Below, one piece after another: positions 1 through 54,205 of a DNA stretch of 54,205 nucleotides. The notes beneath the pieces were generated by a model, which was not told where the DNA came from, did no database searches, and saw only the letters and a program-made list of their open reading frames with translations. How positions within the stretch are numbered: position 1 is the first letter of the stretch; every line of letters starts with the position of its first letter. Source of the DNA: Candidatus Epulonipiscium sp. (GTDB lineage: Bacteria; Bacillota; Clostridia; Lachnospirales; Defluviitaleaceae); assembly GCA_012519205.1 (NCBI GenBank), contig JAAYQR010000003.1, positions 1 through 54,205 of the forward strand. The letters are read 5' to 3'. Both the position numbers and the translations under genes were made by a program.

Positions 1-27
1 CTGAGCCAGGATCAAACTCTCATGTTA
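1..27 (-). rRNA. rrs: 16S rRNA, 5' end only (left operon)
   Basis: Bases 1-20 are the exact reverse complement of the universal 16S 5' primer site (agagtttgatcctggctcag). The mature 5' end is placed about seven bases upstream of that motif, by analogy with E. coli. The gene runs off the left edge, so only its first ~27 bases are seen. It is transcribed leftward, away from oriC. Confidence 0.95.
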
Positions 28-125
28 ATATCCTTTGCAAGATGATGCTTGCGTTTTGAAATCTTTTATACAATTCTTTAAGAATTGATGGGTTTGGTTT
101 GTGCTGTTTAGTTTTCAAGGATCAA
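1..125. repeat. Left arm of rRNA-leader inverted repeat
   Basis: Bases 1-118 are the perfect reverse complement of 54079-54196. The match continues to base 125 with one mismatch at 119. The repeat holds the 16S start and the rRNA leader, including a boxA-like antitermination motif (ctttgaaaact, here ccttgaaaact on the minus strand). It reflects two rRNA operons with the same leader, in opposite orientation. Confidence 0.95.
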
Positions 126-167
126 CGTATAATTTTTCATTCTATCGTTTTCGCGACAGCAAAAATT

Positions 168-196
168 ATTATATCAAATCATTTTACATCTGTCAA
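168..196 (-). promoter_or_regulatory. rRNA operon promoter (left)
   Basis: Reading the minus strand, a perfect -35 TTGACA (191-196) is separated by 17 bp from a perfect -10 TATAAT (168-173). The right operon has the same arrangement, and the sequence around the -10 is shared (gatttgatataat against gatttgatataat). It lies between tRNA-Ser and 16S. Confidence 0.9.
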
Positions 197-222
197 CATC
201 TTTTACAAATAAAAAAAATATT

Positions 223-313
223 TGGCGGAGAAGGAGGGATTTGAACCCTCGCGCCGATTGCTCGACCTATACCCTTAGCAGGGGCACCTCTTCAGCCACT
301 TGAGTACTTCTCC
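223..313 (-). tRNA. tRNA-Ser(GCU), CCA encoded
   Basis: Minus-strand class II tRNA with a 7-bp acceptor stem (ggagaag/cttctcc), a long variable arm and the T-loop gggttcaaatccc. The anticodon loop ctGCTaa reads AGC/AGU serine codons. The 3' CCA is encoded in the DNA (223-225). A near copy lies at 34567-34656 with a different variable arm and no encoded CCA. It sits just upstream of the left rRNA promoter, so it may be co-transcribed with the operon. Confidence 0.95.
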
Positions 314-334
314 TTGCTCACAAGCGCAAGAGTT

Positions 335-363
335 ATTATACTAAAGGGCTAATCAAAAGTCAA
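335..363 (-). promoter_or_regulatory. Promoter of tRNA-Ser / upstream rRNA promoter
   Basis: Minus strand: -35 TTGACT (358-363), 17-bp spacer, -10 TATAAT (335-340), about 20 bp before the tRNA-Ser 5' end. No clear hairpin terminator follows the tRNA, so this may also act as an outer promoter (P1) for the rRNA operon. Confidence 0.8.
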
Positions 364-396
364 TATGTTTTTATATGTAAATAAATGTAAAAGGAA

Positions 397-416
397 GGCA
401 GGTATAGGAACCTGCC
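397..416 (-). terminator. Hairpin after C39-like gene
   Basis: Inverted repeat GGCAGGT (397-403) / ACCTGCC (410-416). On the minus strand it is followed by a short, imperfect T-rich tract (ttccttttac). It lies just downstream of the stop codon at 433, so it is a probable weak intrinsic terminator. Confidence 0.6.
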
Positions 417-432
417 CCTTATATAATAATTT

Positions 433-1470
433 TTAGTTAATATATGAAATTGCCTGTCTACCCATTTGGTTCCATGCCTCTTTAAAATCCTTTATATTGA
501 CCTTTATATTCTTTTTCGAATAAAAAGGATCATTAAAGTAAATATATTCTTTATCATATCCTGTAAGTAAAAATGCATGGAGCTTATAAGTTATTTCTAC
601 AGGCCCTGTTGGAGTTATCCAAACATCAAATTTATCCTCATCTAACTTTCTATAGGTAGTATTAGCAATAACCCAAACTGGAATTTCATTTGAAATAAAA
701 TGAAACAAGTCTTCGAATTCGCAACCAGTCAGATTTATAGTTTTACCTGGCATATATTCTTCCATTAATTTTTCAATGGGACCGTCGTAAACCCCGTATC
801 CAGGATTATTTAATGAATACATATCCCCTACAAATCCATCATTAGGATTTCCAAAATAGACTCTCCCATCTTTAATTTCAAAAGCAGTAGTATCCTTTGC
901 AATCTTTTCTGCAAGTTCCATTTTCCCAGATTTTATGCCTGCATAGTTAAGAAGCATTGCTAGGCTTGTTACCTCACACCCTCTTGGAAGTTCAGGTTTT
1001 TGTAAAATAACGGGAGCATCTAATATAATACTTTCTTTAATGGACTTACTATTAGACCATATGATATTTTTATTAGATTTATAGTAAATCCTTGAGTTCT
1101 CTCTTTCTTTGGCGAAAAAAATTGCTTCTGAAAAATTGGTATAATCGTTAATAAACCTATCCTCTTCATATAAAATGAATGCATCAAAATTATTCCAAAT
1201 CCATTCATCTTTATCTGTTTTCTTCACATAGGTATATTTATATTCTCTAGCATATTTAATTGCATCTTCTTCTGTATTAAAGGATTTAAGTATACTATTT
1301 TTGTAATAAACATCAAACTTTACTGATTCTTGGATATTTGACTTTCTACCCATCATATTGATATTTTTCGATATTTCTATCCATTGTCTAGTATACCTAA
1401 TAAACCAAACTAATGCCATGGACACTACCAAGATTCCTATCCAAAATAGAATGGTTTTTCTTTTTTTCAT
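433..1470 (-). CDS. Membrane-anchored C39-like cysteine peptidase
   Basis: The 345-residue protein has one N-terminal membrane helix (residues ~7-24) with the rest likely outside the cell. The C-terminal ~195 residues resemble the Peptidase_C39_2 (YvpB-like) fold. It has a cysteine in PRGCEVTSLAMLL (C165), a histidine in KLHAFLLTGYD (H298) and an acidic residue in YFNDP (D314), the order expected for a Cys-His-Asp site. The region 50-150 looks like two small repeats of a DUF-type module (FNTEEDAIKYA, and NFSEAIFFAKE). No transporter or peptide partner lies nearby, so the substrate is unknown. The gene sits between gyrA and the rRNA operon, where Bacillus has none. ATG start. Confidence 0.75.
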   Translation of the reverse strand: MKKRKTILFWIGILVVSMALVWFIRYTRQWIEISKNINMMGRKSNIQESVKFDVYYKNSILKSFNTEEDAIKYAREYKYTYVKKTDKDEWIWNNFDAFILYEEDRFINDYTNFSEAIFFAKERENSRIYYKSNKNIIWSNSKSIKESIILDAPVILQKPELPRGCEVTSLAMLLNYAGIKSGKMELAEKIAKDTTAFEIKDGRVYFGNPNDGFVGDMYSLNNPGYGVYDGPIEKLMEEYMPGKTINLTGCEFEDLFHFISNEIPVWVIANTTYRKLDEDKFDVWITPTGPVEITYKLHAFLLTGYDKEYIYFNDPFYSKKNIKVNIKDFKEAWNQMGRQAISYIN

Positions 1471-1491
1471 GTTTCTAATTCCTTTTTTATA

Positions 1492-3942
1492 TTATTCTTC
1501 TTCTTCTTCTATTACCTTAGCAACTGATACAACTGATTCTTCATTTTCAAGATTCATTAATTTAACCCCTTGGGTAACTCGTCCCGTTTTTGAAATTTGA
1601 GATGCATGCATTCGAATAATAATTCCTTCTGATGTAATAAGTAATATCTCTTCATCCTCTGATACCATCTTTATTCCTATAATAGTACCTGTTTTTTCTG
1701 CTAAACGGTAGGTTTTAACCCCTTTTCCACCTCTTTTTTGAATATTAAATTCTTTTATATCGGTCCTCTTTCCAAGACCCTTTGAGGTAACAAATAAGAT
1801 ATCCCTACCTTCAGAAGATAATCCAGCGCCTATAACTTCATCGCCTCTATTTAGGTTCATAGCTTTGACTCCCATACCGGTTCTTCCTATAGCTCTTACA
1901 TCTTTTACTGAAAATACTATTCCTTGCCCATTTCTTGTTCCAACGAAGATGCTCTCATCACCTTCAATGTTTTTAACTTGAATCAGTTCATCTTCTTCCC
2001 TTAGGTGAATAGCATTAAGTCCACCTTTTCTAATGTTTTGATATTCCATAATACTTGTTTTCTTTATAATCCCTTCCTTTGTAACCATCAGGAGGTAAGT
2101 TCCCTCTTTGTATTCCTTTACAGGAATAGCCGCTGTAACCTTTTCATTCCCATCTAATTGGAGTAGGTTGATTATAGCTGTCCCCCTAGCTGTTCTTGAA
2201 GACTCTGGAATTTCATAAGTCTTTATACGATATACCTTTCCTTTATTAGTAAAGAATAAGATATAATTATGGGTAGATGTAATAAATAAGTCTTCCACAA
2301 AATCTTCTTCCCTTGTTTGCATACCTATTATACCTCTTCCACCTCTATTTTGGCTTCTATAAGTATTTAAGGGCAATCTTTTTATATAACCTAGATGAGT
2401 CATGGTAATGACATTGGTCTCTTCGGTGATAAGATCTTCTAGATCTATTTCTCCCTCATCTATTTCAAATTTGGTTCTTCTTTCATCACCGTATTTTTGT
2501 AAAACAATAAGTATCTCCTCTTTTATTACACCATATAATCTTTTTTCATCCCCTAGGATTGCTCTAAGTTCTTTGATGATTTCTTGAAGTTCCCTATATT
2601 CTTCTTCTATTTTTTCTCTTTCTAACCCAGTCAAACTCCTAAGCCTCATATCGACAATTGCTTGGGATTGCTTTTCTGATAGGGAAAAAGAATCCATAAG
2701 CCTTTGTTTTGCCTCTTGAGTATTAGGAGAATTTCTTATAATAGAAATCACTTCGTCTATATTGTCTAGGGCTATCCTTAAACCCTCTAATATGTGGGAT
2801 CTTTCCTCAGCTTTTCTAAGGTCAAACTGAGTTCTTCTTGTGATTACATCCTTTTGGTGATTTAAATAATGAATCAACATTTCTTTAAGATTTAAAGTCT
2901 TAGCTTCATTATTGACTAAGGCTAACATATTAATCCCAAACACATCTTGCATTTGGGTGTATTTATATAATTGATTTAATACAACATTGCCATTATGGTC
3001 TTTTTTTATTTCTATAACAATCCGCATTCCAGTACGGTCTGATTCATCTCTAAGATCGGATATTCCTTCAATTTTCTTATCTTTTACTAAATCTGCTATT
3101 TTTTCTATTAATCTAGCTTTATTAACCATATAAGGGATTTCAGTAACAATGATTCTTTGCTTATTGCTAGACATCTGCTCAATTTCTGCAATTGCCCTTA
3201 CCTTAATTCTTCCTCTTCCTGTCCTATAAGCCTCTTCAATTCCCTTTCTACCTAATATGGATGCACCAGTTGGAAAGTCAGGCCCCTTTATAATGTCCAG
3301 TAATTCTTCTATATCCGTCTCTCTATCTTCATTTACATAATTATCAATTATCTTGACTACTCCATTAATTACTTCCCTTAAATTATGAGGTGGTATATTT
3401 GTTGCCATCCCAACTGCAATACCAGAAGAACCATTAACAAGTAAATTTGGAAACCTTGATGGTAATACTACGGGTTCATTCAAAGACTCATCAAAGTTTG
3501 GTCTATAATCTATGGTTTCTCTTTCAATATCTGATAAAAGCTCCATAGAAATTTTACTTAATCTTGCCTCAGTATATCTCATTGCAGCAGCACTATCTCC
3601 ATCTACGGAACCAAAGTTTCCATGGCCATCTACTAAGGGATATCTAATAGAGAAATCCTGTGCCATTCTAACCATTGCATCATATATAGAGCTATCTCCA
3701 TGGGGATGATACTTACCCATGGTTTCCCCCACTATACGGGCAGATTTCTTATAAGACTTATCAGGGCTTAAACGAAGTTCATTCATAGCATATAATATTC
3801 TTCTATGAACTGGCTTTAATCCATCCCTAACATCAGGAATGGCCCTTGATACGATAACACTCATGGCATATTCAATATAAGATTTTTTCATTTCTTCTTG
3901 AATCTCTATAGGGATAATTTTATCTAATTCTCTTTCTTCCAT
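1492..3942 (-). CDS. gyrA: DNA gyrase subunit A
   Basis: Breakage-reunion subunit of type II topoisomerase (A2B2 with GyrB). It introduces negative supercoils. The 816 residues match the family. Catalytic tyrosine is Y123 in [10 protein letters not shown]. The quinolone-resistance region reads [12 protein letters not shown] with Ser84 and Asp88, equivalent to E. coli S83 and D87, so it is wild type at the usual resistance positions. The C-terminal beta-pinwheel carries a GyrA box variant (QNRGGRG, ~residue 535) and a second similar motif (QKRGGKG). The protein ends in a run of glutamates, as in other GyrA tails. It starts 21 bp after gyrB and is probably co-transcribed with it. Confidence 0.98.
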
Positions 3943-3962
3943 TTTACCTTCCTCTATTCTTA

Positions 3963-6168
<2,206 letters not shown>

Positions 6169-6228
6169 ATATTTTCCTCCTTAATAGACCCTATACAATA
6201 ATTATATTTTAGCCCATTTAAACTTTCC

Positions 6229-7326
6229 TTACAAGATTCCGCTGTCCATAGGGGTAACTTTCCCATTTGTGACATGAAAAAGAGAACCTTTATGGACCTT
6301 TTTTAGTATATTATCTTCGATGCCCGTACAAGTTAAAATAGTTTGTATTTCACCTATATGCCAAAGTAAATCCCTTTGCCTATTTTCATCTAATTCGGAA
6401 AGCACATCATCTAAAAGAAGTATGGGGTTTTGCCCTATTTCTTTTTTTATTAAATCAATTTCAGCCAGCTTTAAAGATAAAACTGCACTTCTTTGCTGGC
6501 CTTGAGATCCATATACCTTAACATCCGTATTATTTATTTTAAATAAAATATCATCCCTATGTGGTCCTATGGAACTATTTCCAGTTTGAATATCTTTTAA
6601 TAAAACATCTTTTAGCCTTAGTTTAAAACTTTCTTTATCTATGTTTGGGGAATACTCTATTTTTAGGTCTTCTTTATTTTCTGTGATATTGTTATGAATG
6701 ATAGAGGCGAGTTTACCTATTTTTTTAACAAATTCTTTTCTTGATTGTATTATTTTCTCTCCAAAAGAAATTAATTGTTCATCCCAAATGTCTAGCATGG
6801 ATTTATCTGATTTATGCATATTTATATTTTTAAGAACATAATTTCTTTGTTTTAAAACCTTATAATATTGTTGAAGATTGTAAAAATATATTTTATCTAA
6901 TTGACAAAGTTCAATATCTATAAATCTTCTTCTTTCTTTAGGGCTGCTTTTGATTAATTGTAAATCTTCTGGAGAAAAAATAATTACATTCATTATTCCT
7001 AATAAATCACCTAGCTTTTGTATAGGAATTCCATTGAGTGCAGCTGACTTTTTACCGTTTTTAGCTAAATGAAAGTCTATTTTATCTATTCTTTTATTTT
7101 TATGGAGCATTAATCTAATATGAGCCTCTTCTTCATTCCAGTTTATAACTTCCCTTTCATGGGAAGTTCGATGTGATCTTGCTGTTGCACATAAATAAAG
7201 AGCCTCTAGTATATTAGTTTTTCCCTGAGCATTTTTTCCATATAAAATATTTAAATGTGGATTAAGGACTAAATTAAGCCTTTTATAGTTTCTAAATTGA
7301 TATAAATCTACCTCACTAATATACAT
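6229..7326 (-). CDS. recF: DNA replication/repair ATPase RecF
   Basis: SMC-like ABC ATPase that loads RecA at gaps with RecO and RecR (recR is at 42.1 kb). Walker A is GKNAQGKT (residues 30-37). The signature region GSQGQQRS and Walker B PILLLDDVLSELD are in the last third. With the ATG at 7326 the protein has 365 residues. The frame extends to a GTG at 7335, but the GGAG at 7335-7338 is better read as the Shine-Dalgarno for 7326. It begins 13 bp after the yaaA stop, so the two are translationally close. Confidence 0.96.
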   Translation of the reverse strand: MYISEVDLYQFRNYKRLNLVLNPHLNILYGKNAQGKTNILEALYLCATARSHRTSHEREVINWNEEEAHIRLMLHKNKRIDKIDFHLAKNGKKSAALNGIPIQKLGDLLGIMNVIIFSPEDLQLIKSSPKERRRFIDIELCQLDKIYFYNLQQYYKVLKQRNYVLKNINMHKSDKSMLDIWDEQLISFGEKIIQSRKEFVKKIGKLASIIHNNITENKEDLKIEYSPNIDKESFKLRLKDVLLKDIQTGNSSIGPHRDDILFKINNTDVKVYGSQGQQRSAVLSLKLAEIDLIKKEIGQNPILLLDDVLSELDENRQRDLLWHIGEIQTILTCTGIEDNILKKVHKGSLFHVTNGKVTPMDSGIL

Positions 7327-7339
7327 TATTCCCACTCCG

Positions 7340-7558
7340 TTAGTTGATTATAATATATATTTTTCCGCCAACTTCCACATTATCTCCATTTTTTAGCTTT
7401 TTTCCCCTTTGATTTACTATTTCATTATTAACTTTTATTTCATTTTGGGATATGAAATATTTAGCTTCTGAACCAGAGCTTACTATGCTTGTATATTTTA
7501 GAAATTGGTCTAGTTTAATATATTCCGTATTAATTTTTACCTTTTCCAAATTTATCAC
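7340..7558 (-). CDS. yaaA: S4-domain RNA-binding protein YaaA
   Basis: A 72-residue S4-like RNA-binding protein. The S4 core is seen in KLDQFLKYTSIVSSGSEAK and IKVNNEIVNQRGKKL. It sits in the conserved slot between dnaN and recF. Orthologues are often called YaaA or RlbA, with a proposed ribosome-associated role. A terminator separates it from dnaN, so it probably heads the recF-remB-gyrBA transcript or depends on readthrough. Confidence 0.9.
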   Translation of the reverse strand: MINLEKVKINTEYIKLDQFLKYTSIVSSGSEAKYFISQNEIKVNNEIVNQRGKKLKNGDNVEVGGKIYIIIN

Positions 7559-7575
7559 CTTTCTTTGTAATATAG

Positions 7576-7603
7576 AAAAAGTGCGAAAAACCTCGCACTT
7601 TTT
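7576..7603 (-). terminator. Terminator after dnaN
   Basis: On the minus strand, aaaaagtgcga / tcgcacttttt forms an ~11-bp hairpin with a 7-base loop ending in a T-run, placed between the dnaN stop (7653) and the yaaA start (7558). Confidence 0.85.
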
Positions 7604-7652
7604 ATTATAACATAGTTAAAAAAATATTACCTGTAAATTATTTTCAATAAAT

Positions 7653-8756
7653 TTAATTATTTAATCGTATTGGTAAAATAAGATATTTATAATCATCACC
7701 ATCAATTGGTCTAATGATACATGGATTTAGGGAGGATATAAATTGGATTTTTATCTCCTCATCATCTATAGCCTTTAGGGCATCTATCAAATATTTTGGA
7801 TTAAAAGCTATTACTAAATCTTTACCTTCTAGATGTATTGGCAGCTCTTCTCTTGCAGTTCCCAGTTCTGTATTACATGTGATTATTATTTTATCTGGAT
7901 TTATTTCGATTTTTACGGGATTCTTTTTTCCTTCCCTTGAAATCAGGGCTGCTCTTTCGATACTCATAAGTAAATCCCTACGGTTTATTTGAATTATTGT
8001 TTCGTAATCCTTATAAAAACTACTCTCATATCTTAAAAAGTCTCCTTCAAGAAGCCTTGAAACCACTGTACTGTCCCTTAAATCAAACAAGATATGTTTA
8101 TCTGTGAAATATATGGATACATCATCATCTTCAGAGGATAAAACTTTACTAATTTCTCCTAATGTCTTTCCTGGAACGACGACTTCGTTTTTTTCATTAT
8201 CAATTGATAATGGTGTTTTTCTATAAGATACCCTGTATCCATCTACAGATACCATATGTAAAGCACTATCTTTGATTTGAATTAATTCTCCAGTAAGTAT
8301 GGGCCTTGTTTCCTCCGTAGCCACTGAAAAAATAGTTTGCCGTATAATATCTTTTAAGGTACCTTGTTTTAATGCAAAAGACTTATCTTTTTCAACCTTA
8401 GGCAATTCGGGAAAATCTGTCCCTGGTTGTCCTGCAATTTTAAACTCTGAATTGGCACATTTAATAGTAGTCATAAACTCTGAATCTACTATAATCCTAA
8501 CTTCATCTTCAGGTAACTTTCTTACAATTTCAGAAAAAATCTTAGCTTCTAAGGCTATACATCCTGTTTTTTCTATATTAGCGGGTATGGTACTTTCAAT
8601 GCCAAGTTCTAAATCATTTCCTGTTAATTTAAGAAGATTTCCTTCTGTTTCTAGCAAAATACATTCTAAAATTGGCAAAGTAGTTCTATTGGAAATAGCT
8701 TTTAAAACAATATTAACACTGTCTAATAAATCATTTTTCATACAGGATACTTTCAT
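7653..8756 (-). CDS. dnaN: DNA polymerase III beta clamp
   Basis: Sliding clamp that tethers the replicative polymerase. It has three clamp domains across 367 residues. The N-terminus MKVSCMKNDLLDSVNIVLKA and the C-terminal YLILPIRLNN are typical of the family. The frame extends upstream to 8816, but the ATG at 8756 begins the conserved N-terminus and follows an AAGGAG at about 11 bases, so it is chosen. It lies downstream of dnaA, with origin-type DnaA boxes in the ~250 bp between them. Confidence 0.97.
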   Translation of the reverse strand: MKVSCMKNDLLDSVNIVLKAISNRTTLPILECILLETEGNLLKLTGNDLELGIESTIPANIEKTGCIALEAKIFSEIVRKLPEDEVRIIVDSEFMTTIKCANSEFKIAGQPGTDFPELPKVEKDKSFALKQGTLKDIIRQTIFSVATEETRPILTGELIQIKDSALHMVSVDGYRVSYRKTPLSIDNEKNEVVVPGKTLGEISKVLSSEDDDVSIYFTDKHILFDLRDSTVVSRLLEGDFLRYESSFYKDYETIIQINRRDLLMSIERAALISREGKKNPVKIEINPDKIIITCNTELGTAREELPIHLEGKDLVIAFNPKYLIDALKAIDDEEIKIQFISSLNPCIIRPIDGDDYKYLILPIRLNN

Positions 8757-8889
8757 TTTGTGAATAACTCCTTTCCTCTTATAAGAGATAAATAATAAAA
8801 AGGGTTGAGTAATCATAGTAGTAGGGGGTGTGGAAATGTGGAAAAGTATAAATACCGTGAGAATTAAGGGAAAAAAGTAATCTTATAAG

Positions 8890-8980
8890 GTTGTGGATAT
8901 AATTATTAAAATAAAAAACTTATCCCCATTTATCACAAAAAAAATTCAACAAATCAATTATTCACATTTTATCCACCGTA
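8890..8980. other. oriC second DnaA-box cluster (dnaA-dnaN gap)
   Basis: Between dnaN and dnaA there are several DnaA-box-like 9-mers: TGTGGATAT (8892), TTATCCCCA (8920), TTATCACAA (8930), TTATTCACA (8958) and TTATCCACC (8969). They flank an AT-only stretch (8900-8920) that could unwind. Together with the cluster upstream of dnaA this gives the bipartite origin known from Bacillus. Which side is unwound cannot be told from sequence. Confidence 0.75.
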
Positions 8981-9004
8981 CCTTAACAAGGGGTTGTGAG
9001 TTTA

Positions 9005-10342
9005 TTATTTACCCGTAATTTTTTTCTCCAGTTCAATGATAGATTGTCTTAAATCACTATCCTTTTCAATCTCATTGCTAATCTTTTCGAAACCATGAAT
9101 AATAGTGGTATGATCCCTTCCACCGAACTTTTCACCTATTTTGGGAAGGGAAAGGTCGGTCAATCTTCTACAAAGATACATAGCAATTTGTCTAGGAAAT
9201 GCAACATTTCTAGTTCTTTTTTTAGATCTTAGTTCCTCTGGTTTTAGATTGTAATAGGAGGCCACTATTTCTTGAATTAATTCAGTTGTGATGATTTTTG
9301 GTTTATCTGCACCTATTAAATCTTTAAGGGCTTCGCTAGCAAGTTCAATGGTTATAGTTTCATTTGCCAATGTTGAATAAGCAATAATTCTATTTAGGGC
9401 TCCTTCTAGTTCACGTATATTAGAAATAATGGATTTTGCTATAAATAAAATAACATCATTGGGGACACTAAGCCTTTCCAACTCAGCTTTTTTTCTTAAT
9501 ATAGCAATCCTAGTTTCTAAATCAGGGGGCTGAATATCTGCAATAAGCCCCCATTCAAATCTCGAACGAAGCCTGTCCTCTAAAGTTTTAATTTCTTTAG
9601 GGGGTCTATCACTGGAAATTATAATTTGTTTGCTGTCCTCATGAAGTGTATTGAAGGTATGGAAAAATTCTTCCTCTGTTCTTTCTTTTCCTGCAATAAA
9701 TTGAATATCGTCTATTAAAAGGACATCAATATTTCTGTATTTATTTCTAAAAGCCTGATTTTTATCATCCTTAATAGAGTTTATCAATTCATTAGTAAAT
9801 TTTTCCGATGAAGCATACAATACTTTTGCATTTGGATTCTGGGATAAAATATAATGGCCGATGGAGTGCATTAAATGGGTCTTTCCAAGTCCCACTCCTC
9901 CATAGATAAAAAGAGGATTATATGCCTTTGCTGGCGCTTCTGCTACGGCTAGGGCAGCAGCATGGGCCATTCTATTGCTATTACCTACTACAAAAGTATC
10001 AAAAACATATCTAGGAATTAAATTACTTTGGGTATCAAGGGGGTCAGGAGTTTCTTCCCTTGAAGGTAGCGATTTTGGAATTTGTTGAAATTCATTAGAA
10101 GTCACTATATTTACTTCATACTCATAATGGACAATTTGGGCTATAGCATTTTGAATAAGACGAGTATATCGATTTTTTAGAATATCTTTAGAAAAATCAT
10201 CTAATGTTTCGATTACTAAGGTATTGTCATTAAGAGTTATGGGTTTTAAATTTTTAAACCAAGTTTGAAAACTAACAGGAGAAGTTTCTGCTTCTAGAAT
10301 TTTTAATATATTTGGCCATTGTTTTATTAGTTGGTTTTCCAT
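9005..10342 (-). CDS. dnaA: Chromosomal replication initiator DnaA
   Basis: Initiator AAA+ ATPase that binds the DnaA boxes flanking its gene and opens the origin. The 445 residues comprise an N-terminal DnaB/partner domain (1-80), a short linker, and the AAA+ core with Walker A GGVGLGKT (148-155) and Walker B VLLIDD (207-212). The C-terminal DNA-binding domain carries the signature [11 protein letters not shown] (407-417). ATG with a strong aggagg Shine-Dalgarno. DnaA boxes directly upstream (10399 onward) suggest autoregulation. Confidence 0.98.
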
Positions 10343-10398
10343 TAGAGATTCCTCCTATAAATATAAATAAAAAAATTATATTTTTCCATATACACAGA

Positions 10399-10684
10399 TT
10401 ATCCACAACTGTGTATAAAGTTAAACAAAAATAAACAAGATGTGTATAATGATAAAAAGACAACCTACCATATAAGTAATAAAAAATATTATTAACAAGT
10501 TGTTTATAAAGTTCTAAACAGTAAAAGAAGCTGAAAAAAAATAAAAATCAGGTAATAATAATAATTATGCACAAGGTTATCCACAGATTGTGAATAAGTT
10601 GTTTATGCAAGTAAGTTATTCACAATTCATTTTTATCATAACAAAATTCTTGTGGATAATCAATAATAAAAATATTTATCCACA
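10399..10684. other. oriC: Replication origin oriC, main DnaA-box cluster
   Basis: The ~500-bp gap between the divergent dnaA and rpmH genes has four exact TTATCCACA boxes (10399 +, 10577 +, 10651 -, 10676 +). Variants are TTATTCACA (10589 -, 10616 +), TTATACACA (10410 -, 10441 -) and TTATGCACA (10565 +). An AT-rich run with TAATAATAATAATTAT (10553-10568) lies beside the central boxes and could be an unwinding element or a DnaA-trio-like track. Gene strands switch here from leftward to rightward, as expected at the origin. Confidence 0.92.
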
Positions 10685-10727
10685 GTGAATAATCAACAAA
10701 TATGTTTTTATATGAAGAAATAGGTTC

Positions 10728-10756
10728 TTGACGAGGAAATGGTTATTTAATATAAT
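10728..10756 (+). promoter_or_regulatory. rpmH promoter
   Basis: -35 TTGACG (10728-10733), 17-bp spacer, -10 TATAAT (10751-10756), about 80 bp before the rpmH start and just outside the last DnaA box (10676-10684). Origin activity and ribosomal-protein transcription are thus closely packed. Confidence 0.85.
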
Positions 10757-10839
10757 TGTAATAGTGCTTACAAATAAATGTGTGTGGGCCCATATCGACT
10801 TATGTTGATTCGTGTGTAGACAAAAAGGAGGTGCTGAGA

Positions 10840-10974
10840 ATGAAAATGACTTTTCAGCCAAAAAAAAGGCAAAGAAAAAGAGAACATGGATTCCGCAAAA
10901 GGATGAGAACAGTAGGTGGAAGAGCTGTGTTAGCAAGGAGAAGAGCTAGAGGTAGAAAAAAATTATCAGCATAA
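10840..10974 (+). CDS. rpmH: 50S ribosomal protein L34
   Basis: A 44-residue, highly basic ribosomal protein with the family pattern [17 protein letters not shown] and [19 protein letters not shown]. The frame extends upstream to 10780, but aaaggaggt (10824-10832) marks the ATG at 10840. It is the first gene of the right arm and leads the rpmH-rnpA-yidD-yidC-jag cluster. Confidence 0.98.
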
Positions 10975-11000
10975 ACAAGGCCGCATCATTGTGGCCTTGT
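10975..11000 (+). terminator. Hairpin between rpmH and rnpA
   Basis: ACAAGGCC (10975-10982) / GGCCTTGT (10993-11000) begins right after the rpmH stop. The tail is T/A mixed (tatac), so it is a weak terminator or processing stem that would lower rnpA output relative to L34. Confidence 0.6.
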
Positions 11001-11065
11001 TATACTATAGGCTTTTTATTATTTCCTCCAAGGTTTTAAAACATCAATTATTTAGGAGGAGCTTT

Positions 11066-11401
11066 ATGAAATATACTGAATCACTAAAAAAGAATTATGA
11101 ATTTAGAATTGTATATAATAAGGGAACTTCCATTGCAAATCGATTTTTAGTTATGTATAGATTAAAAAATGGAAAGGATATAAATAGATTAGGAATTTCA
11201 GTTAGTAAAAAAGTAGGTAATAGCGTTATTAGAAATAGAATCACCCGATTAATTAAAGAAAGTTATAGATTACAAGAAAATAAAATTAAAAGAGGCTGGG
11301 ATATAGTTATTATTGCTAGGGTTCCATCTAAGGATTTAGATTATAAGGAGATATATAAGTCTCTCACTCATTTATTAAAAAGAAGTGGAGTATATGATTA
11401 A
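11066..11401 (+). CDS. rnpA: Ribonuclease P protein component
   Basis: Protein subunit of RNase P, which trims tRNA 5' leaders together with the RNA subunit (not in this window). The 111 residues carry the RNR signature region (SVIRNRITRLIKESYR) and the basic central cleft. The frame extends upstream to 10991, but aggaggag (11054-11061) sets the ATG at 11066. That Shine-Dalgarno can pair with TCCTCC at 11024-11029. Standard position between rpmH and yidD. Confidence 0.96.
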   Translation: MKYTESLKKNYEFRIVYNKGTSIANRFLVMYRLKNGKDINRLGISVSKKVGNSVIRNRITRLIKESYRLQENKIKRGWDIVIIARVPSKDLDYKEIYKSLTHLLKRSGVYD

Positions 11402-11451
11402 ATATATATTTTCTATCAAATTATAAAAAAGGGAAGGAATGAAAATCTATT

Positions 11452-11661
11452 TTGAAAAGAATTTTTCTTTTATGTATTTCATTTTACAGACGGTTCATTT
11501 CCCCTAATAAACTCCCTACATGTCGATTTTACCCTAGTTGTTCATCATATACTTATCAGGCAATAGAAAAATACGGATCAATAAAGGGATGCTATCTTGG
11601 AATAAGAAGACTATTGAGATGCCACCCCCTTCATCCAGGTGGATATGATCCAGTCCCGTAA
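11452..11661 (+). CDS. yidD: Membrane protein insertion efficiency factor YidD
   Basis: A 69-residue YidD/UPF0161 protein with the conserved [17 protein letters not shown] and [14 protein letters not shown] motifs. It helps YidC-dependent membrane insertion, and yidC follows. TTG start. A gggaagga sequence lies ~14 bases upstream, which is a longer spacing than usual. Confidence 0.95.
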
Positions 11662-11685
11662 TTTACTTATTAAGGAGGAAGCAAG

Positions 11686-12636
11686 TTGATAGATTCTTTA
11701 GCTAAGATATTAGGAGTCGTGTTAAATCAAGTTTTCGATGTTATATATGGGTTAAGTCCTGTTGGTTCTTTGGGTATTACCATAATTTTGTTTACTATTT
11801 TTGTAAAGGTTTTAATGCTTCCCCTTATGCTTAACCAGCAAAAATCTATGAAGCGTATGCAAAAGGTTCAACCAGAAATCCAAAAAATTCAAGATAAATA
11901 TAAGAATAAAAAAGATCCTGAATCACAAAAGCAAATGAATCAAGAATTAGGGGAATTTTATCAAAACAACAAGATAAATCCTTTAGGTGGTTGCCTACCT
12001 TTAATCATTCAAATGCCCATTTTTCTTGCATTATTTAGGGTACTTCAACGAGCAGGTACATATATTACAAAACTTCATGATTTATATTACCTAATAGCAA
12101 CTAAAATAACCACTGTACAAGGTTATGAGGTGCTTTTAAAAGAAATAGTAAAAGACAATCCAAGAATTAAATTAAGTGAAGATACATTAAAAACAGTAGA
12201 AGGAATACAATCTATTTTGCCCCAATTAACTACAAATGCATGGCATACGATAACAAGTAAATTTCCAGGAATTCCAGCCGATACCATTGTTAATAAGGAA
12301 AACATAGAGTATTTCTTAGGCATTAGTTTGGTTGATAGCCCCAGTGATTTGATGGGACAAGGAGTTATAGTTGCTGTGGTTTTATTTGTTTTTATATCGG
12401 GCTTTACAACATTCCTTTCATCTAAAGTAATGACTATGGGAAATAAGCAACAGCAAAATGATCAGGCACTTCAGACTCAGAAAACCATGAATATGATTTT
12501 TCCACTTTTGACAGCATGGATGACTTATTCTTTACCAGCAGGGTTAGGAATATACTGGATAACAAGCAACATATTCCAAATTGTTCAGCAAATAGGCATT
12601 AATAAATATATGGAAAAAGTGGGGGAAGGTGAATAA
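11686..12636 (+). CDS. yidC: Membrane protein insertase YidC/OxaA
   Basis: 316-residue inner-membrane insertase. It has an N-terminal membrane segment, the charged cytoplasmic loop rich in K/Q (~50-95), and the conserved NPLGGCLPLIIQMPIFLAL segment and following helices. TTG start behind aaggagg. No lipoprotein cysteine is seen at the N-terminus, unlike Bacillus SpoIIIJ. A ~100-residue loop (~residues 115-210) between helices is longer than in Bacillus. It ends 3 bp before jag, so the two are tightly coupled. Confidence 0.95.
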   Translation: MIDSLAKILGVVLNQVFDVIYGLSPVGSLGITIILFTIFVKVLMLPLMLNQQKSMKRMQKVQPEIQKIQDKYKNKKDPESQKQMNQELGEFYQNNKINPLGGCLPLIIQMPIFLALFRVLQRAGTYITKLHDLYYLIATKITTVQGYEVLLKEIVKDNPRIKLSEDTLKTVEGIQSILPQLTTNAWHTITSKFPGIPADTIVNKENIEYFLGISLVDSPSDLMGQGVIVAVVLFVFISGFTTFLSSKVMTMGNKQQQNDQALQTQKTMNMIFPLLTAWMTYSLPAGLGIYWITSNIFQIVQQIGINKYMEKVGEGE

Positions 12637-12639
12637 GAT

Positions 12640-13281
12640 ATGGATTTTATTGAAAAGATAGGTAGGACGGTAGAAGAAGCAATAACTGAGGGCTTAATTG
12701 AATTAGGTGTGACGAGAGATAACGCAGAGATTGAGATACTGGATAAAGGGTCTAAAGGATTCTTAGGATTAGTAGGTTTTAAGATGGCAAAGGTTCGCTT
12801 AAGGAAAAAATCAGATTCTATGGATAAGGCAATTGATTTCTTAAAAGGTATTTTCGAAAAGATGGATCTTGAAGCAGAAATAAATGTAAAAGAAAGAGAT
12901 AAGGATAATTATCTGATGGATTTAAAGGGAGAAAATATGGGAATCTTAATAGGAAAAAGAGGTCAAACCCTAGATTCTCTTCAATATTTAGTAAATCTTG
13001 TTATAAACAAAGAAAAAACTAAATTCGTAAGAATTACCCTTGATACAGAAAATTATAGGGAAAGAAGGAAAGAAACCCTAGAAAACCTAGCAAAGAATCT
13101 AGCAAAGAAAGTAAATACAACTAAACGAAATGTTGTCTTAGAACCAATGAACCCTTATGAAAGAAGAATAATTCATTCTACATTACAAAATGATAAATCT
13201 GTTAAGACCCACAGTGAAGGTGATGAACCATATAGAAAAGTAGTAATTACCCCAGTTAATAACGGAAAAAACCCAGTCTAA
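12640..13281 (+). CDS. jag: RNA-binding protein Jag/KhpB
   Basis: 213 residues: Jag-N domain (1-55, with the KGSKGFLGLVG motif), KH domain with a GILIGKRGQTL loop (~103-113), and R3H domain (EPMNPYERRIIHSTL, ~168-182). KhpB-type proteins bind RNA and affect cell division and elongation in Gram-positives. Coupled to yidC. Its TAA stop lies in the loop of the terminator hairpin that ends the cluster. Confidence 0.94.
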   Translation: MDFIEKIGRTVEEAITEGLIELGVTRDNAEIEILDKGSKGFLGLVGFKMAKVRLRKKSDSMDKAIDFLKGIFEKMDLEAEINVKERDKDNYLMDLKGENMGILIGKRGQTLDSLQYLVNLVINKEKTKFVRITLDTENYRERRKETLENLAKNLAKKVNTTKRNVVLEPMNPYERRIIHSTLQNDKSVKTHSEGDEPYRKVVITPVNNGKNPV

Positions 13282-13293
13282 ACTGGGTTTTTT
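13269..13293 (+). terminator. Terminator overlapping the jag stop codon
   Basis: AAACCCAGT (13269-13277) / ACTGGGTTT (13282-13290) with loop CTAA and a T-run. The loop contains the jag TAA, so the last four codons of jag build the 5' arm. Confidence 0.9.
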
Positions 13294-13319
13294 AAAATTA
13301 AAATATAATGGAGGAAAAT

Positions 13320-14696
13320 ATGATAGAAGATACAATTGCTGCTATTTCAACTCCACTGGGAACCGGTGGAATTGGAATCATTAGAATAAGTGGTAAAGAT
13401 GCTTTTGCTATTACAAATAATATATTTAAAGGAAAAAAGTTTAAAGATTTGTCCCAAGCTAGGACTCATACTATTCATTATGGGCATATTTTTGATAAAG
13501 ATAAAGTAATAGATGAAGTACTAATTATGGTTATGAAGTCTCCTAATACTTATACAAGGGAGGATATAATAGAAATAAATTGCCATGGTGGATTAGTTTC
13601 TATTAGGAAGGTTTTGGATGTAGTTTTAAAGATGGGAGCAAGGTTGGCGGAACCTGGGGAATTTACGAAAAGAGCTTTTTTAAATGGGAGAATTGATCTT
13701 TCACAGGCGGAAGCAGTTATTGATGTGATTACTGCAAAAACAGAGACATCTTTAAATACTGCTATGAATCAGTTAGAGGGAAACCTATCTATAAGGATAA
13801 ATGAACTAAGAAATGAGTTATTAGAACTAATGGCACATATAGAGGCTTCTATTGATTATCCTGAATATGATATAGAAGAATTAGGACAAAAAAGGCTGAA
13901 GGAAAGTATCGAAGATATAAGGATAAAGATAAATCACTTATTAAAAACTGCAGATTCAGGAAAAATTTTGAGAGAAGGGGTTAAAACAGTAATAGTTGGA
14001 AAGCCTAATGTTGGAAAGTCCTCCCTCCTAAATGCTCTTTTAAGAGAACAAAGGGCAATTGTCACAGATATTCCAGGAACAACTAGGGATGTCCTTGAAG
14101 AATATATCAATATTTCAGGTATTCCCTTTAAAATTATAGATACGGCGGGGATTAGAGAAACAGAGGATTTAGTAGAAAAAATAGGAGTAAATCGCTCTAA
14201 GGATTTACTAGATAGGGCAGATTTGGTTATATTAATACTAGATTTATCAATTAATCTAGAAGATGAAGATAGAGCTATAATGGATTTGGTGAAAAATAAA
14301 AAAGTATTAATAGTACTTAATAAGACAGATTTACCCCCTATTATAGACAAAAAGGAAATTTATAATAGATTTTCAGCCAATAAAGTAATTGAAATGTCTA
14401 CAAAGGATAGAAATGATATAGAAAAACTAGAAAAAGCCCTAAAAGAAATGTTTTATACAGGGCAAATTAGTATGGATGATTCTGTTATAATAACTAATGT
14501 AAGGCATAAAAATTCCCTAGAAAAGGCGGATATAAGCCTAAAAAGTGTATTGGAAAGCATAGATATGGGTATGCCTGAAGATTGTTTATCTATAGATTTA
14601 ACCAATGCCTATAAGGATTTAGGGGAAATAACAGGTCAATCCGTACAGGAAGATTTAATTAAAAAGATATTCAGTCAATTTTGCTTAGGAAAATAA
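13320..14696 (+). CDS. mnmE: tRNA modification GTPase MnmE
   Basis: With MnmG it makes 5-(carboxymethylaminomethyl)uridine at tRNA wobble position 34. 458 residues: N-terminal THF-binding domain, helical domain, G domain with GKPNVGKS (227-234), PGTTRD (252-257), DTAG (274-277) and NKTD (334-337), and the C-terminal CLGK (455-458) cysteine motif. An in-frame ATG at 13308 overlaps the ggagg that serves as Shine-Dalgarno for 13320, so 13320 is chosen. mnmG starts 18 bp after the stop. Confidence 0.97.
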   Translation: MIEDTIAAISTPLGTGGIGIIRISGKDAFAITNNIFKGKKFKDLSQARTHTIHYGHIFDKDKVIDEVLIMVMKSPNTYTREDIIEINCHGGLVSIRKVLDVVLKMGARLAEPGEFTKRAFLNGRIDLSQAEAVIDVITAKTETSLNTAMNQLEGNLSIRINELRNELLELMAHIEASIDYPEYDIEELGQKRLKESIEDIRIKINHLLKTADSGKILREGVKTVIVGKPNVGKSSLLNALLREQRAIVTDIPGTTRDVLEEYINISGIPFKIIDTAGIRETEDLVEKIGVNRSKDLLDRADLVILILDLSINLEDEDRAIMDLVKNKKVLIVLNKTDLPPIIDKKEIYNRFSANKVIEMSTKDRNDIEKLEKALKEMFYTGQISMDDSVIITNVRHKNSLEKADISLKSVLESIDMGMPEDCLSIDLTNAYKDLGEITGQSVQEDLIKKIFSQFCLGK

Positions 14697-14714
14697 AAAG
14701 AAATAGGTGATTAT

Positions 14715-16610
14715 ATGAGCTACATTGCTTCAGATATAGATGTTGCAGTAATAGGGGGAGGTCATGCAGGATGTGAAGCTGCCCTATGTACTGCAAGGCT
14801 GGGTCTTAGCACTGTTATGTTTGCAATTAGTCTAGATAGCATTGCTATGATGCCCTGTAACCCCAATATAGGAGGTACCTCCAAGGGGCATCTTGTAAGG
14901 GAAATAGATGCCTTAGGGGGGGAGATGGGGAAAAATATAGATAAAACCTTTATTCAATCTAGAATGCTTAATACAGGAAAAGGTCCTGCAGTCCATTCCC
15001 TTAGGGCGCAGGCAGATAAACAGCGTTATTCAAATGAGATGAAGAAAGTCCTAGAAAAAACCCAAAATCTTTCAATAAAACAAGCTGAAATTGTAAAAAT
15101 CCATGTGGAAAATAAAAAAGTTAGGGCGGTAGAAACTTCTAATGGGGCAATCTATAACTGTAAGGCTATTATTATAGCAACAGGAACATACCTTAGGGCC
15201 TGTTGTTATGTGGGGGAAGTTGCTGAACACACAGGACCTAATGGATTAAAGGCAGCAGACAAGCTAACAGATAACCTAAAAGAATTGGGGGTTGAACTAT
15301 TAAGATTTAAAACAGGAACCCCTTCAAGGATTGACAAAAGAAGCATTGATTTTTCAAAAATGGAAGAGCAGCCGGGGGATAGAAAAATCATACCTTTTTC
15401 ATTTACAACAAATCCCGAGAGTATAGAAAGAGAACAGATATCTTGTTGGCTTACTTATACTAATAATAATACCCATGAAGTTATAAGGAATAACCTTCAT
15501 AGATCCCCTTTATATGGAGGAGAGATTAAAGGAATAGGACCTAGATATTGTCCTTCCATAGAAGATAAAGTAGTTCGGTTTGCAGATAAGGAAAGACATC
15601 AGGTTTTCCTAGAACCTGAGGGGGAAGAAACCACAGAAATGTATGTTCAAGGAATGTCTTCCTCCCTCCCAGAGGATGTACAGGTTTCTATGTTAAGGAC
15701 CCTTCCCGGTTTGGAAAATTGTGAAATAATGAGAATTGGTTATGCTATAGAATACGATTGTATAAACCCAACCCAGTTAAAACATACCTTAGAATTTAAA
15801 GAAATAGAAGGTTTATTTAGTGCCGGGCAATTTAATGGGAGTTCAGGTTATGAAGAAGCCGCGGCCCAAGGCCTTATAGCAGGTATTAATGCAGTATCTA
15901 ATATACTAAAAAGAGAGGTTTTTACAGTAGATAGATCGGAAGGATATATAGGTGTCCTTATTGATGACTTGGTTACTAAGGGAGTAAAAGAGCCATATAG
16001 AATGATGACTTCTAGAGCAGAATACAGATTGCTTTTAAGACAAGATAATGCAGATATTCGTTTAATGGAAAGAGGATATAGAGTAGGGCTTATTTCCAAA
16101 GACAGATATGAAAGGCTTTTAGAAAAAAAGCAATTGATTGAAGAAGAAATAAAAAGGATGAAGGAAACAATAGTGGGAGTTACACCACAGGTTCAAGAAT
16201 TACTTAAGGTTAATAATAGTACCCCATTAAGATCGGGAATGCCACTTGCAGAACTTATTAAAAGACCTGAACTTGATTATTATAAGATTAGGGCAATCGA
16301 TAAAAGGCCTATAGAACTTCCGGAAGATGTTAAAGAACAAGTTAATATTCAGCTAAAATATGAAGGTTACATTAAACGCCAAATGATTCAGGTAGAACAA
16401 TTTAAAAAACTTGAAAGAAAACTTCTAAAAAAAGATATAAATTATAAAAATATTAAGGGGCTTAGAATCGAGGCGGCACAAAAACTAGATGAAATAAAGC
16501 CCGTATCCATTGGACAGGCTTCTAGGGTATCAGGAGTTTCACCAGCGGATGTATCTGTTTTATTAGTATATCTTGAACAACAAAAAAGAAATAAAAATCA
16601 TAAAAATTAG
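14715..16610 (+). CDS. mnmG: tRNA uridine modification enzyme MnmG (GidA)
   Basis: 631-residue FAD-dependent partner of MnmE. The Rossmann motif [11 protein letters not shown] is at residues 12-22. The conserved [22 protein letters not shown] and [14 protein letters not shown] segments are all present, and the C-terminal helical domain ends in [18 protein letters not shown]. Start ATG with a weak ggtga Shine-Dalgarno. Part of the mnmE-mnmG-rsmG run. Confidence 0.97.
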
Positions 16611-16620
16611 GAGTAGTAAC

Positions 16621-17340
16621 ATGGAATTAGTAGAGTACTTAGAAAAAGGAAGCAAATCTTTTGGAAATAGTTTAAATAATAATCAAATTAAACAGTTTCT
16701 AGATTACAAAGGGTTACTTTTGGAATGGAATGAAAAAATGAATTTAACTGCCATTACAGAAGAAAAAGAAATAATCATAAAGCATTTTTTGGATTCGATT
16801 TCCGTAGGAGGTCTCTTTGACTTTTCATCTAAAGTTAAAGTAATAGACATAGGAACAGGGGCTGGGTTTCCTGGCATTCCCCTAAAAATTACATATCCAA
16901 ATATTGATATTACATTACTGGACTCCTTAAATAAAAGAATAGAGTTCTTAAAAGAAGTTGTATCTAGACTTTCCCTTATGGATGTTAATGCTATCCATGG
17001 AAGGGCAGAGGAATTGGGGCAAGATAAAGACCATAGGCATAGCTATGATATTTGTGTGTCTAGGGCAGTTGCTCATCTATCAGTATTAGCAGAATATACC
17101 CTTCCTTTTATTAAGATAGGGGGAATGTTCATTTCAATGAAAAGTACCAATATAGACGAAGAGTTAAGGGATTCCAAAAAGGCAATACAAGTATTGGGAG
17201 GAGAATTAATAGATATAAAAGATATTGACATACCCTTTAGTGATATAAGACATAGGGTTCTTTTTATAAGAAAAGAACGACCAACCCCGACAAAATATCC
17301 TAGAAAACCAGGAAAACCAAGTAAAAGCCCTATAAGATAA
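16621..17340 (+). CDS. rsmG: 16S rRNA (guanine527-N7)-methyltransferase RsmG
   Basis: SAM-dependent methyltransferase of 239 residues. The SAM site VIDIGTGAGFPGIPLKI is near residue 80, and the NLT motif (MNLTAI) near residue 40. The basic C-terminus (KYPRKPGKPSKSP) is typical. The frame runs upstream into mnmG, but taggag just before the ATG at 16621 sets the start 10 bp after the mnmG stop. Confidence 0.96.
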   Translation: MELVEYLEKGSKSFGNSLNNNQIKQFLDYKGLLLEWNEKMNLTAITEEKEIIIKHFLDSISVGGLFDFSSKVKVIDIGTGAGFPGIPLKITYPNIDITLLDSLNKRIEFLKEVVSRLSLMDVNAIHGRAEELGQDKDHRHSYDICVSRAVAHLSVLAEYTLPFIKIGGMFISMKSTNIDEELRDSKKAIQVLGGELIDIKDIDIPFSDIRHRVLFIRKERPTPTKYPRKPGKPSKSPIR

Positions 17341-17404
17341 ATGGTTTATTGTAGAAATAAGCATTATTTAGACATAAAAAATTTTTTCGTTTGATAACAT
17401 ACTA

Positions 17405-17413
17405 TGCTATAAT
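17405..17413 (+). promoter_or_regulatory. noc promoter (extended -10)
   Basis: TGcTATAAT (17405-17413), 50 bp before the noc start. No good -35 lies at 17 bp spacing, which fits an extended -10 promoter. It lies in the 123-bp gap after rsmG, so noc has its own transcript. Confidence 0.6.
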
Positions 17414-17463
17414 ACGACTAATAGCTACTTTTCGGATTGAATTATGGGGGGAGTTAATAAATA

Positions 17464-18270
17464 ATGCAAACATATCAGTCGAAAGAATTAAAAATACAAT
17501 GGATTTCTATTGATAAAATACGTCCTAATCCATATCAACCAAGAAAAACCTTTGATAAAACATCCATAGAAGAATTAACAAATTCTATTAAACAATATGG
17601 AGTAATGCAGCCTATTAGTGTTCGTATGATAGGTCATTCAAATTACGAATTGGTTGCAGGAGAAAGAAGACTTAGGGCATGTAAAAATGCAGGGCTTAAG
17701 GAGATTCCCGCAGTACTAATAGATGTAAATGATAAGGACAGTGCCATATTGTCCCTTATAGAAAATCTCCAAAGAGAAAATCTTAATTTTTTAGAAGAGT
17801 CGGAAGCCTACCATAATCTAATGCAAGATCACGGGTTTACCCAGGAGGAATTAGCAAGAAGCCTAGGAAAAAGCCAATCGACGATAGCAAATAAGCTTAG
17901 ACTATTAAGATTATCCCCTGCAATTAAAAAGGATATACTAGAAAATAATCTTTCAGAGAGGCATGCAAGGGCTCTTCTTAAACTTCCGGAAGAAGATATG
18001 CAGATAGAGGCATTACAAAAGGTTATCATCCAAGGTTTAAATGTTAAAAAAACAGAAGAACTAATAAATCAAATGATTGAAAGAATTATCCATCAGTCAG
18101 AAGAAAAAAAAGAACAAAAAATGAAAAGGGTTTTAAGGGATATACGACTATTTACAAATACAATTCAACAAGCGGTGGATTTAATTCAGCAATCAGGGCT
18201 AGAAGCTAAGTATACAATGGAAGAAATAAATGATTTTTATGAAATAAAAATCAAAATACCTATGAATTAA
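17464..18270 (+). CDS. noc: Nucleoid occlusion protein Noc (ParB paralogue)
   Basis: 268-residue ParB/Noc family protein. CTP-binding motifs are GERRLRA (66-72) and ENLQREN (100-106), followed by the helix-turn-helix FTQEELARSLGKSQSTIANK (125-144). The C-terminal RDIRLFTNTIQQAVDLI matches Noc, not ParB, and rsmG-noc is the Bacillus gene order. Noc binds chromosome sites and blocks division over the nucleoid. Bacillus Noc begins with an amphipathic membrane-binding helix, and this protein lacks it. An in-frame TAA two codons upstream (17458-17460) excludes a longer start. ParB function instead of Noc is possible but less likely, as a second parB is present. Confidence 0.85.
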   Translation: MQTYQSKELKIQWISIDKIRPNPYQPRKTFDKTSIEELTNSIKQYGVMQPISVRMIGHSNYELVAGERRLRACKNAGLKEIPAVLIDVNDKDSAILSLIENLQRENLNFLEESEAYHNLMQDHGFTQEELARSLGKSQSTIANKLRLLRLSPAIKKDILENNLSERHARALLKLPEEDMQIEALQKVIIQGLNVKKTEELINQMIERIIHQSEEKKEQKMKRVLRDIRLFTNTIQQAVDLIQQSGLEAKYTMEEINDFYEIKIKIPMN

Positions 18271-18296
18271 GGTGGTACCTAAGGTACCACCTTTTT
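18271..18296 (+). terminator. Terminator after noc
   Basis: GGTGGTACC (18271-18279) / GGTACCACC (18283-18291), loop TAA, then TTTTT. It directly follows the noc stop and separates it from the convergent hydrolase gene, whose stop is at 18295. Confidence 0.95.
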
Positions 18297-19239
18297 AATT
18301 TTCTAAAAAGCTTATACAGGTTTCATTAAAATGGAGGGTTTCTTCTTCGTGGGGCATGGATTTTGATTTATTGAATATATAAGAAGAAATAGACGGTTTA
18401 ATAAGCAACCATTCATCCAATAAGGATGGGGGGACCAATTCATTTTCCTTTCCCCATATAATTAAAATATCAGAAGTTAATTGATTAAGGGCATTTTTAA
18501 CATTTACATTCATATATCCCCCCATGAAGGAAGCTATAGGGTATCTTGAAGAGGGACCGTTTAAATGTGCCGCACCACTATAGTTATTTAAGAGGGAAGA
18601 AGATATAAGGGTAAAAGATTTATAGAGATATCTCTTCATAAAATAAAATATATATGGCTTAGATGAAATTATTTGATAAAAACTTGTCCCTATAATAGGC
18701 ATTTCTATCATAATTTTTATTAATTTTGTTTTTAAAGTAGGATAGGATTCTTGTTTTTTTATTCCTGTAGGAGAAATTAAAACTAGTTTCCTAAATAAAG
18801 AAGGAGAATATGAAGCTGCCATGGTAGCAAAAGATGCTCCTTGCGAATTAGCAATTACGGAGGCTGGTTCTTTAATAACATCTCTAATAAAATCATGTAT
18901 AAGTTGAACGTATAAGAAAGCAGTATAAGTAATCTTAGGTTTTGAAGACTGTCCAAATCCTAATAAATCTATGGTATATACTCTAAAATATTTAGAAAAG
19001 TAGGGTACGTTTTTTCTCCATTCATAGGAAGAGGCACCGACCCCTATACCATGAATAAGCAAAAGGGGGGGACCATACCCTTGAACTCTATAATGAATTT
19101 TTCCAAATTTCCAAGAATAAAAATTATGTTCTTTTTTGATTTTTTGATATTTAAAAGATGAAATTAAAAATATAACACGGTTAAATAAACCTATGAAAAA
19201 CATAATAAAAACAAGGTTTACTAGCTTCTTTTTTTTCAT
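18295..19239 (-). CDS. Alpha/beta hydrolase, membrane-anchored
   Basis: 314 residues: an N-terminal hydrophobic helix (~7-28), then an alpha/beta-hydrolase fold. Oxyanion motif HGIG (63-66), nucleophile Ser132 in ANSQGASFA, likely acid in WGKENELVPP (Glu rather than the usual Asp) and His in SMPHEEE near the C-terminus. Substrate cannot be told. It is the last gene of a lagging-strand cassette (18.3-21.1 kb) interrupting the noc-to-par region. ATG behind agaggaagg. Confidence 0.8.
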   Translation of the reverse strand: MKKKKLVNLVFIMFFIGLFNRVIFLISSFKYQKIKKEHNFYSWKFGKIHYRVQGYGPPLLLIHGIGVGASSYEWRKNVPYFSKYFRVYTIDLLGFGQSSKPKITYTAFLYVQLIHDFIRDVIKEPASVIANSQGASFATMAASYSPSLFRKLVLISPTGIKKQESYPTLKTKLIKIMIEMPIIGTSFYQIISSKPYIFYFMKRYLYKSFTLISSSLLNNYSGAAHLNGPSSRYPIASFMGGYMNVNVKNALNQLTSDILIIWGKENELVPPSLLDEWLLIKPSISSYIFNKSKSMPHEEETLHFNETCISFLEN

Positions 19240-19283
19240 AAAACCCTTCCTCTCATTAATTTACTTACATTATCTCCTATTCA

Positions 19284-20885
19284 TTATGAAAAGAAAAGGG
19301 GAACTTTATTTTTTATATAAAAAGGAATTAAGAAATATATAAGCATCACAATAGTAGACAATACACCAGAATCATTTAGAAATATTATTATCAGTGACAT
19401 AATTAAAAAGATGTCTCGCCATCTTTTATCGTATAGACTTATATTTTTAGGCTTTAATAGTAAAATCCACTGTAAAAACAATAAAATATTTAATGGGGGT
19501 GTAATCAAAAATAAAATTATTTGCCTTATTTTAATGTATAAAATTCCTATAGCAAAATCAAACTCCATATTCTTAATCGATTGTATCCACACACCCCAAT
19601 GGGTAGAGGAGGTTTGAGTCAAATCCCAAGTGATAAAAACTTTTTGTAAAAGTATAAAGGCCAAGGTGTATCCTCCTATAGCAATATATTTTATAAGGAA
19701 ATCTTCCCCGAGAATAAGGGTACATAAAATAGCAGAACAAAAAAGGCATAGCATCCCCCCTACATTAGCACCATATAAAGGGGAAAAAAACAGTATACAA
19801 ATAAAAAGTGATACAATAAGTAAGGAGAATGAATATTTGATTTTATTTGAGTTTATAGTATATGATATACTTAATAAAGATCCAAGAAGTATTCCAATTA
19901 AATCATTATTCCAACCATAAAATCTCGTTCCATAGAATATATTGTTAAATCCTATAGGGCTTTGATATAAAAACTTCTGAGAAAAGGTAAAGTAAGTAAG
20001 AAGGAGTATATTAAAACCCCAAATACAAATAAATATATTCTTATAACTAATCTTAAAACTGTATAAGAGTAATCCAATTACAAAGGACAAAATAATGACC
20101 AATATACTTTTTATAATTCCATTTAAGTTTGAAAAATATGATATTCCAAAAACAAATGAAAAGGCAGGAATGAGAAATAAGATATAAGAAATAAGTATAG
20201 GATGTTTTTTCGAAATAAAGAAAGACAAAAACAAAATAAACATAAAAGCAAGCAAAATAAATCTTCCATATAATAGTGAGATATTTATATCATATAGTTG
20301 TCCCAAATAATAAATAGGATTTATAGATTCTTTTAAATAATAATCTATGGAGATATCATCCCTAGGATTGATAAGTGCAATGAAATCGGAATACTTAATA
20401 AATCCTTCTTTCTTGGTTGTACTGCTATGCATTAATCCCGATAGGTTTGATTCTATAAAAAGGGGATTAATTCTTTTGGATAAAGACGTAATAATAAGTG
20501 CTGTATTAGGAGGTTTAAAATATAATATCTCATGCAAATCAGCTTCCTTAACATCTTTGATTATTATAATTGGATTGTTTGGGGTATATTCCATCTGCAA
20601 ATATTCATTAATATTTATTGATAAAACATTATTAAAGCCTTTATGTAGATCCGAATGAAGACTTTGGAAGTCCTTTTTAGGATAGGCATGCATTAGGGAA
20701 TAAATACCATCAAGATTAAAATTATCAAGGACTATATCGGTACCCGAATATATAGCAATCAATAATTGCTTATTAGAACTTGGATTATTAAGATGTATTA
20801 AGTTGCTAGATTTGGAGCTAGTGTCATAACCTATTAAAAAAACTAGGAATATGGATAAGATAATGATAATTATGTAATTTTTCAA
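19284..20885 (-). CDS. Multi-pass membrane protein, unknown function
   Basis: 533 residues. An N-terminal signal-like helix (residues 3-20) is followed by a ~180-residue extracytoplasmic part that reads like a divergent phosphatase-like or ligand domain (ANPLF-type features are absent, and function is not assigned). About ten membrane helices follow. A motif GTRFYGWNNDLIGILLGS in the membrane part resembles the YGIGNE(Y/F)MG segment of uncharacterised Firmicutes and actinobacterial membrane proteins. TTG start behind aggtg. It lies 45 bp upstream of the hydrolase gene, probably one operon. The two may process or move an envelope compound, which is inference. Confidence 0.6.
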   Translation of the reverse strand: MKNYIIIIILSIFLVFLIGYDTSSKSSNLIHLNNPSSNKQLLIAIYSGTDIVLDNFNLDGIYSLMHAYPKKDFQSLHSDLHKGFNNVLSININEYLQMEYTPNNPIIIIKDVKEADLHEILYFKPPNTALIITSLSKRINPLFIESNLSGLMHSSTTKKEGFIKYSDFIALINPRDDISIDYYLKESINPIYYLGQLYDINISLLYGRFILLAFMFILFLSFFISKKHPILISYILFLIPAFSFVFGISYFSNLNGIIKSILVIILSFVIGLLLYSFKISYKNIFICIWGFNILLLTYFTFSQKFLYQSPIGFNNIFYGTRFYGWNNDLIGILLGSLLSISYTINSNKIKYSFSLLIVSLFICILFFSPLYGANVGGMLCLFCSAILCTLILGEDFLIKYIAIGGYTLAFILLQKVFITWDLTQTSSTHWGVWIQSIKNMEFDFAIGILYIKIRQIILFLITPPLNILLFLQWILLLKPKNISLYDKRWRDIFLIMSLIIIFLNDSGVLSTIVMLIYFLIPFYIKNKVPLFFS

Positions 20886-20914
20886 GATATCACCTGCTTT
20901 GTTGGCATTTTAAA

Positions 20915-21139
20915 TTATAAATAGGGCTTTATATAGTTTATAAATATAAAGCTAAGGATATAAAGAAATGAAATCAATACAAGAAAAAAGCAAAACAAGT
21001 AAGTAATTAAATCCGAGGTATTTTTTTTATAAATATATAAGGTCATAGAAAGTAATATGATACTAGATAAAATTAAGAACATAGGTCTAACAATCCTTTC
21101 TTTAGAAATAGGATGGGGAAAGTTTGAGTTTTTATTCAT
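20915..21139 (-). CDS. Small two-helix membrane protein
   Basis: 74 residues with two predicted membrane helices (~19-37 and ~45-70) joined by a short KKNTSD loop. No recognised family. No clear Shine-Dalgarno is seen before the ATG, so the start is uncertain. First gene of the lagging-strand cassette, divergent from degS. Confidence 0.55.
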   Translation of the reverse strand: MNKNSNFPHPISKERIVRPMFLILSSIILLSMTLYIYKKNTSDLITYLFCFFLVLISFLYILSFIFINYIKPYL

Positions 21140-21225
21140 TTATAAGAAAAGAAAAAATAAGAAGGATATTAGATTAATTTATCGAATAATAATAAAGAGT
21201 GTTTTTATTTAAAAGGAGTCTTGAA

Positions 21226-22404
21226 ATGCCACATATTAATATGGATCAACTAGATAAGATTTTAAATAGGACGATAGATAGCATAGAACAAAGTAAAAAT
21301 GAAATATATGATATAGCAGAACATGCCCAAAAAGAATTTCAGCAAATGAAAAAAAAATTATCAGGACTAAAAGAAGAAATAGCAAACTCCATTAAAATTA
21401 TAGAAGAATATGAAAAAGATTTAAATAAAAACAAAGTAGAACTTATGCAGATTAATAAGAATTTTAATGAGTATTCTCAGGAACAAATGAAAGAGGCCTA
21501 TGATAAAACAGATAAGATTAGGATTAACCTAGCAGTAGAAAGAGAAAGAGAGCAGATGTTAATTCAAAAAAGAAATGAATTAGAAATAAGGGTAAAATCT
21601 GCAGAAAAAACCGTTAATAAGGCTGAGAATCTCATTAGTCATGTGGCAGTTGCCATGAATTATTTAACAGGGGATCTTAAAAATATATCAAGTCATATTG
21701 AGGATTTACAAGAAAAGAAGAACTTGGGAATAAAAATATTAACAGCTCAAGAAAAAGAACGACAAAGGGTAGCAAGGGAGATTCATGATGGTCCCGCCCA
21801 GTCTATGTCAAATGTAGTTTTAAAGTCAGAACTTTGTATTAAGCTTCTAGATAGAGACACTACAAAAGCAAGACAAGAACTAATCAATTTAAAAGATATG
21901 GTTAGGGTTAGTATACAAGATGTAAGAAGAATTATATATAATTTAAGGCCTATGTCCTTAGATGACTTAGGGATTATTCCTACATTAGAGCGTTATGTAT
22001 CAAAAGTTATGGAAGAAAGTCATTTAGTTATTAGATTTGTTACTGCAGGGACCCCCTTTAACTTGGCTCCTATTGTATCTCTTACCTTGTTTAGATTAAC
22101 CCAGGAGGCGCTAAACAATATACTAAAACATGCCAATGCAACAGAGACCATTGTTAAAATATCTTTTTTGCAGGAGTATATAGAGCTATTTATTAGTGAT
22201 AATGGGGAAGGTTTTGATATTGCAGAAATCCAAAAAAAAACAAAGGATAATGGAAGCGGTTTCGGACTTTCTAGTATGCATGAAAGGGCGAAATTACTAG
22301 GCGGGGAGTTTAGTATCCGTTCTGAAATTAACCAAGGAACCCGCTGCTACATTAGAATACCCCTTAAGGCAAATAAGATGTATTATAATATAACTACACC
22401 CTAA
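21226..22404 (+). CDS. degS: DegS-like sensor histidine kinase
   Basis: 392-residue soluble two-component kinase without membrane helices, as in DegS. Residues ~10-175 form a coiled-coil sensor region. The HisKA_3 site is REIHDGPAQ with His187. The HATPase domain has N in EALNNILKHA and GSGFGLSSMHERA. The frame extends to 21199, but aaaaggag (21210-21217) sets the ATG at 21226. The response regulator follows 24 bp later. Bacillus DegS responds to environmental state and controls degradative enzymes and motility. The signal here is unknown. Confidence 0.88.
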   Translation: MPHINMDQLDKILNRTIDSIEQSKNEIYDIAEHAQKEFQQMKKKLSGLKEEIANSIKIIEEYEKDLNKNKVELMQINKNFNEYSQEQMKEAYDKTDKIRINLAVEREREQMLIQKRNELEIRVKSAEKTVNKAENLISHVAVAMNYLTGDLKNISSHIEDLQEKKNLGIKILTAQEKERQRVAREIHDGPAQSMSNVVLKSELCIKLLDRDTTKARQELINLKDMVRVSIQDVRRIIYNLRPMSLDDLGIIPTLERYVSKVMEESHLVIRFVTAGTPFNLAPIVSLTLFRLTQEALNNILKHANATETIVKISFLQEYIELFISDNGEGFDIAEIQKKTKDNGSGFGLSSMHERAKLLGGEFSIRSEINQGTRCYIRIPLKANKMYYNITTP

Positions 22405-22427
22405 TAGATGGAAAAGAGGTAGGTAAT

Positions 22428-23096
22428 GTGGAGAAAAATATTAAAGTCATTATTGCTGATGATCATTCTATGGTAAGAGAAGGCCTAAAACAGCTCATTG
22501 AGCTAGAAGAGGATATTGAAGTTATAGATCAAGCTGGTAATGGGGCAGAAGTTATTGAGAGAGTCTTAGAAAAAACCCCTGATGTAGTATTAATGGATAT
22601 TAATATGCCTATTTTAAACGGTATAGAGGCAACAAAAAAGTTAAGAGACAAAAAAATAGAATCCAAGATTATTATGCTTACCATACATAATGAAATAGAA
22701 TATCTTTTTGAAACCGTGGAAATGGGGATAGATGGATATGTTTTAAAAGATTCGGAATCTGAAGTTTTAATTTCTGCAATTAGGGCAGTCTATAAGGGAG
22801 AATCCTATATTCAGCCCAATATGGCGGCTAAATTAGTAAAGAAAATGAGTAAGATTCAAAATGATTTAGGTGAAAAAATAGAAAACAAGGAACAATTAAC
22901 GAGAAGAGAGATTGAAGTGCTGCAACTTGTTACAGAAGGAATGCTTAATAAGGAAATTGCGCAAAAACTATGTATTAGTGAAAAGACTGTTAAAAATCAT
23001 ATATCAAATATATTCAAGAAGATTAATGTGTGTGACAGGACTCAGGCGGCAGTATATGCCATAAGAGAACATATTGTAAATATATATCAAATATAA
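22428..23096 (+). CDS. degU: DegU-like response regulator
   Basis: 222 residues: receiver domain with phospho-acceptor Asp57 in VVLMDINMP and acidic pocket DD (11-12), then a LuxR/NarL helix-turn-helix (LTRREIEVLQLVTEGMLNKEIA and EKTVKNHISNIFKK). GTG start. Paired with the DegS-like kinase. DegU in Bacillus controls motility and exoenzymes. This genome carries a flagellin locus 24 kb away, but no link is shown by the sequence. Confidence 0.88.
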   Translation: MEKNIKVIIADDHSMVREGLKQLIELEEDIEVIDQAGNGAEVIERVLEKTPDVVLMDINMPILNGIEATKKLRDKKIESKIIMLTIHNEIEYLFETVEMGIDGYVLKDSESEVLISAIRAVYKGESYIQPNMAAKLVKKMSKIQNDLGEKIENKEQLTRREIEVLQLVTEGMLNKEIAQKLCISEKTVKNHISNIFKKINVCDRTQAAVYAIREHIVNIYQI

Positions 23097-23105
23097 TGAT
23101 ATACC

Positions 23106-23178
23106 TTGATTTTTTTTTGGGATAAAGATACAATCATATAAGAAGCTTGGTACTCTCGTCTTTTGGCGGGAGTTTTTG
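23106..23178 (+). promoter_or_regulatory. argS promoter and leader hairpin
   Basis: -35 TTGATT (23106-23111), 17 bp, -10 TACAAT (23129-23134). About a dozen bases past the predicted start lies a terminator-like hairpin, ACTCTCGTC (23152-23160) / GGCGGGAGT (23165-23173), then TTTTT. It could end the degU transcript or act as an attenuator in a very short argS leader. No T-box features are seen. Confidence 0.55.
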
Positions 23179-23206
23179 ATATTATTTTTATGAAAGGAAG
23201 AATATA

Positions 23207-24904
23207 ATGGACTACAAATTACAGATTGCGGAGCTTTTGTATAATAAGTTTAGTGATTTTTCTAGAGAAGAAATAACTTCCATGGTAGAGGTTCCACCTA
23301 ATAAAGAAATGGGGGACTATGCATTTCCGTGTTTTAGATTGTCTAAAGTACTTAGGAAATCTCCAATTCAAATTGCCGAGGAAACAATAAAAGATATTAT
23401 AGTACCGGATTACATAAAAGAAATTAAAAGTGTTTCGGGATATATTAACTTCTTTATTAATAAGACTAATATGGCTTTTAAGGTACTATCTGAGGTCCTA
23501 AAAAGAAAAGACGAATATGGCATATCTAATATAGGACAGGGGAAAAATATAGTAATAGATTATTCGGCCCCTAATATTGCTAAGCCTTTTCATGTGGGGC
23601 ATTTAAGGTCTACAGTTATAGGGGGAAGCATCTACCGTATTCATAAGGCCCTAGGATATAACCCTATTGGCATAAATCACTTAGGAGACTGGGGAACGCA
23701 GTTTGGAAAACTAATAGTAGCCTACAAAAAATGGGGAAGCAAAGAGGCGGTAGAAAAGGGCGGAATTAAAGAACTCATGCGTATTTATGTATTATTCCAC
23801 GAAAAGGCTGAAAAAGATGCATCCCTAGATGAAGAAGCAAGAAAGTGGTTTACCAAAATGGAAAATGGAGACGATGAAGCCTTATCTCTTTGGAATTGGT
23901 TCAAAGATATTAGTCTAATAGAATTTAATAAGGTATATAAATTATTAGGAGTAGAATTTGATTCTTATGCGGGGGAAAGTTTCTATAATGATAAAATGGC
24001 TCCTATAATAGAAGAATTAGATAAAAAGGGGATTCTAAAGGAAAGTGAGGGGGCTAAAATTGTAGATTTGGAAGATGAAAATATGCCTCCTTGCTTAATT
24101 ACTAAAAGGGATGGAAGTACACTTTATGCAACTAGAGATATTACTGCAGCAATCTATAGGAAAAATACCTATGATTTCGAAAAATGTATATATGTAACCG
24201 CCTTAGCACAGAATCTTCACTTTGCCCAATGGTTTTCTGTAATTGAAAAGATGGGATATGACTGGCATGAAAAATTGATTCATGTCCCTTTTGGAATGGT
24301 TAGTATGGAAACAGGAAAACTATCTACAAGAAAAGGCAATGTTGTTTTGCTAGAGGAAATATTAAGTGAAGCCATAGAAAAAACCCGTCAAATTATAAAT
24401 GAAAAAAACCCCAATCTAGAAGATAAAGAGGAAATAGCTAAGCAGGTAGGAATAGGGGCCGTAGTATTTAATGATTTAAGTAACAATCGAATTAAAGATG
24501 TAGTTTTTTCATGGGATAAGGTATTAAACTTTGATGGCGAAACAGGGCCTTATGTACAATACACCCATGCAAGAGCTTCGAGTGTTTTGAGAAGAGCAAA
24601 TACAGAGATAGATGATAATATCGATTATAATGTACTGACGGATTCTTCTTCTGTTGATGTGATAAGACTTATAGGAGAATATGGCGAAAAGATAAGAGAG
24701 GCTGCCGATAGGTTAGAACCTTCTCTTATGGCCCGTTATATAGTGGATCTCTCACAAGCATTTAATAAATTTTATCATGATAATCCTATATTGGTTAAGG
24801 AAGAAGAAGTAAAAAAAGCAAGATTGGCCCTTGTATTTGGAGTGAAAGTAGTGCTTAAGTCAGGACTTTCGCTTTTAGGAATTAAGGCTCCGGAAAAGAT
24901 GTAG
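23207..24904 (+). CDS. argS: Arginyl-tRNA synthetase
   Basis: Class I synthetase of 565 residues that charges tRNA-Arg, two of which (UCG, CCU) lie in this window. N-terminal ArgRS Add-1 domain, HIGH motif as HVGH (129-132) in PFHVGHLRSTVIG, catalytic GDWGTQFG, and STRKGN in place of KMSKS, as in many ArgRS. DALR-type anticodon domain at the C-terminus. ATG behind gaaaggaag. The lipid kinase gene follows 10 bp later. Confidence 0.97.
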   Translation: MDYKLQIAELLYNKFSDFSREEITSMVEVPPNKEMGDYAFPCFRLSKVLRKSPIQIAEETIKDIIVPDYIKEIKSVSGYINFFINKTNMAFKVLSEVLKRKDEYGISNIGQGKNIVIDYSAPNIAKPFHVGHLRSTVIGGSIYRIHKALGYNPIGINHLGDWGTQFGKLIVAYKKWGSKEAVEKGGIKELMRIYVLFHEKAEKDASLDEEARKWFTKMENGDDEALSLWNWFKDISLIEFNKVYKLLGVEFDSYAGESFYNDKMAPIIEELDKKGILKESEGAKIVDLEDENMPPCLITKRDGSTLYATRDITAAIYRKNTYDFEKCIYVTALAQNLHFAQWFSVIEKMGYDWHEKLIHVPFGMVSMETGKLSTRKGNVVLLEEILSEAIEKTRQIINEKNPNLEDKEEIAKQVGIGAVVFNDLSNNRIKDVVFSWDKVLNFDGETGPYVQYTHARASSVLRRANTEIDDNIDYNVLTDSSSVDVIRLIGEYGEKIREAADRLEPSLMARYIVDLSQAFNKFYHDNPILVKEEEVKKARLALVFGVKVVLKSGLSLLGIKAPEKM

Positions 24905-24914
24905 GAGGGGTTTC

Positions 24915-25811
24915 TTGAAAAAAATAAAATTATTTTATAATCCGGTATCGGGAGATAAAAGTTTTTTACTTCAATTAGATATATTTATTCAAAAGTTTCA
25001 AGGTGCAGGTTATGATGTCAGTATTTTTAGAAGCAGTAAAAAAGGGGAGATTGGTGAAGCTCTTAGAAGGCTACCAAATGAAAAATACTCTATATTAGCC
25101 GTCGCAGGGGGAGATGGGACAGTTAATGAGATGGTAGATGCCATGATTAGAAACAAAATAAATATACCTTTGGGAATTTTCCCAGTTGGCACTGCTAATG
25201 ATTTTGGAAACCATCTTAATTTACCAAGGGACGTGGCCTCATGCTGTGAGGTTATTTTAAGAAATAACCTTAGGAAAGTTGATATTGGAAATGTTAACGG
25301 AAAATACTTTATCAATGTATGCAGTGGGGGGCTATTCACAAACGTATCCCAAAGTATAGACATTAACTTTAAAAATACTTTAGGGAAGTTGGCTTATTAT
25401 ATAAAAGGAATAGAGCAGCTCCCTAATTTTAAACCTATTCATCTTAAAATAGAAACCCCTTCTAGTAGCTTTGAAGACATGTTTTATTTATTTTTAGTAT
25501 TGAACGGAAATAGTGCCGGAGGTTTTGATAGGTTAGCTAAAAATGCCTCTGTGGAAGATGGGATATTTGATTTTATAGGAATTAAAGCAGGCTCTCTCCA
25601 TGAAATTGCTATATTGTTTTTGAAGATTTTAAAGGGAGAACATCTAGATGATGCTAATGTATTATTCTTAAGAGAAAGTAAGTTTAGGATTTCTTGTTTA
25701 GAAAAAGATGAGCAGTTTTTTGAATCAGATGTAGATGGGGAAGGGGGTCCAGCCTTACCCCTTGACATTGAAGTGTGCCATAAAAAACTTCAGGTTTTTG
25801 CAAACATATAA
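24915..25811 (+). CDS. Diacylglycerol kinase family lipid kinase (YegS/DgkB type)
   Basis: 298 residues. The DAGK catalytic signature GGDGTVNEMV (~residue 65) and PVGTANDFGNHL are present, with the N-terminal NPVSG motif. It likely phosphorylates diacylglycerol or a related lipid at the membrane, as DgkB does in lipoteichoic-acid turnover. TTG start behind ggaggggtt, 10 bp after argS. A long hairpin terminator follows before parS. Confidence 0.88.
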   Translation: MKKIKLFYNPVSGDKSFLLQLDIFIQKFQGAGYDVSIFRSSKKGEIGEALRRLPNEKYSILAVAGGDGTVNEMVDAMIRNKINIPLGIFPVGTANDFGNHLNLPRDVASCCEVILRNNLRKVDIGNVNGKYFINVCSGGLFTNVSQSIDINFKNTLGKLAYYIKGIEQLPNFKPIHLKIETPSSSFEDMFYLFLVLNGNSAGGFDRLAKNASVEDGIFDFIGIKAGSLHEIAILFLKILKGEHLDDANVLFLRESKFRISCLEKDEQFFESDVDGEGGPALPLDIEVCHKKLQVFANI

Positions 25812-25820
25812 AGAGATTAC

Positions 25821-25861
25821 AACAAAACCTAGATATCTTTTTTAGATATCTAGGTTTTGTT
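25821..25861 (+). terminator. Terminator abutting parS
   Basis: A perfect 18-bp stem (25821-25838 paired with 25844-25861), loop TTTTT, whose 3' arm ends in GGTTTTGTT. The last four bases (25858-25861) belong to the parS palindrome, so terminator and centromere overlap. Confidence 0.9.
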
Positions 25862-25873
25862 TCACGTGAAACA
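25858..25873. promoter_or_regulatory. parS: parS centromere site
   Basis: TGTTTCACGTGAAACA, a perfect 16-bp palindrome identical to the Bacillus parS consensus core. It lies ~110 bp before parA and about 15 kb from oriC. ParB loads here, spreads and recruits SMC. I saw only this one copy in the window. Confidence 0.97.
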
Positions 25874-25947
25874 TTTAGATAAATATAGAGGTTTTATTTA
25901 AAGAATATATAGTCTTTGAATACTTTTGTTCAATATAATAAAATTCA

Positions 25948-25956
25948 TGGTATAAT
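25948..25956 (+). promoter_or_regulatory. parA promoter (extended -10)
   Basis: TGgTATAAT (25948-25956), ~30 bp before the TTG start of parA. No consensus -35 at the right spacing. Confidence 0.55.
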
Positions 25957-25985
25957 AAAATAAAACCCATAAGAGGTGAAATAAA

Positions 25986-26753
25986 TTGGGAAAAATAATT
26001 GCTGTATTTAATCAAAAGGGTGGGGTAGGTAAAACAACCACAACGGTTAATGTTTCCGCAGGACTAGCAGAACTAGGATGTAGGGTACTTACTGTTGATA
26101 CGGATCCCCAGGGGAATACCACCAGCGGCTTGGGAATTAGCAAAAATGAACTAGAAAAGACCATTTACAATGTACTTTTAGGACAAGTTGATATAAATAG
26201 GGTTACGCTAGACACACCTATGAAAAACCTAGAACTCATCCCTGCCAATATGGATTTGGCTGGAGCAGAGATAGAACTTTTAGATATTCCTAAAAGAGAA
26301 TACCTTCTAAAAAATATTATAAAGGATATGAAAGAAGAATATGATTATATATTTATTGACTGCCCCCCGGCAGTAAATATATTAACATTAAATGCTTTAA
26401 CTGCAGCAGATTCCGTATTAGTGCCTATTCAATGTGAATACTATGCCTTAGAGGGATTAACACATTTAATTAGCACCATTAGATTGGTTCAGCAAAAATT
26501 AAATTCGAATCTTTATATAGAAGGGATAGTCTTTACAATGTATGATGCTAGGACAAACCTATCCTTACAGGTAGTTGAGGAAGTTAAAAAACATTTTTCA
26601 AGACAAATATATACTACCTTGATTCCGCGGAATGTAAGGCTCGGAGAGGCCCCCAGCCATGGACTTCCAATTATGATGTATGATGAAAAATCAAAAGGAG
26701 CTGAAAGCTATAGATTATTAGTAGAAGAAATATTAGAAAGGAAGGAAGCATAG
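25986..26753 (+). CDS. parA: Chromosome partitioning ATPase ParA/Soj
   Basis: 255-residue deviant Walker ATPase. P-loop KGGVGKTT (11-18), catalytic D40 in VDTDPQGN, and IDCPPAV. It segregates the origin with ParB and regulates DnaA in Bacillus (Soj). TTG start behind aagaggtg. The stop codon overlaps the parB GTG by one base. Confidence 0.96.
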   Translation: MGKIIAVFNQKGGVGKTTTTVNVSAGLAELGCRVLTVDTDPQGNTTSGLGISKNELEKTIYNVLLGQVDINRVTLDTPMKNLELIPANMDLAGAEIELLDIPKREYLLKNIIKDMKEEYDYIFIDCPPAVNILTLNALTAADSVLVPIQCEYYALEGLTHLISTIRLVQQKLNSNLYIEGIVFTMYDARTNLSLQVVEEVKKHFSRQIYTTLIPRNVRLGEAPSHGLPIMMYDEKSKGAESYRLLVEEILERKEA

Positions 26754-27622
26754 TGGCAAAAAGAGGATTAGGAAAAGGGCTTTCTGCCCTAATTTCTGAT
26801 TTACCAGAAGAAGACAATAAAGGACAAGTTAAAAAAGTATCTATCAATGAGGTAGAACCAAATAAAAAGCAGCCGAGAAAGATATTTGACGAAAAAAAGA
26901 TGGAAGAGCTGGCAACTTCCATAAAGGAACATGGGATTATCCAACCTCTTATAGTAATAAAAAAAGATAGTTTTTATGAAATAATAGCAGGAGAAAGACG
27001 ATGGAGAGCCGCAAGAATGGCAGGATTAAAGGAAGTCCCCGTACTCATCCAAGAATACACAACTAGGGAAGCCATGGAAATTTCTTTAATAGAAAATCTC
27101 CAAAGGGAAGATTTAAACCCTATAGAAGAGGCAAAGGCTTTTGAAACACTGATTAATGCTTTTTCCCTTAAGCAGGAGGAACTGGCAAAGAGGGTAGGGA
27201 AAAGCCGTTCTACAATTGCCAACACCCTAAGGCTCCTCCAATTAGATGAGAGCATCCAAAGTCTTTTGATACAGCAACTTATAAGTGAAGGCCATGCTAG
27301 GGCTATTTTAGGACTTGCTGACAAGGATTCTCAGTTAACCGTGGCAGATAAAGTACTTAAGGATGGATTAAGTGTTAGAGCAACCGAAAAGTTAGTAAAA
27401 ACTATATTGGAAAAGCCTAAAAAGAAAGAAACCTACAAAGAAATGAGCCCAATTTTTAGAGAAATAGAAGATAGGATTAAAAACATATTAGGAACAAAGG
27501 TTCAAATATCTAGAGGAAAAAACAAAGGAAAGATAGAGATAGAATATTATTCCGATAACGATTTAGATAGAATCTTATATTTAATACAGTCTATAGATAA
27601 CAAAAATTTAGAGGTGAAGTAA
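26753..27622 (+). CDS. parB: Chromosome partitioning protein ParB/Spo0J
   Basis: 289-residue CTP-dependent clamp that loads at parS. N-terminal KRGLGKGLSALI (3-14) is the ParA-stimulating peptide and is absent from Noc. CTP motifs are GERRWRA (80-86) and ENLQRED, and the helix-turn-helix is EELAKRVGKSRSTIAN. C-terminal dimer domain. GTG start overlapping parA. With Noc, this gives two ParB-family proteins near the origin. Confidence 0.96.
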   Translation: MAKRGLGKGLSALISDLPEEDNKGQVKKVSINEVEPNKKQPRKIFDEKKMEELATSIKEHGIIQPLIVIKKDSFYEIIAGERRWRAARMAGLKEVPVLIQEYTTREAMEISLIENLQREDLNPIEEAKAFETLINAFSLKQEELAKRVGKSRSTIANTLRLLQLDESIQSLLIQQLISEGHARAILGLADKDSQLTVADKVLKDGLSVRATEKLVKTILEKPKKKETYKEMSPIFREIEDRIKNILGTKVQISRGKNKGKIEIEYYSDNDLDRILYLIQSIDNKNLEVK

Positions 27623-28135
27623 ATGAACGTCTTGGAATGGATTACAACCTATGGGAATTGGATTACAATAGGACTTGGAATTTTTTCTATTATTTTATTC
27701 ATTAGTATAATAATATTATCCATAAAACTAAATAAGTTGCAAGACAAGTATGAATATTTTATGGGAGGCGGAAGTGCTAAACCCCTAGAAGCCCTCCTTA
27801 TGGATTATATAAGCAAGGTAAGTAGTGTAGAAGAAGAAAATGAAAGGATTATAGAGGCCTATAAGGTTATGAGAAGAGACATAGACAACTGCATTCAAAA
27901 AGTAGGTATCGTAAGGTATAATGCTTTCGGGGATGCGGGGGGAGAGTTATGTTATGCCATAGCCCTCTTAGATGAACATGATGATGGTATCGTCATTAAT
28001 GGAATTCATTCAAGGGAAAATTCTTACACCTATGCAAAACCTATAGAAAAGGGAAGATGCAATTATGCATTATCTGCAGAAGAGGAACAGGCAATACAAA
28101 AGGCCCAATTAAGAAATAAGATGCTTAGCATCTAA
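27623..28135 (+). CDS. DUF4446 family membrane protein
   Basis: 170 residues: one N-terminal membrane helix (~13-34), a short coiled part, and a conserved domain with GIVRYNAFGDAGGELCYAIALLD and SRENSYTYAKPI typical of DUF4446. The ATG follows the parB stop directly with gaggtg inside the parB end, so translation is coupled. Function is unknown, and the par-operon location suggests an envelope or chromosome link. Confidence 0.85.
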   Translation: MNVLEWITTYGNWITIGLGIFSIILFISIIILSIKLNKLQDKYEYFMGGGSAKPLEALLMDYISKVSSVEEENERIIEAYKVMRRDIDNCIQKVGIVRYNAFGDAGGELCYAIALLDEHDDGIVINGIHSRENSYTYAKPIEKGRCNYALSAEEEQAIQKAQLRNKMLSI

Positions 28136-28151
28136 GCATAAAGTGCATAAC

Positions 28152-28188
28152 AAATACCTCCATGGAAACAATATATATGGAGGTGTTT
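28152..28188 (+). terminator. Hairpin sequestering the UPF0180 gene Shine-Dalgarno
   Basis: AAATACCTCCAT (28152-28163) pairs with ATGGAGGTGTTT (28177-28188): 12 bp with one T-G pair and a 13-base loop, followed by T's and the ATG at 28191. The 3' arm contains the whole ggaggtg Shine-Dalgarno. It can act as an intrinsic terminator of the par operon and as a translational lock. Confidence 0.8.
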
Positions 28189-28190
28189 TT

Positions 28191-28481
28191 ATGATTGTGG
28201 GAATTCAAAGGGGACTAGAAGGATATAAAAAAAGATTAGAAGAAAGAGGCTATAGGATCTATTATGAAGATGAATATAATTATCCCGTAGATGCTTATAT
28301 TTATATGAACCATCCCAATATAATGGATACAGATTATGACCATGGGCCGACTTTAACTGCATCCATAGAAAAAAGATCCAATCACAAGCATAGTGGAATA
28401 TTACTTATAAATGCACTAAATAAGGACATTGACCAAATAGAAGAGATTTTAAATAATAGGGTATATTCTCCCCTATTTTAA
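28191..28481 (+). CDS. UPF0180/YkuS-like small protein
   Basis: 96 residues. The N-terminus IGIQRGLEGYKKRLEERGY-like pattern (here VGIQRGLEGYKKRLEERGY) and the DQIEEILNNR end resemble the UPF0180/YkuS family, function unknown. The frame extends to 28143, but ggaggtg at 28179-28185 marks the ATG at 28191. That site is inside a strong hairpin. Followed by a bidirectional terminator before thiT. Confidence 0.65.
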   Translation: MIVGIQRGLEGYKKRLEERGYRIYYEDEYNYPVDAYIYMNHPNIMDTDYDHGPTLTASIEKRSNHKHSGILLINALNKDIDQIEEILNNRVYSPLF

Positions 28482-28487
28482 AAAAAG

Positions 28488-28509
28488 AGCAGCTAAATGG
28501 CTGCTTTTT
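28488..28509 (+). terminator. Convergent terminator, UPF0180 gene / thiT
   Basis: AGCAGC (28488-28493) / GCTGCT (28500-28505) with flanking A- and T-runs, so it can work in both directions. The last codons of thiT (EQKAAI) are encoded by it. Confidence 0.8.
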
Positions 28510-29161
28510 GCTCTTTTATATTAATGTTATTTTTTATATAACTAAGGGCACCCCTAAAGGAGGGAATCATAAATAAGGCAACGGTAAGGGCCAGCTCTAC
28601 CCCTATATAGGAAAGATTATAAAGAAGTGAATAAACAATGGCACTATATCCTTCCCAAGCATAAGAACCAAAGAAAATCCATCCAGATAAGAAAGAACAG
28701 ATAAATCTCCCTGATACTCCTACGCAATATCCATATATAAGTGAATACTTGCCCTTTCTAAAAAATCCAGAAAGCCCCAAAGCCCCAAAGGCCAGAGGAT
28801 AATCTAATAAAAGTTGAATTGGATGAACTACAGATGCTCCAAAAGCCAATTGTAATAGCCCATGGGTAAGTCCTGCTAAAATGCCTTCTAAAGGACCAAA
28901 CCAATAACCTACTAGTACTATGAACATCATGGAAAATGGAGTAACTGAACCCCCCTGGGGAAGTGAAAACATAGTAATAGTGGATAGGACCGTCGCTAGG
29001 GCTACGGCTATTCCAGAGTATGATAAGGATTTAGTAGAAAAGTTCTTATCCTTATACAGTTTGCTTACAAAAATTGTGATAGCAATAGCGATAACAAGCA
29101 TAATAGCCCCTTTACCCATAGGGGAATCAAAAAAACCTTGTAAAATTTCTTCTGAAAACAT
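28493..29161 (-). CDS. thiT: Thiamine ECF transporter S component ThiT
   Basis: 222-residue hydrophobic S component (about six helices) of an energy-coupling-factor transporter. The family pattern SLPQGGSVTPFSMMFIVLVGYWFGP and the later HPIQLLLDYPLAFGALGLSG are clear. It captures thiamine and needs the shared EcfAA'T module, which is not here. The frame runs to 29200 inside the riboswitch, but AGGAGG (29168-29173) places the ATG at 29161. Controlled by the TPP riboswitch upstream. Lagging-strand gene. Confidence 0.93.
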   Translation of the reverse strand: MFSEEILQGFFDSPMGKGAIMLVIAIAITIFVSKLYKDKNFSTKSLSYSGIAVALATVLSTITMFSLPQGGSVTPFSMMFIVLVGYWFGPLEGILAGLTHGLLQLAFGASVVHPIQLLLDYPLAFGALGLSGFFRKGKYSLIYGYCVGVSGRFICSFLSGWIFFGSYAWEGYSAIVYSLLYNLSYIGVELALTVALFMIPSFRGALSYIKNNINIKEQKAAI

Positions 29162-29288
29162 AAAAATCCTCCTTAATCTTGTCCGCAGGAGGTTTACCAT
29201 ATTACGCTTTCCTTCGCCAGCATTATCTGGATCAGGTACAAAGGGTTAGTGCAATGCACAATCTCAGCCAAAGGCTCCCCTAGCGGAC
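29162..29288 (-). promoter_or_regulatory. TPP riboswitch with translational expression platform
   Basis: The minus strand holds the thi-box aptamer (29205-29285): GGGGAGCC..GGCTGAGA, ACCC, CCTGATCcagATAATGC and GAAGGAAAGCG in the family order. Downstream, CCTCCT (29187-29192) can pair with the thiT Shine-Dalgarno AGGAGG (29168-29173). The adjacent GCGGAC (29181-29186) can instead pair with GTCCGC (29283-29288), which overlaps the aptamer P1 strand. This suggests TPP-induced translation shut-off. Confidence 0.95.
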
Positions 29289-29324
29289 TTATATTTAGTT
29301 AATAAAGAATGCATTCTTGTAATC

Positions 29325-29353
29325 AATATATATCAAATAATATAAAATGTCAA
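29325..29353 (-). promoter_or_regulatory. thiT promoter
   Basis: Minus strand -35 TTGACA (29348-29353), 17 bp, -10 TATATT (29325-29330). Predicted start ~30 bases before the aptamer. Confidence 0.85.
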
Positions 29354-29380
29354 ATAGGTTTGACTGGGGAGTATAAATTA

Positions 29381-29433
29381 AAAAAGTTTAAAACTTCATG
29401 TGTAGGATTATACATAAAGTCTTAAACCTTTTT
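29381..29433. terminator. Long imperfect hairpin before the secreted-protein gene
   Basis: Bases 29381-29404 pair with 29409-29433 (about 22 bp, two mismatches, one bulge, loop GGAT). Arms begin with AAAAA and end with TTTTT, so it could terminate transcription both ways and insulate thiT from the accessory gene, or attenuate the latter. Confidence 0.65.
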
Positions 29434-29452
29434 ATGAACTAGGAAGGTTCAT
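29434..29452. promoter_or_regulatory. Operator-like dyad ATGAAC-N7-GTTCAT
   Basis: ATGAACTAGgaagGTTCAT arms (29434-29439 and 29447-29452) share ATGAACTAG with the operator array before the TetR gene at 31022. Spacing is 7 rather than 3-5 bp, so identity as the same operator is tentative. It is followed by a second nested dyad (GGTTC/GAACC, 29446-29471). Confidence 0.4.
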
Positions 29453-29576
29453 TTTGTTTGCAAGGAACCAAATTTCTCTAGTTGATAGTTGCAATATATA
29501 ACAATGTATGTAAGAATATAAACAATATTGATGAAAGTGAATTTATTAGGAAACCAATATGGAGAGGAGAATGTAA

Positions 29577-30938
29577 ATGATTAAACTTAAAAAGTTTGTA
29601 GCAATCGGACTAGCACTAATGTGCTCAATGTCCACAGTGACAGCTAAAGGAATGGACTTAAATCTAGTTATAAATGGTAGCACTGTTGTACCAACTGTAA
29701 AACCTTATGTAGATAAGGGCAGAACTATGGTACCACTTCGAGTAATCAGTGAGAGTCTAGGTGCCGAAGTATCCTACAATCAAAACACTAAAAGGATTAC
29801 TATCACAAAAGGTTCTAAAAAGATTGAAATGACACTAGGTGAGTACCAAGTAAAAATAGATGGTATAACTGAAGTCATGGACACAAAACCTGTAGTGAAA
29901 AATAATACAACAATGGTGCCATTACGTTTCATAAGCGAAGCCCTTAACTGTGATGTCGTTTATGATTCCAAGAAGTATACCGTAATTGTAACTGGTGACA
30001 TTTCGTCATCTGGAGGTGGTTCTGGTGGGAGCATATACATACCCGATGCACCAGTCATCACAGACGCTTGGGGTAGAAAAAGTAGAACTACTAATCTACC
30101 TAAGAATGCGAAACATTTTCCTTATATTGCCGAGGGAGTTCCGAATTGGTGTTACGAGCAACAACCTTGGAATGATAATTTTTTTGGTACTTGGGTTGTG
30201 GATAACGGAGTGAAAAATGCAAAACAAGTTTCGGCATTTCCACTAACCGCTATGGGTAACGAAACCAGTGACATACGTAGAGCCATGTTCACTTGTTACC
30301 CACTGTTGGATGAATTTATTGATGCTCAACTAAACTTCGACTACCGAACAGTTGATGAAGAAAAATTTGTAGACGTAATGCGTCGTTCCATAAACAAGTA
30401 CAGCATGAAATTAAGAACAGAACAAGCTGTTGAAGACCTTGCACGTGGTTATATCGAGTATGCAAAAACTTATAAAGTATCATCCAAGGTTGAATACCAG
30501 ATATTACCAGAAACTGCATGGATTTCTGCTGACGCAGATTTATCCTCATTTAAGGTTAGTGTGTGGATGAAACTAACCCCATTAACCGTCCCCTCTGAAT
30601 CAAGTAATAAGGTGTGGGATGACTTCGGTTCAATGTCAATTCAGAAAGATGGTACTCCACTCGAAACCTCAGCTTTAGAAGCAGGTAAAACATACGAAGG
30701 AATAGTAACCTACACATTCATGTATAATGATGACATCAAGGGCTACCAACTTCATTATAATGGAACCGAAGCCCTTTGTCAGATAAATCCTAAAAAAGAT
30801 TTATTAAATGGTGTAGCTCCTTCAATGAAAGACCCTAATCGCCAAGAAAAGTTCTGTTATGGTTGGATGAAAGAGGGCTTGCTTTTATCCCGCTATGAAC
30901 AAAAAGATTTGTGGAAGTACGAGGACTTTGACAAATAA
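29577..30938 (+). CDS. Secreted protein with copper-amine-oxidase N-terminal domain
   Basis: 453 residues. Signal peptide (1-24, hydrophobic core IGLALMCSMSTVTA). Residues ~28-140 carry two halves of the copper amine oxidase N-terminal-like domain (GRTMVPLRVISESLGAEV; TTMVPLRFISEALNCDV), which in clostridia is a surface stalk or wall-linked module, not an enzyme. A Ser/Gly linker (~144-152) leads to a ~300-residue domain I cannot assign, with four cysteines. Codon choice looks less AT-biased than in neighbouring genes, hinting at acquisition. ATG behind gagaggag. A terminator follows, then a TetR gene with operators. Confidence 0.7.
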   Translation: MIKLKKFVAIGLALMCSMSTVTAKGMDLNLVINGSTVVPTVKPYVDKGRTMVPLRVISESLGAEVSYNQNTKRITITKGSKKIEMTLGEYQVKIDGITEVMDTKPVVKNNTTMVPLRFISEALNCDVVYDSKKYTVIVTGDISSSGGGSGGSIYIPDAPVITDAWGRKSRTTNLPKNAKHFPYIAEGVPNWCYEQQPWNDNFFGTWVVDNGVKNAKQVSAFPLTAMGNETSDIRRAMFTCYPLLDEFIDAQLNFDYRTVDEEKFVDVMRRSINKYSMKLRTEQAVEDLARGYIEYAKTYKVSSKVEYQILPETAWISADADLSSFKVSVWMKLTPLTVPSESSNKVWDDFGSMSIQKDGTPLETSALEAGKTYEGIVTYTFMYNDDIKGYQLHYNGTEALCQINPKKDLLNGVAPSMKDPNRQEKFCYGWMKEGLLLSRYEQKDLWKYEDFDK

Positions 30939-30964
30939 TACATTGGAGGTGTTATATAGTTTAT

Positions 30965-31009
30965 GTGGGTCTTGTGCAAAAATTAACATTGCATGAGGCT
31001 CACTTTTTT
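30965..31009 (+). terminator. Terminator after secreted-protein gene
   Basis: GTGGGTCTTGTGCA (30965-30978) / TGCATGAGGCTCAC (30990-31003), 14 pairs including four G-T, loop of 11, then TTTTTT. Its 3' arm overlaps the -35 of the tetR promoter. Confidence 0.85.
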
Positions 31010-31017
31010 ATTATACT
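30989..31017 (+). promoter_or_regulatory. Promoter of TetR gene 31119
   Basis: -35 TTGCAT (30989-30994), 17 bp, -10 TATACT (31012-31017). The predicted start falls within the operator array beginning at 31022. Confidence 0.65.
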
Positions 31018-31021
31018 AGAT

Positions 31022-31097
31022 ATGAACTAGATTCATATGAACTAGATTCACGAGATACTAAATTAATACGAACCGCATTCACATGAACCCCATTCAT
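31022..31097. repeat. 15-bp operator array, ATGAA-N5-TTCAT
   Basis: Two adjacent copies of ATGAACTAGATTCA(T/C) at 31022-31036 and 31037-31051, a degenerate 16-bp gap, then ACGAACCGCATTCAC (31068-31082) and ATGAACCCCATTCAT (31083-31097). Each unit is a dyad (ATGAA/TTCAT). The array sits just after a -10 and before a TetR gene, the place for a repressor operator. Confidence 0.75.
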
Positions 31098-31118
31098 GAA
31101 ATAATAATGTATTAGTAG

Positions 31119-31655
31119 GTGATTAAAATTAGTAAAAAAGTAAATATAACAAAAGAATTTATAATTGAAACTGTAGGTAAGAGATATAAGTTAAAATATG
31201 AAGATATAAACATGAAAAAGATTGCAGATGAATGTGGGATATCTGTAGGACTATTGTATAAGTATTATCCTGCCAAGGATGATTTAATAAATGATATTTT
31301 TATGTCGGAATGGAATGAAATAAGAAAAGCACTAATATCAGAACAATCGAAATATGATGATGTAACTACCAAGCTTTGCCTATTGCAGTATAAAGTTCAG
31401 CATATACATAATAAATTTAGGAATGTTATTTATAATCTTTATGTAAGGGATAATTTTAATAAGTACCCTGATTTTTTCAATAGCATAGAAGAGATGATAG
31501 AATCTATTTTACAAGAGGGAAAAGCGTCTGCTAACATAAAACCTAAAATAGACATAAAAAAAATGGGTAAAATATTATCGTATAACATAATAATCTCCTT
31601 AAATGAAGAATTAGATTATTTTATATATTTTTTTAGGACTATACTTTTTTCATAG
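31119..31655 (+). CDS. TetR family regulator
   Basis: 178 residues. N-terminal helix-turn-helix NMKKIADECGISVGLLYKYYPAKDDLIND (first half ~residues 31-43). The C-terminal ligand domain is divergent. Start is uncertain: GTG at 31119 has only a weak Shine-Dalgarno. Likely binds the 15-bp array directly upstream and may also control the secreted-protein gene at 29577 (inference from a shared ATGAACTAG motif). Confidence 0.75.
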   Translation: MIKISKKVNITKEFIIETVGKRYKLKYEDINMKKIADECGISVGLLYKYYPAKDDLINDIFMSEWNEIRKALISEQSKYDDVTTKLCLLQYKVQHIHNKFRNVIYNLYVRDNFNKYPDFFNSIEEMIESILQEGKASANIKPKIDIKKMGKILSYNIIISLNEELDYFIYFFRTILFS

Positions 31656-31670
31656 AAGATAAAAAATGTA

Positions 31671-31679
31671 TGGTATAAT
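31671..31679 (+). promoter_or_regulatory. Promoter of HAD phosphatase gene (extended -10)
   Basis: TGgTATAAT at 31671-31679, ~55 bp before the ATG. The -35 region is weak. Confidence 0.5.
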
Positions 31680-31734
31680 ATAATTTATAAGGACAACATT
31701 ATCTACAATTATCTAAAATGAAAGGAAAAATAAA

Positions 31735-32541
31735 ATGACATACAAGATGCTAGTAACAGACATGGATGACACACTACTTAATGACGACTTAGAAATATCT
31801 TATGAAAACGAAGAGGCTATAAAAAAGGCTATGGAAAAGGGAGTCAGGGTAGTATTATGTTCAGGAAGGTCTACCACCTCTATGGATAAATATCTTGAGC
31901 AGCTCAATTTGAAAGAAAAAGGACAATATGGGATATCTTGTAATGGAGCAGTAATATTTGATACTATTACCCTTGAGCCTGTGGAACAAGAAAGTTTATC
32001 AAGGGAATATGCAAAATACCTATTTTCCTTTGCCAAAGATAGGGGCCTACATATTCAAACCTATCAAAATCATGATTTGATAGTAGAAAGAAAAAATGAA
32101 TATACTGATATGTATGCAGATATAACAGGGACTAAGCCCGTGGAAGTAGGAGATTTATTAAGTTGGATTAAGGAAGATGTCCTTAAGGTTCTTATTCAAG
32201 ATAACCATGAAAAATTACTAGAAGTAGCCAAGGAACTAGAAAACTGGGTTAAAGGGAAGGCTCATATGTATTTTTCCAAGCCGTTTTATTTGGAATTTAC
32301 CAGCATGAATGCAAATAAAGGCCTATTTGTAAAAAGGTTAAGGCAAAGATTAGGGTTTAAAAAGGAAGAAGTAATCTGTATAGGGGATAGTTTTAATGAC
32401 TTATACATGATAGAAGAAGGGGGCCTTGGGATAGCTGTAGCCAACGCTCATCCCGATATTAAGAAGGTAGCCGATTATGTGACACATAATGATAATAATC
32501 ATCATGTAATGAAAGAAGTAATTGAAAAGTTTATATTATAG
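31735..32541 (+). CDS. Cof-type HAD-IIB phosphatase
   Basis: 268 residues. HAD motif I is DMDDTLL (D9, D11), motif II is LCSGRS, and motif IV is CIGDSFNDLYMI (~216-227). The cap is of the IIB (Cof) type. These enzymes dephosphorylate sugar phosphates or related small molecules, and the substrate is not readable here. ATG behind gaaagga. Confidence 0.88.
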   Translation: MTYKMLVTDMDDTLLNDDLEISYENEEAIKKAMEKGVRVVLCSGRSTTSMDKYLEQLNLKEKGQYGISCNGAVIFDTITLEPVEQESLSREYAKYLFSFAKDRGLHIQTYQNHDLIVERKNEYTDMYADITGTKPVEVGDLLSWIKEDVLKVLIQDNHEKLLEVAKELENWVKGKAHMYFSKPFYLEFTSMNANKGLFVKRLRQRLGFKKEEVICIGDSFNDLYMIEEGGLGIAVANAHPDIKKVADYVTHNDNNHHVMKEVIEKFIL

Positions 32542-32557
32542 TGAATGTTAAACAAGT

Positions 32558-32599
32558 ACTCCTTAATAAAATATATAAAGAATGTATTAAGGAGTTTTG
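32558..32599 (+). terminator. Hairpin sequestering Shine-Dalgarno of the 66-residue gene
   Basis: ACTCCTTAATA (32558-32568) / TATTAAGGAGT (32585-32595), 11 perfect pairs, 16-base loop, then TTT. The AAGGAG Shine-Dalgarno for the ATG at 32602 lies in the 3' arm. It doubles as a terminator for the HAD gene. Confidence 0.8.
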
Positions 32600-32601
32600 C
32601 T

Positions 32602-32802
32602 ATGGAAGAATATAGGGAGATTTTAAAGAAGTTTCTTTATAACTTATTAGAGCAACTTTTGTTACTGATAATTATTATATTTATATTTGTCGGTATATAT
32701 ATACCCATTAGAAATACCGCAAAACAGATTAATGGTAACAGGGAAATAATCGATCAAATGAGAAAAAATAATTATGAAGTGGAAATAAAAGATAAAAAGT
32801 AG
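32602..32802 (+). CDS. Small single-pass membrane protein
   Basis: 66 residues: a charged N-terminus, one strong membrane helix rich in Leu/Ile (~residues 16-36), and a basic/acidic C-terminal tail. No family recognised. The frame extends to 32545, but AAGGAG at 32589-32594 marks the ATG at 32602. Expression is likely limited by the hairpin covering that site. Confidence 0.55.
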   Translation: MEEYREILKKFLYNLLEQLLLLIIIIFIFVGIYIPIRNTAKQINGNREIIDQMRKNNYEVEIKDKK

Positions 32803-32863
32803 GTACATCCTACTTTTTATCTTTTATTTTCCGTTTATAAAAAAAGGACATATATCATGTTCT

Positions 32864-33940
32864 TTAGGAAGTTAACAAATCCTCTATAACTATATCTAAA
32901 TTTTCATCCTTGCTTAAATCTATATATTGACCATCTTCTAACTCAACCAAAGGTCTAGTCGGCTTATTGGGGTAAAGATATATTATTTTTCCTTTTTGGT
33001 CTGTACTAAGATTAACCGTACATCCAATATAAAATGTAGCAATATTATTTAAAAAGGTAGACGCAATCTCGGGATCAATATTAAAAAAGCTTTCTCTAGA
33101 AATCATTTCAGCTGCCTTAAAAGGAGATATCCTTTTGTGGTAAGATCTATCCGATGTAAGGGCATCATAAATATCAGCGATGCTAATAATTTTCCCAAAC
33201 AGGTGAATTTGACTTCCCTTAATACCAAAGGGGTAGCCTGTACCATTTTCTTTTTCATGGTGCATCAAAACCCCATAAGCCACATTAGGGGTAAGACCAA
33301 TCATATCCTTTACGATCTCATAGCCGTGAACTGGATGTTGCTTTATTAATTCAAATTCTTTAACCGTGAGTTTTGCAGGTTTATTCAAAATCTCAAGAGG
33401 TATTTTGTATTTTCCAAGATCGTGAAAAAGGGCACTATAAGCTAATTGTTTTAAATCCTTGTCATTAAGAGATAGCCATTTTCCTAAGGTTGTGGAAAGG
33501 AGACAAACATTAACACAATGGGTATATGTGTATTCATCACAATTCTTGATGAGATTTAAACAATATAGAATATTATTTTTAGCAAAAATCTGTTCTAAAA
33601 GAGTATTGACGATGTTTCGAACAGTACTTATTTTCAAGGTTTTACCAAGTCTAACATCATAGGCAATCTGACGCATTATTTTTGTTGCTTCCTTGTAATA
33701 ATCCATATACAATATTTCATCAAATTTCACGGTTCTAACTAAATTATCGCTTATTTTATCATTGACAATTTCTAAAGTATATACATATTCAACATTATGT
33801 TCTATGAGCTTATCGATTACTTTTTGCTCAAATACATATCCCTTTTTTAAAAGCATATTTCCAAAGGGGCTGTCTAAATCCTTTCCAAGGATCATTCCCG
33901 GCTCTAGCATGTCGACAAGGGTCCTTCGAATATATTCCAT
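32864..33940 (-). CDS. HD-GYP domain protein, probable cyclic-di-GMP phosphodiesterase
   Basis: 358 residues: an N-terminal ~120-residue region similar to DUF3391-like lead domains, then HD-GYP. Metal ligands are HD (173-174 in LFHDLGK), H202/H205 in QHPVHGYE and HH (227-228), and the GYP loop is GTGYPFGIKG (233-242). The family hydrolyses cyclic di-GMP or related dinucleotides. With the flagellar block nearby, a motility role is plausible but not shown. Lagging strand, ATG behind tagggg. Confidence 0.9.
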   Translation of the reverse strand: MEYIRRTLVDMLEPGMILGKDLDSPFGNMLLKKGYVFEQKVIDKLIEHNVEYVYTLEIVNDKISDNLVRTVKFDEILYMDYYKEATKIMRQIAYDVRLGKTLKISTVRNIVNTLLEQIFAKNNILYCLNLIKNCDEYTYTHCVNVCLLSTTLGKWLSLNDKDLKQLAYSALFHDLGKYKIPLEILNKPAKLTVKEFELIKQHPVHGYEIVKDMIGLTPNVAYGVLMHHEKENGTGYPFGIKGSQIHLFGKIISIADIYDALTSDRSYHKRISPFKAAEMISRESFFNIDPEIASTFLNNIATFYIGCTVNLSTDQKGKIIYLYPNKPTRPLVELEDGQYIDLSKDENLDIVIEDLLTS

Positions 33941-34011
33941 ATGAACACCCCTAACATATAAGATACTATTATTTTATATAAAAGTAGTCTGAAAGTAAAG
34001 CAAAATCAATA

Positions 34012-34048
34012 AAAAAGACCTGGGCTTCAGGGGGGAGAAGCACCAGGT
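34012..34048 (-). terminator. Terminator of the ArsR gene
   Basis: On the minus strand, ACCTGG-tg-CTTC / GAAG-c-CCAGGT (34018-34048) with a C-rich loop, then TTTTTT (34012-34017). A second CCCCCC run lies just upstream. Further AT-rich dyads (34094-34129) lie between it and the gene. Confidence 0.85.
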
Positions 34049-34150
34049 TGAGGGGGGATTTAGCGATGTACCTTATATTGGGTACACTTACATAATAACC
34101 AATTTGATTAACTTATATACATGGTTATTAATATTTTTTAAAAAAATTAT

Positions 34151-34423
34151 TTATTGGAACAAAGCATTCATTATTTTGATAACATCTTCATTAATTACTT
34201 TATAAGTAATCTCCAAACCGCACCTGTCTCCTTCGATAATACCTGCAGATCTCAATTTTGAAATATGCTGAGAAACAGTAGATTGAGGGAGGCCAATACA
34301 ATTTTGCATGTAAGAAACATTACAGCCATCGTTTTCTAATAGCCCCTTTACAATACAAAGCCTAGCCGGGTGCCCTAAGGCCTTTAATAACTCTGATTTT
34401 TTTTCCAATGCCTTTATATCCAT
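34151..34423 (-). CDS. ArsR family winged-helix repressor
   Basis: 90 residues. Winged helix with GHPARLCIVKGLL and recognition helix LPQSTVSQHISKLR. Three cysteines (in DGCNVSYMQNC and GDRCG) could sense metal or sulfur species, but canonical ArsR/SmtB metal motifs are not evident. A perfect 16-bp AT palindrome lies just upstream. No obvious target gene adjoins it. Confidence 0.85.
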   Translation of the reverse strand: MDIKALEKKSELLKALGHPARLCIVKGLLENDGCNVSYMQNCIGLPQSTVSQHISKLRSAGIIEGDRCGLEITYKVINEDVIKIMNALFQ

Positions 34424-34445
34424 AAGATCACCCCAAAATTAGTTT

Positions 34446-34461
34446 TAATATTATAATATTA
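34446..34461. promoter_or_regulatory. Probable ArsR operator
   Basis: TAATATTATAATATTA, a perfect 16-bp palindrome 23 bp upstream of the ArsR start, in the promoter region. Autoregulation is inferred. Confidence 0.6.
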
Positions 34462-34519
34462 TGATAACATGAATAAGTCAATAAGATATTATTGGTTTTA
34501 TGGGTATATATGGAATATG

Positions 34520-34548
34520 TTGACAGAAGGCAAGGCACATGTTATACT
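34520..34548 (+). promoter_or_regulatory. tRNA-Ser promoter
   Basis: -35 TTGACA (34520-34525), 17 bp, -10 TATACT (34543-34548), ~20 bp before the tRNA. Confidence 0.85.
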
Positions 34549-34566
34549 GTTCAAGTATAATAATTT

Positions 34567-34656
34567 GGAGAAGTACTCAAGAGGCTGAAGAGGTGCCCCT
34601 GCTAAGGGTATAGGTCGGGCTAAACCGGCGCGAGGGTTCAAATCCCTCCTTCTCCG
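34567..34656 (+). tRNA. tRNA-Ser(GCU), CCA not encoded
   Basis: Same acceptor, D, anticodon (ctGCTaa) and T arms as the copy at 223-313, but the variable arm reads gggctaaaccgg instead of gagcaatcgg and is two bases longer. The bases after the discriminator G are TCCA, so CCA must be added by enzyme. Own promoter and terminator. Confidence 0.95.
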
Positions 34657-34660
34657 TCCA

Positions 34661-34694
34661 AATAACTCTGTTTAATTTCAGAGTTATTTTTTTA
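34661..34694 (+). terminator. Terminator after tRNA-Ser
   Basis: AATAACTCTG (34661-34670) / CAGAGTTATT (34679-34688), then a run of T. Confidence 0.92.
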
Positions 34695-34735
34695 TAGTCT
34701 TGATTTAGAATTTTTAGACTTTCACGTAGAAATAG

Positions 34736-34764
34736 TTGAAAAATGGAAAAATAATTGTTATACT
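34736..34764 (+). promoter_or_regulatory. Promoter of MarR gene
   Basis: -35 TTGAAA (34736-34741), 17 bp, -10 TATACT (34759-34764), ~50 bp before the ATG. Confidence 0.75.
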
Positions 34765-34817
34765 AGAATTTAAAAATAAACCTTTTTAGATAAAAATATA
34801 TATGTGGAGGGAAGGCT

Positions 34818-35255
34818 ATGAATGACATGATGATGAATTATCTAGCTGAGATCATAAGTAATATTTCAGATGCTCAAAGTGCAATATTGAAAGAAAAACA
34901 GCTACAGTATAAAATCACACCTAATGAAATGAGAATCATTGAAATCATTGGAACAAACTGCAAGCCTAAGATGATGAAAGATATTGCAGAACTTATGTCT
35001 ATGACTAAAGGTGGAATGACATTTTTGATTGACAAGTTAGAAGAAAAAAAGATGGCAAAAAGAAAACAGAATGATTCTGATAGAAGAGTTTTATACATTG
35101 AATTAACAGATATGGGGAAAGAGGTTTTTGAGGATTATAACAGGAATAAATATGCTATTTTATACCAGTTAGTTGAAAATATGAATTCTTCCACAAAAAA
35201 GTTAGTTGCGGAGGAATTTAACAAGACATTAAAAATGATTGAAGAATCTGTTTAA
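34818..35255 (+). CDS. MarR family transcriptional regulator
   Basis: 145 residues with the MarR winged helix: recognition region MKDIAELMSMTKGGMTFLID (~52-71) and wing KRKQNDSDRRVLYIELTDMGKE. Ligand and targets are unknown. A 59-residue gene follows 80 bp downstream behind a hairpin. ATG with a ggaggga Shine-Dalgarno. Confidence 0.88.
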   Translation: MNDMMMNYLAEIISNISDAQSAILKEKQLQYKITPNEMRIIEIIGTNCKPKMMKDIAELMSMTKGGMTFLIDKLEEKKMAKRKQNDSDRRVLYIELTDMGKEVFEDYNRNKYAILYQLVENMNSSTKKLVAEEFNKTLKMIEESV

Positions 35256-35286
35256 AGTCCGTACATATATTATTTTTAAATTATGT

Positions 35287-35337
35287 ATAGAACCATCTAA
35301 AAGTATCCAAACTAAGTTTGAATGGAGGTGGTTCTAT
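35287..35337 (+). promoter_or_regulatory. Hairpin covering the start of the 59-residue gene
   Basis: ATAGAACCATC (35287-35297) pairs with GGTGGTTCTAT (35327-35337): 11 pairs, one T-G, 29-base loop. The 3' arm spans part of the Shine-Dalgarno and the AT of the ATG at 35336. No T-run follows, so this looks like translational control rather than termination. Confidence 0.65.
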
Positions 35338-35515
35338 GAATAATAGAGAGTCTACAGCGAACCAAGAATACAAAGGTTCCGATTTAGAAATTGCAGATCA
35401 AGTACAAGCAGAAGTTACTGCAAATAAATCCCCAGATAAAACAAATAAGTCTAAAACAGAGATGGAGTTTGTAAGTAATTTTAATCCTGATGATTTTGAA
35501 GGAGATATACGCTAA
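35336..35515 (+). CDS. Small acidic hydrophilic protein
   Basis: 59 residues, rich in Asn, Lys, Asp and Glu, no membrane helix, no family recognised. It ends NFNPDDFEGDIR. The frame opens at a TTG (35318), but ggagg (35324-35328) favours the ATG at 35336. A good terminator follows, which supports a real gene. Confidence 0.5.
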   Translation: MNNRESTANQEYKGSDLEIADQVQAEVTANKSPDKTNKSKTEMEFVSNFNPDDFEGDIR

Positions 35516-35520
35516 TGCCT

Positions 35521-35547
35521 AAAGTAAAGTCTAAGACTTTACTTTTT
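35521..35547 (+). terminator. Terminator after small protein gene
   Basis: AAAGTAAAGTC (35521-35531), loop TAA, GACTTTACTTT (35535-35545), then T's. Confidence 0.88.
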
Positions 35548-35663
35548 ATTTTGTTTTTCTATATTTATTTGACAGTTTATATATTAGAATATACAATCTA
35601 AATTGGACTAAAGGGCAAAAAAAGTTACAAAATAATAATTAAAATTAGGAGAGGATGAAAACA

Positions 35664-36341
35664 ATGAGGACGCTTGTGGATAGTTTTTCATTAAGGGAAA
35701 TTAATTTTGCAAAAACAAGATTAAAGATTTTACAAGTAGTAAAAGAAAGGGTCCTTGAAAAGGATTTCGAAGAGGTTACAGTAGATGAAATATGTAGGTA
35801 TGCAGAAATATCTAGGGGGACTTTTTTTAATTATTTTCCTACTAAGAATGATATCTTTAAATATTATATAAGGATATGGAAAATAAAAATGGGTCTAGAA
35901 ATGGCTAAGCTTAATTTTAAAGAAAAGACAGCAGAAGGAAAACTAATTGTTTTATATAGTAAACTAATAGGAGAAAACAAGGAATTTCCAGGGTTTTTTA
36001 GGAATTACTTAAAACATATCATAGATGCAAAAGAAATCGATGATGAAATAAAGCTGACCCAAGCAGAATTTGCATATGAATTTCCTGAAGAGGAACTAGA
36101 TATCGATGAGATAGAAGCACTTAATAGCCTTTCTTTAGATAAGATTCTAAAAAATATTTTAAATGAAGGAATTATTAAGGGGGAGTTTAAAAAAGACTTG
36201 GATGTAGAAAATTCTTCTATGTTTCTTATCTCAATTTTCTTTAGTCCTATTATAATATACAGATTTATGAGTGAATCCTATGATTTAAGAGAGTATTATG
36301 AATACACCCTAGACCATTTGTTTCAAACTATAAAAGCATAA
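35664..36341 (+). CDS. TetR family regulator
   Basis: 225 residues. Helix-turn-helix VDEICRYAEISRGTFFNYFPTKNDIF in the first third, and a longer C-terminal domain of unknown ligand. An ATG nine bases earlier (35655) is in frame but only three bases from the aggag, so 35664 is preferred. No adjacent efflux pump is seen. Terminator follows. Confidence 0.85.
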   Translation: MRTLVDSFSLREINFAKTRLKILQVVKERVLEKDFEEVTVDEICRYAEISRGTFFNYFPTKNDIFKYYIRIWKIKMGLEMAKLNFKEKTAEGKLIVLYSKLIGENKEFPGFFRNYLKHIIDAKEIDDEIKLTQAEFAYEFPEEELDIDEIEALNSLSLDKILKNILNEGIIKGEFKKDLDVENSSMFLISIFFSPIIIYRFMSESYDLREYYEYTLDHLFQTIKA

Positions 36342-36349
36342 TACTTATA

Positions 36350-36393
36350 AAAACAATATGCGAAGTTAACATAAATTGGCATATTGTTTTTTT
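36350..36393 (+). terminator. Terminator after TetR gene
   Basis: AAAACAATATGC (36350-36361) / GCATATTGTTTT (36379-36390) followed by T's. Confidence 0.88.
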
Positions 36394-36401
36394 CTTTGTT
36401 A

Positions 36402-36430
36402 TTGACATAAAATAAAATATAAAATATAAT
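36402..36430 (+). promoter_or_regulatory. tRNA-Arg(UCG) promoter
   Basis: -35 TTGACA (36402-36407), 17 bp of A/T, -10 TATAAT (36425-36430). Both hexamers perfect. The leader to the tRNA is ~95 bases, which is long for a single tRNA. Confidence 0.88.
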
Positions 36431-36531
36431 TTACAGTGGGTTACAAGCAGTCCATAGTTTTAGTAAATATAAGAAAATATATAATCTAAGGGATTAGATA
36501 ATCAAGGATTATAGAATCAATTATGAAATAT

Positions 36532-36605
36532 GCACGCATAGCTCAGCTGGATAGAGCATCTGACTTCGGATCAGAGGGTCGAGGGTTCGAATCCTTCTGC
36601 GTGCG
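36532..36605 (+). tRNA. tRNA-Arg(UCG)
   Basis: 74-base cloverleaf: acceptor gcacgca/tgcgtgc, anticodon stem tctga/tcaga with loop ctTCGga, T-loop gttcgaatc, discriminator G, CCA not encoded. Followed by a terminator and the DUF3881 gene. Confidence 0.95.
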
Positions 36606-36607
36606 TT

Positions 36608-36636
36608 AAACCCCTATAGTTTCATAGGGGTTTTTT
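36608..36636 (+). terminator. Terminator after tRNA-Arg(UCG)
   Basis: AAACCCCTAT (36608-36617) / ATAGGGGTTT (36624-36633), then T's, just 20 bp before the next ATG. Translation of the downstream gene therefore needs readthrough or its own start within this short gap. Confidence 0.9.
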
Positions 36637-36655
36637 ATATAGGAAGGAGGTAATC

Positions 36656-37528
36656 ATGGGAACCTATATAAGTGCTGTAGGATTTAGCAGTATTAACAAA
36701 AAGAGGCAATGGGATATTTTAATTGATGAAGTTTTAAAAAACTCGGATAAACAACTTGTAACAAATCATGATGAAGAACATATTTTTATAGAGTACTATA
36801 AAGAATATGGAAAAGGCATGGGCGTTGTCCTAAGAGGTCTTTTAGATAATGATCAAGATATTGATTTGGAAACCTGCGATCCATATTTTGAGGCCAGGTA
36901 TACAGTAGATATAGCAGAGATAGAAATTGAAGAGGAAGAAGACGATTATTTTTATTTTGCTATTTATGAGGATGAGCAAAGTGGTTCAGAAATCGTTTTT
37001 CAGCTTCAAAATATAATAGAATACCTAGAAATTAAAGGGGATAAAGAGGTATTTATTGATGGAATTAAGATTGTGGGGTTGGCATCTAAGGGAACAGTCA
37101 TCCTTCCTGTAGAAAAAACGGACTCCGATGTAGAATATGAAAATGAACAAAATGAATGGAAAAAAGAGCTCTTTAAAAGAGCAAGGCAAGGGGATGAAGA
37201 GGCTAGAGAAATATTAGATATGGAAGCGGAAGAAGCAGCAGATATTATCGAAGAAAGGCTCCAAAATGAAGACTTCTTATCCGTGATAGAGGGATATTTT
37301 ATTCCAATTGATTATTTAGATGCAACGTATTCTCTTTTAGGAACAATTCAAGAAGTAGAAATAATAGAAAATAACCAAACAAAAGAAAAGGTTTATTGGA
37401 TGCTGGTTGAGACCATAGGTATGAAAATTGAAGTAGCAATTAATGCCAAAGAATTAGTTGGTAATCCTATGGTAGGTATGAGATTTATGGGAATGTGCTG
37501 GATGCAGGGGACAGTTATTTTTTCTTAA
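36656..37528 (+). CDS. DUF3881-like protein
   Basis: 290 residues, acidic, no membrane helix. The N-terminus YISAVGFSSINKKRQWDILIDEVL and overall size resemble DUF3881, an uncharacterised clostridial family. The C-terminal part has a beta-rich module ending in MVGMRFMGMCWMQGTVIF. Strong aggaaggagg Shine-Dalgarno. It sits between two arginine tRNA genes, with a terminator just upstream, so it may depend on readthrough from the tRNA promoter. Confidence 0.7.
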   Translation: MGTYISAVGFSSINKKRQWDILIDEVLKNSDKQLVTNHDEEHIFIEYYKEYGKGMGVVLRGLLDNDQDIDLETCDPYFEARYTVDIAEIEIEEEEDDYFYFAIYEDEQSGSEIVFQLQNIIEYLEIKGDKEVFIDGIKIVGLASKGTVILPVEKTDSDVEYENEQNEWKKELFKRARQGDEEAREILDMEAEEAADIIEERLQNEDFLSVIEGYFIPIDYLDATYSLLGTIQEVEIIENNQTKEKVYWMLVETIGMKIEVAINAKELVGNPMVGMRFMGMCWMQGTVIFS

Positions 37529-37552
37529 ATTTATAATTTATGAAATCAGTAC

Positions 37553-37581
37553 TTGACTTAGGAAACAAGTATCTGTAAAAT
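37553..37581 (+). promoter_or_regulatory. tRNA-Arg(CCU) promoter
   Basis: -35 TTGACT (37553-37558), 17 bp, -10 TAAAAT (37576-37581). Confidence 0.75.
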
Positions 37582-37587
37582 AATTAA

Positions 37588-37605
37588 GGACGCCTAAAGG
37601 CGTCC
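37588..37605. terminator. GC-rich inverted repeat near the tRNA-Arg(CCU) start site
   Basis: GGACGCCT / AGGCGTCC (37588-37605), a near-perfect palindrome without T-run, right where the tRNA transcript would begin. It may be a terminator for the preceding gene, an operator or a leader stem. I cannot tell which. Confidence 0.5.
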
Positions 37606-37624
37606 CGCAATAATTTCATAAAAT

Positions 37625-37698
37625 GTTTCCGTAGCTCAGCAGGATAGAGCGACTGCCTCCTAAGCAGTAGGCCGTGGGTTCGAATCCCGCCGGGAACA
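37625..37698 (+). tRNA. tRNA-Arg(CCU)
   Basis: 74-base cloverleaf: acceptor gtttccg/cgggaac (one T-G), anticodon stem actgc/gcagt with loop ctCCTaa, T-loop gttcgaatc, discriminator A, CCA not encoded. It decodes the rare AGG codon. Confidence 0.95.
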
Positions 37699-37702
37699 GC
37701 AA

Positions 37703-37735
37703 AAAGCCTTACAAATTAACTTGTAAGGCTTTTTT
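37703..37735 (+). terminator. Terminator after tRNA-Arg(CCU)
   Basis: AAGCCTTACAA (37704-37714) / TTGTAAGGCTT (37721-37731) then T's. Confidence 0.92.
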
Positions 37736-37760
37736 ATGAGACAAAATGGAGGAATTCATT

Positions 37761-37853
37761 ATGGAAAAGACTAAGTTAGTAGAAAGTACTCAAGATTCCA
37801 AAGGGGAGTTTTCATTCTTATGGAATATAGAATCCTTTAATTTTAAGGTGTAA
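37761..37853 (+). CDS. Candidate 30-residue small protein
   Basis: ATG with a good Shine-Dalgarno (atggagg, 8 bases away), 30 codons, TAA at 37851. It starts MEKTKLVESTQ and ends in an aromatic-rich SFLWNIESFNFKV. It stands alone between a tRNA terminator and the CAP-domain gene, with no promoter I can point to. Too short to judge by composition. Confidence 0.35.
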   Translation: MEKTKLVESTQDSKGEFSFLWNIESFNFKV

Positions 37854-37928
37854 AAGATATAGCTGTATGATACAATATATTAGTATTATTAAAAAACAAA
37901 TACAGGTGTTAATATAAGGGGTGATTGT

Positions 37929-39110
37929 ATGAAAAAGTTAAAATATTTTATTTTAGGTTTTATGGTATCTACACTTTTACTTACTAATCCAGCAGTTAAG
38001 GCAGCGGATTTCTTACAAAGCATTAAAGTAGTTTTTAGTAATATGCCCATATATATAGAAGGGCAAAAGGCTCAAATTAAGGAAAAACCCATGATATATG
38101 AAGGAACCACTTATTTACCCATGCGAAGTATTGCTAAAGCTCTAGGTAAGGAAGTACGCTATGAGGCAGATAGCCGCTCTATCTATATATATACCAAGGG
38201 TAATGAACCCGTTATGGATAATAAGAAAGATGATAATGTGGAGGATAAGATAGATTCAAAGGAATTTAACCTATACAATATATCCATAGGAGACGATAAG
38301 GAACATGTGATAAATAAGCTAGGCGATCCCGATAGACAGGACGCCTCAGAATATGGATTTACATGGTTTATATACAATAAAGATTATAAAAATTATATTC
38401 AAGTAGGTATAAAAGATAGCAAGGTAGTCGGGCTTTATACAAATTCAGCCAATTGGCAATCTAAAAAAGGTATTAAATTTGGTTCAACTTATTTAGAAGT
38501 ACAAAATGCCTACAAAACCCCTCTTACCTATATCCAAAAGGGAAATACGAAGTATTACTTTAGCAATAGTATAAAGGAATCGAATACCTTCTTAATTGAT
38601 GATGCCTATACAACTATTTTTTATGATATGCACAAAAATCAAACCGTAACTTCAGTCCTTATTATTGAAAAAGACACAGAACTAACCCTAAACGGCTTTT
38701 ACGGAGAGGGTAGTAAAGAACTTATAAAAGCATATGAAAAACAAATATTTGATTTATCAAATGCAGTAAGAGTAAGAGAAGATTTAAAGCCATATAGTTG
38801 GGATGATTTAGCATCTAAGTCCAGTAGGCTTCATAGCGAGGATATGGCAAAGGGAGACTTTTTTGCCCACACAAATTTAAGGGGGGAAAGCCCCTTTGTA
38901 AGAATGAACAATCAGGGGATTAGATATAATATGGCAGCAGAAAACATTGCAGCAGGACAAAACAATGCCATATATGCCCATGAAGGATGGATGAATTCCA
39001 AAGGGCATAGGACAAATATCCTAGGAAAATGTGAAAGACTGGGGGTAGGGGTATACTTTGGTGGGGCATATAGCACGTATTTTACCCAAAACTTTTATAC
39101 TCCAAGATAA
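37929..39110 (+). CDS. Secreted CAP-domain (YkwD-like) protein
   Basis: 393 residues. Signal peptide (1-25, ...PAVKAAD). Residues ~35-95 are a copper-amine-oxidase-N-type half repeat (YEGTTYLPMRSIAKALGKEV), followed by an acidic linker. The middle is a CAP-associated N domain (~115-265) and the C-terminal ~125 residues a CAP/SCP domain with HSEDMAKGDFFAHTN, AENIAAG and HEGWMNSKGHRTNIL. Such proteins are surface or spore-associated in Firmicutes. Activity is unproven. Confidence 0.88.
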   Translation: MKKLKYFILGFMVSTLLLTNPAVKAADFLQSIKVVFSNMPIYIEGQKAQIKEKPMIYEGTTYLPMRSIAKALGKEVRYEADSRSIYIYTKGNEPVMDNKKDDNVEDKIDSKEFNLYNISIGDDKEHVINKLGDPDRQDASEYGFTWFIYNKDYKNYIQVGIKDSKVVGLYTNSANWQSKKGIKFGSTYLEVQNAYKTPLTYIQKGNTKYYFSNSIKESNTFLIDDAYTTIFYDMHKNQTVTSVLIIEKDTELTLNGFYGEGSKELIKAYEKQIFDLSNAVRVREDLKPYSWDDLASKSSRLHSEDMAKGDFFAHTNLRGESPFVRMNNQGIRYNMAAENIAAGQNNAIYAHEGWMNSKGHRTNILGKCERLGVGVYFGGAYSTYFTQNFYTPR

Positions 39111-39154
39111 AAATAAAAGGTTTCTATTAATTATTCTAAAAAAGGGAGATCACC

Positions 39155-39637
39155 ATGGAAAATTCCCATGAATATTTCATGAAAAAGGCCTTAGAATTAG
39201 CTAAGAAAGCAATGGATATAGATGAAGTTCCCATAGGAACTATAATAGTTTATGATAATCAAATTATTGGTAAGGGATATAATAGAAGAAACACCGAAAA
39301 AAGCCCCTTAGCTCATGGGGAAATCGAAGCCATAAAAGAAGCGGCAAGTTTTTTAGGGGATTGGAGATTAGAAGGATGTAACATGTATGTTACCCTTGAG
39401 CCCTGCCCTATGTGTGCCGGAGCCATAGTACAATCAAGGATGGATAAAGTCATATTTGGAACAAGAAATCCCAAGGCAGGTTGTGGTGGTTCTGTAATCA
39501 ATATTTTACAAGAGCCAAAGTTCAATCACCAGGTAGAGATAATAGAAGGCATATGCAAGGAAGAATGCAGTAATATTTTAAAGCTATTTTTTGCTAACAT
39601 GAGGAATAAAAGGAATGAGGTGGAGGTTGACATATAA
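39155..39637 (+). CDS. tadA: tRNA adenosine(34) deaminase
   Basis: 160 residues. Converts A34 to inosine in tRNA-Arg(ACG). Zinc ligands are H54 (in AHGEIEA, with catalytic E56), C84 and C87 in PCPMCAGA. Conserved GCGGS near the C-terminus. ATG behind aagggag. It precedes ffs and dnaX, as in Bacillus. Confidence 0.95.
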   Translation: MENSHEYFMKKALELAKKAMDIDEVPIGTIIVYDNQIIGKGYNRRNTEKSPLAHGEIEAIKEAASFLGDWRLEGCNMYVTLEPCPMCAGAIVQSRMDKVIFGTRNPKAGCGGSVINILQEPKFNHQVEIIEGICKEECSNILKLFFANMRNKRNEVEVDI

Positions 39638-39688
39638 CCTAAAACCTTGTATACTAAAGAATGCAACACTTAATAAGTCATAAGATTT

Positions 39689-39952
39689 CCGTGCTAGTCG
39701 GGGAGTTAGCGGTGCCCTGTACCTGCAATCCGCTATAGCAGGGACGATGCCTATCTGAGGCCTTATCTCCTTAGGGCCTGCCCTTTGCAAGTGGTGATGA
39801 AAATCGGGTCTTGCGCAACAGAAGTTTGTGAACCGTGCCAGGTCCGGAAGGAAGCAGTACTAAGCAAATATCTCTGTGTGCCGCAAGGGTGCCTAGTTTG
39901 AGCTAACTGCAAAGGTAACGCCTGGGGGGAATTGTCGAGGGTAGGTGCACGG
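39689..39952 (+). ncRNA. ffs: Signal recognition particle RNA, long Bacillus type
   Basis: About 264 bases. The universal domain IV is exact (gtgccaggtccggaaggaagcag at 39836 on, with the GGAAG asymmetric loop). The 5' CCGTGC and 3' GCACGG ends pair, and the 5' part forms the Alu domain (gcctatctgagg region). Long-form SRP RNA with an Alu domain is typical of Bacilli and Clostridia. It lies between tadA and dnaX. Confidence 0.95.
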
Positions 39953-39968
39953 ATTCATATTAAATAAA

Positions 39969-39994
39969 AACAGATGGCCAACCATCTGTTTTTT
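39969..39994 (+). terminator. Terminator of SRP RNA
   Basis: AACAGATGG (39969-39977) / CCATCTGTT (39982-39990) then TTTT. Confidence 0.92.
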
Positions 39995-40081
39995 GTTATA
40001 TATATCTTATCTGCATTTGTGATACAATAACAAAAAGAAGTATTTTCCCCGAAAACATCATATAATAAAAGAGGTGTAGCC

Positions 40082-41686
40082 ATGCCCTATATGGCATTAT
40101 ATAGAAAAAAAAGACCCCAAAGCTTTAAGGATGTAGTAGGACAAGACCATATTGTCACAACCTTGGTAAATCAAATAAAAACAAATCGTATTGCCCATGC
40201 CTACCTTTTTTGCGGAAGTAGAGGGACGGGAAAAACCTCTACAGCAAAGATATTTGCAAAAACAGTAAACTGTGAAGATTCCATAGATGGGTACCCCTGT
40301 GGCCAGTGCAGCCAGTGTAATCTGATGGAAGAAGGCCGTAGCATGAACATAATCGAAATAGATGCAGCTTCTAATAATGGAGTCGATAATATCAGGGAAA
40401 TAAGGGAAGAAGTGAGATATTCCCCTACGGAAGGGAAATATAAGGTATATATCATAGATGAGGTTCATATGCTATCCACTGGCGCATTTAACGCCCTCTT
40501 AAAAACTTTAGAAGAACCACCTTCTTATATAATCTTTATATTAGCAACAACAGATCCCCAAAAAATCCCCCCAACTATTCTTTCCAGGTGCCAAAGATTT
40601 GATTTTAGAAGAATTTCCGTAGAAACCATAGCAACACAGCTTAAAGAATATATGGCTGAGGAAAAAATAGATATAGAAGATAAAGCAATCCACTATATTG
40701 CAAGATTAGCGGAAGGTTCCATGAGGGATGCCTTAAGCATATTAGACCAGTGCATATCTTTTAACTACGGAAAAGAGATTACCCTAGAGAAGATTTTAGA
40801 AATATTAGGTGCGGTGGATACGGATACCCTTTTTGAATTCGCCTCCATTCTTGACCAACAAAAGAGTTTAGAGGCCATGGAGTTAATAGATGATATAGTA
40901 ATGAGAGGCAGAGATATAAGCCAGTTTGTTACAGATTTTATAGTTCATCTAAGGAACCTTCTTATAGTATCAGGTACTAATAACCCAGAGCATATACTAG
41001 ATATTACTCTAGAGCATATCCATCTTCTAAAAAAGCAAATAAAGGAAATAGATGGCTCTAATATACTTAGATGGATTAGGATTTTTTCAGAACTATCCAA
41101 CGAACTAAAATATACTGATCAAAAAAGAATTGTTTTAGAAGTATCGGTAATGAAAATCTGCCAGCCTAGGATGGATGAATCTGGGGATGCCCTTCTTAGT
41201 AGAATCAAACAATTAGAAGAAAAACTAGCTAGGAGAATAAGGGTAGAAACCATAGAAAAAACAACATCTAAGACTTCGATATCAGAAAAGGGAAAAGCAA
41301 TCCCCAAAAAGCCAAAGGCAGTTTCTAGGGATATAAAAAATGGAATAGTTTTGTGGAATGATATAAAGCTAGGGTTTGACCAAATAATAAATGGCCTTCT
41401 TATTGATACAAAGGCGGGCTATTTAGAAGATGATATTTACTATATTGTATTTAAGGATTCTTTTATAAAAGAGGCAGCAGAAAAAAAGCATAAAAACGAA
41501 ATAAAGAAAAAGATAGAAGAAACTCTACAAAAAGAAATTAACATTAAATTTATTTCTGTTGCCGAATATGAAAAAAAATACAAAGAAATATATGGAGAAA
41601 GCCCAGAACTCTCTGAGGAAACCGGAGAAATAGAGGAAATCATAGAATTTCTAAAAGATCAAGAAGTTCCCCTAGAAATAAAATAA
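40082..41686 (+). CDS. dnaX: DNA polymerase III subunits tau/gamma
   Basis: 534-residue clamp-loader ATPase. Walker A GSRGTGKT (45-52), zinc cysteines 64, 73, 76 and 79, DEVH box, sensor-1 and SRC motif. The C-terminal tail is basic. An A AAA AAG heptamer in phase (41482-41488) could allow a -1 frameshift to a shorter form, as in E. coli. This is a possibility only. ybaB and recR follow. ATG behind gaggtg. Confidence 0.96.
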   Translation: MPYMALYRKKRPQSFKDVVGQDHIVTTLVNQIKTNRIAHAYLFCGSRGTGKTSTAKIFAKTVNCEDSIDGYPCGQCSQCNLMEEGRSMNIIEIDAASNNGVDNIREIREEVRYSPTEGKYKVYIIDEVHMLSTGAFNALLKTLEEPPSYIIFILATTDPQKIPPTILSRCQRFDFRRISVETIATQLKEYMAEEKIDIEDKAIHYIARLAEGSMRDALSILDQCISFNYGKEITLEKILEILGAVDTDTLFEFASILDQQKSLEAMELIDDIVMRGRDISQFVTDFIVHLRNLLIVSGTNNPEHILDITLEHIHLLKKQIKEIDGSNILRWIRIFSELSNELKYTDQKRIVLEVSVMKICQPRMDESGDALLSRIKQLEEKLARRIRVETIEKTTSKTSISEKGKAIPKKPKAVSRDIKNGIVLWNDIKLGFDQIINGLLIDTKAGYLEDDIYYIVFKDSFIKEAAEKKHKNEIKKKIEETLQKEINIKFISVAEYEKKYKEIYGESPELSEETGEIEEIIEFLKDQEVPLEIK

Positions 41687-41792
41687 AACATAAATCCCTA
41701 GCCCATAATATATTTATTTTTTTATCTACTCATGATAATATATGGAATATAAGAAAGATCTAATTCTTTAACCAATAATAAGGAGGATAACA

Positions 41793-42140
41793 ATGGCAAG
41801 GAAAAATTTTGGCGGTGGAATGATGCCGGGAAATATGAATAACTTACTAAAACAGGCACAAAAAATGCAAAAAGAAATGGAAAAGATGCAGCAGGAGATG
41901 GAAGAAAAAAAAGTAACAGCTACAGCGGGAGGAGGAGCCGTAGAGGTAGTCTTTACTGGTAAAAGAGAACTCGAAGCCATTACCATAGACCCAGAGGTTA
42001 TAGATCCCGACGATGTTGAAATGCTCCAAGACCTAATCATCGCAGCAGTTAATGAAGGCCTTCGTCAAGTAGAGGAACTTACTAATAAGCAAATGGGAAA
42101 AATTACAGGGGGAATGAATTTACCAGGGGGGCTTTTCTAA
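41793..42140 (+). CDS. Nucleoid-associated protein YbaB/EbfC
   Basis: 115 residues. Coiled N-terminus ([21 protein letters not shown]), then the conserved [12 protein letters not shown] and [20 protein letters not shown]. Binds DNA as a dimer. The stop touches the recR ATG, so translation is probably coupled. Confidence 0.95.
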
Positions 42141-42740
42141 ATGAGCCATTATGGAGATCCTATGGCTAAACTTATAGAAGCCTTATCAAACCTTCCGGGA
42201 GTAGGAGTTAAGACGGCCCAAAGGCTTGCTTTTCATATCATTCATATGCCCGATGAAAACGTAGAAAATCTATCTAGTGCAATCATACAAGCTAAGAAAA
42301 ATATAAAGTACTGTAGTATTTGTTGTACCTTAACGGATAAAGAAAAGTGTGCCATATGCTTAGATGCCAACAGAGACGAAAAAACCATCATGGTAGTAGA
42401 AGACCCAAGAGACTTGGCAGCCTATGAAAGAACAAGAGAATATAAAGGGCTATATCATGTACTCCACGGGGCAATATCTCCAATGTTAGGCATTGGACCT
42501 AAGGATATAAAGATAAAAGAACTCTTAGAAAGAATACAAAAAGAAACTATAGAAGAAGTCATCCTTGCAACTAATCCTAATATAGAAGGAGAAGCAACAT
42601 CTATGTATATTAGTAAACTTCTAAAACCCCTAGGAATAAAGGTAACAAGGATTGCCAATGGTGTTCCAGTGGGTGGAGATTTAGAGTATGTTGATGAAGT
42701 GACATTATCTAGAGCATTAGAAGGGCGGAGGGAATTATAG
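42141..42740 (+). CDS. recR: Recombination mediator RecR
   Basis: 199 residues. Helix-hairpin-helix [14 protein letters not shown] (18-31), zinc finger cysteines 58, 61, 70 and 73, TOPRIM (VVEDPRDL and later), Walker-like C-terminus. Works with RecF (left arm) and RecO. ATG directly after the ybaB stop. In Bacillus yaaL-bofA follow directly. Here a flagellar block intervenes. Confidence 0.96.
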
Positions 42741-42779
42741 GTATTTATTTTTAGTTGTGTTCTCAAATGGACTTCTTTC

Positions 42780-42829
42780 AAAAGCCATGGCTTTATGAGG
42801 TGAAAAATACTCATAGGGCCATGCTTTTT
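42780..42829 (+). terminator. Terminator after recR
   Basis: 42780-42799 pairs with 42810-42829 with one bulged C, giving about 19 bp, ending in TTTTT. This separates the dnaX-recR cluster from the flagellar block. Confidence 0.88.
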
Positions 42830-42890
42830 ATTATTATGTAGCAAGTAGGACTTAACCCATTTATAAAGTTGCTAGATGTTCTTTTATTAC

Positions 42891-42918
42891 TAAATGTTTT
42901 TATAAAATTAGTCGAAAT
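42891..42918 (+). promoter_or_regulatory. Sigma-D (sigma-28)-type promoter of FliK-like gene
   Basis: TAAA (42891-42894), 16 bp, GTCGAAAT (42911-42918), compared with consensus TAAA-N15-GCCGATAT. About 30 bp before the ATG. No good sigma-A promoter competes. Confidence 0.65.
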
Positions 42919-42948
42919 CTATAGTAGTATAAAATAGGAGAGGATATT

Positions 42949-45900
42949 ATGGTTCGACAGATACAAGATGTGCATTTAATAATAAATCAAAACCAAATGG
43001 ATTTAGACTCTTCTATGCCCCATGACTGGAAACCGGGTGAGCTTTTAGAAGGGGAAGTTATTTATAGTGAAGAAAATCATGCAATTATTGAGATAGAAAA
43101 AATGCAAATAGAAGTTAAAACTAATGAAAAGTTAGAGGATATAGGAAGTAGTATCAAGCTTGAAGTTCAAAGTATTTCTAAGGGTGAAATCCGATTAGAA
43201 GTAGTAAAAGAAAAACAAGTTAGGCCTATAAAACAATATGATAGGATACATTCTTTTTTGAGAAAAGAATCCATCCCTATATCCAAACAGAATATTGAAA
43301 TTGCACAAAAGATAGCAGATGGTGGTATTCATTTAGAAAAAAAGATATTTGAGAATGTGATTGAAACAAAAAAGCAAATAGAAAAAATAATTAACACCAT
43401 GGCGAAACAAGAAGCAAGAGAACTTTTAGAAAGCCCCTTTGATGTAGAAAAGATATCCTTAGATATTATTACCAGGTTTCTTTCTGATAATACAAGTGTC
43501 AAAGAAGATATTCCTAAAGAAGAGATAGAAAACAAGTTAAAAAAATTTGTTAAAAAAGAAAAAGAAACCATAGAACAGGCAATTAAGGCCTTACTCGAAA
43601 ATGATCTTCCCCTTACAAGAAAAAATATTGATTCCCTCATCTTTGTGCAAGAAAAGATAAAGACAGTAAAGGATATGGAAGATAGGGCTATTTCTTGGGT
43701 AATTAAAAAAGACTTACCCAGCACCCTTAATAACTTGTATGCTTCTGTTTTTTCTAGTGGGAAAGAAGATATACGCAAAAAATCAACTACCCCCTATGAA
43801 GATGTAGGAGTAGTAGGTGCTGAAGAACACGAATTTTCTGAGGAAGAAATAAAGGCTCTTTTAATAAATCAAAAGATACCTACAGAAGATGAAAATATTA
43901 ATGGAGCTAAGTTTCTTATAAAGCATAATATCGAGGTTAATAAGGGAAATGTAGAAAGGCTTTTAGTTTTGAAGAAAGAACTAGAAATTTTAGATAAAGA
44001 AAAGGTATTAGATAAATCGACCAAGCTTTTAAAAGGGGAAAAAAACCCAGGGAATGTAGAGCTATTAGAAGTTTCTCCTAAAGAAGAGGAGCCTTTAACC
44101 AAAAGAGAGGTTAAGGAACTTGTTAAGGATATAAACAATATAGATGAAGATGCAATAAAAAGAATACTAAGAAAAAATATCCCAATTAACCTTAAAAATC
44201 TTAGGAAAGAACAAAGCATTATTGACAACGAGCCGATTATAGAAGGAAAAATCAATGAAGATATTATTATAGAAAAGGATATAAATTTTATCACTGCTAA
44301 GAGACAATTAGAAGAAGTACGCCTAAAAATGACATTAGAAGCGGCTGCAAAATTAAATCAAAAGATGAATATTGATACGGCTCCCCTTAAAGAAATAGTA
44401 AAAGAATTAAAAGTCTTAGAAGAAGAACATTATAAAGATGCCTTAATAAAGGCGGGAGCTGAGGCCTCTAAAGAAAACATTAAGCAGCTAGATGAACTCT
44501 ATAAAAAACTTGAAGTGGTTAATAATTTGGATGATGAAGTTTTGCCCAAGGTTATCAAAAAAGAAGTTGAATTTATTATTGATGATTTATATAATGAACA
44601 ATTAATAAAAGAAGCAGCAGAAGGTTTTAAAGCAGAGGTTGCCTTTTCAAGATATGAGGAAATGGAAACAAAACCTGATAAGAGATTTAAAGATACTATA
44701 AAGGATTTTAAAGAACAGGTTAAACCCCTACTTATAGAACAAGATATAGAACCTACTAAGGAGAATATAAGATGTGCAAGAATCTTAGTCCAAAATGAAA
44801 TAGAGGTGACTAAGGGAAATATTACACATCTTAAATGGCTCGATAAAAAGGTAACTTATGTAACCAAAAATCTCCATCCAGTTATAGGAGCAGAAATGAT
44901 AAAAGAAGGCTTCCGTCCAGATAAAATACTCGTAGATAAAGTTATAGATTATATTAAAGGTTTTGACTATATATTAGGGAGAGACTCTAAGGATAACCTT
45001 TACGAATTTATACTGCAGATGGATGAGGAGAAGACTTTAAGTAGTGAACAAAGAGAAGGCATGATAGGAATTTATCGTATGCTTCATACAATCAGTAAAA
45101 GCAATGGAAAAGTTATAGGCTTATTGATGAAGAATGATATGAAGTTTACTTTAAATAATCTTATGGAAGGGGCAAAGTACTTAGAAAGAAATAGTTCAAC
45201 TAAGCAGGATATGAATGTGCTAATAGACGATAACTTTGGATTAATTGATAGGATAAGCTTCCATGAGAAAAGTATAAGAACACAGCTAGAAAAAGCTTTT
45301 GGAGATAGAGATTATAAAAATAAAGATTTTCCTAAAATGCATCTAGAATATCTCGAAGAAATTTTAGAAGATTTTACTAAAATGGCCACACCTACTAGGC
45401 TTAAGGAATGGATTAAAGACCCTGATTTCATGAGAATGGATTTAGAAGAAGTCTATATAGAGCATATAAAAGAAGGAGTTAAACAAAGCCCTAATATAGA
45501 GTCTGATATTCCAGTTAAAGATGAAGAGGCAAAAGAATTTTTAGATACCTTGCAAAACCTCAAAAAAATAAAACAAGATACTTTAATTTTTATGGTAAAA
45601 AATCAAATTCCTATAAATATAAAAAACTTACAGGTGGTATCTTCTATGATGGAAAACCCCTTCGAATTTGGAAAAAGCCTGGAAGAACTTAATCACATAT
45701 TAAAGAACACAAATAAAAAAGGGGATATTAAAAAGGTAGTAAGGGATGGGATAGAGGGTTTAAAGAGGGAAAAAACAGTAGACGAAGTCTTAGATAAGGT
45801 TAAAGAAAAAATAGAAGAAGCAAAACAAGAGTTATTGGACTCATCCTTAAACCATAGGCAAAATAGCTTTAAAACTATAAAGGATATTGAGAAAATAATG

Positions 45901-46314
45901 GATATCCAAAAACAAATCCAAAAACAAGAGGATTTATATCAAATACCTATGGTATTAAATGGTAAGATTACTAATATGAATGTTTATCTTCTAAAAGACA
46001 GAGAAAAAGGCAATGCCTACAAAGATAATGAAACAAGTGCCTTTGTATCCATAAAAACAGAAAATATAGGGATTGTACAAATGTATGTTCATATAAATGA
46101 TAAAAATATAGATTTTAAAATAAGTGGAGAAACAAAAGAAATAACCCAGTATCTAAAAGGCTATGAAAAGGACATTAAATCTTTGATAGAAAATATCGGT
46201 TATAATGTAAGCAAAGCGCAATTTACACAAGACCTTAAAGACGATAAAGTACAAAACCCACTTATTTCTCCTATAAAGAAAAGCTCTGATTCGGATTTTG
46301 AAATAACCATTTAG
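42949..46314 (+). CDS. FliK-like flagellar protein with repeated modules
   Basis: 1121 residues, highly charged and mainly helical, no signal peptide or membrane helix. The N-terminal ~70 residues (WKPGELLEGEVI...IEIEKMQIEVK) look like the beta domain heading FliK-like proteins. Residues ~100-900 hold about nine copies of a loose motif, L(I/M)xx(D/N)(I/L)xxTxxN(I/L), e.g. LLENDLPLTRKNI, LINQKIPTEDENI, LLIEQDIEPTKENI and FMVKNQIPINIKNL, often paired with a second half ~20 residues on. The C-terminal ~110 residues (FVSIKTENIGIVQMYVHIN...LIENIGYNV) resemble the FliK hook-length-control C domain. It is upstream of flagellin and has a sigma-D-type promoter. Function is inferred. Confidence 0.6.
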   Translation: MVRQIQDVHLIINQNQMDLDSSMPHDWKPGELLEGEVIYSEENHAIIEIEKMQIEVKTNEKLEDIGSSIKLEVQSISKGEIRLEVVKEKQVRPIKQYDRIHSFLRKESIPISKQNIEIAQKIADGGIHLEKKIFENVIETKKQIEKIINTMAKQEARELLESPFDVEKISLDIITRFLSDNTSVKEDIPKEEIENKLKKFVKKEKETIEQAIKALLENDLPLTRKNIDSLIFVQEKIKTVKDMEDRAISWVIKKDLPSTLNNLYASVFSSGKEDIRKKSTTPYEDVGVVGAEEHEFSEEEIKALLINQKIPTEDENINGAKFLIKHNIEVNKGNVERLLVLKKELEILDKEKVLDKSTKLLKGEKNPGNVELLEVSPKEEEPLTKREVKELVKDINNIDEDAIKRILRKNIPINLKNLRKEQSIIDNEPIIEGKINEDIIIEKDINFITAKRQLEEVRLKMTLEAAAKLNQKMNIDTAPLKEIVKELKVLEEEHYKDALIKAGAEASKENIKQLDELYKKLEVVNNLDDEVLPKVIKKEVEFIIDDLYNEQLIKEAAEGFKAEVAFSRYEEMETKPDKRFKDTIKDFKEQVKPLLIEQDIEPTKENIRCARILVQNEIEVTKGNITHLKWLDKKVTYVTKNLHPVIGAEMIKEGFRPDKILVDKVIDYIKGFDYILGRDSKDNLYEFILQMDEEKTLSSEQREGMIGIYRMLHTISKSNGKVIGLLMKNDMKFTLNNLMEGAKYLERNSSTKQDMNVLIDDNFGLIDRISFHEKSIRTQLEKAFGDRDYKNKDFPKMHLEYLEEILEDFTKMATPTRLKEWIKDPDFMRMDLEEVYIEHIKEGVKQSPNIESDIPVKDEEAKEFLDTLQNLKKIKQDTLIFMVKNQIPINIKNLQVVSSMMENPFEFGKSLEELNHILKNTNKKGDIKKVVRDGIEGLKREKTVDEVLDKVKEKIEEAKQELLDSSLNHRQNSFKTIKDIEKIMDIQKQIQKQEDLYQIPMVLNGKITNMNVYLLKDREKGNAYKDNETSAFVSIKTENIGIVQMYVHINDKNIDFKISGETKEITQYLKGYEKDIKSLIENIGYNVSKAQFTQDLKDDKVQNPLISPIKKSSDSDFEITI

Positions 46315-46323
46315 AGGTGAAAT

Positions 46324-46491
46324 ATGGATAATAAAGAAAACAAGAAAATACCATCAGCACTATTTGAAGTAGTCTTTGAAATGGTAAGTTATATTGATGA
46401 AATAGATAGAAAAAAGTATAAAGACAAAAATATATTAAAGGATTCTTATAATAAGTCGATAAATAATGTAGACAAAACAAATATAAGGTAG
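46324..46491 (+). CDS. 55-residue protein between FliK-like gene and flagellin
   Basis: ATG behind gaggtg, 10 bp after the FliK-like stop. 55 codons, TAG at 46489. It begins MDNKENKKIPSALFEVVFEM, continues with a charged helix (SYIDEIDRKKYKDK) and ends IRstop. Hydrophilic. No family recognised. The flagellin promoter lies inside its second half. It is probably translated with the upstream gene. Confidence 0.6.
   Translation: MDNKENKKIPSALFEVVFEMVSYIDEIDRKKYKDKNILKDSYNKSINNVDKTNIR
46436..46462 (+). promoter_or_regulatory. Sigma-D (sigma-28) promoter of flagellin
   Basis: TAAA (46436-46439), exactly 15 bp, GTCGATAA (46455-46462): 11 of 12 consensus positions (TAAA-N15-GCCGATAA). ~40 bp before the flagellin start, giving a short leader. 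Confidence 0.85.
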
Positions 46492-46500
46492 GTGTTTTAA

Positions 46501-47940
46501 TTGAGAATTAACCATAATATACCGGCTTTAAGAACTTTAAATCAATTAGCAAGGACAAATTCCAAGATGGATAAGACCATGCAAAGACTTTCCTCAGGCC
46601 TTAGAATCAATAGTGCTGCAGACGATGCAGCAGGTCTTGCAATAGCTCAAAAAATGGATACCCAGGTAAGAGGATTAAAACAGGCTAATAGGAATGCCAT
46701 GGATGGAATTTCCCTTATTCAAACAGCAGAAGGGGCATTAAATGAGGTACATGCTATGCTTCAAAGGGTTCGTGAACTAGCCATTCAATCCTCTAATGGA
46801 ACTTTAACAGCAGAAGATAGAAAAGCCATCAATGATGAAGTTGACCAATTAAAACAAGAAATAAAAAGAATCTCGGATAACATTGAGTTTAATGAAAGAA
46901 AACTATTAAATGGTGAAATCGATAGAAGAGCTTTTTCAAATAATAAAAAGGTTGCAGATATTGTATCAATGAGTGATACAGTAGATCCTGGTAGCTACAC
47001 ATTTACTGTGGGCAAGGCGGCTACTCAAACCTATGTAGACTCAATAGCCAAATTTGATGTGCCAACTGGGGTATCAGGAAAAATCAATATTAATGGGGAA
47101 CAAGTAGAAATACTAGCGACCGATGATGCCCAAACTGCATTTGCAAAACTAAGAGATCTTTGTGATACAGTAGGAATCGATTTATTTAAATATGAATCTG
47201 GTTCAGATGAAAAGCTATCCATGGTGGTTAGGGAATATGGGGCTGTTGATTTAACCATAAAGGGAGATAAAGACTTATTAGTAAAATTAGGATTGCAAGA
47301 GGCCAATGCTAATTCTACCCCGGTTGCTGCTACTGAGGGAAACAATGTAGAGATTTCTGGGATTAGTGGAAGTTTTCCGCCAAATACAACTTATACCATA
47401 GAGGGAAACCGTATAGTTTTCCAGGCTAGCGAAGGATTTCAGCTAATTGCTGAGGGCTCCATTAATATACTAGATCCTGAAGATTTAGAAACTCCTAAAG
47501 AGGCAGGTCCAACAGGGGAGGTAACCCTTGATATTCTAGAAACTGGTCCCTTAGATTTACAAATAGGGGCTAATGAAGGACAGTTTATGCAGGTTCGTAT
47601 CCAAAATCTATCCCCAACTTCCCTAGGATTAGATAATATGAATCTAAATACTACGGAATCTTCCCAAAGAACGATTACTATTGTAGATGATGCTATTGAG
47701 CAAATATCTTCTGTTCGTTCTAAGTTAGGGGCATACCAAAACCGTCTAGAGCACACCGTAGCAAACCTAGACGTAGCTGCAGAAAATATGACCTCATCCC
47801 TATCTAGAATTCAAGATGCGGATATGGCAGCGGAAATGGCAGAATACACCCAAAAGAATATTTTATCCCAGGCTGGAACTTCCATGCTTGCTCAAGCTAA
47901 TCAAAGGCCTGCGCAAATATTACAACTACTTCAAGGATAA
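46501..47940 (+). CDS. fliC: Flagellin
   Basis: 479 residues. Conserved D0/D1 N-terminus (MRINHNIPALRTLNQLART, LSSGLRINSAADDAAGLAI) and C-terminus (SSLSRIQDADMAAEMAEYTQ, NILSQAGTSMLAQANQ, ending QILQLLQG). The central ~190 residues (150-350) are a variable surface domain. It has a cysteine in LRDLCDTVG, unusual for flagellins. TTG start behind ggtaggtg. Transcribed from an internal sigma-D promoter, with the fliS-like gene following 11 bp later. Confidence 0.97.
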   Translation: MRINHNIPALRTLNQLARTNSKMDKTMQRLSSGLRINSAADDAAGLAIAQKMDTQVRGLKQANRNAMDGISLIQTAEGALNEVHAMLQRVRELAIQSSNGTLTAEDRKAINDEVDQLKQEIKRISDNIEFNERKLLNGEIDRRAFSNNKKVADIVSMSDTVDPGSYTFTVGKAATQTYVDSIAKFDVPTGVSGKININGEQVEILATDDAQTAFAKLRDLCDTVGIDLFKYESGSDEKLSMVVREYGAVDLTIKGDKDLLVKLGLQEANANSTPVAATEGNNVEISGISGSFPPNTTYTIEGNRIVFQASEGFQLIAEGSINILDPEDLETPKEAGPTGEVTLDILETGPLDLQIGANEGQFMQVRIQNLSPTSLGLDNMNLNTTESSQRTITIVDDAIEQISSVRSKLGAYQNRLEHTVANLDVAAENMTSSLSRIQDADMAAEMAEYTQKNILSQAGTSMLAQANQRPAQILQLLQG

Positions 47941-47951
47941 GGGGATAATCT

Positions 47952-48416
47952 ATGATGGAAAATAAGACCGCACAGGTTGTCAATGCAAGCCCGGGTCAAC
48001 TTATAGTGATTACTTATGAGCTTATTATTGGAACCTTAGAAGATGCAAAAAACCAAATTCCAGTGGAAGATGAAAAAAAGTTTAAAAGGGCTCTAGATAA
48101 AGCTCAAAGGCTTCTCAGAGAACTTATAGATGCCTTAGATTTATCCTATGATATTTCCCATGATTTAATGGCAATGTATTTATACATTAATAAGACAATA
48201 ATCAATGCCTATGTGACTAGGAAAAAAGAGCCTATAGAAGAAACAATAAAGATTTTAAAAACCCTTCTTAAAGGTTGGGAAGAAGTAGCAGCCGTAGAAG
48301 AAAAAAATCCCCCTGTGGTTGAAAATGCTCAGCAAATATATGCAGGATTAACCTATGGAAAAGGAAGTTTAAACGAATCTGTAGTGGAAGAAAAAAATAG
48401 AGGATTTAAGGCATAA
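47952..48416 (+). CDS. fliS: Flagellar export chaperone FliS
   Basis: 154 residues. FliS pattern: N-terminal NKTAQVVNASPGQLIVITYELII, helix bundle with LLRELIDALDLSYDISHDLMAMYLYINKTIINA, and TLLKGWEEV. It binds the flagellin C-terminus before export, consistent with its place directly after fliC. The tail of ~30 residues beyond the usual length is variable. Confidence 0.9.
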   Translation: MMENKTAQVVNASPGQLIVITYELIIGTLEDAKNQIPVEDEKKFKRALDKAQRLLRELIDALDLSYDISHDLMAMYLYINKTIINAYVTRKKEPIEETIKILKTLLKGWEEVAAVEEKNPPVVENAQQIYAGLTYGKGSLNESVVEEKNRGFKA

Positions 48417-48429
48417 TAAACCAAAGTAT

Positions 48430-48466
48430 AAAAAGAGTTTATGTTAATGAGCATAAACTCTTTTTT
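48430..48466 (+). terminator. Terminator of flagellin operon
   Basis: AAAAGAGTTTATG (48431-48443) / CATAAACTCTTTT (48452-48464) then T's. Confidence 0.92.
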
Positions 48467-48559
48467 GGGCTTTAATTTATTTTGGATAAGCCATATGAAT
48501 AAAATACCAACCATTGGACTATACTTATATTAGCAAAGTTATCCAAGGAGGTATTATTT

Positions 48560-48844
48560 TTGAACCCTATCGTAGCCACCGGGAAAAAGGGATTTTTCCC
48601 CTTTAAATTAAAAATAAAAAAGGCATATCCACCTACAGAAGAAGAGGAAATCAAAAATGCGCTTCGAAAAATTAAAAATGAAATCGATTTGGCTTATCAT
48701 AGATTTGAAAATGCTATGGACAAAGAATTAGTAGATAGCTGTATATACGAAATGAAAGCTCTTCAAAAAAAGTACGAATTCTACTTAAAGAAAGCTAAAG
48801 AAAAGGATATATCTTTATTAAAAGAATGGGAGCAGACCTCATAA
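48560..48844 (+). CDS. yaaL: DUF2508 family protein YaaL
   Basis: 94 residues matching DUF2508 (EEEEIKNALRKIKNEIDLAYHRFENA, and a C-terminal CIYEMKALQKKYEFYLKKAKE). Unknown role. In Bacillus it sits between recR and bofA, which supports the call. TTG start behind aaggagg. Upstream, TTGGATAA (48481-48488) can pair with TTATCCAA (48539-48546) around a 50-base loop. Confidence 0.88.
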   Translation: MNPIVATGKKGFFPFKLKIKKAYPPTEEEEIKNALRKIKNEIDLAYHRFENAMDKELVDSCIYEMKALQKKYEFYLKKAKEKDISLLKEWEQTS

Positions 48845-48868
48845 TATCTATTATTCAGGGGGGATACT

Positions 48869-49129
48869 ATGGAAGGCAATGGTATTTTGATTTTTTTAAT
48901 AATAGCTGGAGGTATTATTTTAACCTTTATGATTTTCCCAAAGCCTTTAAAACTTATTTTAAGGGCTATTCTACAGGGATTAGGAGGCTTAGTAGGGTTT
49001 TTTGTGTTAAATTTTATTTTATCTCCCATAGGGTGGTCAGTGGGAATTAATTGGACCACTATGCTTATAGTCGGGATATTGGGCATTCCGGGATTCATTT
49101 TTCTATATCTTTTAAATATCTTTTTATAA
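48869..49129 (+). CDS. bofA: Pro-sigma-K processing inhibitor BofA family protein
   Basis: 86 residues with about three membrane helices. The C-terminal part (GWSVGINWTTMLIVGILGIPGFIFLYLL) matches BofA, which in Bacillus restrains SpoIVFB during sporulation. Follows yaaL by 24 bp. Its presence suggests a spore former, although BofA-like proteins also occur elsewhere. Confidence 0.88.
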   Translation: MEGNGILIFLIIAGGIILTFMIFPKPLKLILRAILQGLGGLVGFFVLNFILSPIGWSVGINWTTMLIVGILGIPGFIFLYLLNIFL

Positions 49130-49302
49130 TACCGATTTATATTTTTTGCTAACCATTGTTAAACATTTAACCATGGTAAAAACAAGAAGTATTCACATAC
49201 ATATAGGAATTTTAACTTAGCTATTACACCATACATATGTAAGGCAAGTTTTTACAATCACTCGAACTAATACATCCATTTTTATATTAATGGGTTCACT
49301 TA

Positions 49303-49331
49303 TTGACATGAGATTTTTGCAATGATAGACT
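49303..49331 (+). promoter_or_regulatory. glgA promoter
   Basis: -35 TTGACA (49303-49308), 17 bp, -10 TAGACT (49326-49331). An upstream dyad, ACCAT-tGTTAA / TTAAC-cATGGT (49153-49181), lies in the same 265-bp gap after bofA. No gene was seen in the gap. Confidence 0.65.
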
Positions 49332-49394
49332 TAGATAGCATATAATTTCAAAGGTATACATTAGTGTGTAAAAGTAAAAATGGGGGTTGTTTTA

Positions 49395-50831
49395 ATGGCT
49401 AATAATAAAAAAATATTATTTGTTTCTTCGGAGGCTTCACCCTTTGCAAAAACAGGGGGGCTTGGGGATGTTGCAGGGGCTCTTCCATATGCTTTAAAAA
49501 AGTTAGGAGTAGATGTTAGGATAGTTATACCAAGGTACAAATGTATTCCTAAAGAATACACTAAGGACTCAAAATTAAAAGAAGAATATACAGTTTATCT
49601 AGATTGGAGAAAGCAATCTGCCTCTATTTACGAATATGATAATGGATTGCCGGTGTATTTTGTGGAAAATGATTATTACTTTGGAAGAGAAGGCTTATAT
49701 GGATATCATGACGATCATGAAAGATTTGCCTTTTTTTGTAAGGCGGTTTTAGAAATGCTTCCTAAAATAGACTTTATACCTGATATTATCCATTGTAATG
49801 ACTGGCAAACAGGTCCTATTTGCATCCTTCTCAACGAAATCTATAAAAGAAATGATACATACAAATCCATATCCTCCTTATTTACTATACATAATATACA
49901 GTATCAAGGCATATTTGGGAGGGAAACCCTAAGTATGCTAGGGCTCTCTGATTGGTATTTTAATTCCGAAAGGATGGAATACTACGGGAATATAAGCTAT
50001 ATGAAGGCAGGGTTAATATATGCTGATGCCATAAGTACGGTTAGCAACACCTATGCAAAAGAAATAAAAACCTATGAATATGGCTATGGATTAGAAGGCA
50101 TACTTCAAAAAAGAAGTAGCAATCTTTATGGCATTATAAATGGTATTGATTATAAACTATATAATCCCGAAACCGATAAAAATATTTATTTTCCATATTC
50201 TAAAGAAAATATTAAATTAAAAGAAAATAATAAAAGAGCCCTTCAAAAGGAACTTAATCTCCCCCAGAGGGATGTACCCGTTATAGGTATTGTATCTAGA
50301 TTAGTGGATCAAAAGGGATTTAATTTAATAGCGGAACAAATTAATGAACTTATGAAAGAGGATATCCAACTTATAGTTTTAGGAACGGGACAAGAGGGAT
50401 ATGAAAACCTATTTATCTATATGGAGAAAACTTTCCCTGATAAGGTAAGAGCTAAAATCTTATTTAATCTAAATTTAGCCCAAAAAGTTTATGCAGGCAG
50501 TGATTTGTTTTTAATGCCGTCTCTATTTGAACCCTGTGGTCTTGGACAACTAATGAGTCTAAGATATGGTACTATTCCTATTGTTAGAAACACAGGGGGA
50601 TTGGCAGATACCATACAGGCATTCGATGAAGAAAGAGGAGTCGGCAATGGCTTTGTATTCAACGATTATAACTCCTGGGCAATGATGCAGGAAATAAAAA
50701 GGGCCATTCATATCTATTATCAAAAAATAAGCTGGGAAAAACTAATACAAAATGCTATGGATTCCGATTATTCCTGGGAGGATTCTGCTCAAAAATATAT
50801 AAATTTATATGAAACCATAGGGCATTTATAA
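49395..50831 (+). CDS. glgA: Glycogen synthase GlgA
   Basis: 478-residue GT5 family enzyme that adds glucose from ADP-glucose to glycogen. N-terminal KTGGL motif (19-23) in SPFAKTGGLGDV. Catalytic C domain with GIVSRLVDQKGF and FEPCGLGQLMSLRYGTIP. The frame extends to 49380, but ggggg before the ATG at 49395 and the conserved start favour this one. glgC/D/B are not nearby, so it is isolated from its pathway. Confidence 0.95.
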   Translation: MANNKKILFVSSEASPFAKTGGLGDVAGALPYALKKLGVDVRIVIPRYKCIPKEYTKDSKLKEEYTVYLDWRKQSASIYEYDNGLPVYFVENDYYFGREGLYGYHDDHERFAFFCKAVLEMLPKIDFIPDIIHCNDWQTGPICILLNEIYKRNDTYKSISSLFTIHNIQYQGIFGRETLSMLGLSDWYFNSERMEYYGNISYMKAGLIYADAISTVSNTYAKEIKTYEYGYGLEGILQKRSSNLYGIINGIDYKLYNPETDKNIYFPYSKENIKLKENNKRALQKELNLPQRDVPVIGIVSRLVDQKGFNLIAEQINELMKEDIQLIVLGTGQEGYENLFIYMEKTFPDKVRAKILFNLNLAQKVYAGSDLFLMPSLFEPCGLGQLMSLRYGTIPIVRNTGGLADTIQAFDEERGVGNGFVFNDYNSWAMMQEIKRAIHIYYQKISWEKLIQNAMDSDYSWEDSAQKYINLYETIGHL

Positions 50832-50889
50832 GATTCAATCAAAGCTTTATCTGATTTACTCAAACCATAAAAAGAATGAAAATCTATCT

Positions 50890-50931
50890 TCCCTCATATA
50901 TTTGTACAAACAGATATATGGGGGACTTTTT
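50890..50931 (+). terminator. Hairpin sequestering Shine-Dalgarno of YkvI-like gene
   Basis: TCCCTCATATAT (50890-50901) pairs with ATATATGGGGGA (50914-50925): 12 pairs, one T-G, 12-base loop, then CTTTTT and ATG at 50932. The GGGGGA Shine-Dalgarno is inside the 3' arm. It may also terminate glgA. Confidence 0.8.
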
Positions 50932-52008
50932 ATGAAAAAAACAAAATCTTCTACAATGGAAATAGCTAGTGTATATATAGGAACAGTTATAGGGGCCGGT
51001 TTTGCTTCGGGACAAGAAATAATACAGTTTTTCACTTCCTATGGTTCGAAAGGAATCTATGGAATACTATTAGCGGGGGTTATATTTTCACTTTTAGGGT
51101 GGGCAATTTTAGAGATAGTGTATGTTAGAAAAATAAATGACTATCGTAATTTTATCCATCTAATGATGGGGGAATTTCTAGGAAATATAATGGAATGGAT
51201 TGTTGCTTTATTTATGTTTATTATTTTTTGTACCATGCTCGCGGGGACTGGGGCCTTGCTTAGGCAGCAATTTCATATTCCTATGCAGGTGGGCATATTT
51301 CTTATGGCTGGTTTATCTGTTATAGTTTTTATGTATGATATAAAAGGAATTATAATTGTGAATTATATTTTAGCACCTTTGCTTTTAATAGGCGGTATTC
51401 TTCTTGGGATATATATTATAGTTTTTAGGGATGTGGCAGTTTTTTCATCTGCTACTTCTATATTTAGATTAATCACAAGAAACTGGATAACCTCTTCTAT
51501 TTTATATGTATCTTATAATACGATTACCGCAGTAGTTATTTTAACTGGCCTTCTTCCAATTATTCATTCTAAAAAAGAAGCAAAATGGGGGGGCATTTTA
51601 GGAGGGGCAGCCCTTGGGGTATTGGGTCTTTGCGTAGGGCTTGGAACCTTAATTTACTATAACAATATAAGAAATTTAGAAATACCTATATTGGGAATTG
51701 TAATGGGTTATGGAACCTTTGCCCAATATGTATATTTCTTTGTTTTAATTGCGGCTATATTTACCACAGCAATTGCTAATGGATATGGGTTTTTAAAAAG
51801 GGTTTCTATGGAATTTAAAATGCCTTTAAAAAAGATAACCCCTCTATTTATAATAGCCTCGATGGTTTTTGCCCAAGTTGGTTTTTCAAAAATGGTAGAA
51901 AAGCTTTATACTTTATTTGGCTATGTGGGAATTTTCGAGGTATTGGTGATATTAATATACTTTATAAGTAGAAAGGTTAACAAGATTAAGAAAAGAATAC
52001 TACGATAA
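50932..52008 (+). CDS. YkvI-family membrane transporter
   Basis: 358 residues with about ten membrane helices. The N-terminus EIASVYIGTVIGAGFASGQEI is the LeuT-fold-type first helix pattern of the YkvI family, probable amino-acid or ion symporters of unknown substrate. The frame opens at 50902, but the GGGGGA at 50920-50925 points to the ATG at 50932. Basic C-terminal tail. Confidence 0.8.
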   Translation: MKKTKSSTMEIASVYIGTVIGAGFASGQEIIQFFTSYGSKGIYGILLAGVIFSLLGWAILEIVYVRKINDYRNFIHLMMGEFLGNIMEWIVALFMFIIFCTMLAGTGALLRQQFHIPMQVGIFLMAGLSVIVFMYDIKGIIIVNYILAPLLLIGGILLGIYIIVFRDVAVFSSATSIFRLITRNWITSSILYVSYNTITAVVILTGLLPIIHSKKEAKWGGILGGAALGVLGLCVGLGTLIYYNNIRNLEIPILGIVMGYGTFAQYVYFFVLIAAIFTTAIANGYGFLKRVSMEFKMPLKKITPLFIIASMVFAQVGFSKMVEKLYTLFGYVGIFEVLVILIYFISRKVNKIKKRILR

Positions 52009-52114
52009 ATAGATGTTATTGAAATCATGAATAAGATATAGTACCATATATACACAAATGTCTATATTTTTTTGTTTGCCATAAGGTGAACAAATCACAT
52101 TAGGGGGAAAAGAC

Positions 52115-53284
52115 TTGGATAGGAAAGGACAAATTATTTCTCTTATTCTTCTATTTATAACAGTAGGTATTTTAATTTATTCTGAGGTTTCGGGCAGCAA
52201 TCTCCACCTTTCTTTTATAAATGGAAATCAGCCTACTCTCCATTTAGAAAAAAAATGGTTGGACATAGATACTGGCAGCAATCCAATTTTTAATGTTTAT
52301 TATAATGACCTTATACAATGCAGTTCAGATGGAATCAAAAGAATATCCCAAGATGGAAATGAAATTTGGAATCAGACATATTCTATGGTTTCACCTAGAT
52401 TAGTGGTTAATGAACCTTATATTGTAGTGGCTGAAGAAGGCGGAAAAAAAGCATATGTGCTCAATGATAAAGGATTGCTTTATGAGAAGACAGTAGAAGA
52501 ACCCATTATTTATTTTTCTATTAGTTCCACGGGATATCTATCCATTATCGGGGAAACAAAGGATGGCCATAAAATCAAAGCATATGATAGTAAGGGAAAT
52601 GACATAGGCATTGATAGAACCACCTATATAGAAGATGCGGGATACCCACTATGTGCTATCGTATCCAATGATGGGAATACCATGCCTATAAGTTATTTGA
52701 CCCCCACAAATAATAAATTAAAATCAAATTTAATATTTCTTGATTTGGGGGATGAAGGCATATTTAAAAAAGATCTCATAGATTTTGGTTTTAAAAAAGA
52801 AGATACAATCATACCGACCCTAATTTATTTAAAAAATAATAATTTAGTTGCCATAGGGGACGATAGGATAATATGGATTGATGAAAACAAAAAGATAAAA
52901 GAAGAGATTTTAAATAATCGTATACAATCAATTCCTTGGAACATAGAAAGCAAAAGGAATTTATCATCGTATATAGTGTTAGCTCTTGCAGAGGCAATTC
53001 CAGGGAAACAAGGGAAAGATGAAGGGAGTATTATTTTTTATAGTATGAAGGGTGAAAAAGAATATGTCTTTGATGCTAAGGGAAGTGTTACATATCTATA
53101 TGGGGATAATGATATAGTTGTAGTGGGGCTTGATAGAACCTTTTACGGATTGGATACAAAGGGGAAGGAACTTTTTAAATACACTGCCTTAAAAGATGTA
53201 GTGGATATTTTGCCATTAAAAAATGGTAAAAAGTTAGCCCTGATTTCTAGGGACTCTGTAGATTTAATGGAAATTAAAAGATAA
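52115..53284 (+). CDS. DUF5711 family membrane-anchored beta-propeller protein
   Basis: 389 residues: one N-terminal membrane helix (~7-25), then repeated beta blades of PQQ/quinoprotein type (e.g. DGIKRISQDGNEIWNQ, DRTFYGLDTKGKELFKY). DUF5711 in clostridia, unknown function, usually next to a CvpA gene as here. TTG start behind taggggg. Confidence 0.8.
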   Translation: MDRKGQIISLILLFITVGILIYSEVSGSNLHLSFINGNQPTLHLEKKWLDIDTGSNPIFNVYYNDLIQCSSDGIKRISQDGNEIWNQTYSMVSPRLVVNEPYIVVAEEGGKKAYVLNDKGLLYEKTVEEPIIYFSISSTGYLSIIGETKDGHKIKAYDSKGNDIGIDRTTYIEDAGYPLCAIVSNDGNTMPISYLTPTNNKLKSNLIFLDLGDEGIFKKDLIDFGFKKEDTIIPTLIYLKNNNLVAIGDDRIIWIDENKKIKEEILNNRIQSIPWNIESKRNLSSYIVLALAEAIPGKQGKDEGSIIFYSMKGEKEYVFDAKGSVTYLYGDNDIVVVGLDRTFYGLDTKGKELFKYTALKDVVDILPLKNGKKLALISRDSVDLMEIKR

Positions 53285-53299
53285 ATTTGGGGGAGAGAT

Positions 53300-53992
53300 A
53301 TGAACATTATAGATGCCATTATAATATTAGTTTTTTTAGTAAATGGATATATTGCCTATAAAAGAGGATTTATCCTCTCTCTTTTTAAACTGATTTCTTT
53401 GATGATTTCTATTTTTTTAGCCAGTAAATTATATCCTATAGTAAGTGCCTTTTTAAGGAACACCACTCCCCTATACGATAAAATAAAAACCCAAATTGCT
53501 TCTACTATTTTAATACAAAATGGGGTTGAAACTAGTACTTTAACTGGGCAAAGTGATGTTATCAATAGTTTATGGACACCTAATTCTATAAAAAATGCCT
53601 TGATTGAAAATAATAATCCGGAGGTATATGGGATTTTAAATGTTGGTGGATTGAAGGAGTATATTGCAGGATACATTGCCAACATATGTATTAATATCAT
53701 ATCTATGATTATTGTTCTCTTGGTTGTTACTATTGGTATTAGAATCATCATAGGTATATTGGATATCATGGCAAAATTACCTATCCTCAATTCGATTAAT
53801 AATCTTTTTGGGCTTGCCTTTGGATTAGTATCTGGGCTTTTACAGCTTTGGATAGTATTTACTATTATTTTTATATTTCAAGCTAATCCTACATTCGAAA
53901 AATTTTTTGTATATATGACAGAAAGCACATTAGCTAAGTTCATATATGAATACAATTTGCTTTTAGAATGGGTTATAGGATTGTTTATATAG
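53300..53992 (+). CDS. CvpA family membrane protein
   Basis: 230 residues with about four to five membrane helices. The start IIDAIIILVFLVNGYIAYKRGFI and a second GLAFGLVSGLLQLWIVFTIIFIF region fit CvpA, which has a role in envelope homeostasis in other bacteria. ATG behind ggggga. Last gene before the right rRNA operon. Confidence 0.85.
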   Translation: MNIIDAIIILVFLVNGYIAYKRGFILSLFKLISLMISIFLASKLYPIVSAFLRNTTPLYDKIKTQIASTILIQNGVETSTLTGQSDVINSLWTPNSIKNALIENNNPEVYGILNVGGLKEYIAGYIANICINIISMIIVLLVVTIGIRIIIGILDIMAKLPILNSINNLFGLAFGLVSGLLQLWIVFTIIFIFQANPTFEKFFVYMTESTLAKFIYEYNLLLEWVIGLFI

Positions 53993-54009
53993 CTTTATAA
54001 AAATTTTTA

Positions 54010-54038
54010 TTGACAAGGAACTTTAGATTTGATATAAT
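54010..54038 (+). promoter_or_regulatory. rRNA operon promoter (right)
   Basis: Perfect -35 TTGACA (54010-54015), 17 bp, perfect -10 TATAAT (54033-54038), about 130 bp before the 16S start. No tRNA lies between it and 16S, unlike the left operon. Confidence 0.93.
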
Positions 54039-54071
54039 CATTTTTGCTGTGATTGACACAACAAGTTCAAA

Positions 54072-54196
54072 TTGATCTTTGAAAACTAAACAGCACAAAC
54101 CAAACCCATCAATTCTTAAAGAATTGTATAAAAGATTTCAAAACGCAAGCATCATCTTGCAAAGGATATTAACATGAGAGTTTGATCCTGGCTCAG
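54072..54196. repeat. Right arm of rRNA-leader inverted repeat
   Basis: The reverse complement of bases 1-125 with one mismatch (54078). Holds boxA-like ctttgaaaact and the leader hairpin region. Confidence 0.95.
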
Positions 54197-54205
54197 GATG
54201 AACGC
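54170..54205 (+). rRNA. rrs: 16S rRNA, 5' end only (right operon)
   Basis: agagtttgatcctggctcag begins at 54177, and the mature 5' end is set about seven bases earlier. The gene runs off the right edge. Confidence 0.95.

Follow-up and report, generated by a model that had tools for sequence, protein, structure and literature searches.

Conserved hairpins that pair the Shine-Dalgarno (SD) sequence, with sporulation-type promoter motifs fixed inside them, stand before several genes of a Candidatus Epulonipiscium sp. genome. We consider it probable (roughly 0.7) that these conserved elements act as readthrough locks: the SD would be hidden in RNA reading through from the gene upstream, and a sporulation promoter inside the hairpin would give RNA free of the lock. 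The window, i.e., the whole stretch of DNA analysed, is 54,205 nucleotides long. The initial annotation had named four genes in it with hairpins at their start regions, each 50-100 bp behind a same-strand gene; sequence and folding recover all four, and the gaps to the preceding genes are 55, 60, 100 and 80 bp. The features discussed below are as follows.

28145-28149, + strand: GCATA, -35-like box of a sigma-F-type promoter of the UPF0180 gene (motif in 10/14 homologues)
28152-28188, + strand: SD-hiding hairpin of the UPF0180 gene, with 5' arm 28152-28164 and SD-bearing 3' arm 28176-28188 (fold, conservation, paired changes)
28164-28173, + strand: GGAAACAATA, -10-like box of the UPF0180 gene, at the end of the 5' arm and in the loop (same motif)
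28186-28190, + strand: T-run forming the SD-to-ATG spacer of the UPF0180 gene, a possible U-tract (sequence, homologues)
28191-28481, + strand: UPF0180 (YkuS-like) gene, 96 amino acids (PF03698, E-value 1.3e-7; homologues)
32558-32595, + strand: hairpin before the 66 amino acid gene, not conserved (sequence, fold)
32602-32802, + strand: gene of a 66 amino acid membrane-like protein (no Pfam match)
35284-35289, + strand: TGTATA, -35-like box of a sigma-G-like promoter of the 59 amino acid gene (identical place in 5/5 homologues)
35286-35338, + strand: long-loop hairpin hiding the SD end and start codon of the 59 amino acid gene (sequence, folds, homologues)
35308-35314, + strand: CAAACTA, -10-like box in the loop of that hairpin (motif comparison)
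35336-35515, + strand: 59 amino acid gene (no Pfam match)
50874-50880, + strand: GAATGAA, -35-like box of a sigma-E-like promoter of the YkvI-like gene (6/7 homologues, relaxed pattern)
50890-50925, + strand: SD-hiding hairpin of the YkvI-like gene, 16 pairs, also terminator-like by scan (fold, homologues)
50895-50902, + strand: CATATATT, -10-like box in the 5' arm of that hairpin (motif comparison)
50927-50931, + strand: T-run forming the SD-to-ATG spacer of the YkvI-like gene (sequence)
50932-52008, + strand: YkvI-like membrane protein gene, 358 amino acids (named by the initial annotation; no Pfam or NCBIfam match)

Such a lock would combine three signals within approximately 50 bp: a promoter of a sporulation-type sigma factor, a stem-loop and a ribosome-binding site. 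The 5' arm would either sit in the spacer of the promoter or overlap its -10 box; the loop would contain that box or the start region, with the SD following in the 3' arm. Readthrough RNA from the same-strand upstream gene would contain both arms, fold and go untranslated. The lock would form only in this RNA because RNA from the internal promoters would start past the 5' arm; a transcript begun there by a sporulation sigma factor would have a more open SD. Elements whose SD and ATG are separated by a T-run may in addition terminate the readthrough RNA. A stage-specific gene would thereby stay silent although it lies close behind a growth gene. Spore formers keep stage-specific genes that would be wasteful or harmful during growth, some of them directly behind growth genes. 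If the lock operates as proposed, a cheap RNA device within the promoter would explain how leakage stays low, RNA-seq abundance would be a misleading guide to the protein made from such genes, and the element would serve as a compact part for insulation.

The sequence and fold predictions agree with this reading at three of the four window genes. The SD is paired in a stable hairpin in upstream-derived RNA, by prediction and by conservation. Freeing an SD is predicted to cost 7-16 kcal/mol with both arms and 1-6 kcal/mol if the RNA begins in the loop. The hairpins of the UPF0180, 59 amino acid and YkvI-like genes (starts 28191, 35336 and 50932) are conserved in relatives, and each has a promoter motif inside or over its 5' strand, whose -10 box falls in that arm or in the loop; the 66 amino acid gene (start 32602) has no clear motif of this kind and a mostly unconserved hairpin. 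The suggestion of the initial annotation that readthrough RNA is folded and untranslated and loop-begun RNA translatable, as for T4 lysozyme, thus fits the first three of these genes.

The 13-bp stem of the UPF0180 element (-15.6 kcal/mol) has the SD in the 3' arm, followed by TTTTT and the ATG at 28191. The hairpin is present in all 14 homologues read, each matched by at most 2 of 200 shuffles, and with near-identical rows left out there are paired changes on both arms at six stem positions. In MAFFT alignments of the leaders of UPF0180 and C_GCAxxG genes, the more distant 5' arms did not line up, and pairing was therefore scored hairpin by hairpin with the SD as anchor. Such scoring favours the structure; the main weight is on the shuffle tests made for each locus. 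A pair of sigma-F-type boxes at constant spacing, with a relaxed -35 and with the -10 in the 5' arm and loop, occurs in 10 of the 14 homologues (shuffled rate approximately 0.4%, 13 of the 14 rows used). A B. subtilis core sporulation table places ykuS under F (PMC3416734). The transcript start that we infer lies at the very edge of the SD, and a start at least one base later would cut into it. The stop codon of the upstream gene is 45-64 bp before the UPF0180 start, and the hairpin is kept despite a different upstream gene: this is DUF4446 in the window and, judged by eye, in close relatives, and other proteins, also judged by eye, in loci L055-L058. A class-wide search found UPF0180 in 82 of 291 genomes, with SD hairpins at or below -8 kcal/mol at 7 of the 30 loci read.

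The YkvI-like gene has a 16-bp stem (-21.2 kcal/mol) followed by TTTTT and the ATG at 50932, and the highest SD-freeing cost of 619 sampled genes. The hairpin occurs at 9 of 26 loci read (30 returned), including all 8 of its own family. A sigma-E-like motif is found in 6 of 7 rows (7 of the 9 rows used; pattern written after the sequences were seen). In the predicted own RNA the SD is still mostly paired (unpaired 0.10); the freeing cost drops from 15.6 to 2.8 kcal/mol. The hairpin of the 59 amino acid gene (-13.9 kcal/mol) sequesters the start codon together with some of the SD and lacks a T-run, as had been described. It is found in 5/5 homologues, once weakly, and the sigma-G-like motif is kept in all five (again a pattern written after the sequences were seen); these homologues are weak matches (E-values 1.4e-4 to 1.7e-6), three with stops within the matched stretch. 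The hairpin of the 66 amino acid gene has an 11-bp stem (-9.4 kcal/mol with outer pairs) and a T-run of just four, and appears at 2 of 7 relatives' loci, one of them weak.

Are such hairpins more frequent than expected? The fold count proposed by the initial annotation was made on 619 genes of the same genome (52 scored window genes and 567 outside the window) against SD-preserving shuffles. SD hairpins at or below -12 kcal/mol occur at 3 of the 52 window genes (0.4 in shuffles) and at 6 of the 567 others (1.6 in shuffles); at or below -4 kcal/mol there is no excess over shuffles (95/619 vs 88.9). Weak SD hairpins are thus ordinary, only strong ones exceed chance, and the idea of a genome-wide device narrows to a small minority of genes at most. 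Outside the window, a T-run of at least four directly precedes the start in 5 of 20 genes with a hairpin at or below -8 kcal/mol vs 27 of 547 others (Fisher p-value = 0.0035). The sample holds further strong SD-hairpin matches (L013, L003, L042, L001, L044), and some strong SD hairpins sit within upstream coding sequence (L011, L010, L002). A strict sigma-F/G motif scan of the sample yielded 7 of 619 genes (4.9 shuffled) and no further members; the two matches with hairpins are the window's own, and none of the five outside the window has one. The exact pattern CCTCC..GGAGG..ATG has 12 matches in the whole genome vs 5 for the reversed pattern. A double CCTCC..GGAGG match at C11:117667-117721, considered as divergent starts, was rejected, as gene calls show a convergent gap.

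Comparable anatomy is found at sigG of the same genome (hairpin in 10 of 16 loci read, 20 returned), a C_GCAxxG gene (8 of 14 loci read, 20 returned), a 53 amino acid gene (5/5 loci), a 136 amino acid gene (7/13 loci) and a PdaB-like gene (8/11: 10 of 12 returned loci plus the own copy, whose hairpin is equalled by 34 of 200 shuffles). The genes with known relatives in the set point to sporulation. With sigG, a 358 amino acid transporter-like protein and a PdaB-like deacetylase among them, the label "small and accessory genes" given to the class does not hold. For sigG the calculated relief of SD-freeing cost is small (7.2 to 5.7 kcal/mol), and its promoter motif was compared over 8 of 10 rows with a pattern written after the sequences were seen; the costs of sigG and PdaB are near the 90th percentile of all genes. 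Among the selected starts, 50 of 54 have hairpins at or below -8 kcal/mol (the exceptions being L185 and, with the start called elsewhere, L068, L069 and L146), which is no independent rate because the starts were mostly preselected for a hairpin; the 146 other starts in the relatives' loci serve as the control, and 2 of them reach -8 kcal/mol. Distant homologues are frequently without the hairpin.

Could the hairpins be mere intrinsic terminators of upstream genes in a compact genome, with SD hiding as a by-product? T-runs do follow the UPF0180, YkvI and most C_GCAxxG stems, and runs of at least four precede 32 of the 54 selected starts vs 8 of the 146 others. A terminator scan (loop limit 8) flags one of the four window stems, 50890-50925, the other loops exceeding the limit. 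However, the UPF0180 hairpin stays with its gene while the upstream gene changes, the sigG, 53 amino acid and 59 amino acid elements have no T-run, and a terminator needs no promoter inside its stem; we regard this explanation as unlikely.

It is quite improbable that the hairpin belongs to the gene's own mRNA leader and regulates in place, as a thermometer or a protein or ligand switch. A small hairpin at the ribosome-binding site in own-promoter RNA is known for Bacilli sigG (PMC5942855), but here the promoter-like boxes lie within the hairpin, and the nearby upstream stop codon leaves little room before UPF0180 for a separate leader promoter, although one inside the upstream gene could serve. 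Neither the hairpins of the window nor the elements in L012, L015, L034 and L046 match an Rfam 15 family at gathering score. Inverted repeats could also be DNA operators for a protein rather than RNA structures: conservation of the YkvI loop extends past the -10 box, and B. subtilis ykvI is at a SpoIIID ChIP site (PMC517825). Yet arm sequences vary between genes and species with pairing kept, and of the 13 UPF0180 departures facing the SD (84 cells), 11 are U-G wobbles, which preserve pairing in RNA and spoil a DNA palindrome; we regard an operator as very improbable.

The spacer between the -35 and -10 boxes is usually unconstrained. It is tempting to generalize the readthrough lock to perhaps a few dozen genes in this clostridial family under several sporulation sigma factors, at somewhat less than even odds. 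A fused promoter, SD hairpin and terminator of approximately 50 bp would silence readthrough from growth genes at two levels, terminating the RNA and hiding its SD, and would give the sporulation mRNA a near-minimal leader, with the -35/-10 spacer recruited as an anti-SD.

The mechanism itself is already known from T4 lysozyme and B. subtilis sigG. Among the open-licence papers found, the idea is described for sigG of B. subtilis and for several genes of T4 (PMC5942855, PMC3014915); a search of open-licence papers did not find the design for ykuS, ykvI or sporulation genes generally, which does not prove its absence. In B. subtilis sigG (spoIIIG), a hairpin in readthrough RNA from the upstream operon hides the ribosome-binding site, and transcripts made from the sporulation promoter of sigG itself are unable to form this hairpin (Masuda 1988, cited in PMC5942855). 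The sigG of the present genome has an anatomy comparable to this; unlike the B. subtilis case, the elements described here also serve unrelated genes, carry motifs of several sigma classes, lie behind housekeeping genes and often have a T-run after the stem. In the T4 genes e, soc, 49 and I-TevI, the SD or AUG is hidden in long early RNA, and for gene e late promoters yield RNA lacking that structure's 5' strand (PMC3014915); in contrast to these, the present elements are on a bacterial chromosome, have sporulation-type promoters and may act as terminators. The UPF0180, YkvI and most C_GCAxxG elements resemble intrinsic terminators in having a stem and then a T-run, but here the following gene has its SD in the 3' arm and its spacer in the U-tract, and the loops are often long. 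What looks new is that the design recurs before genes of the sporulation type, across several sigma classes and in many cases with a T-run between SD and ATG.

All four inverted repeats that the initial annotation had reported at gene starts are present, by both sequence and folding:

28152-28188, + strand: hairpin of the UPF0180 (YkuS-like) gene; strong stem (-15.6 kcal/mol), Shine-Dalgarno (SD) in the 3' arm, then five T and the ATG
32558-32595, + strand: hairpin of the 66-amino acid gene; weaker stem, four T
35286-35338, + strand: hairpin of the 59-amino acid gene; long-loop stem, start codon buried
50890-50925, + strand: hairpin of the YkvI-like gene; strong stem (-21.2 kcal/mol), SD in the 3' arm, then five T and the ATG
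Besides the hairpins, the plus strand has tRNA genes for Ser, Arg and again Arg, together with a large bacterial SRP RNA (39689-39952), within 34566-39952.

Same-strand genes end 55 bp before the UPF0180 gene (matching DUF4446 and adjoining a ParB gene), 60 bp before the 66-amino acid gene (HAD hydrolase), 80 bp before the 59-amino acid gene (MarR-type regulator) and 100 bp before the YkvI-like gene (glycogen synthase GlgA). RNA entering from the upstream gene would contain both arms, so that the SD is paired and translation blocked, while RNA begun in the loop would lack the 5' arm and its SD would be easier to free. With a T-run as spacer, the stem may also terminate incoming RNA; a terminator scan of the window stems flagged only that of YkvI.

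We calculated the cost of freeing the SD for nine genes of this genome, seven chosen for a strong own copy outside coding sequence, the 66-amino acid gene because the initial annotation named it, and sigG from the Bacillus subtilis precedent. The cost is 7-16 kcal/mol in RNA with both arms and 1-6 kcal/mol when the RNA begins in the loop; the background in 619 genes has a median of 3.5 (90th percentile 6.9, 95th 9.1). The weak cases are sigG (7.2 to 5.7) and a PdaB-like deacetylase gene (7.1 to 2.7). From readthrough to own RNA, the predicted probability of an unpaired SD (median 0.44 in sampled genes) rises from 0.00 to 0.69 for UPF0180, from 0.19 to about 0.47 for the 59-amino acid gene and only from 0.01 to 0.10 for YkvI. 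The predicted UPF0180 RNA start falls at the SD edge.

Eight of the 14 UPF0180 homologues that we read belong to the genome's own family (where the search includes members titled MAG Candidatus Epulonipiscium sp.); the rest come from four further families of the same order and from two Anaeromonas genomes. Every one carries the SD hairpin (-9.2 to -20.5 kcal/mol), equalled in no case by more than 2 of 200 shuffles, as well as a run of four or more T. At stem positions -3, -2, -1, 6, 7 and 8, counted from the SD core, both arms vary between species. Ten leaders contain a sigma-F-type promoter, [GAT][CTA]ATA-N13-17-GGnnAnAnT[AG], in which the -35 is relaxed and the -10 box sits in the loop or at the end of the 5' arm; 9 of 13 rows matched in a test where the shuffled rate was about 0.4%. 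This genome's other UPF0180 copy also has an SD hairpin (-8.6, 0/100 shuffles). Class-wide, only 7 of 30 UPF0180 loci read reach -8. B. subtilis ykuS, a UPF0180 gene, is entered under F in a core sporulation table of PMC3416734, and B. subtilis is among the matches of the UPF0180 family search. Before the UPF0180 gene of a genome from another family of the class (locus L123, genome G151) lies an SD hairpin of -12.1 (2/100 shuffles); TGCATT precedes the CATACTA of its loop by 18 nt, and the two together resemble a sigma-G promoter. In the window, a second, 8-bp hairpin (28121-28139) covers the DUF4446 stop codon directly before the UPF0180 element; by eye, it was not seen in the relatives' UPF0180 leaders inspected.

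The YkvI hairpin was found in 9 of 26 loci, comprising 8/8 of the own family and one from another, and is mostly missing in distant homologues; the conserved hairpins reach -9.7 to -23.2 kcal/mol (at most 3/200 shuffles). Six of seven homologues share AAT-N16-19-CATATATT, with a -10 of mother-cell type. Conservation of the loop near TTGTACAAACA (50899-50914 and loci L062-L071) extends past the -10 box, and this stretch might contain a SpoIIID-type site. A SpoIIID ChIP site at B. subtilis ykvI is listed in PMC517825. The 59-amino acid gene retains its hairpin in 5/5 loci, one weak (-6.6, 11/200 shuffles), and a sigma-G-like TGnATA-N17-18-CAAA[CA]TA at constant position in all five. As the patterns for this gene, YkvI and sigG were written after the sequences were viewed, their shuffle rates are unfair tests; the putative promoters are instead suggested by fixed position across homologues, among which close relatives are not independent. 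For C. difficile, PMC3789822 describes sporulation consensus elements that closely resemble the B. subtilis ones and have ATA (E) or AC (K) at -35. The 66-amino acid hairpin occurs in only 2/7 loci, one weak (-5.6, 8/200 shuffles), and its element is therefore no conserved lock. The proposed readthrough lock is well supported, though not proven, for three of the four genes.

Similar anatomy elsewhere in the genome shows that "small and accessory genes" was the wrong class. At sigG, the SD and a sigma-F-type promoter both lie under a hairpin in 10/16 loci, the own copy (adjoining a gene that resembles sigE, judged by place) among them. The PdaB-like gene (best NCBIfam match TIGR02764, slightly below cut-off) has one in 8/11 loci, its own copy equalled by 34/200 shuffles. 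Further hairpins occur at a 136-amino acid gene (7/13 loci), a 53-amino acid gene (5/5, with three adjacent paired changes) and a C_GCAxxG-family gene (8/14). The loop of the last contains CATATAAT in the own copy and four of five family members, and CAATAAT in locus L161; by eye, a sigma-K-like AC lies 16 nt upstream in loci L160, L163 and L164 and is absent there from the own copy. Eight of the nine genes retain the hairpin in most near relatives, the exception being the 66-amino acid gene. Starts of other genes in the relatives' loci reach -8 in 2 of 146 cases.

Could such hairpins arise by chance? Our sample comprised the window plus 36 further stretches of this genome (699 kb, 33% of 2.13 Mb; 648 starts called, 619 kept by score). 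For each start, the best hairpin whose 3' arm includes the SD was compared with those from 20 dinucleotide shuffles of the sequence before the SD, which itself was left fixed. No excess appears at -4 kcal/mol (95 vs 88.9), whereas at -12 we find 9 against 2.0 (window, 3/52 vs 0.4; elsewhere, 6/567 vs 1.6). The strong class exceeds chance but is small. Outside the window, a T-run of at least four precedes 5 of 20 starts with hairpins of -8 or stronger versus 27 of 547 others (p = 0.0035). A strict sigma-F/G motif scan of the sample gave no further member, which counts against a general reading of the lock; "genome-wide", as initially suggested, is too broad. Other SD hairpins in the window include one of -8.9 at 11066-11401 (+ strand; rnpA-like by eye), where a small gene ends 91 bp upstream, and a moderate one (-7.1, with TTTTT) at the minus-strand gene 28493-29161, likely explained as the expression platform of its TPP riboswitch (29192-29291).

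The working principle proposed here is a known one. In T4 genes e, soc, 49 and I-TevI, the SD or AUG is described as hidden in long RNAs, and for gene e, transcripts from late promoters that lie shortly before it lack the 5' portion of this structure (PMC3014915). For B. subtilis sigG, a hairpin of 20 or more bp, unable to form in PsigG RNA, is proposed to block spoIIGA-sigE readthrough RNA (PMC5942855). Unlike these systems, as far as the two accounts describe them, the elements of this genome recur at sporulation-type genes that are unrelated to one another and follow growth genes, with several sigma-like motif classes and a frequent T-run, and their apparent novelty lies in this repeated use.
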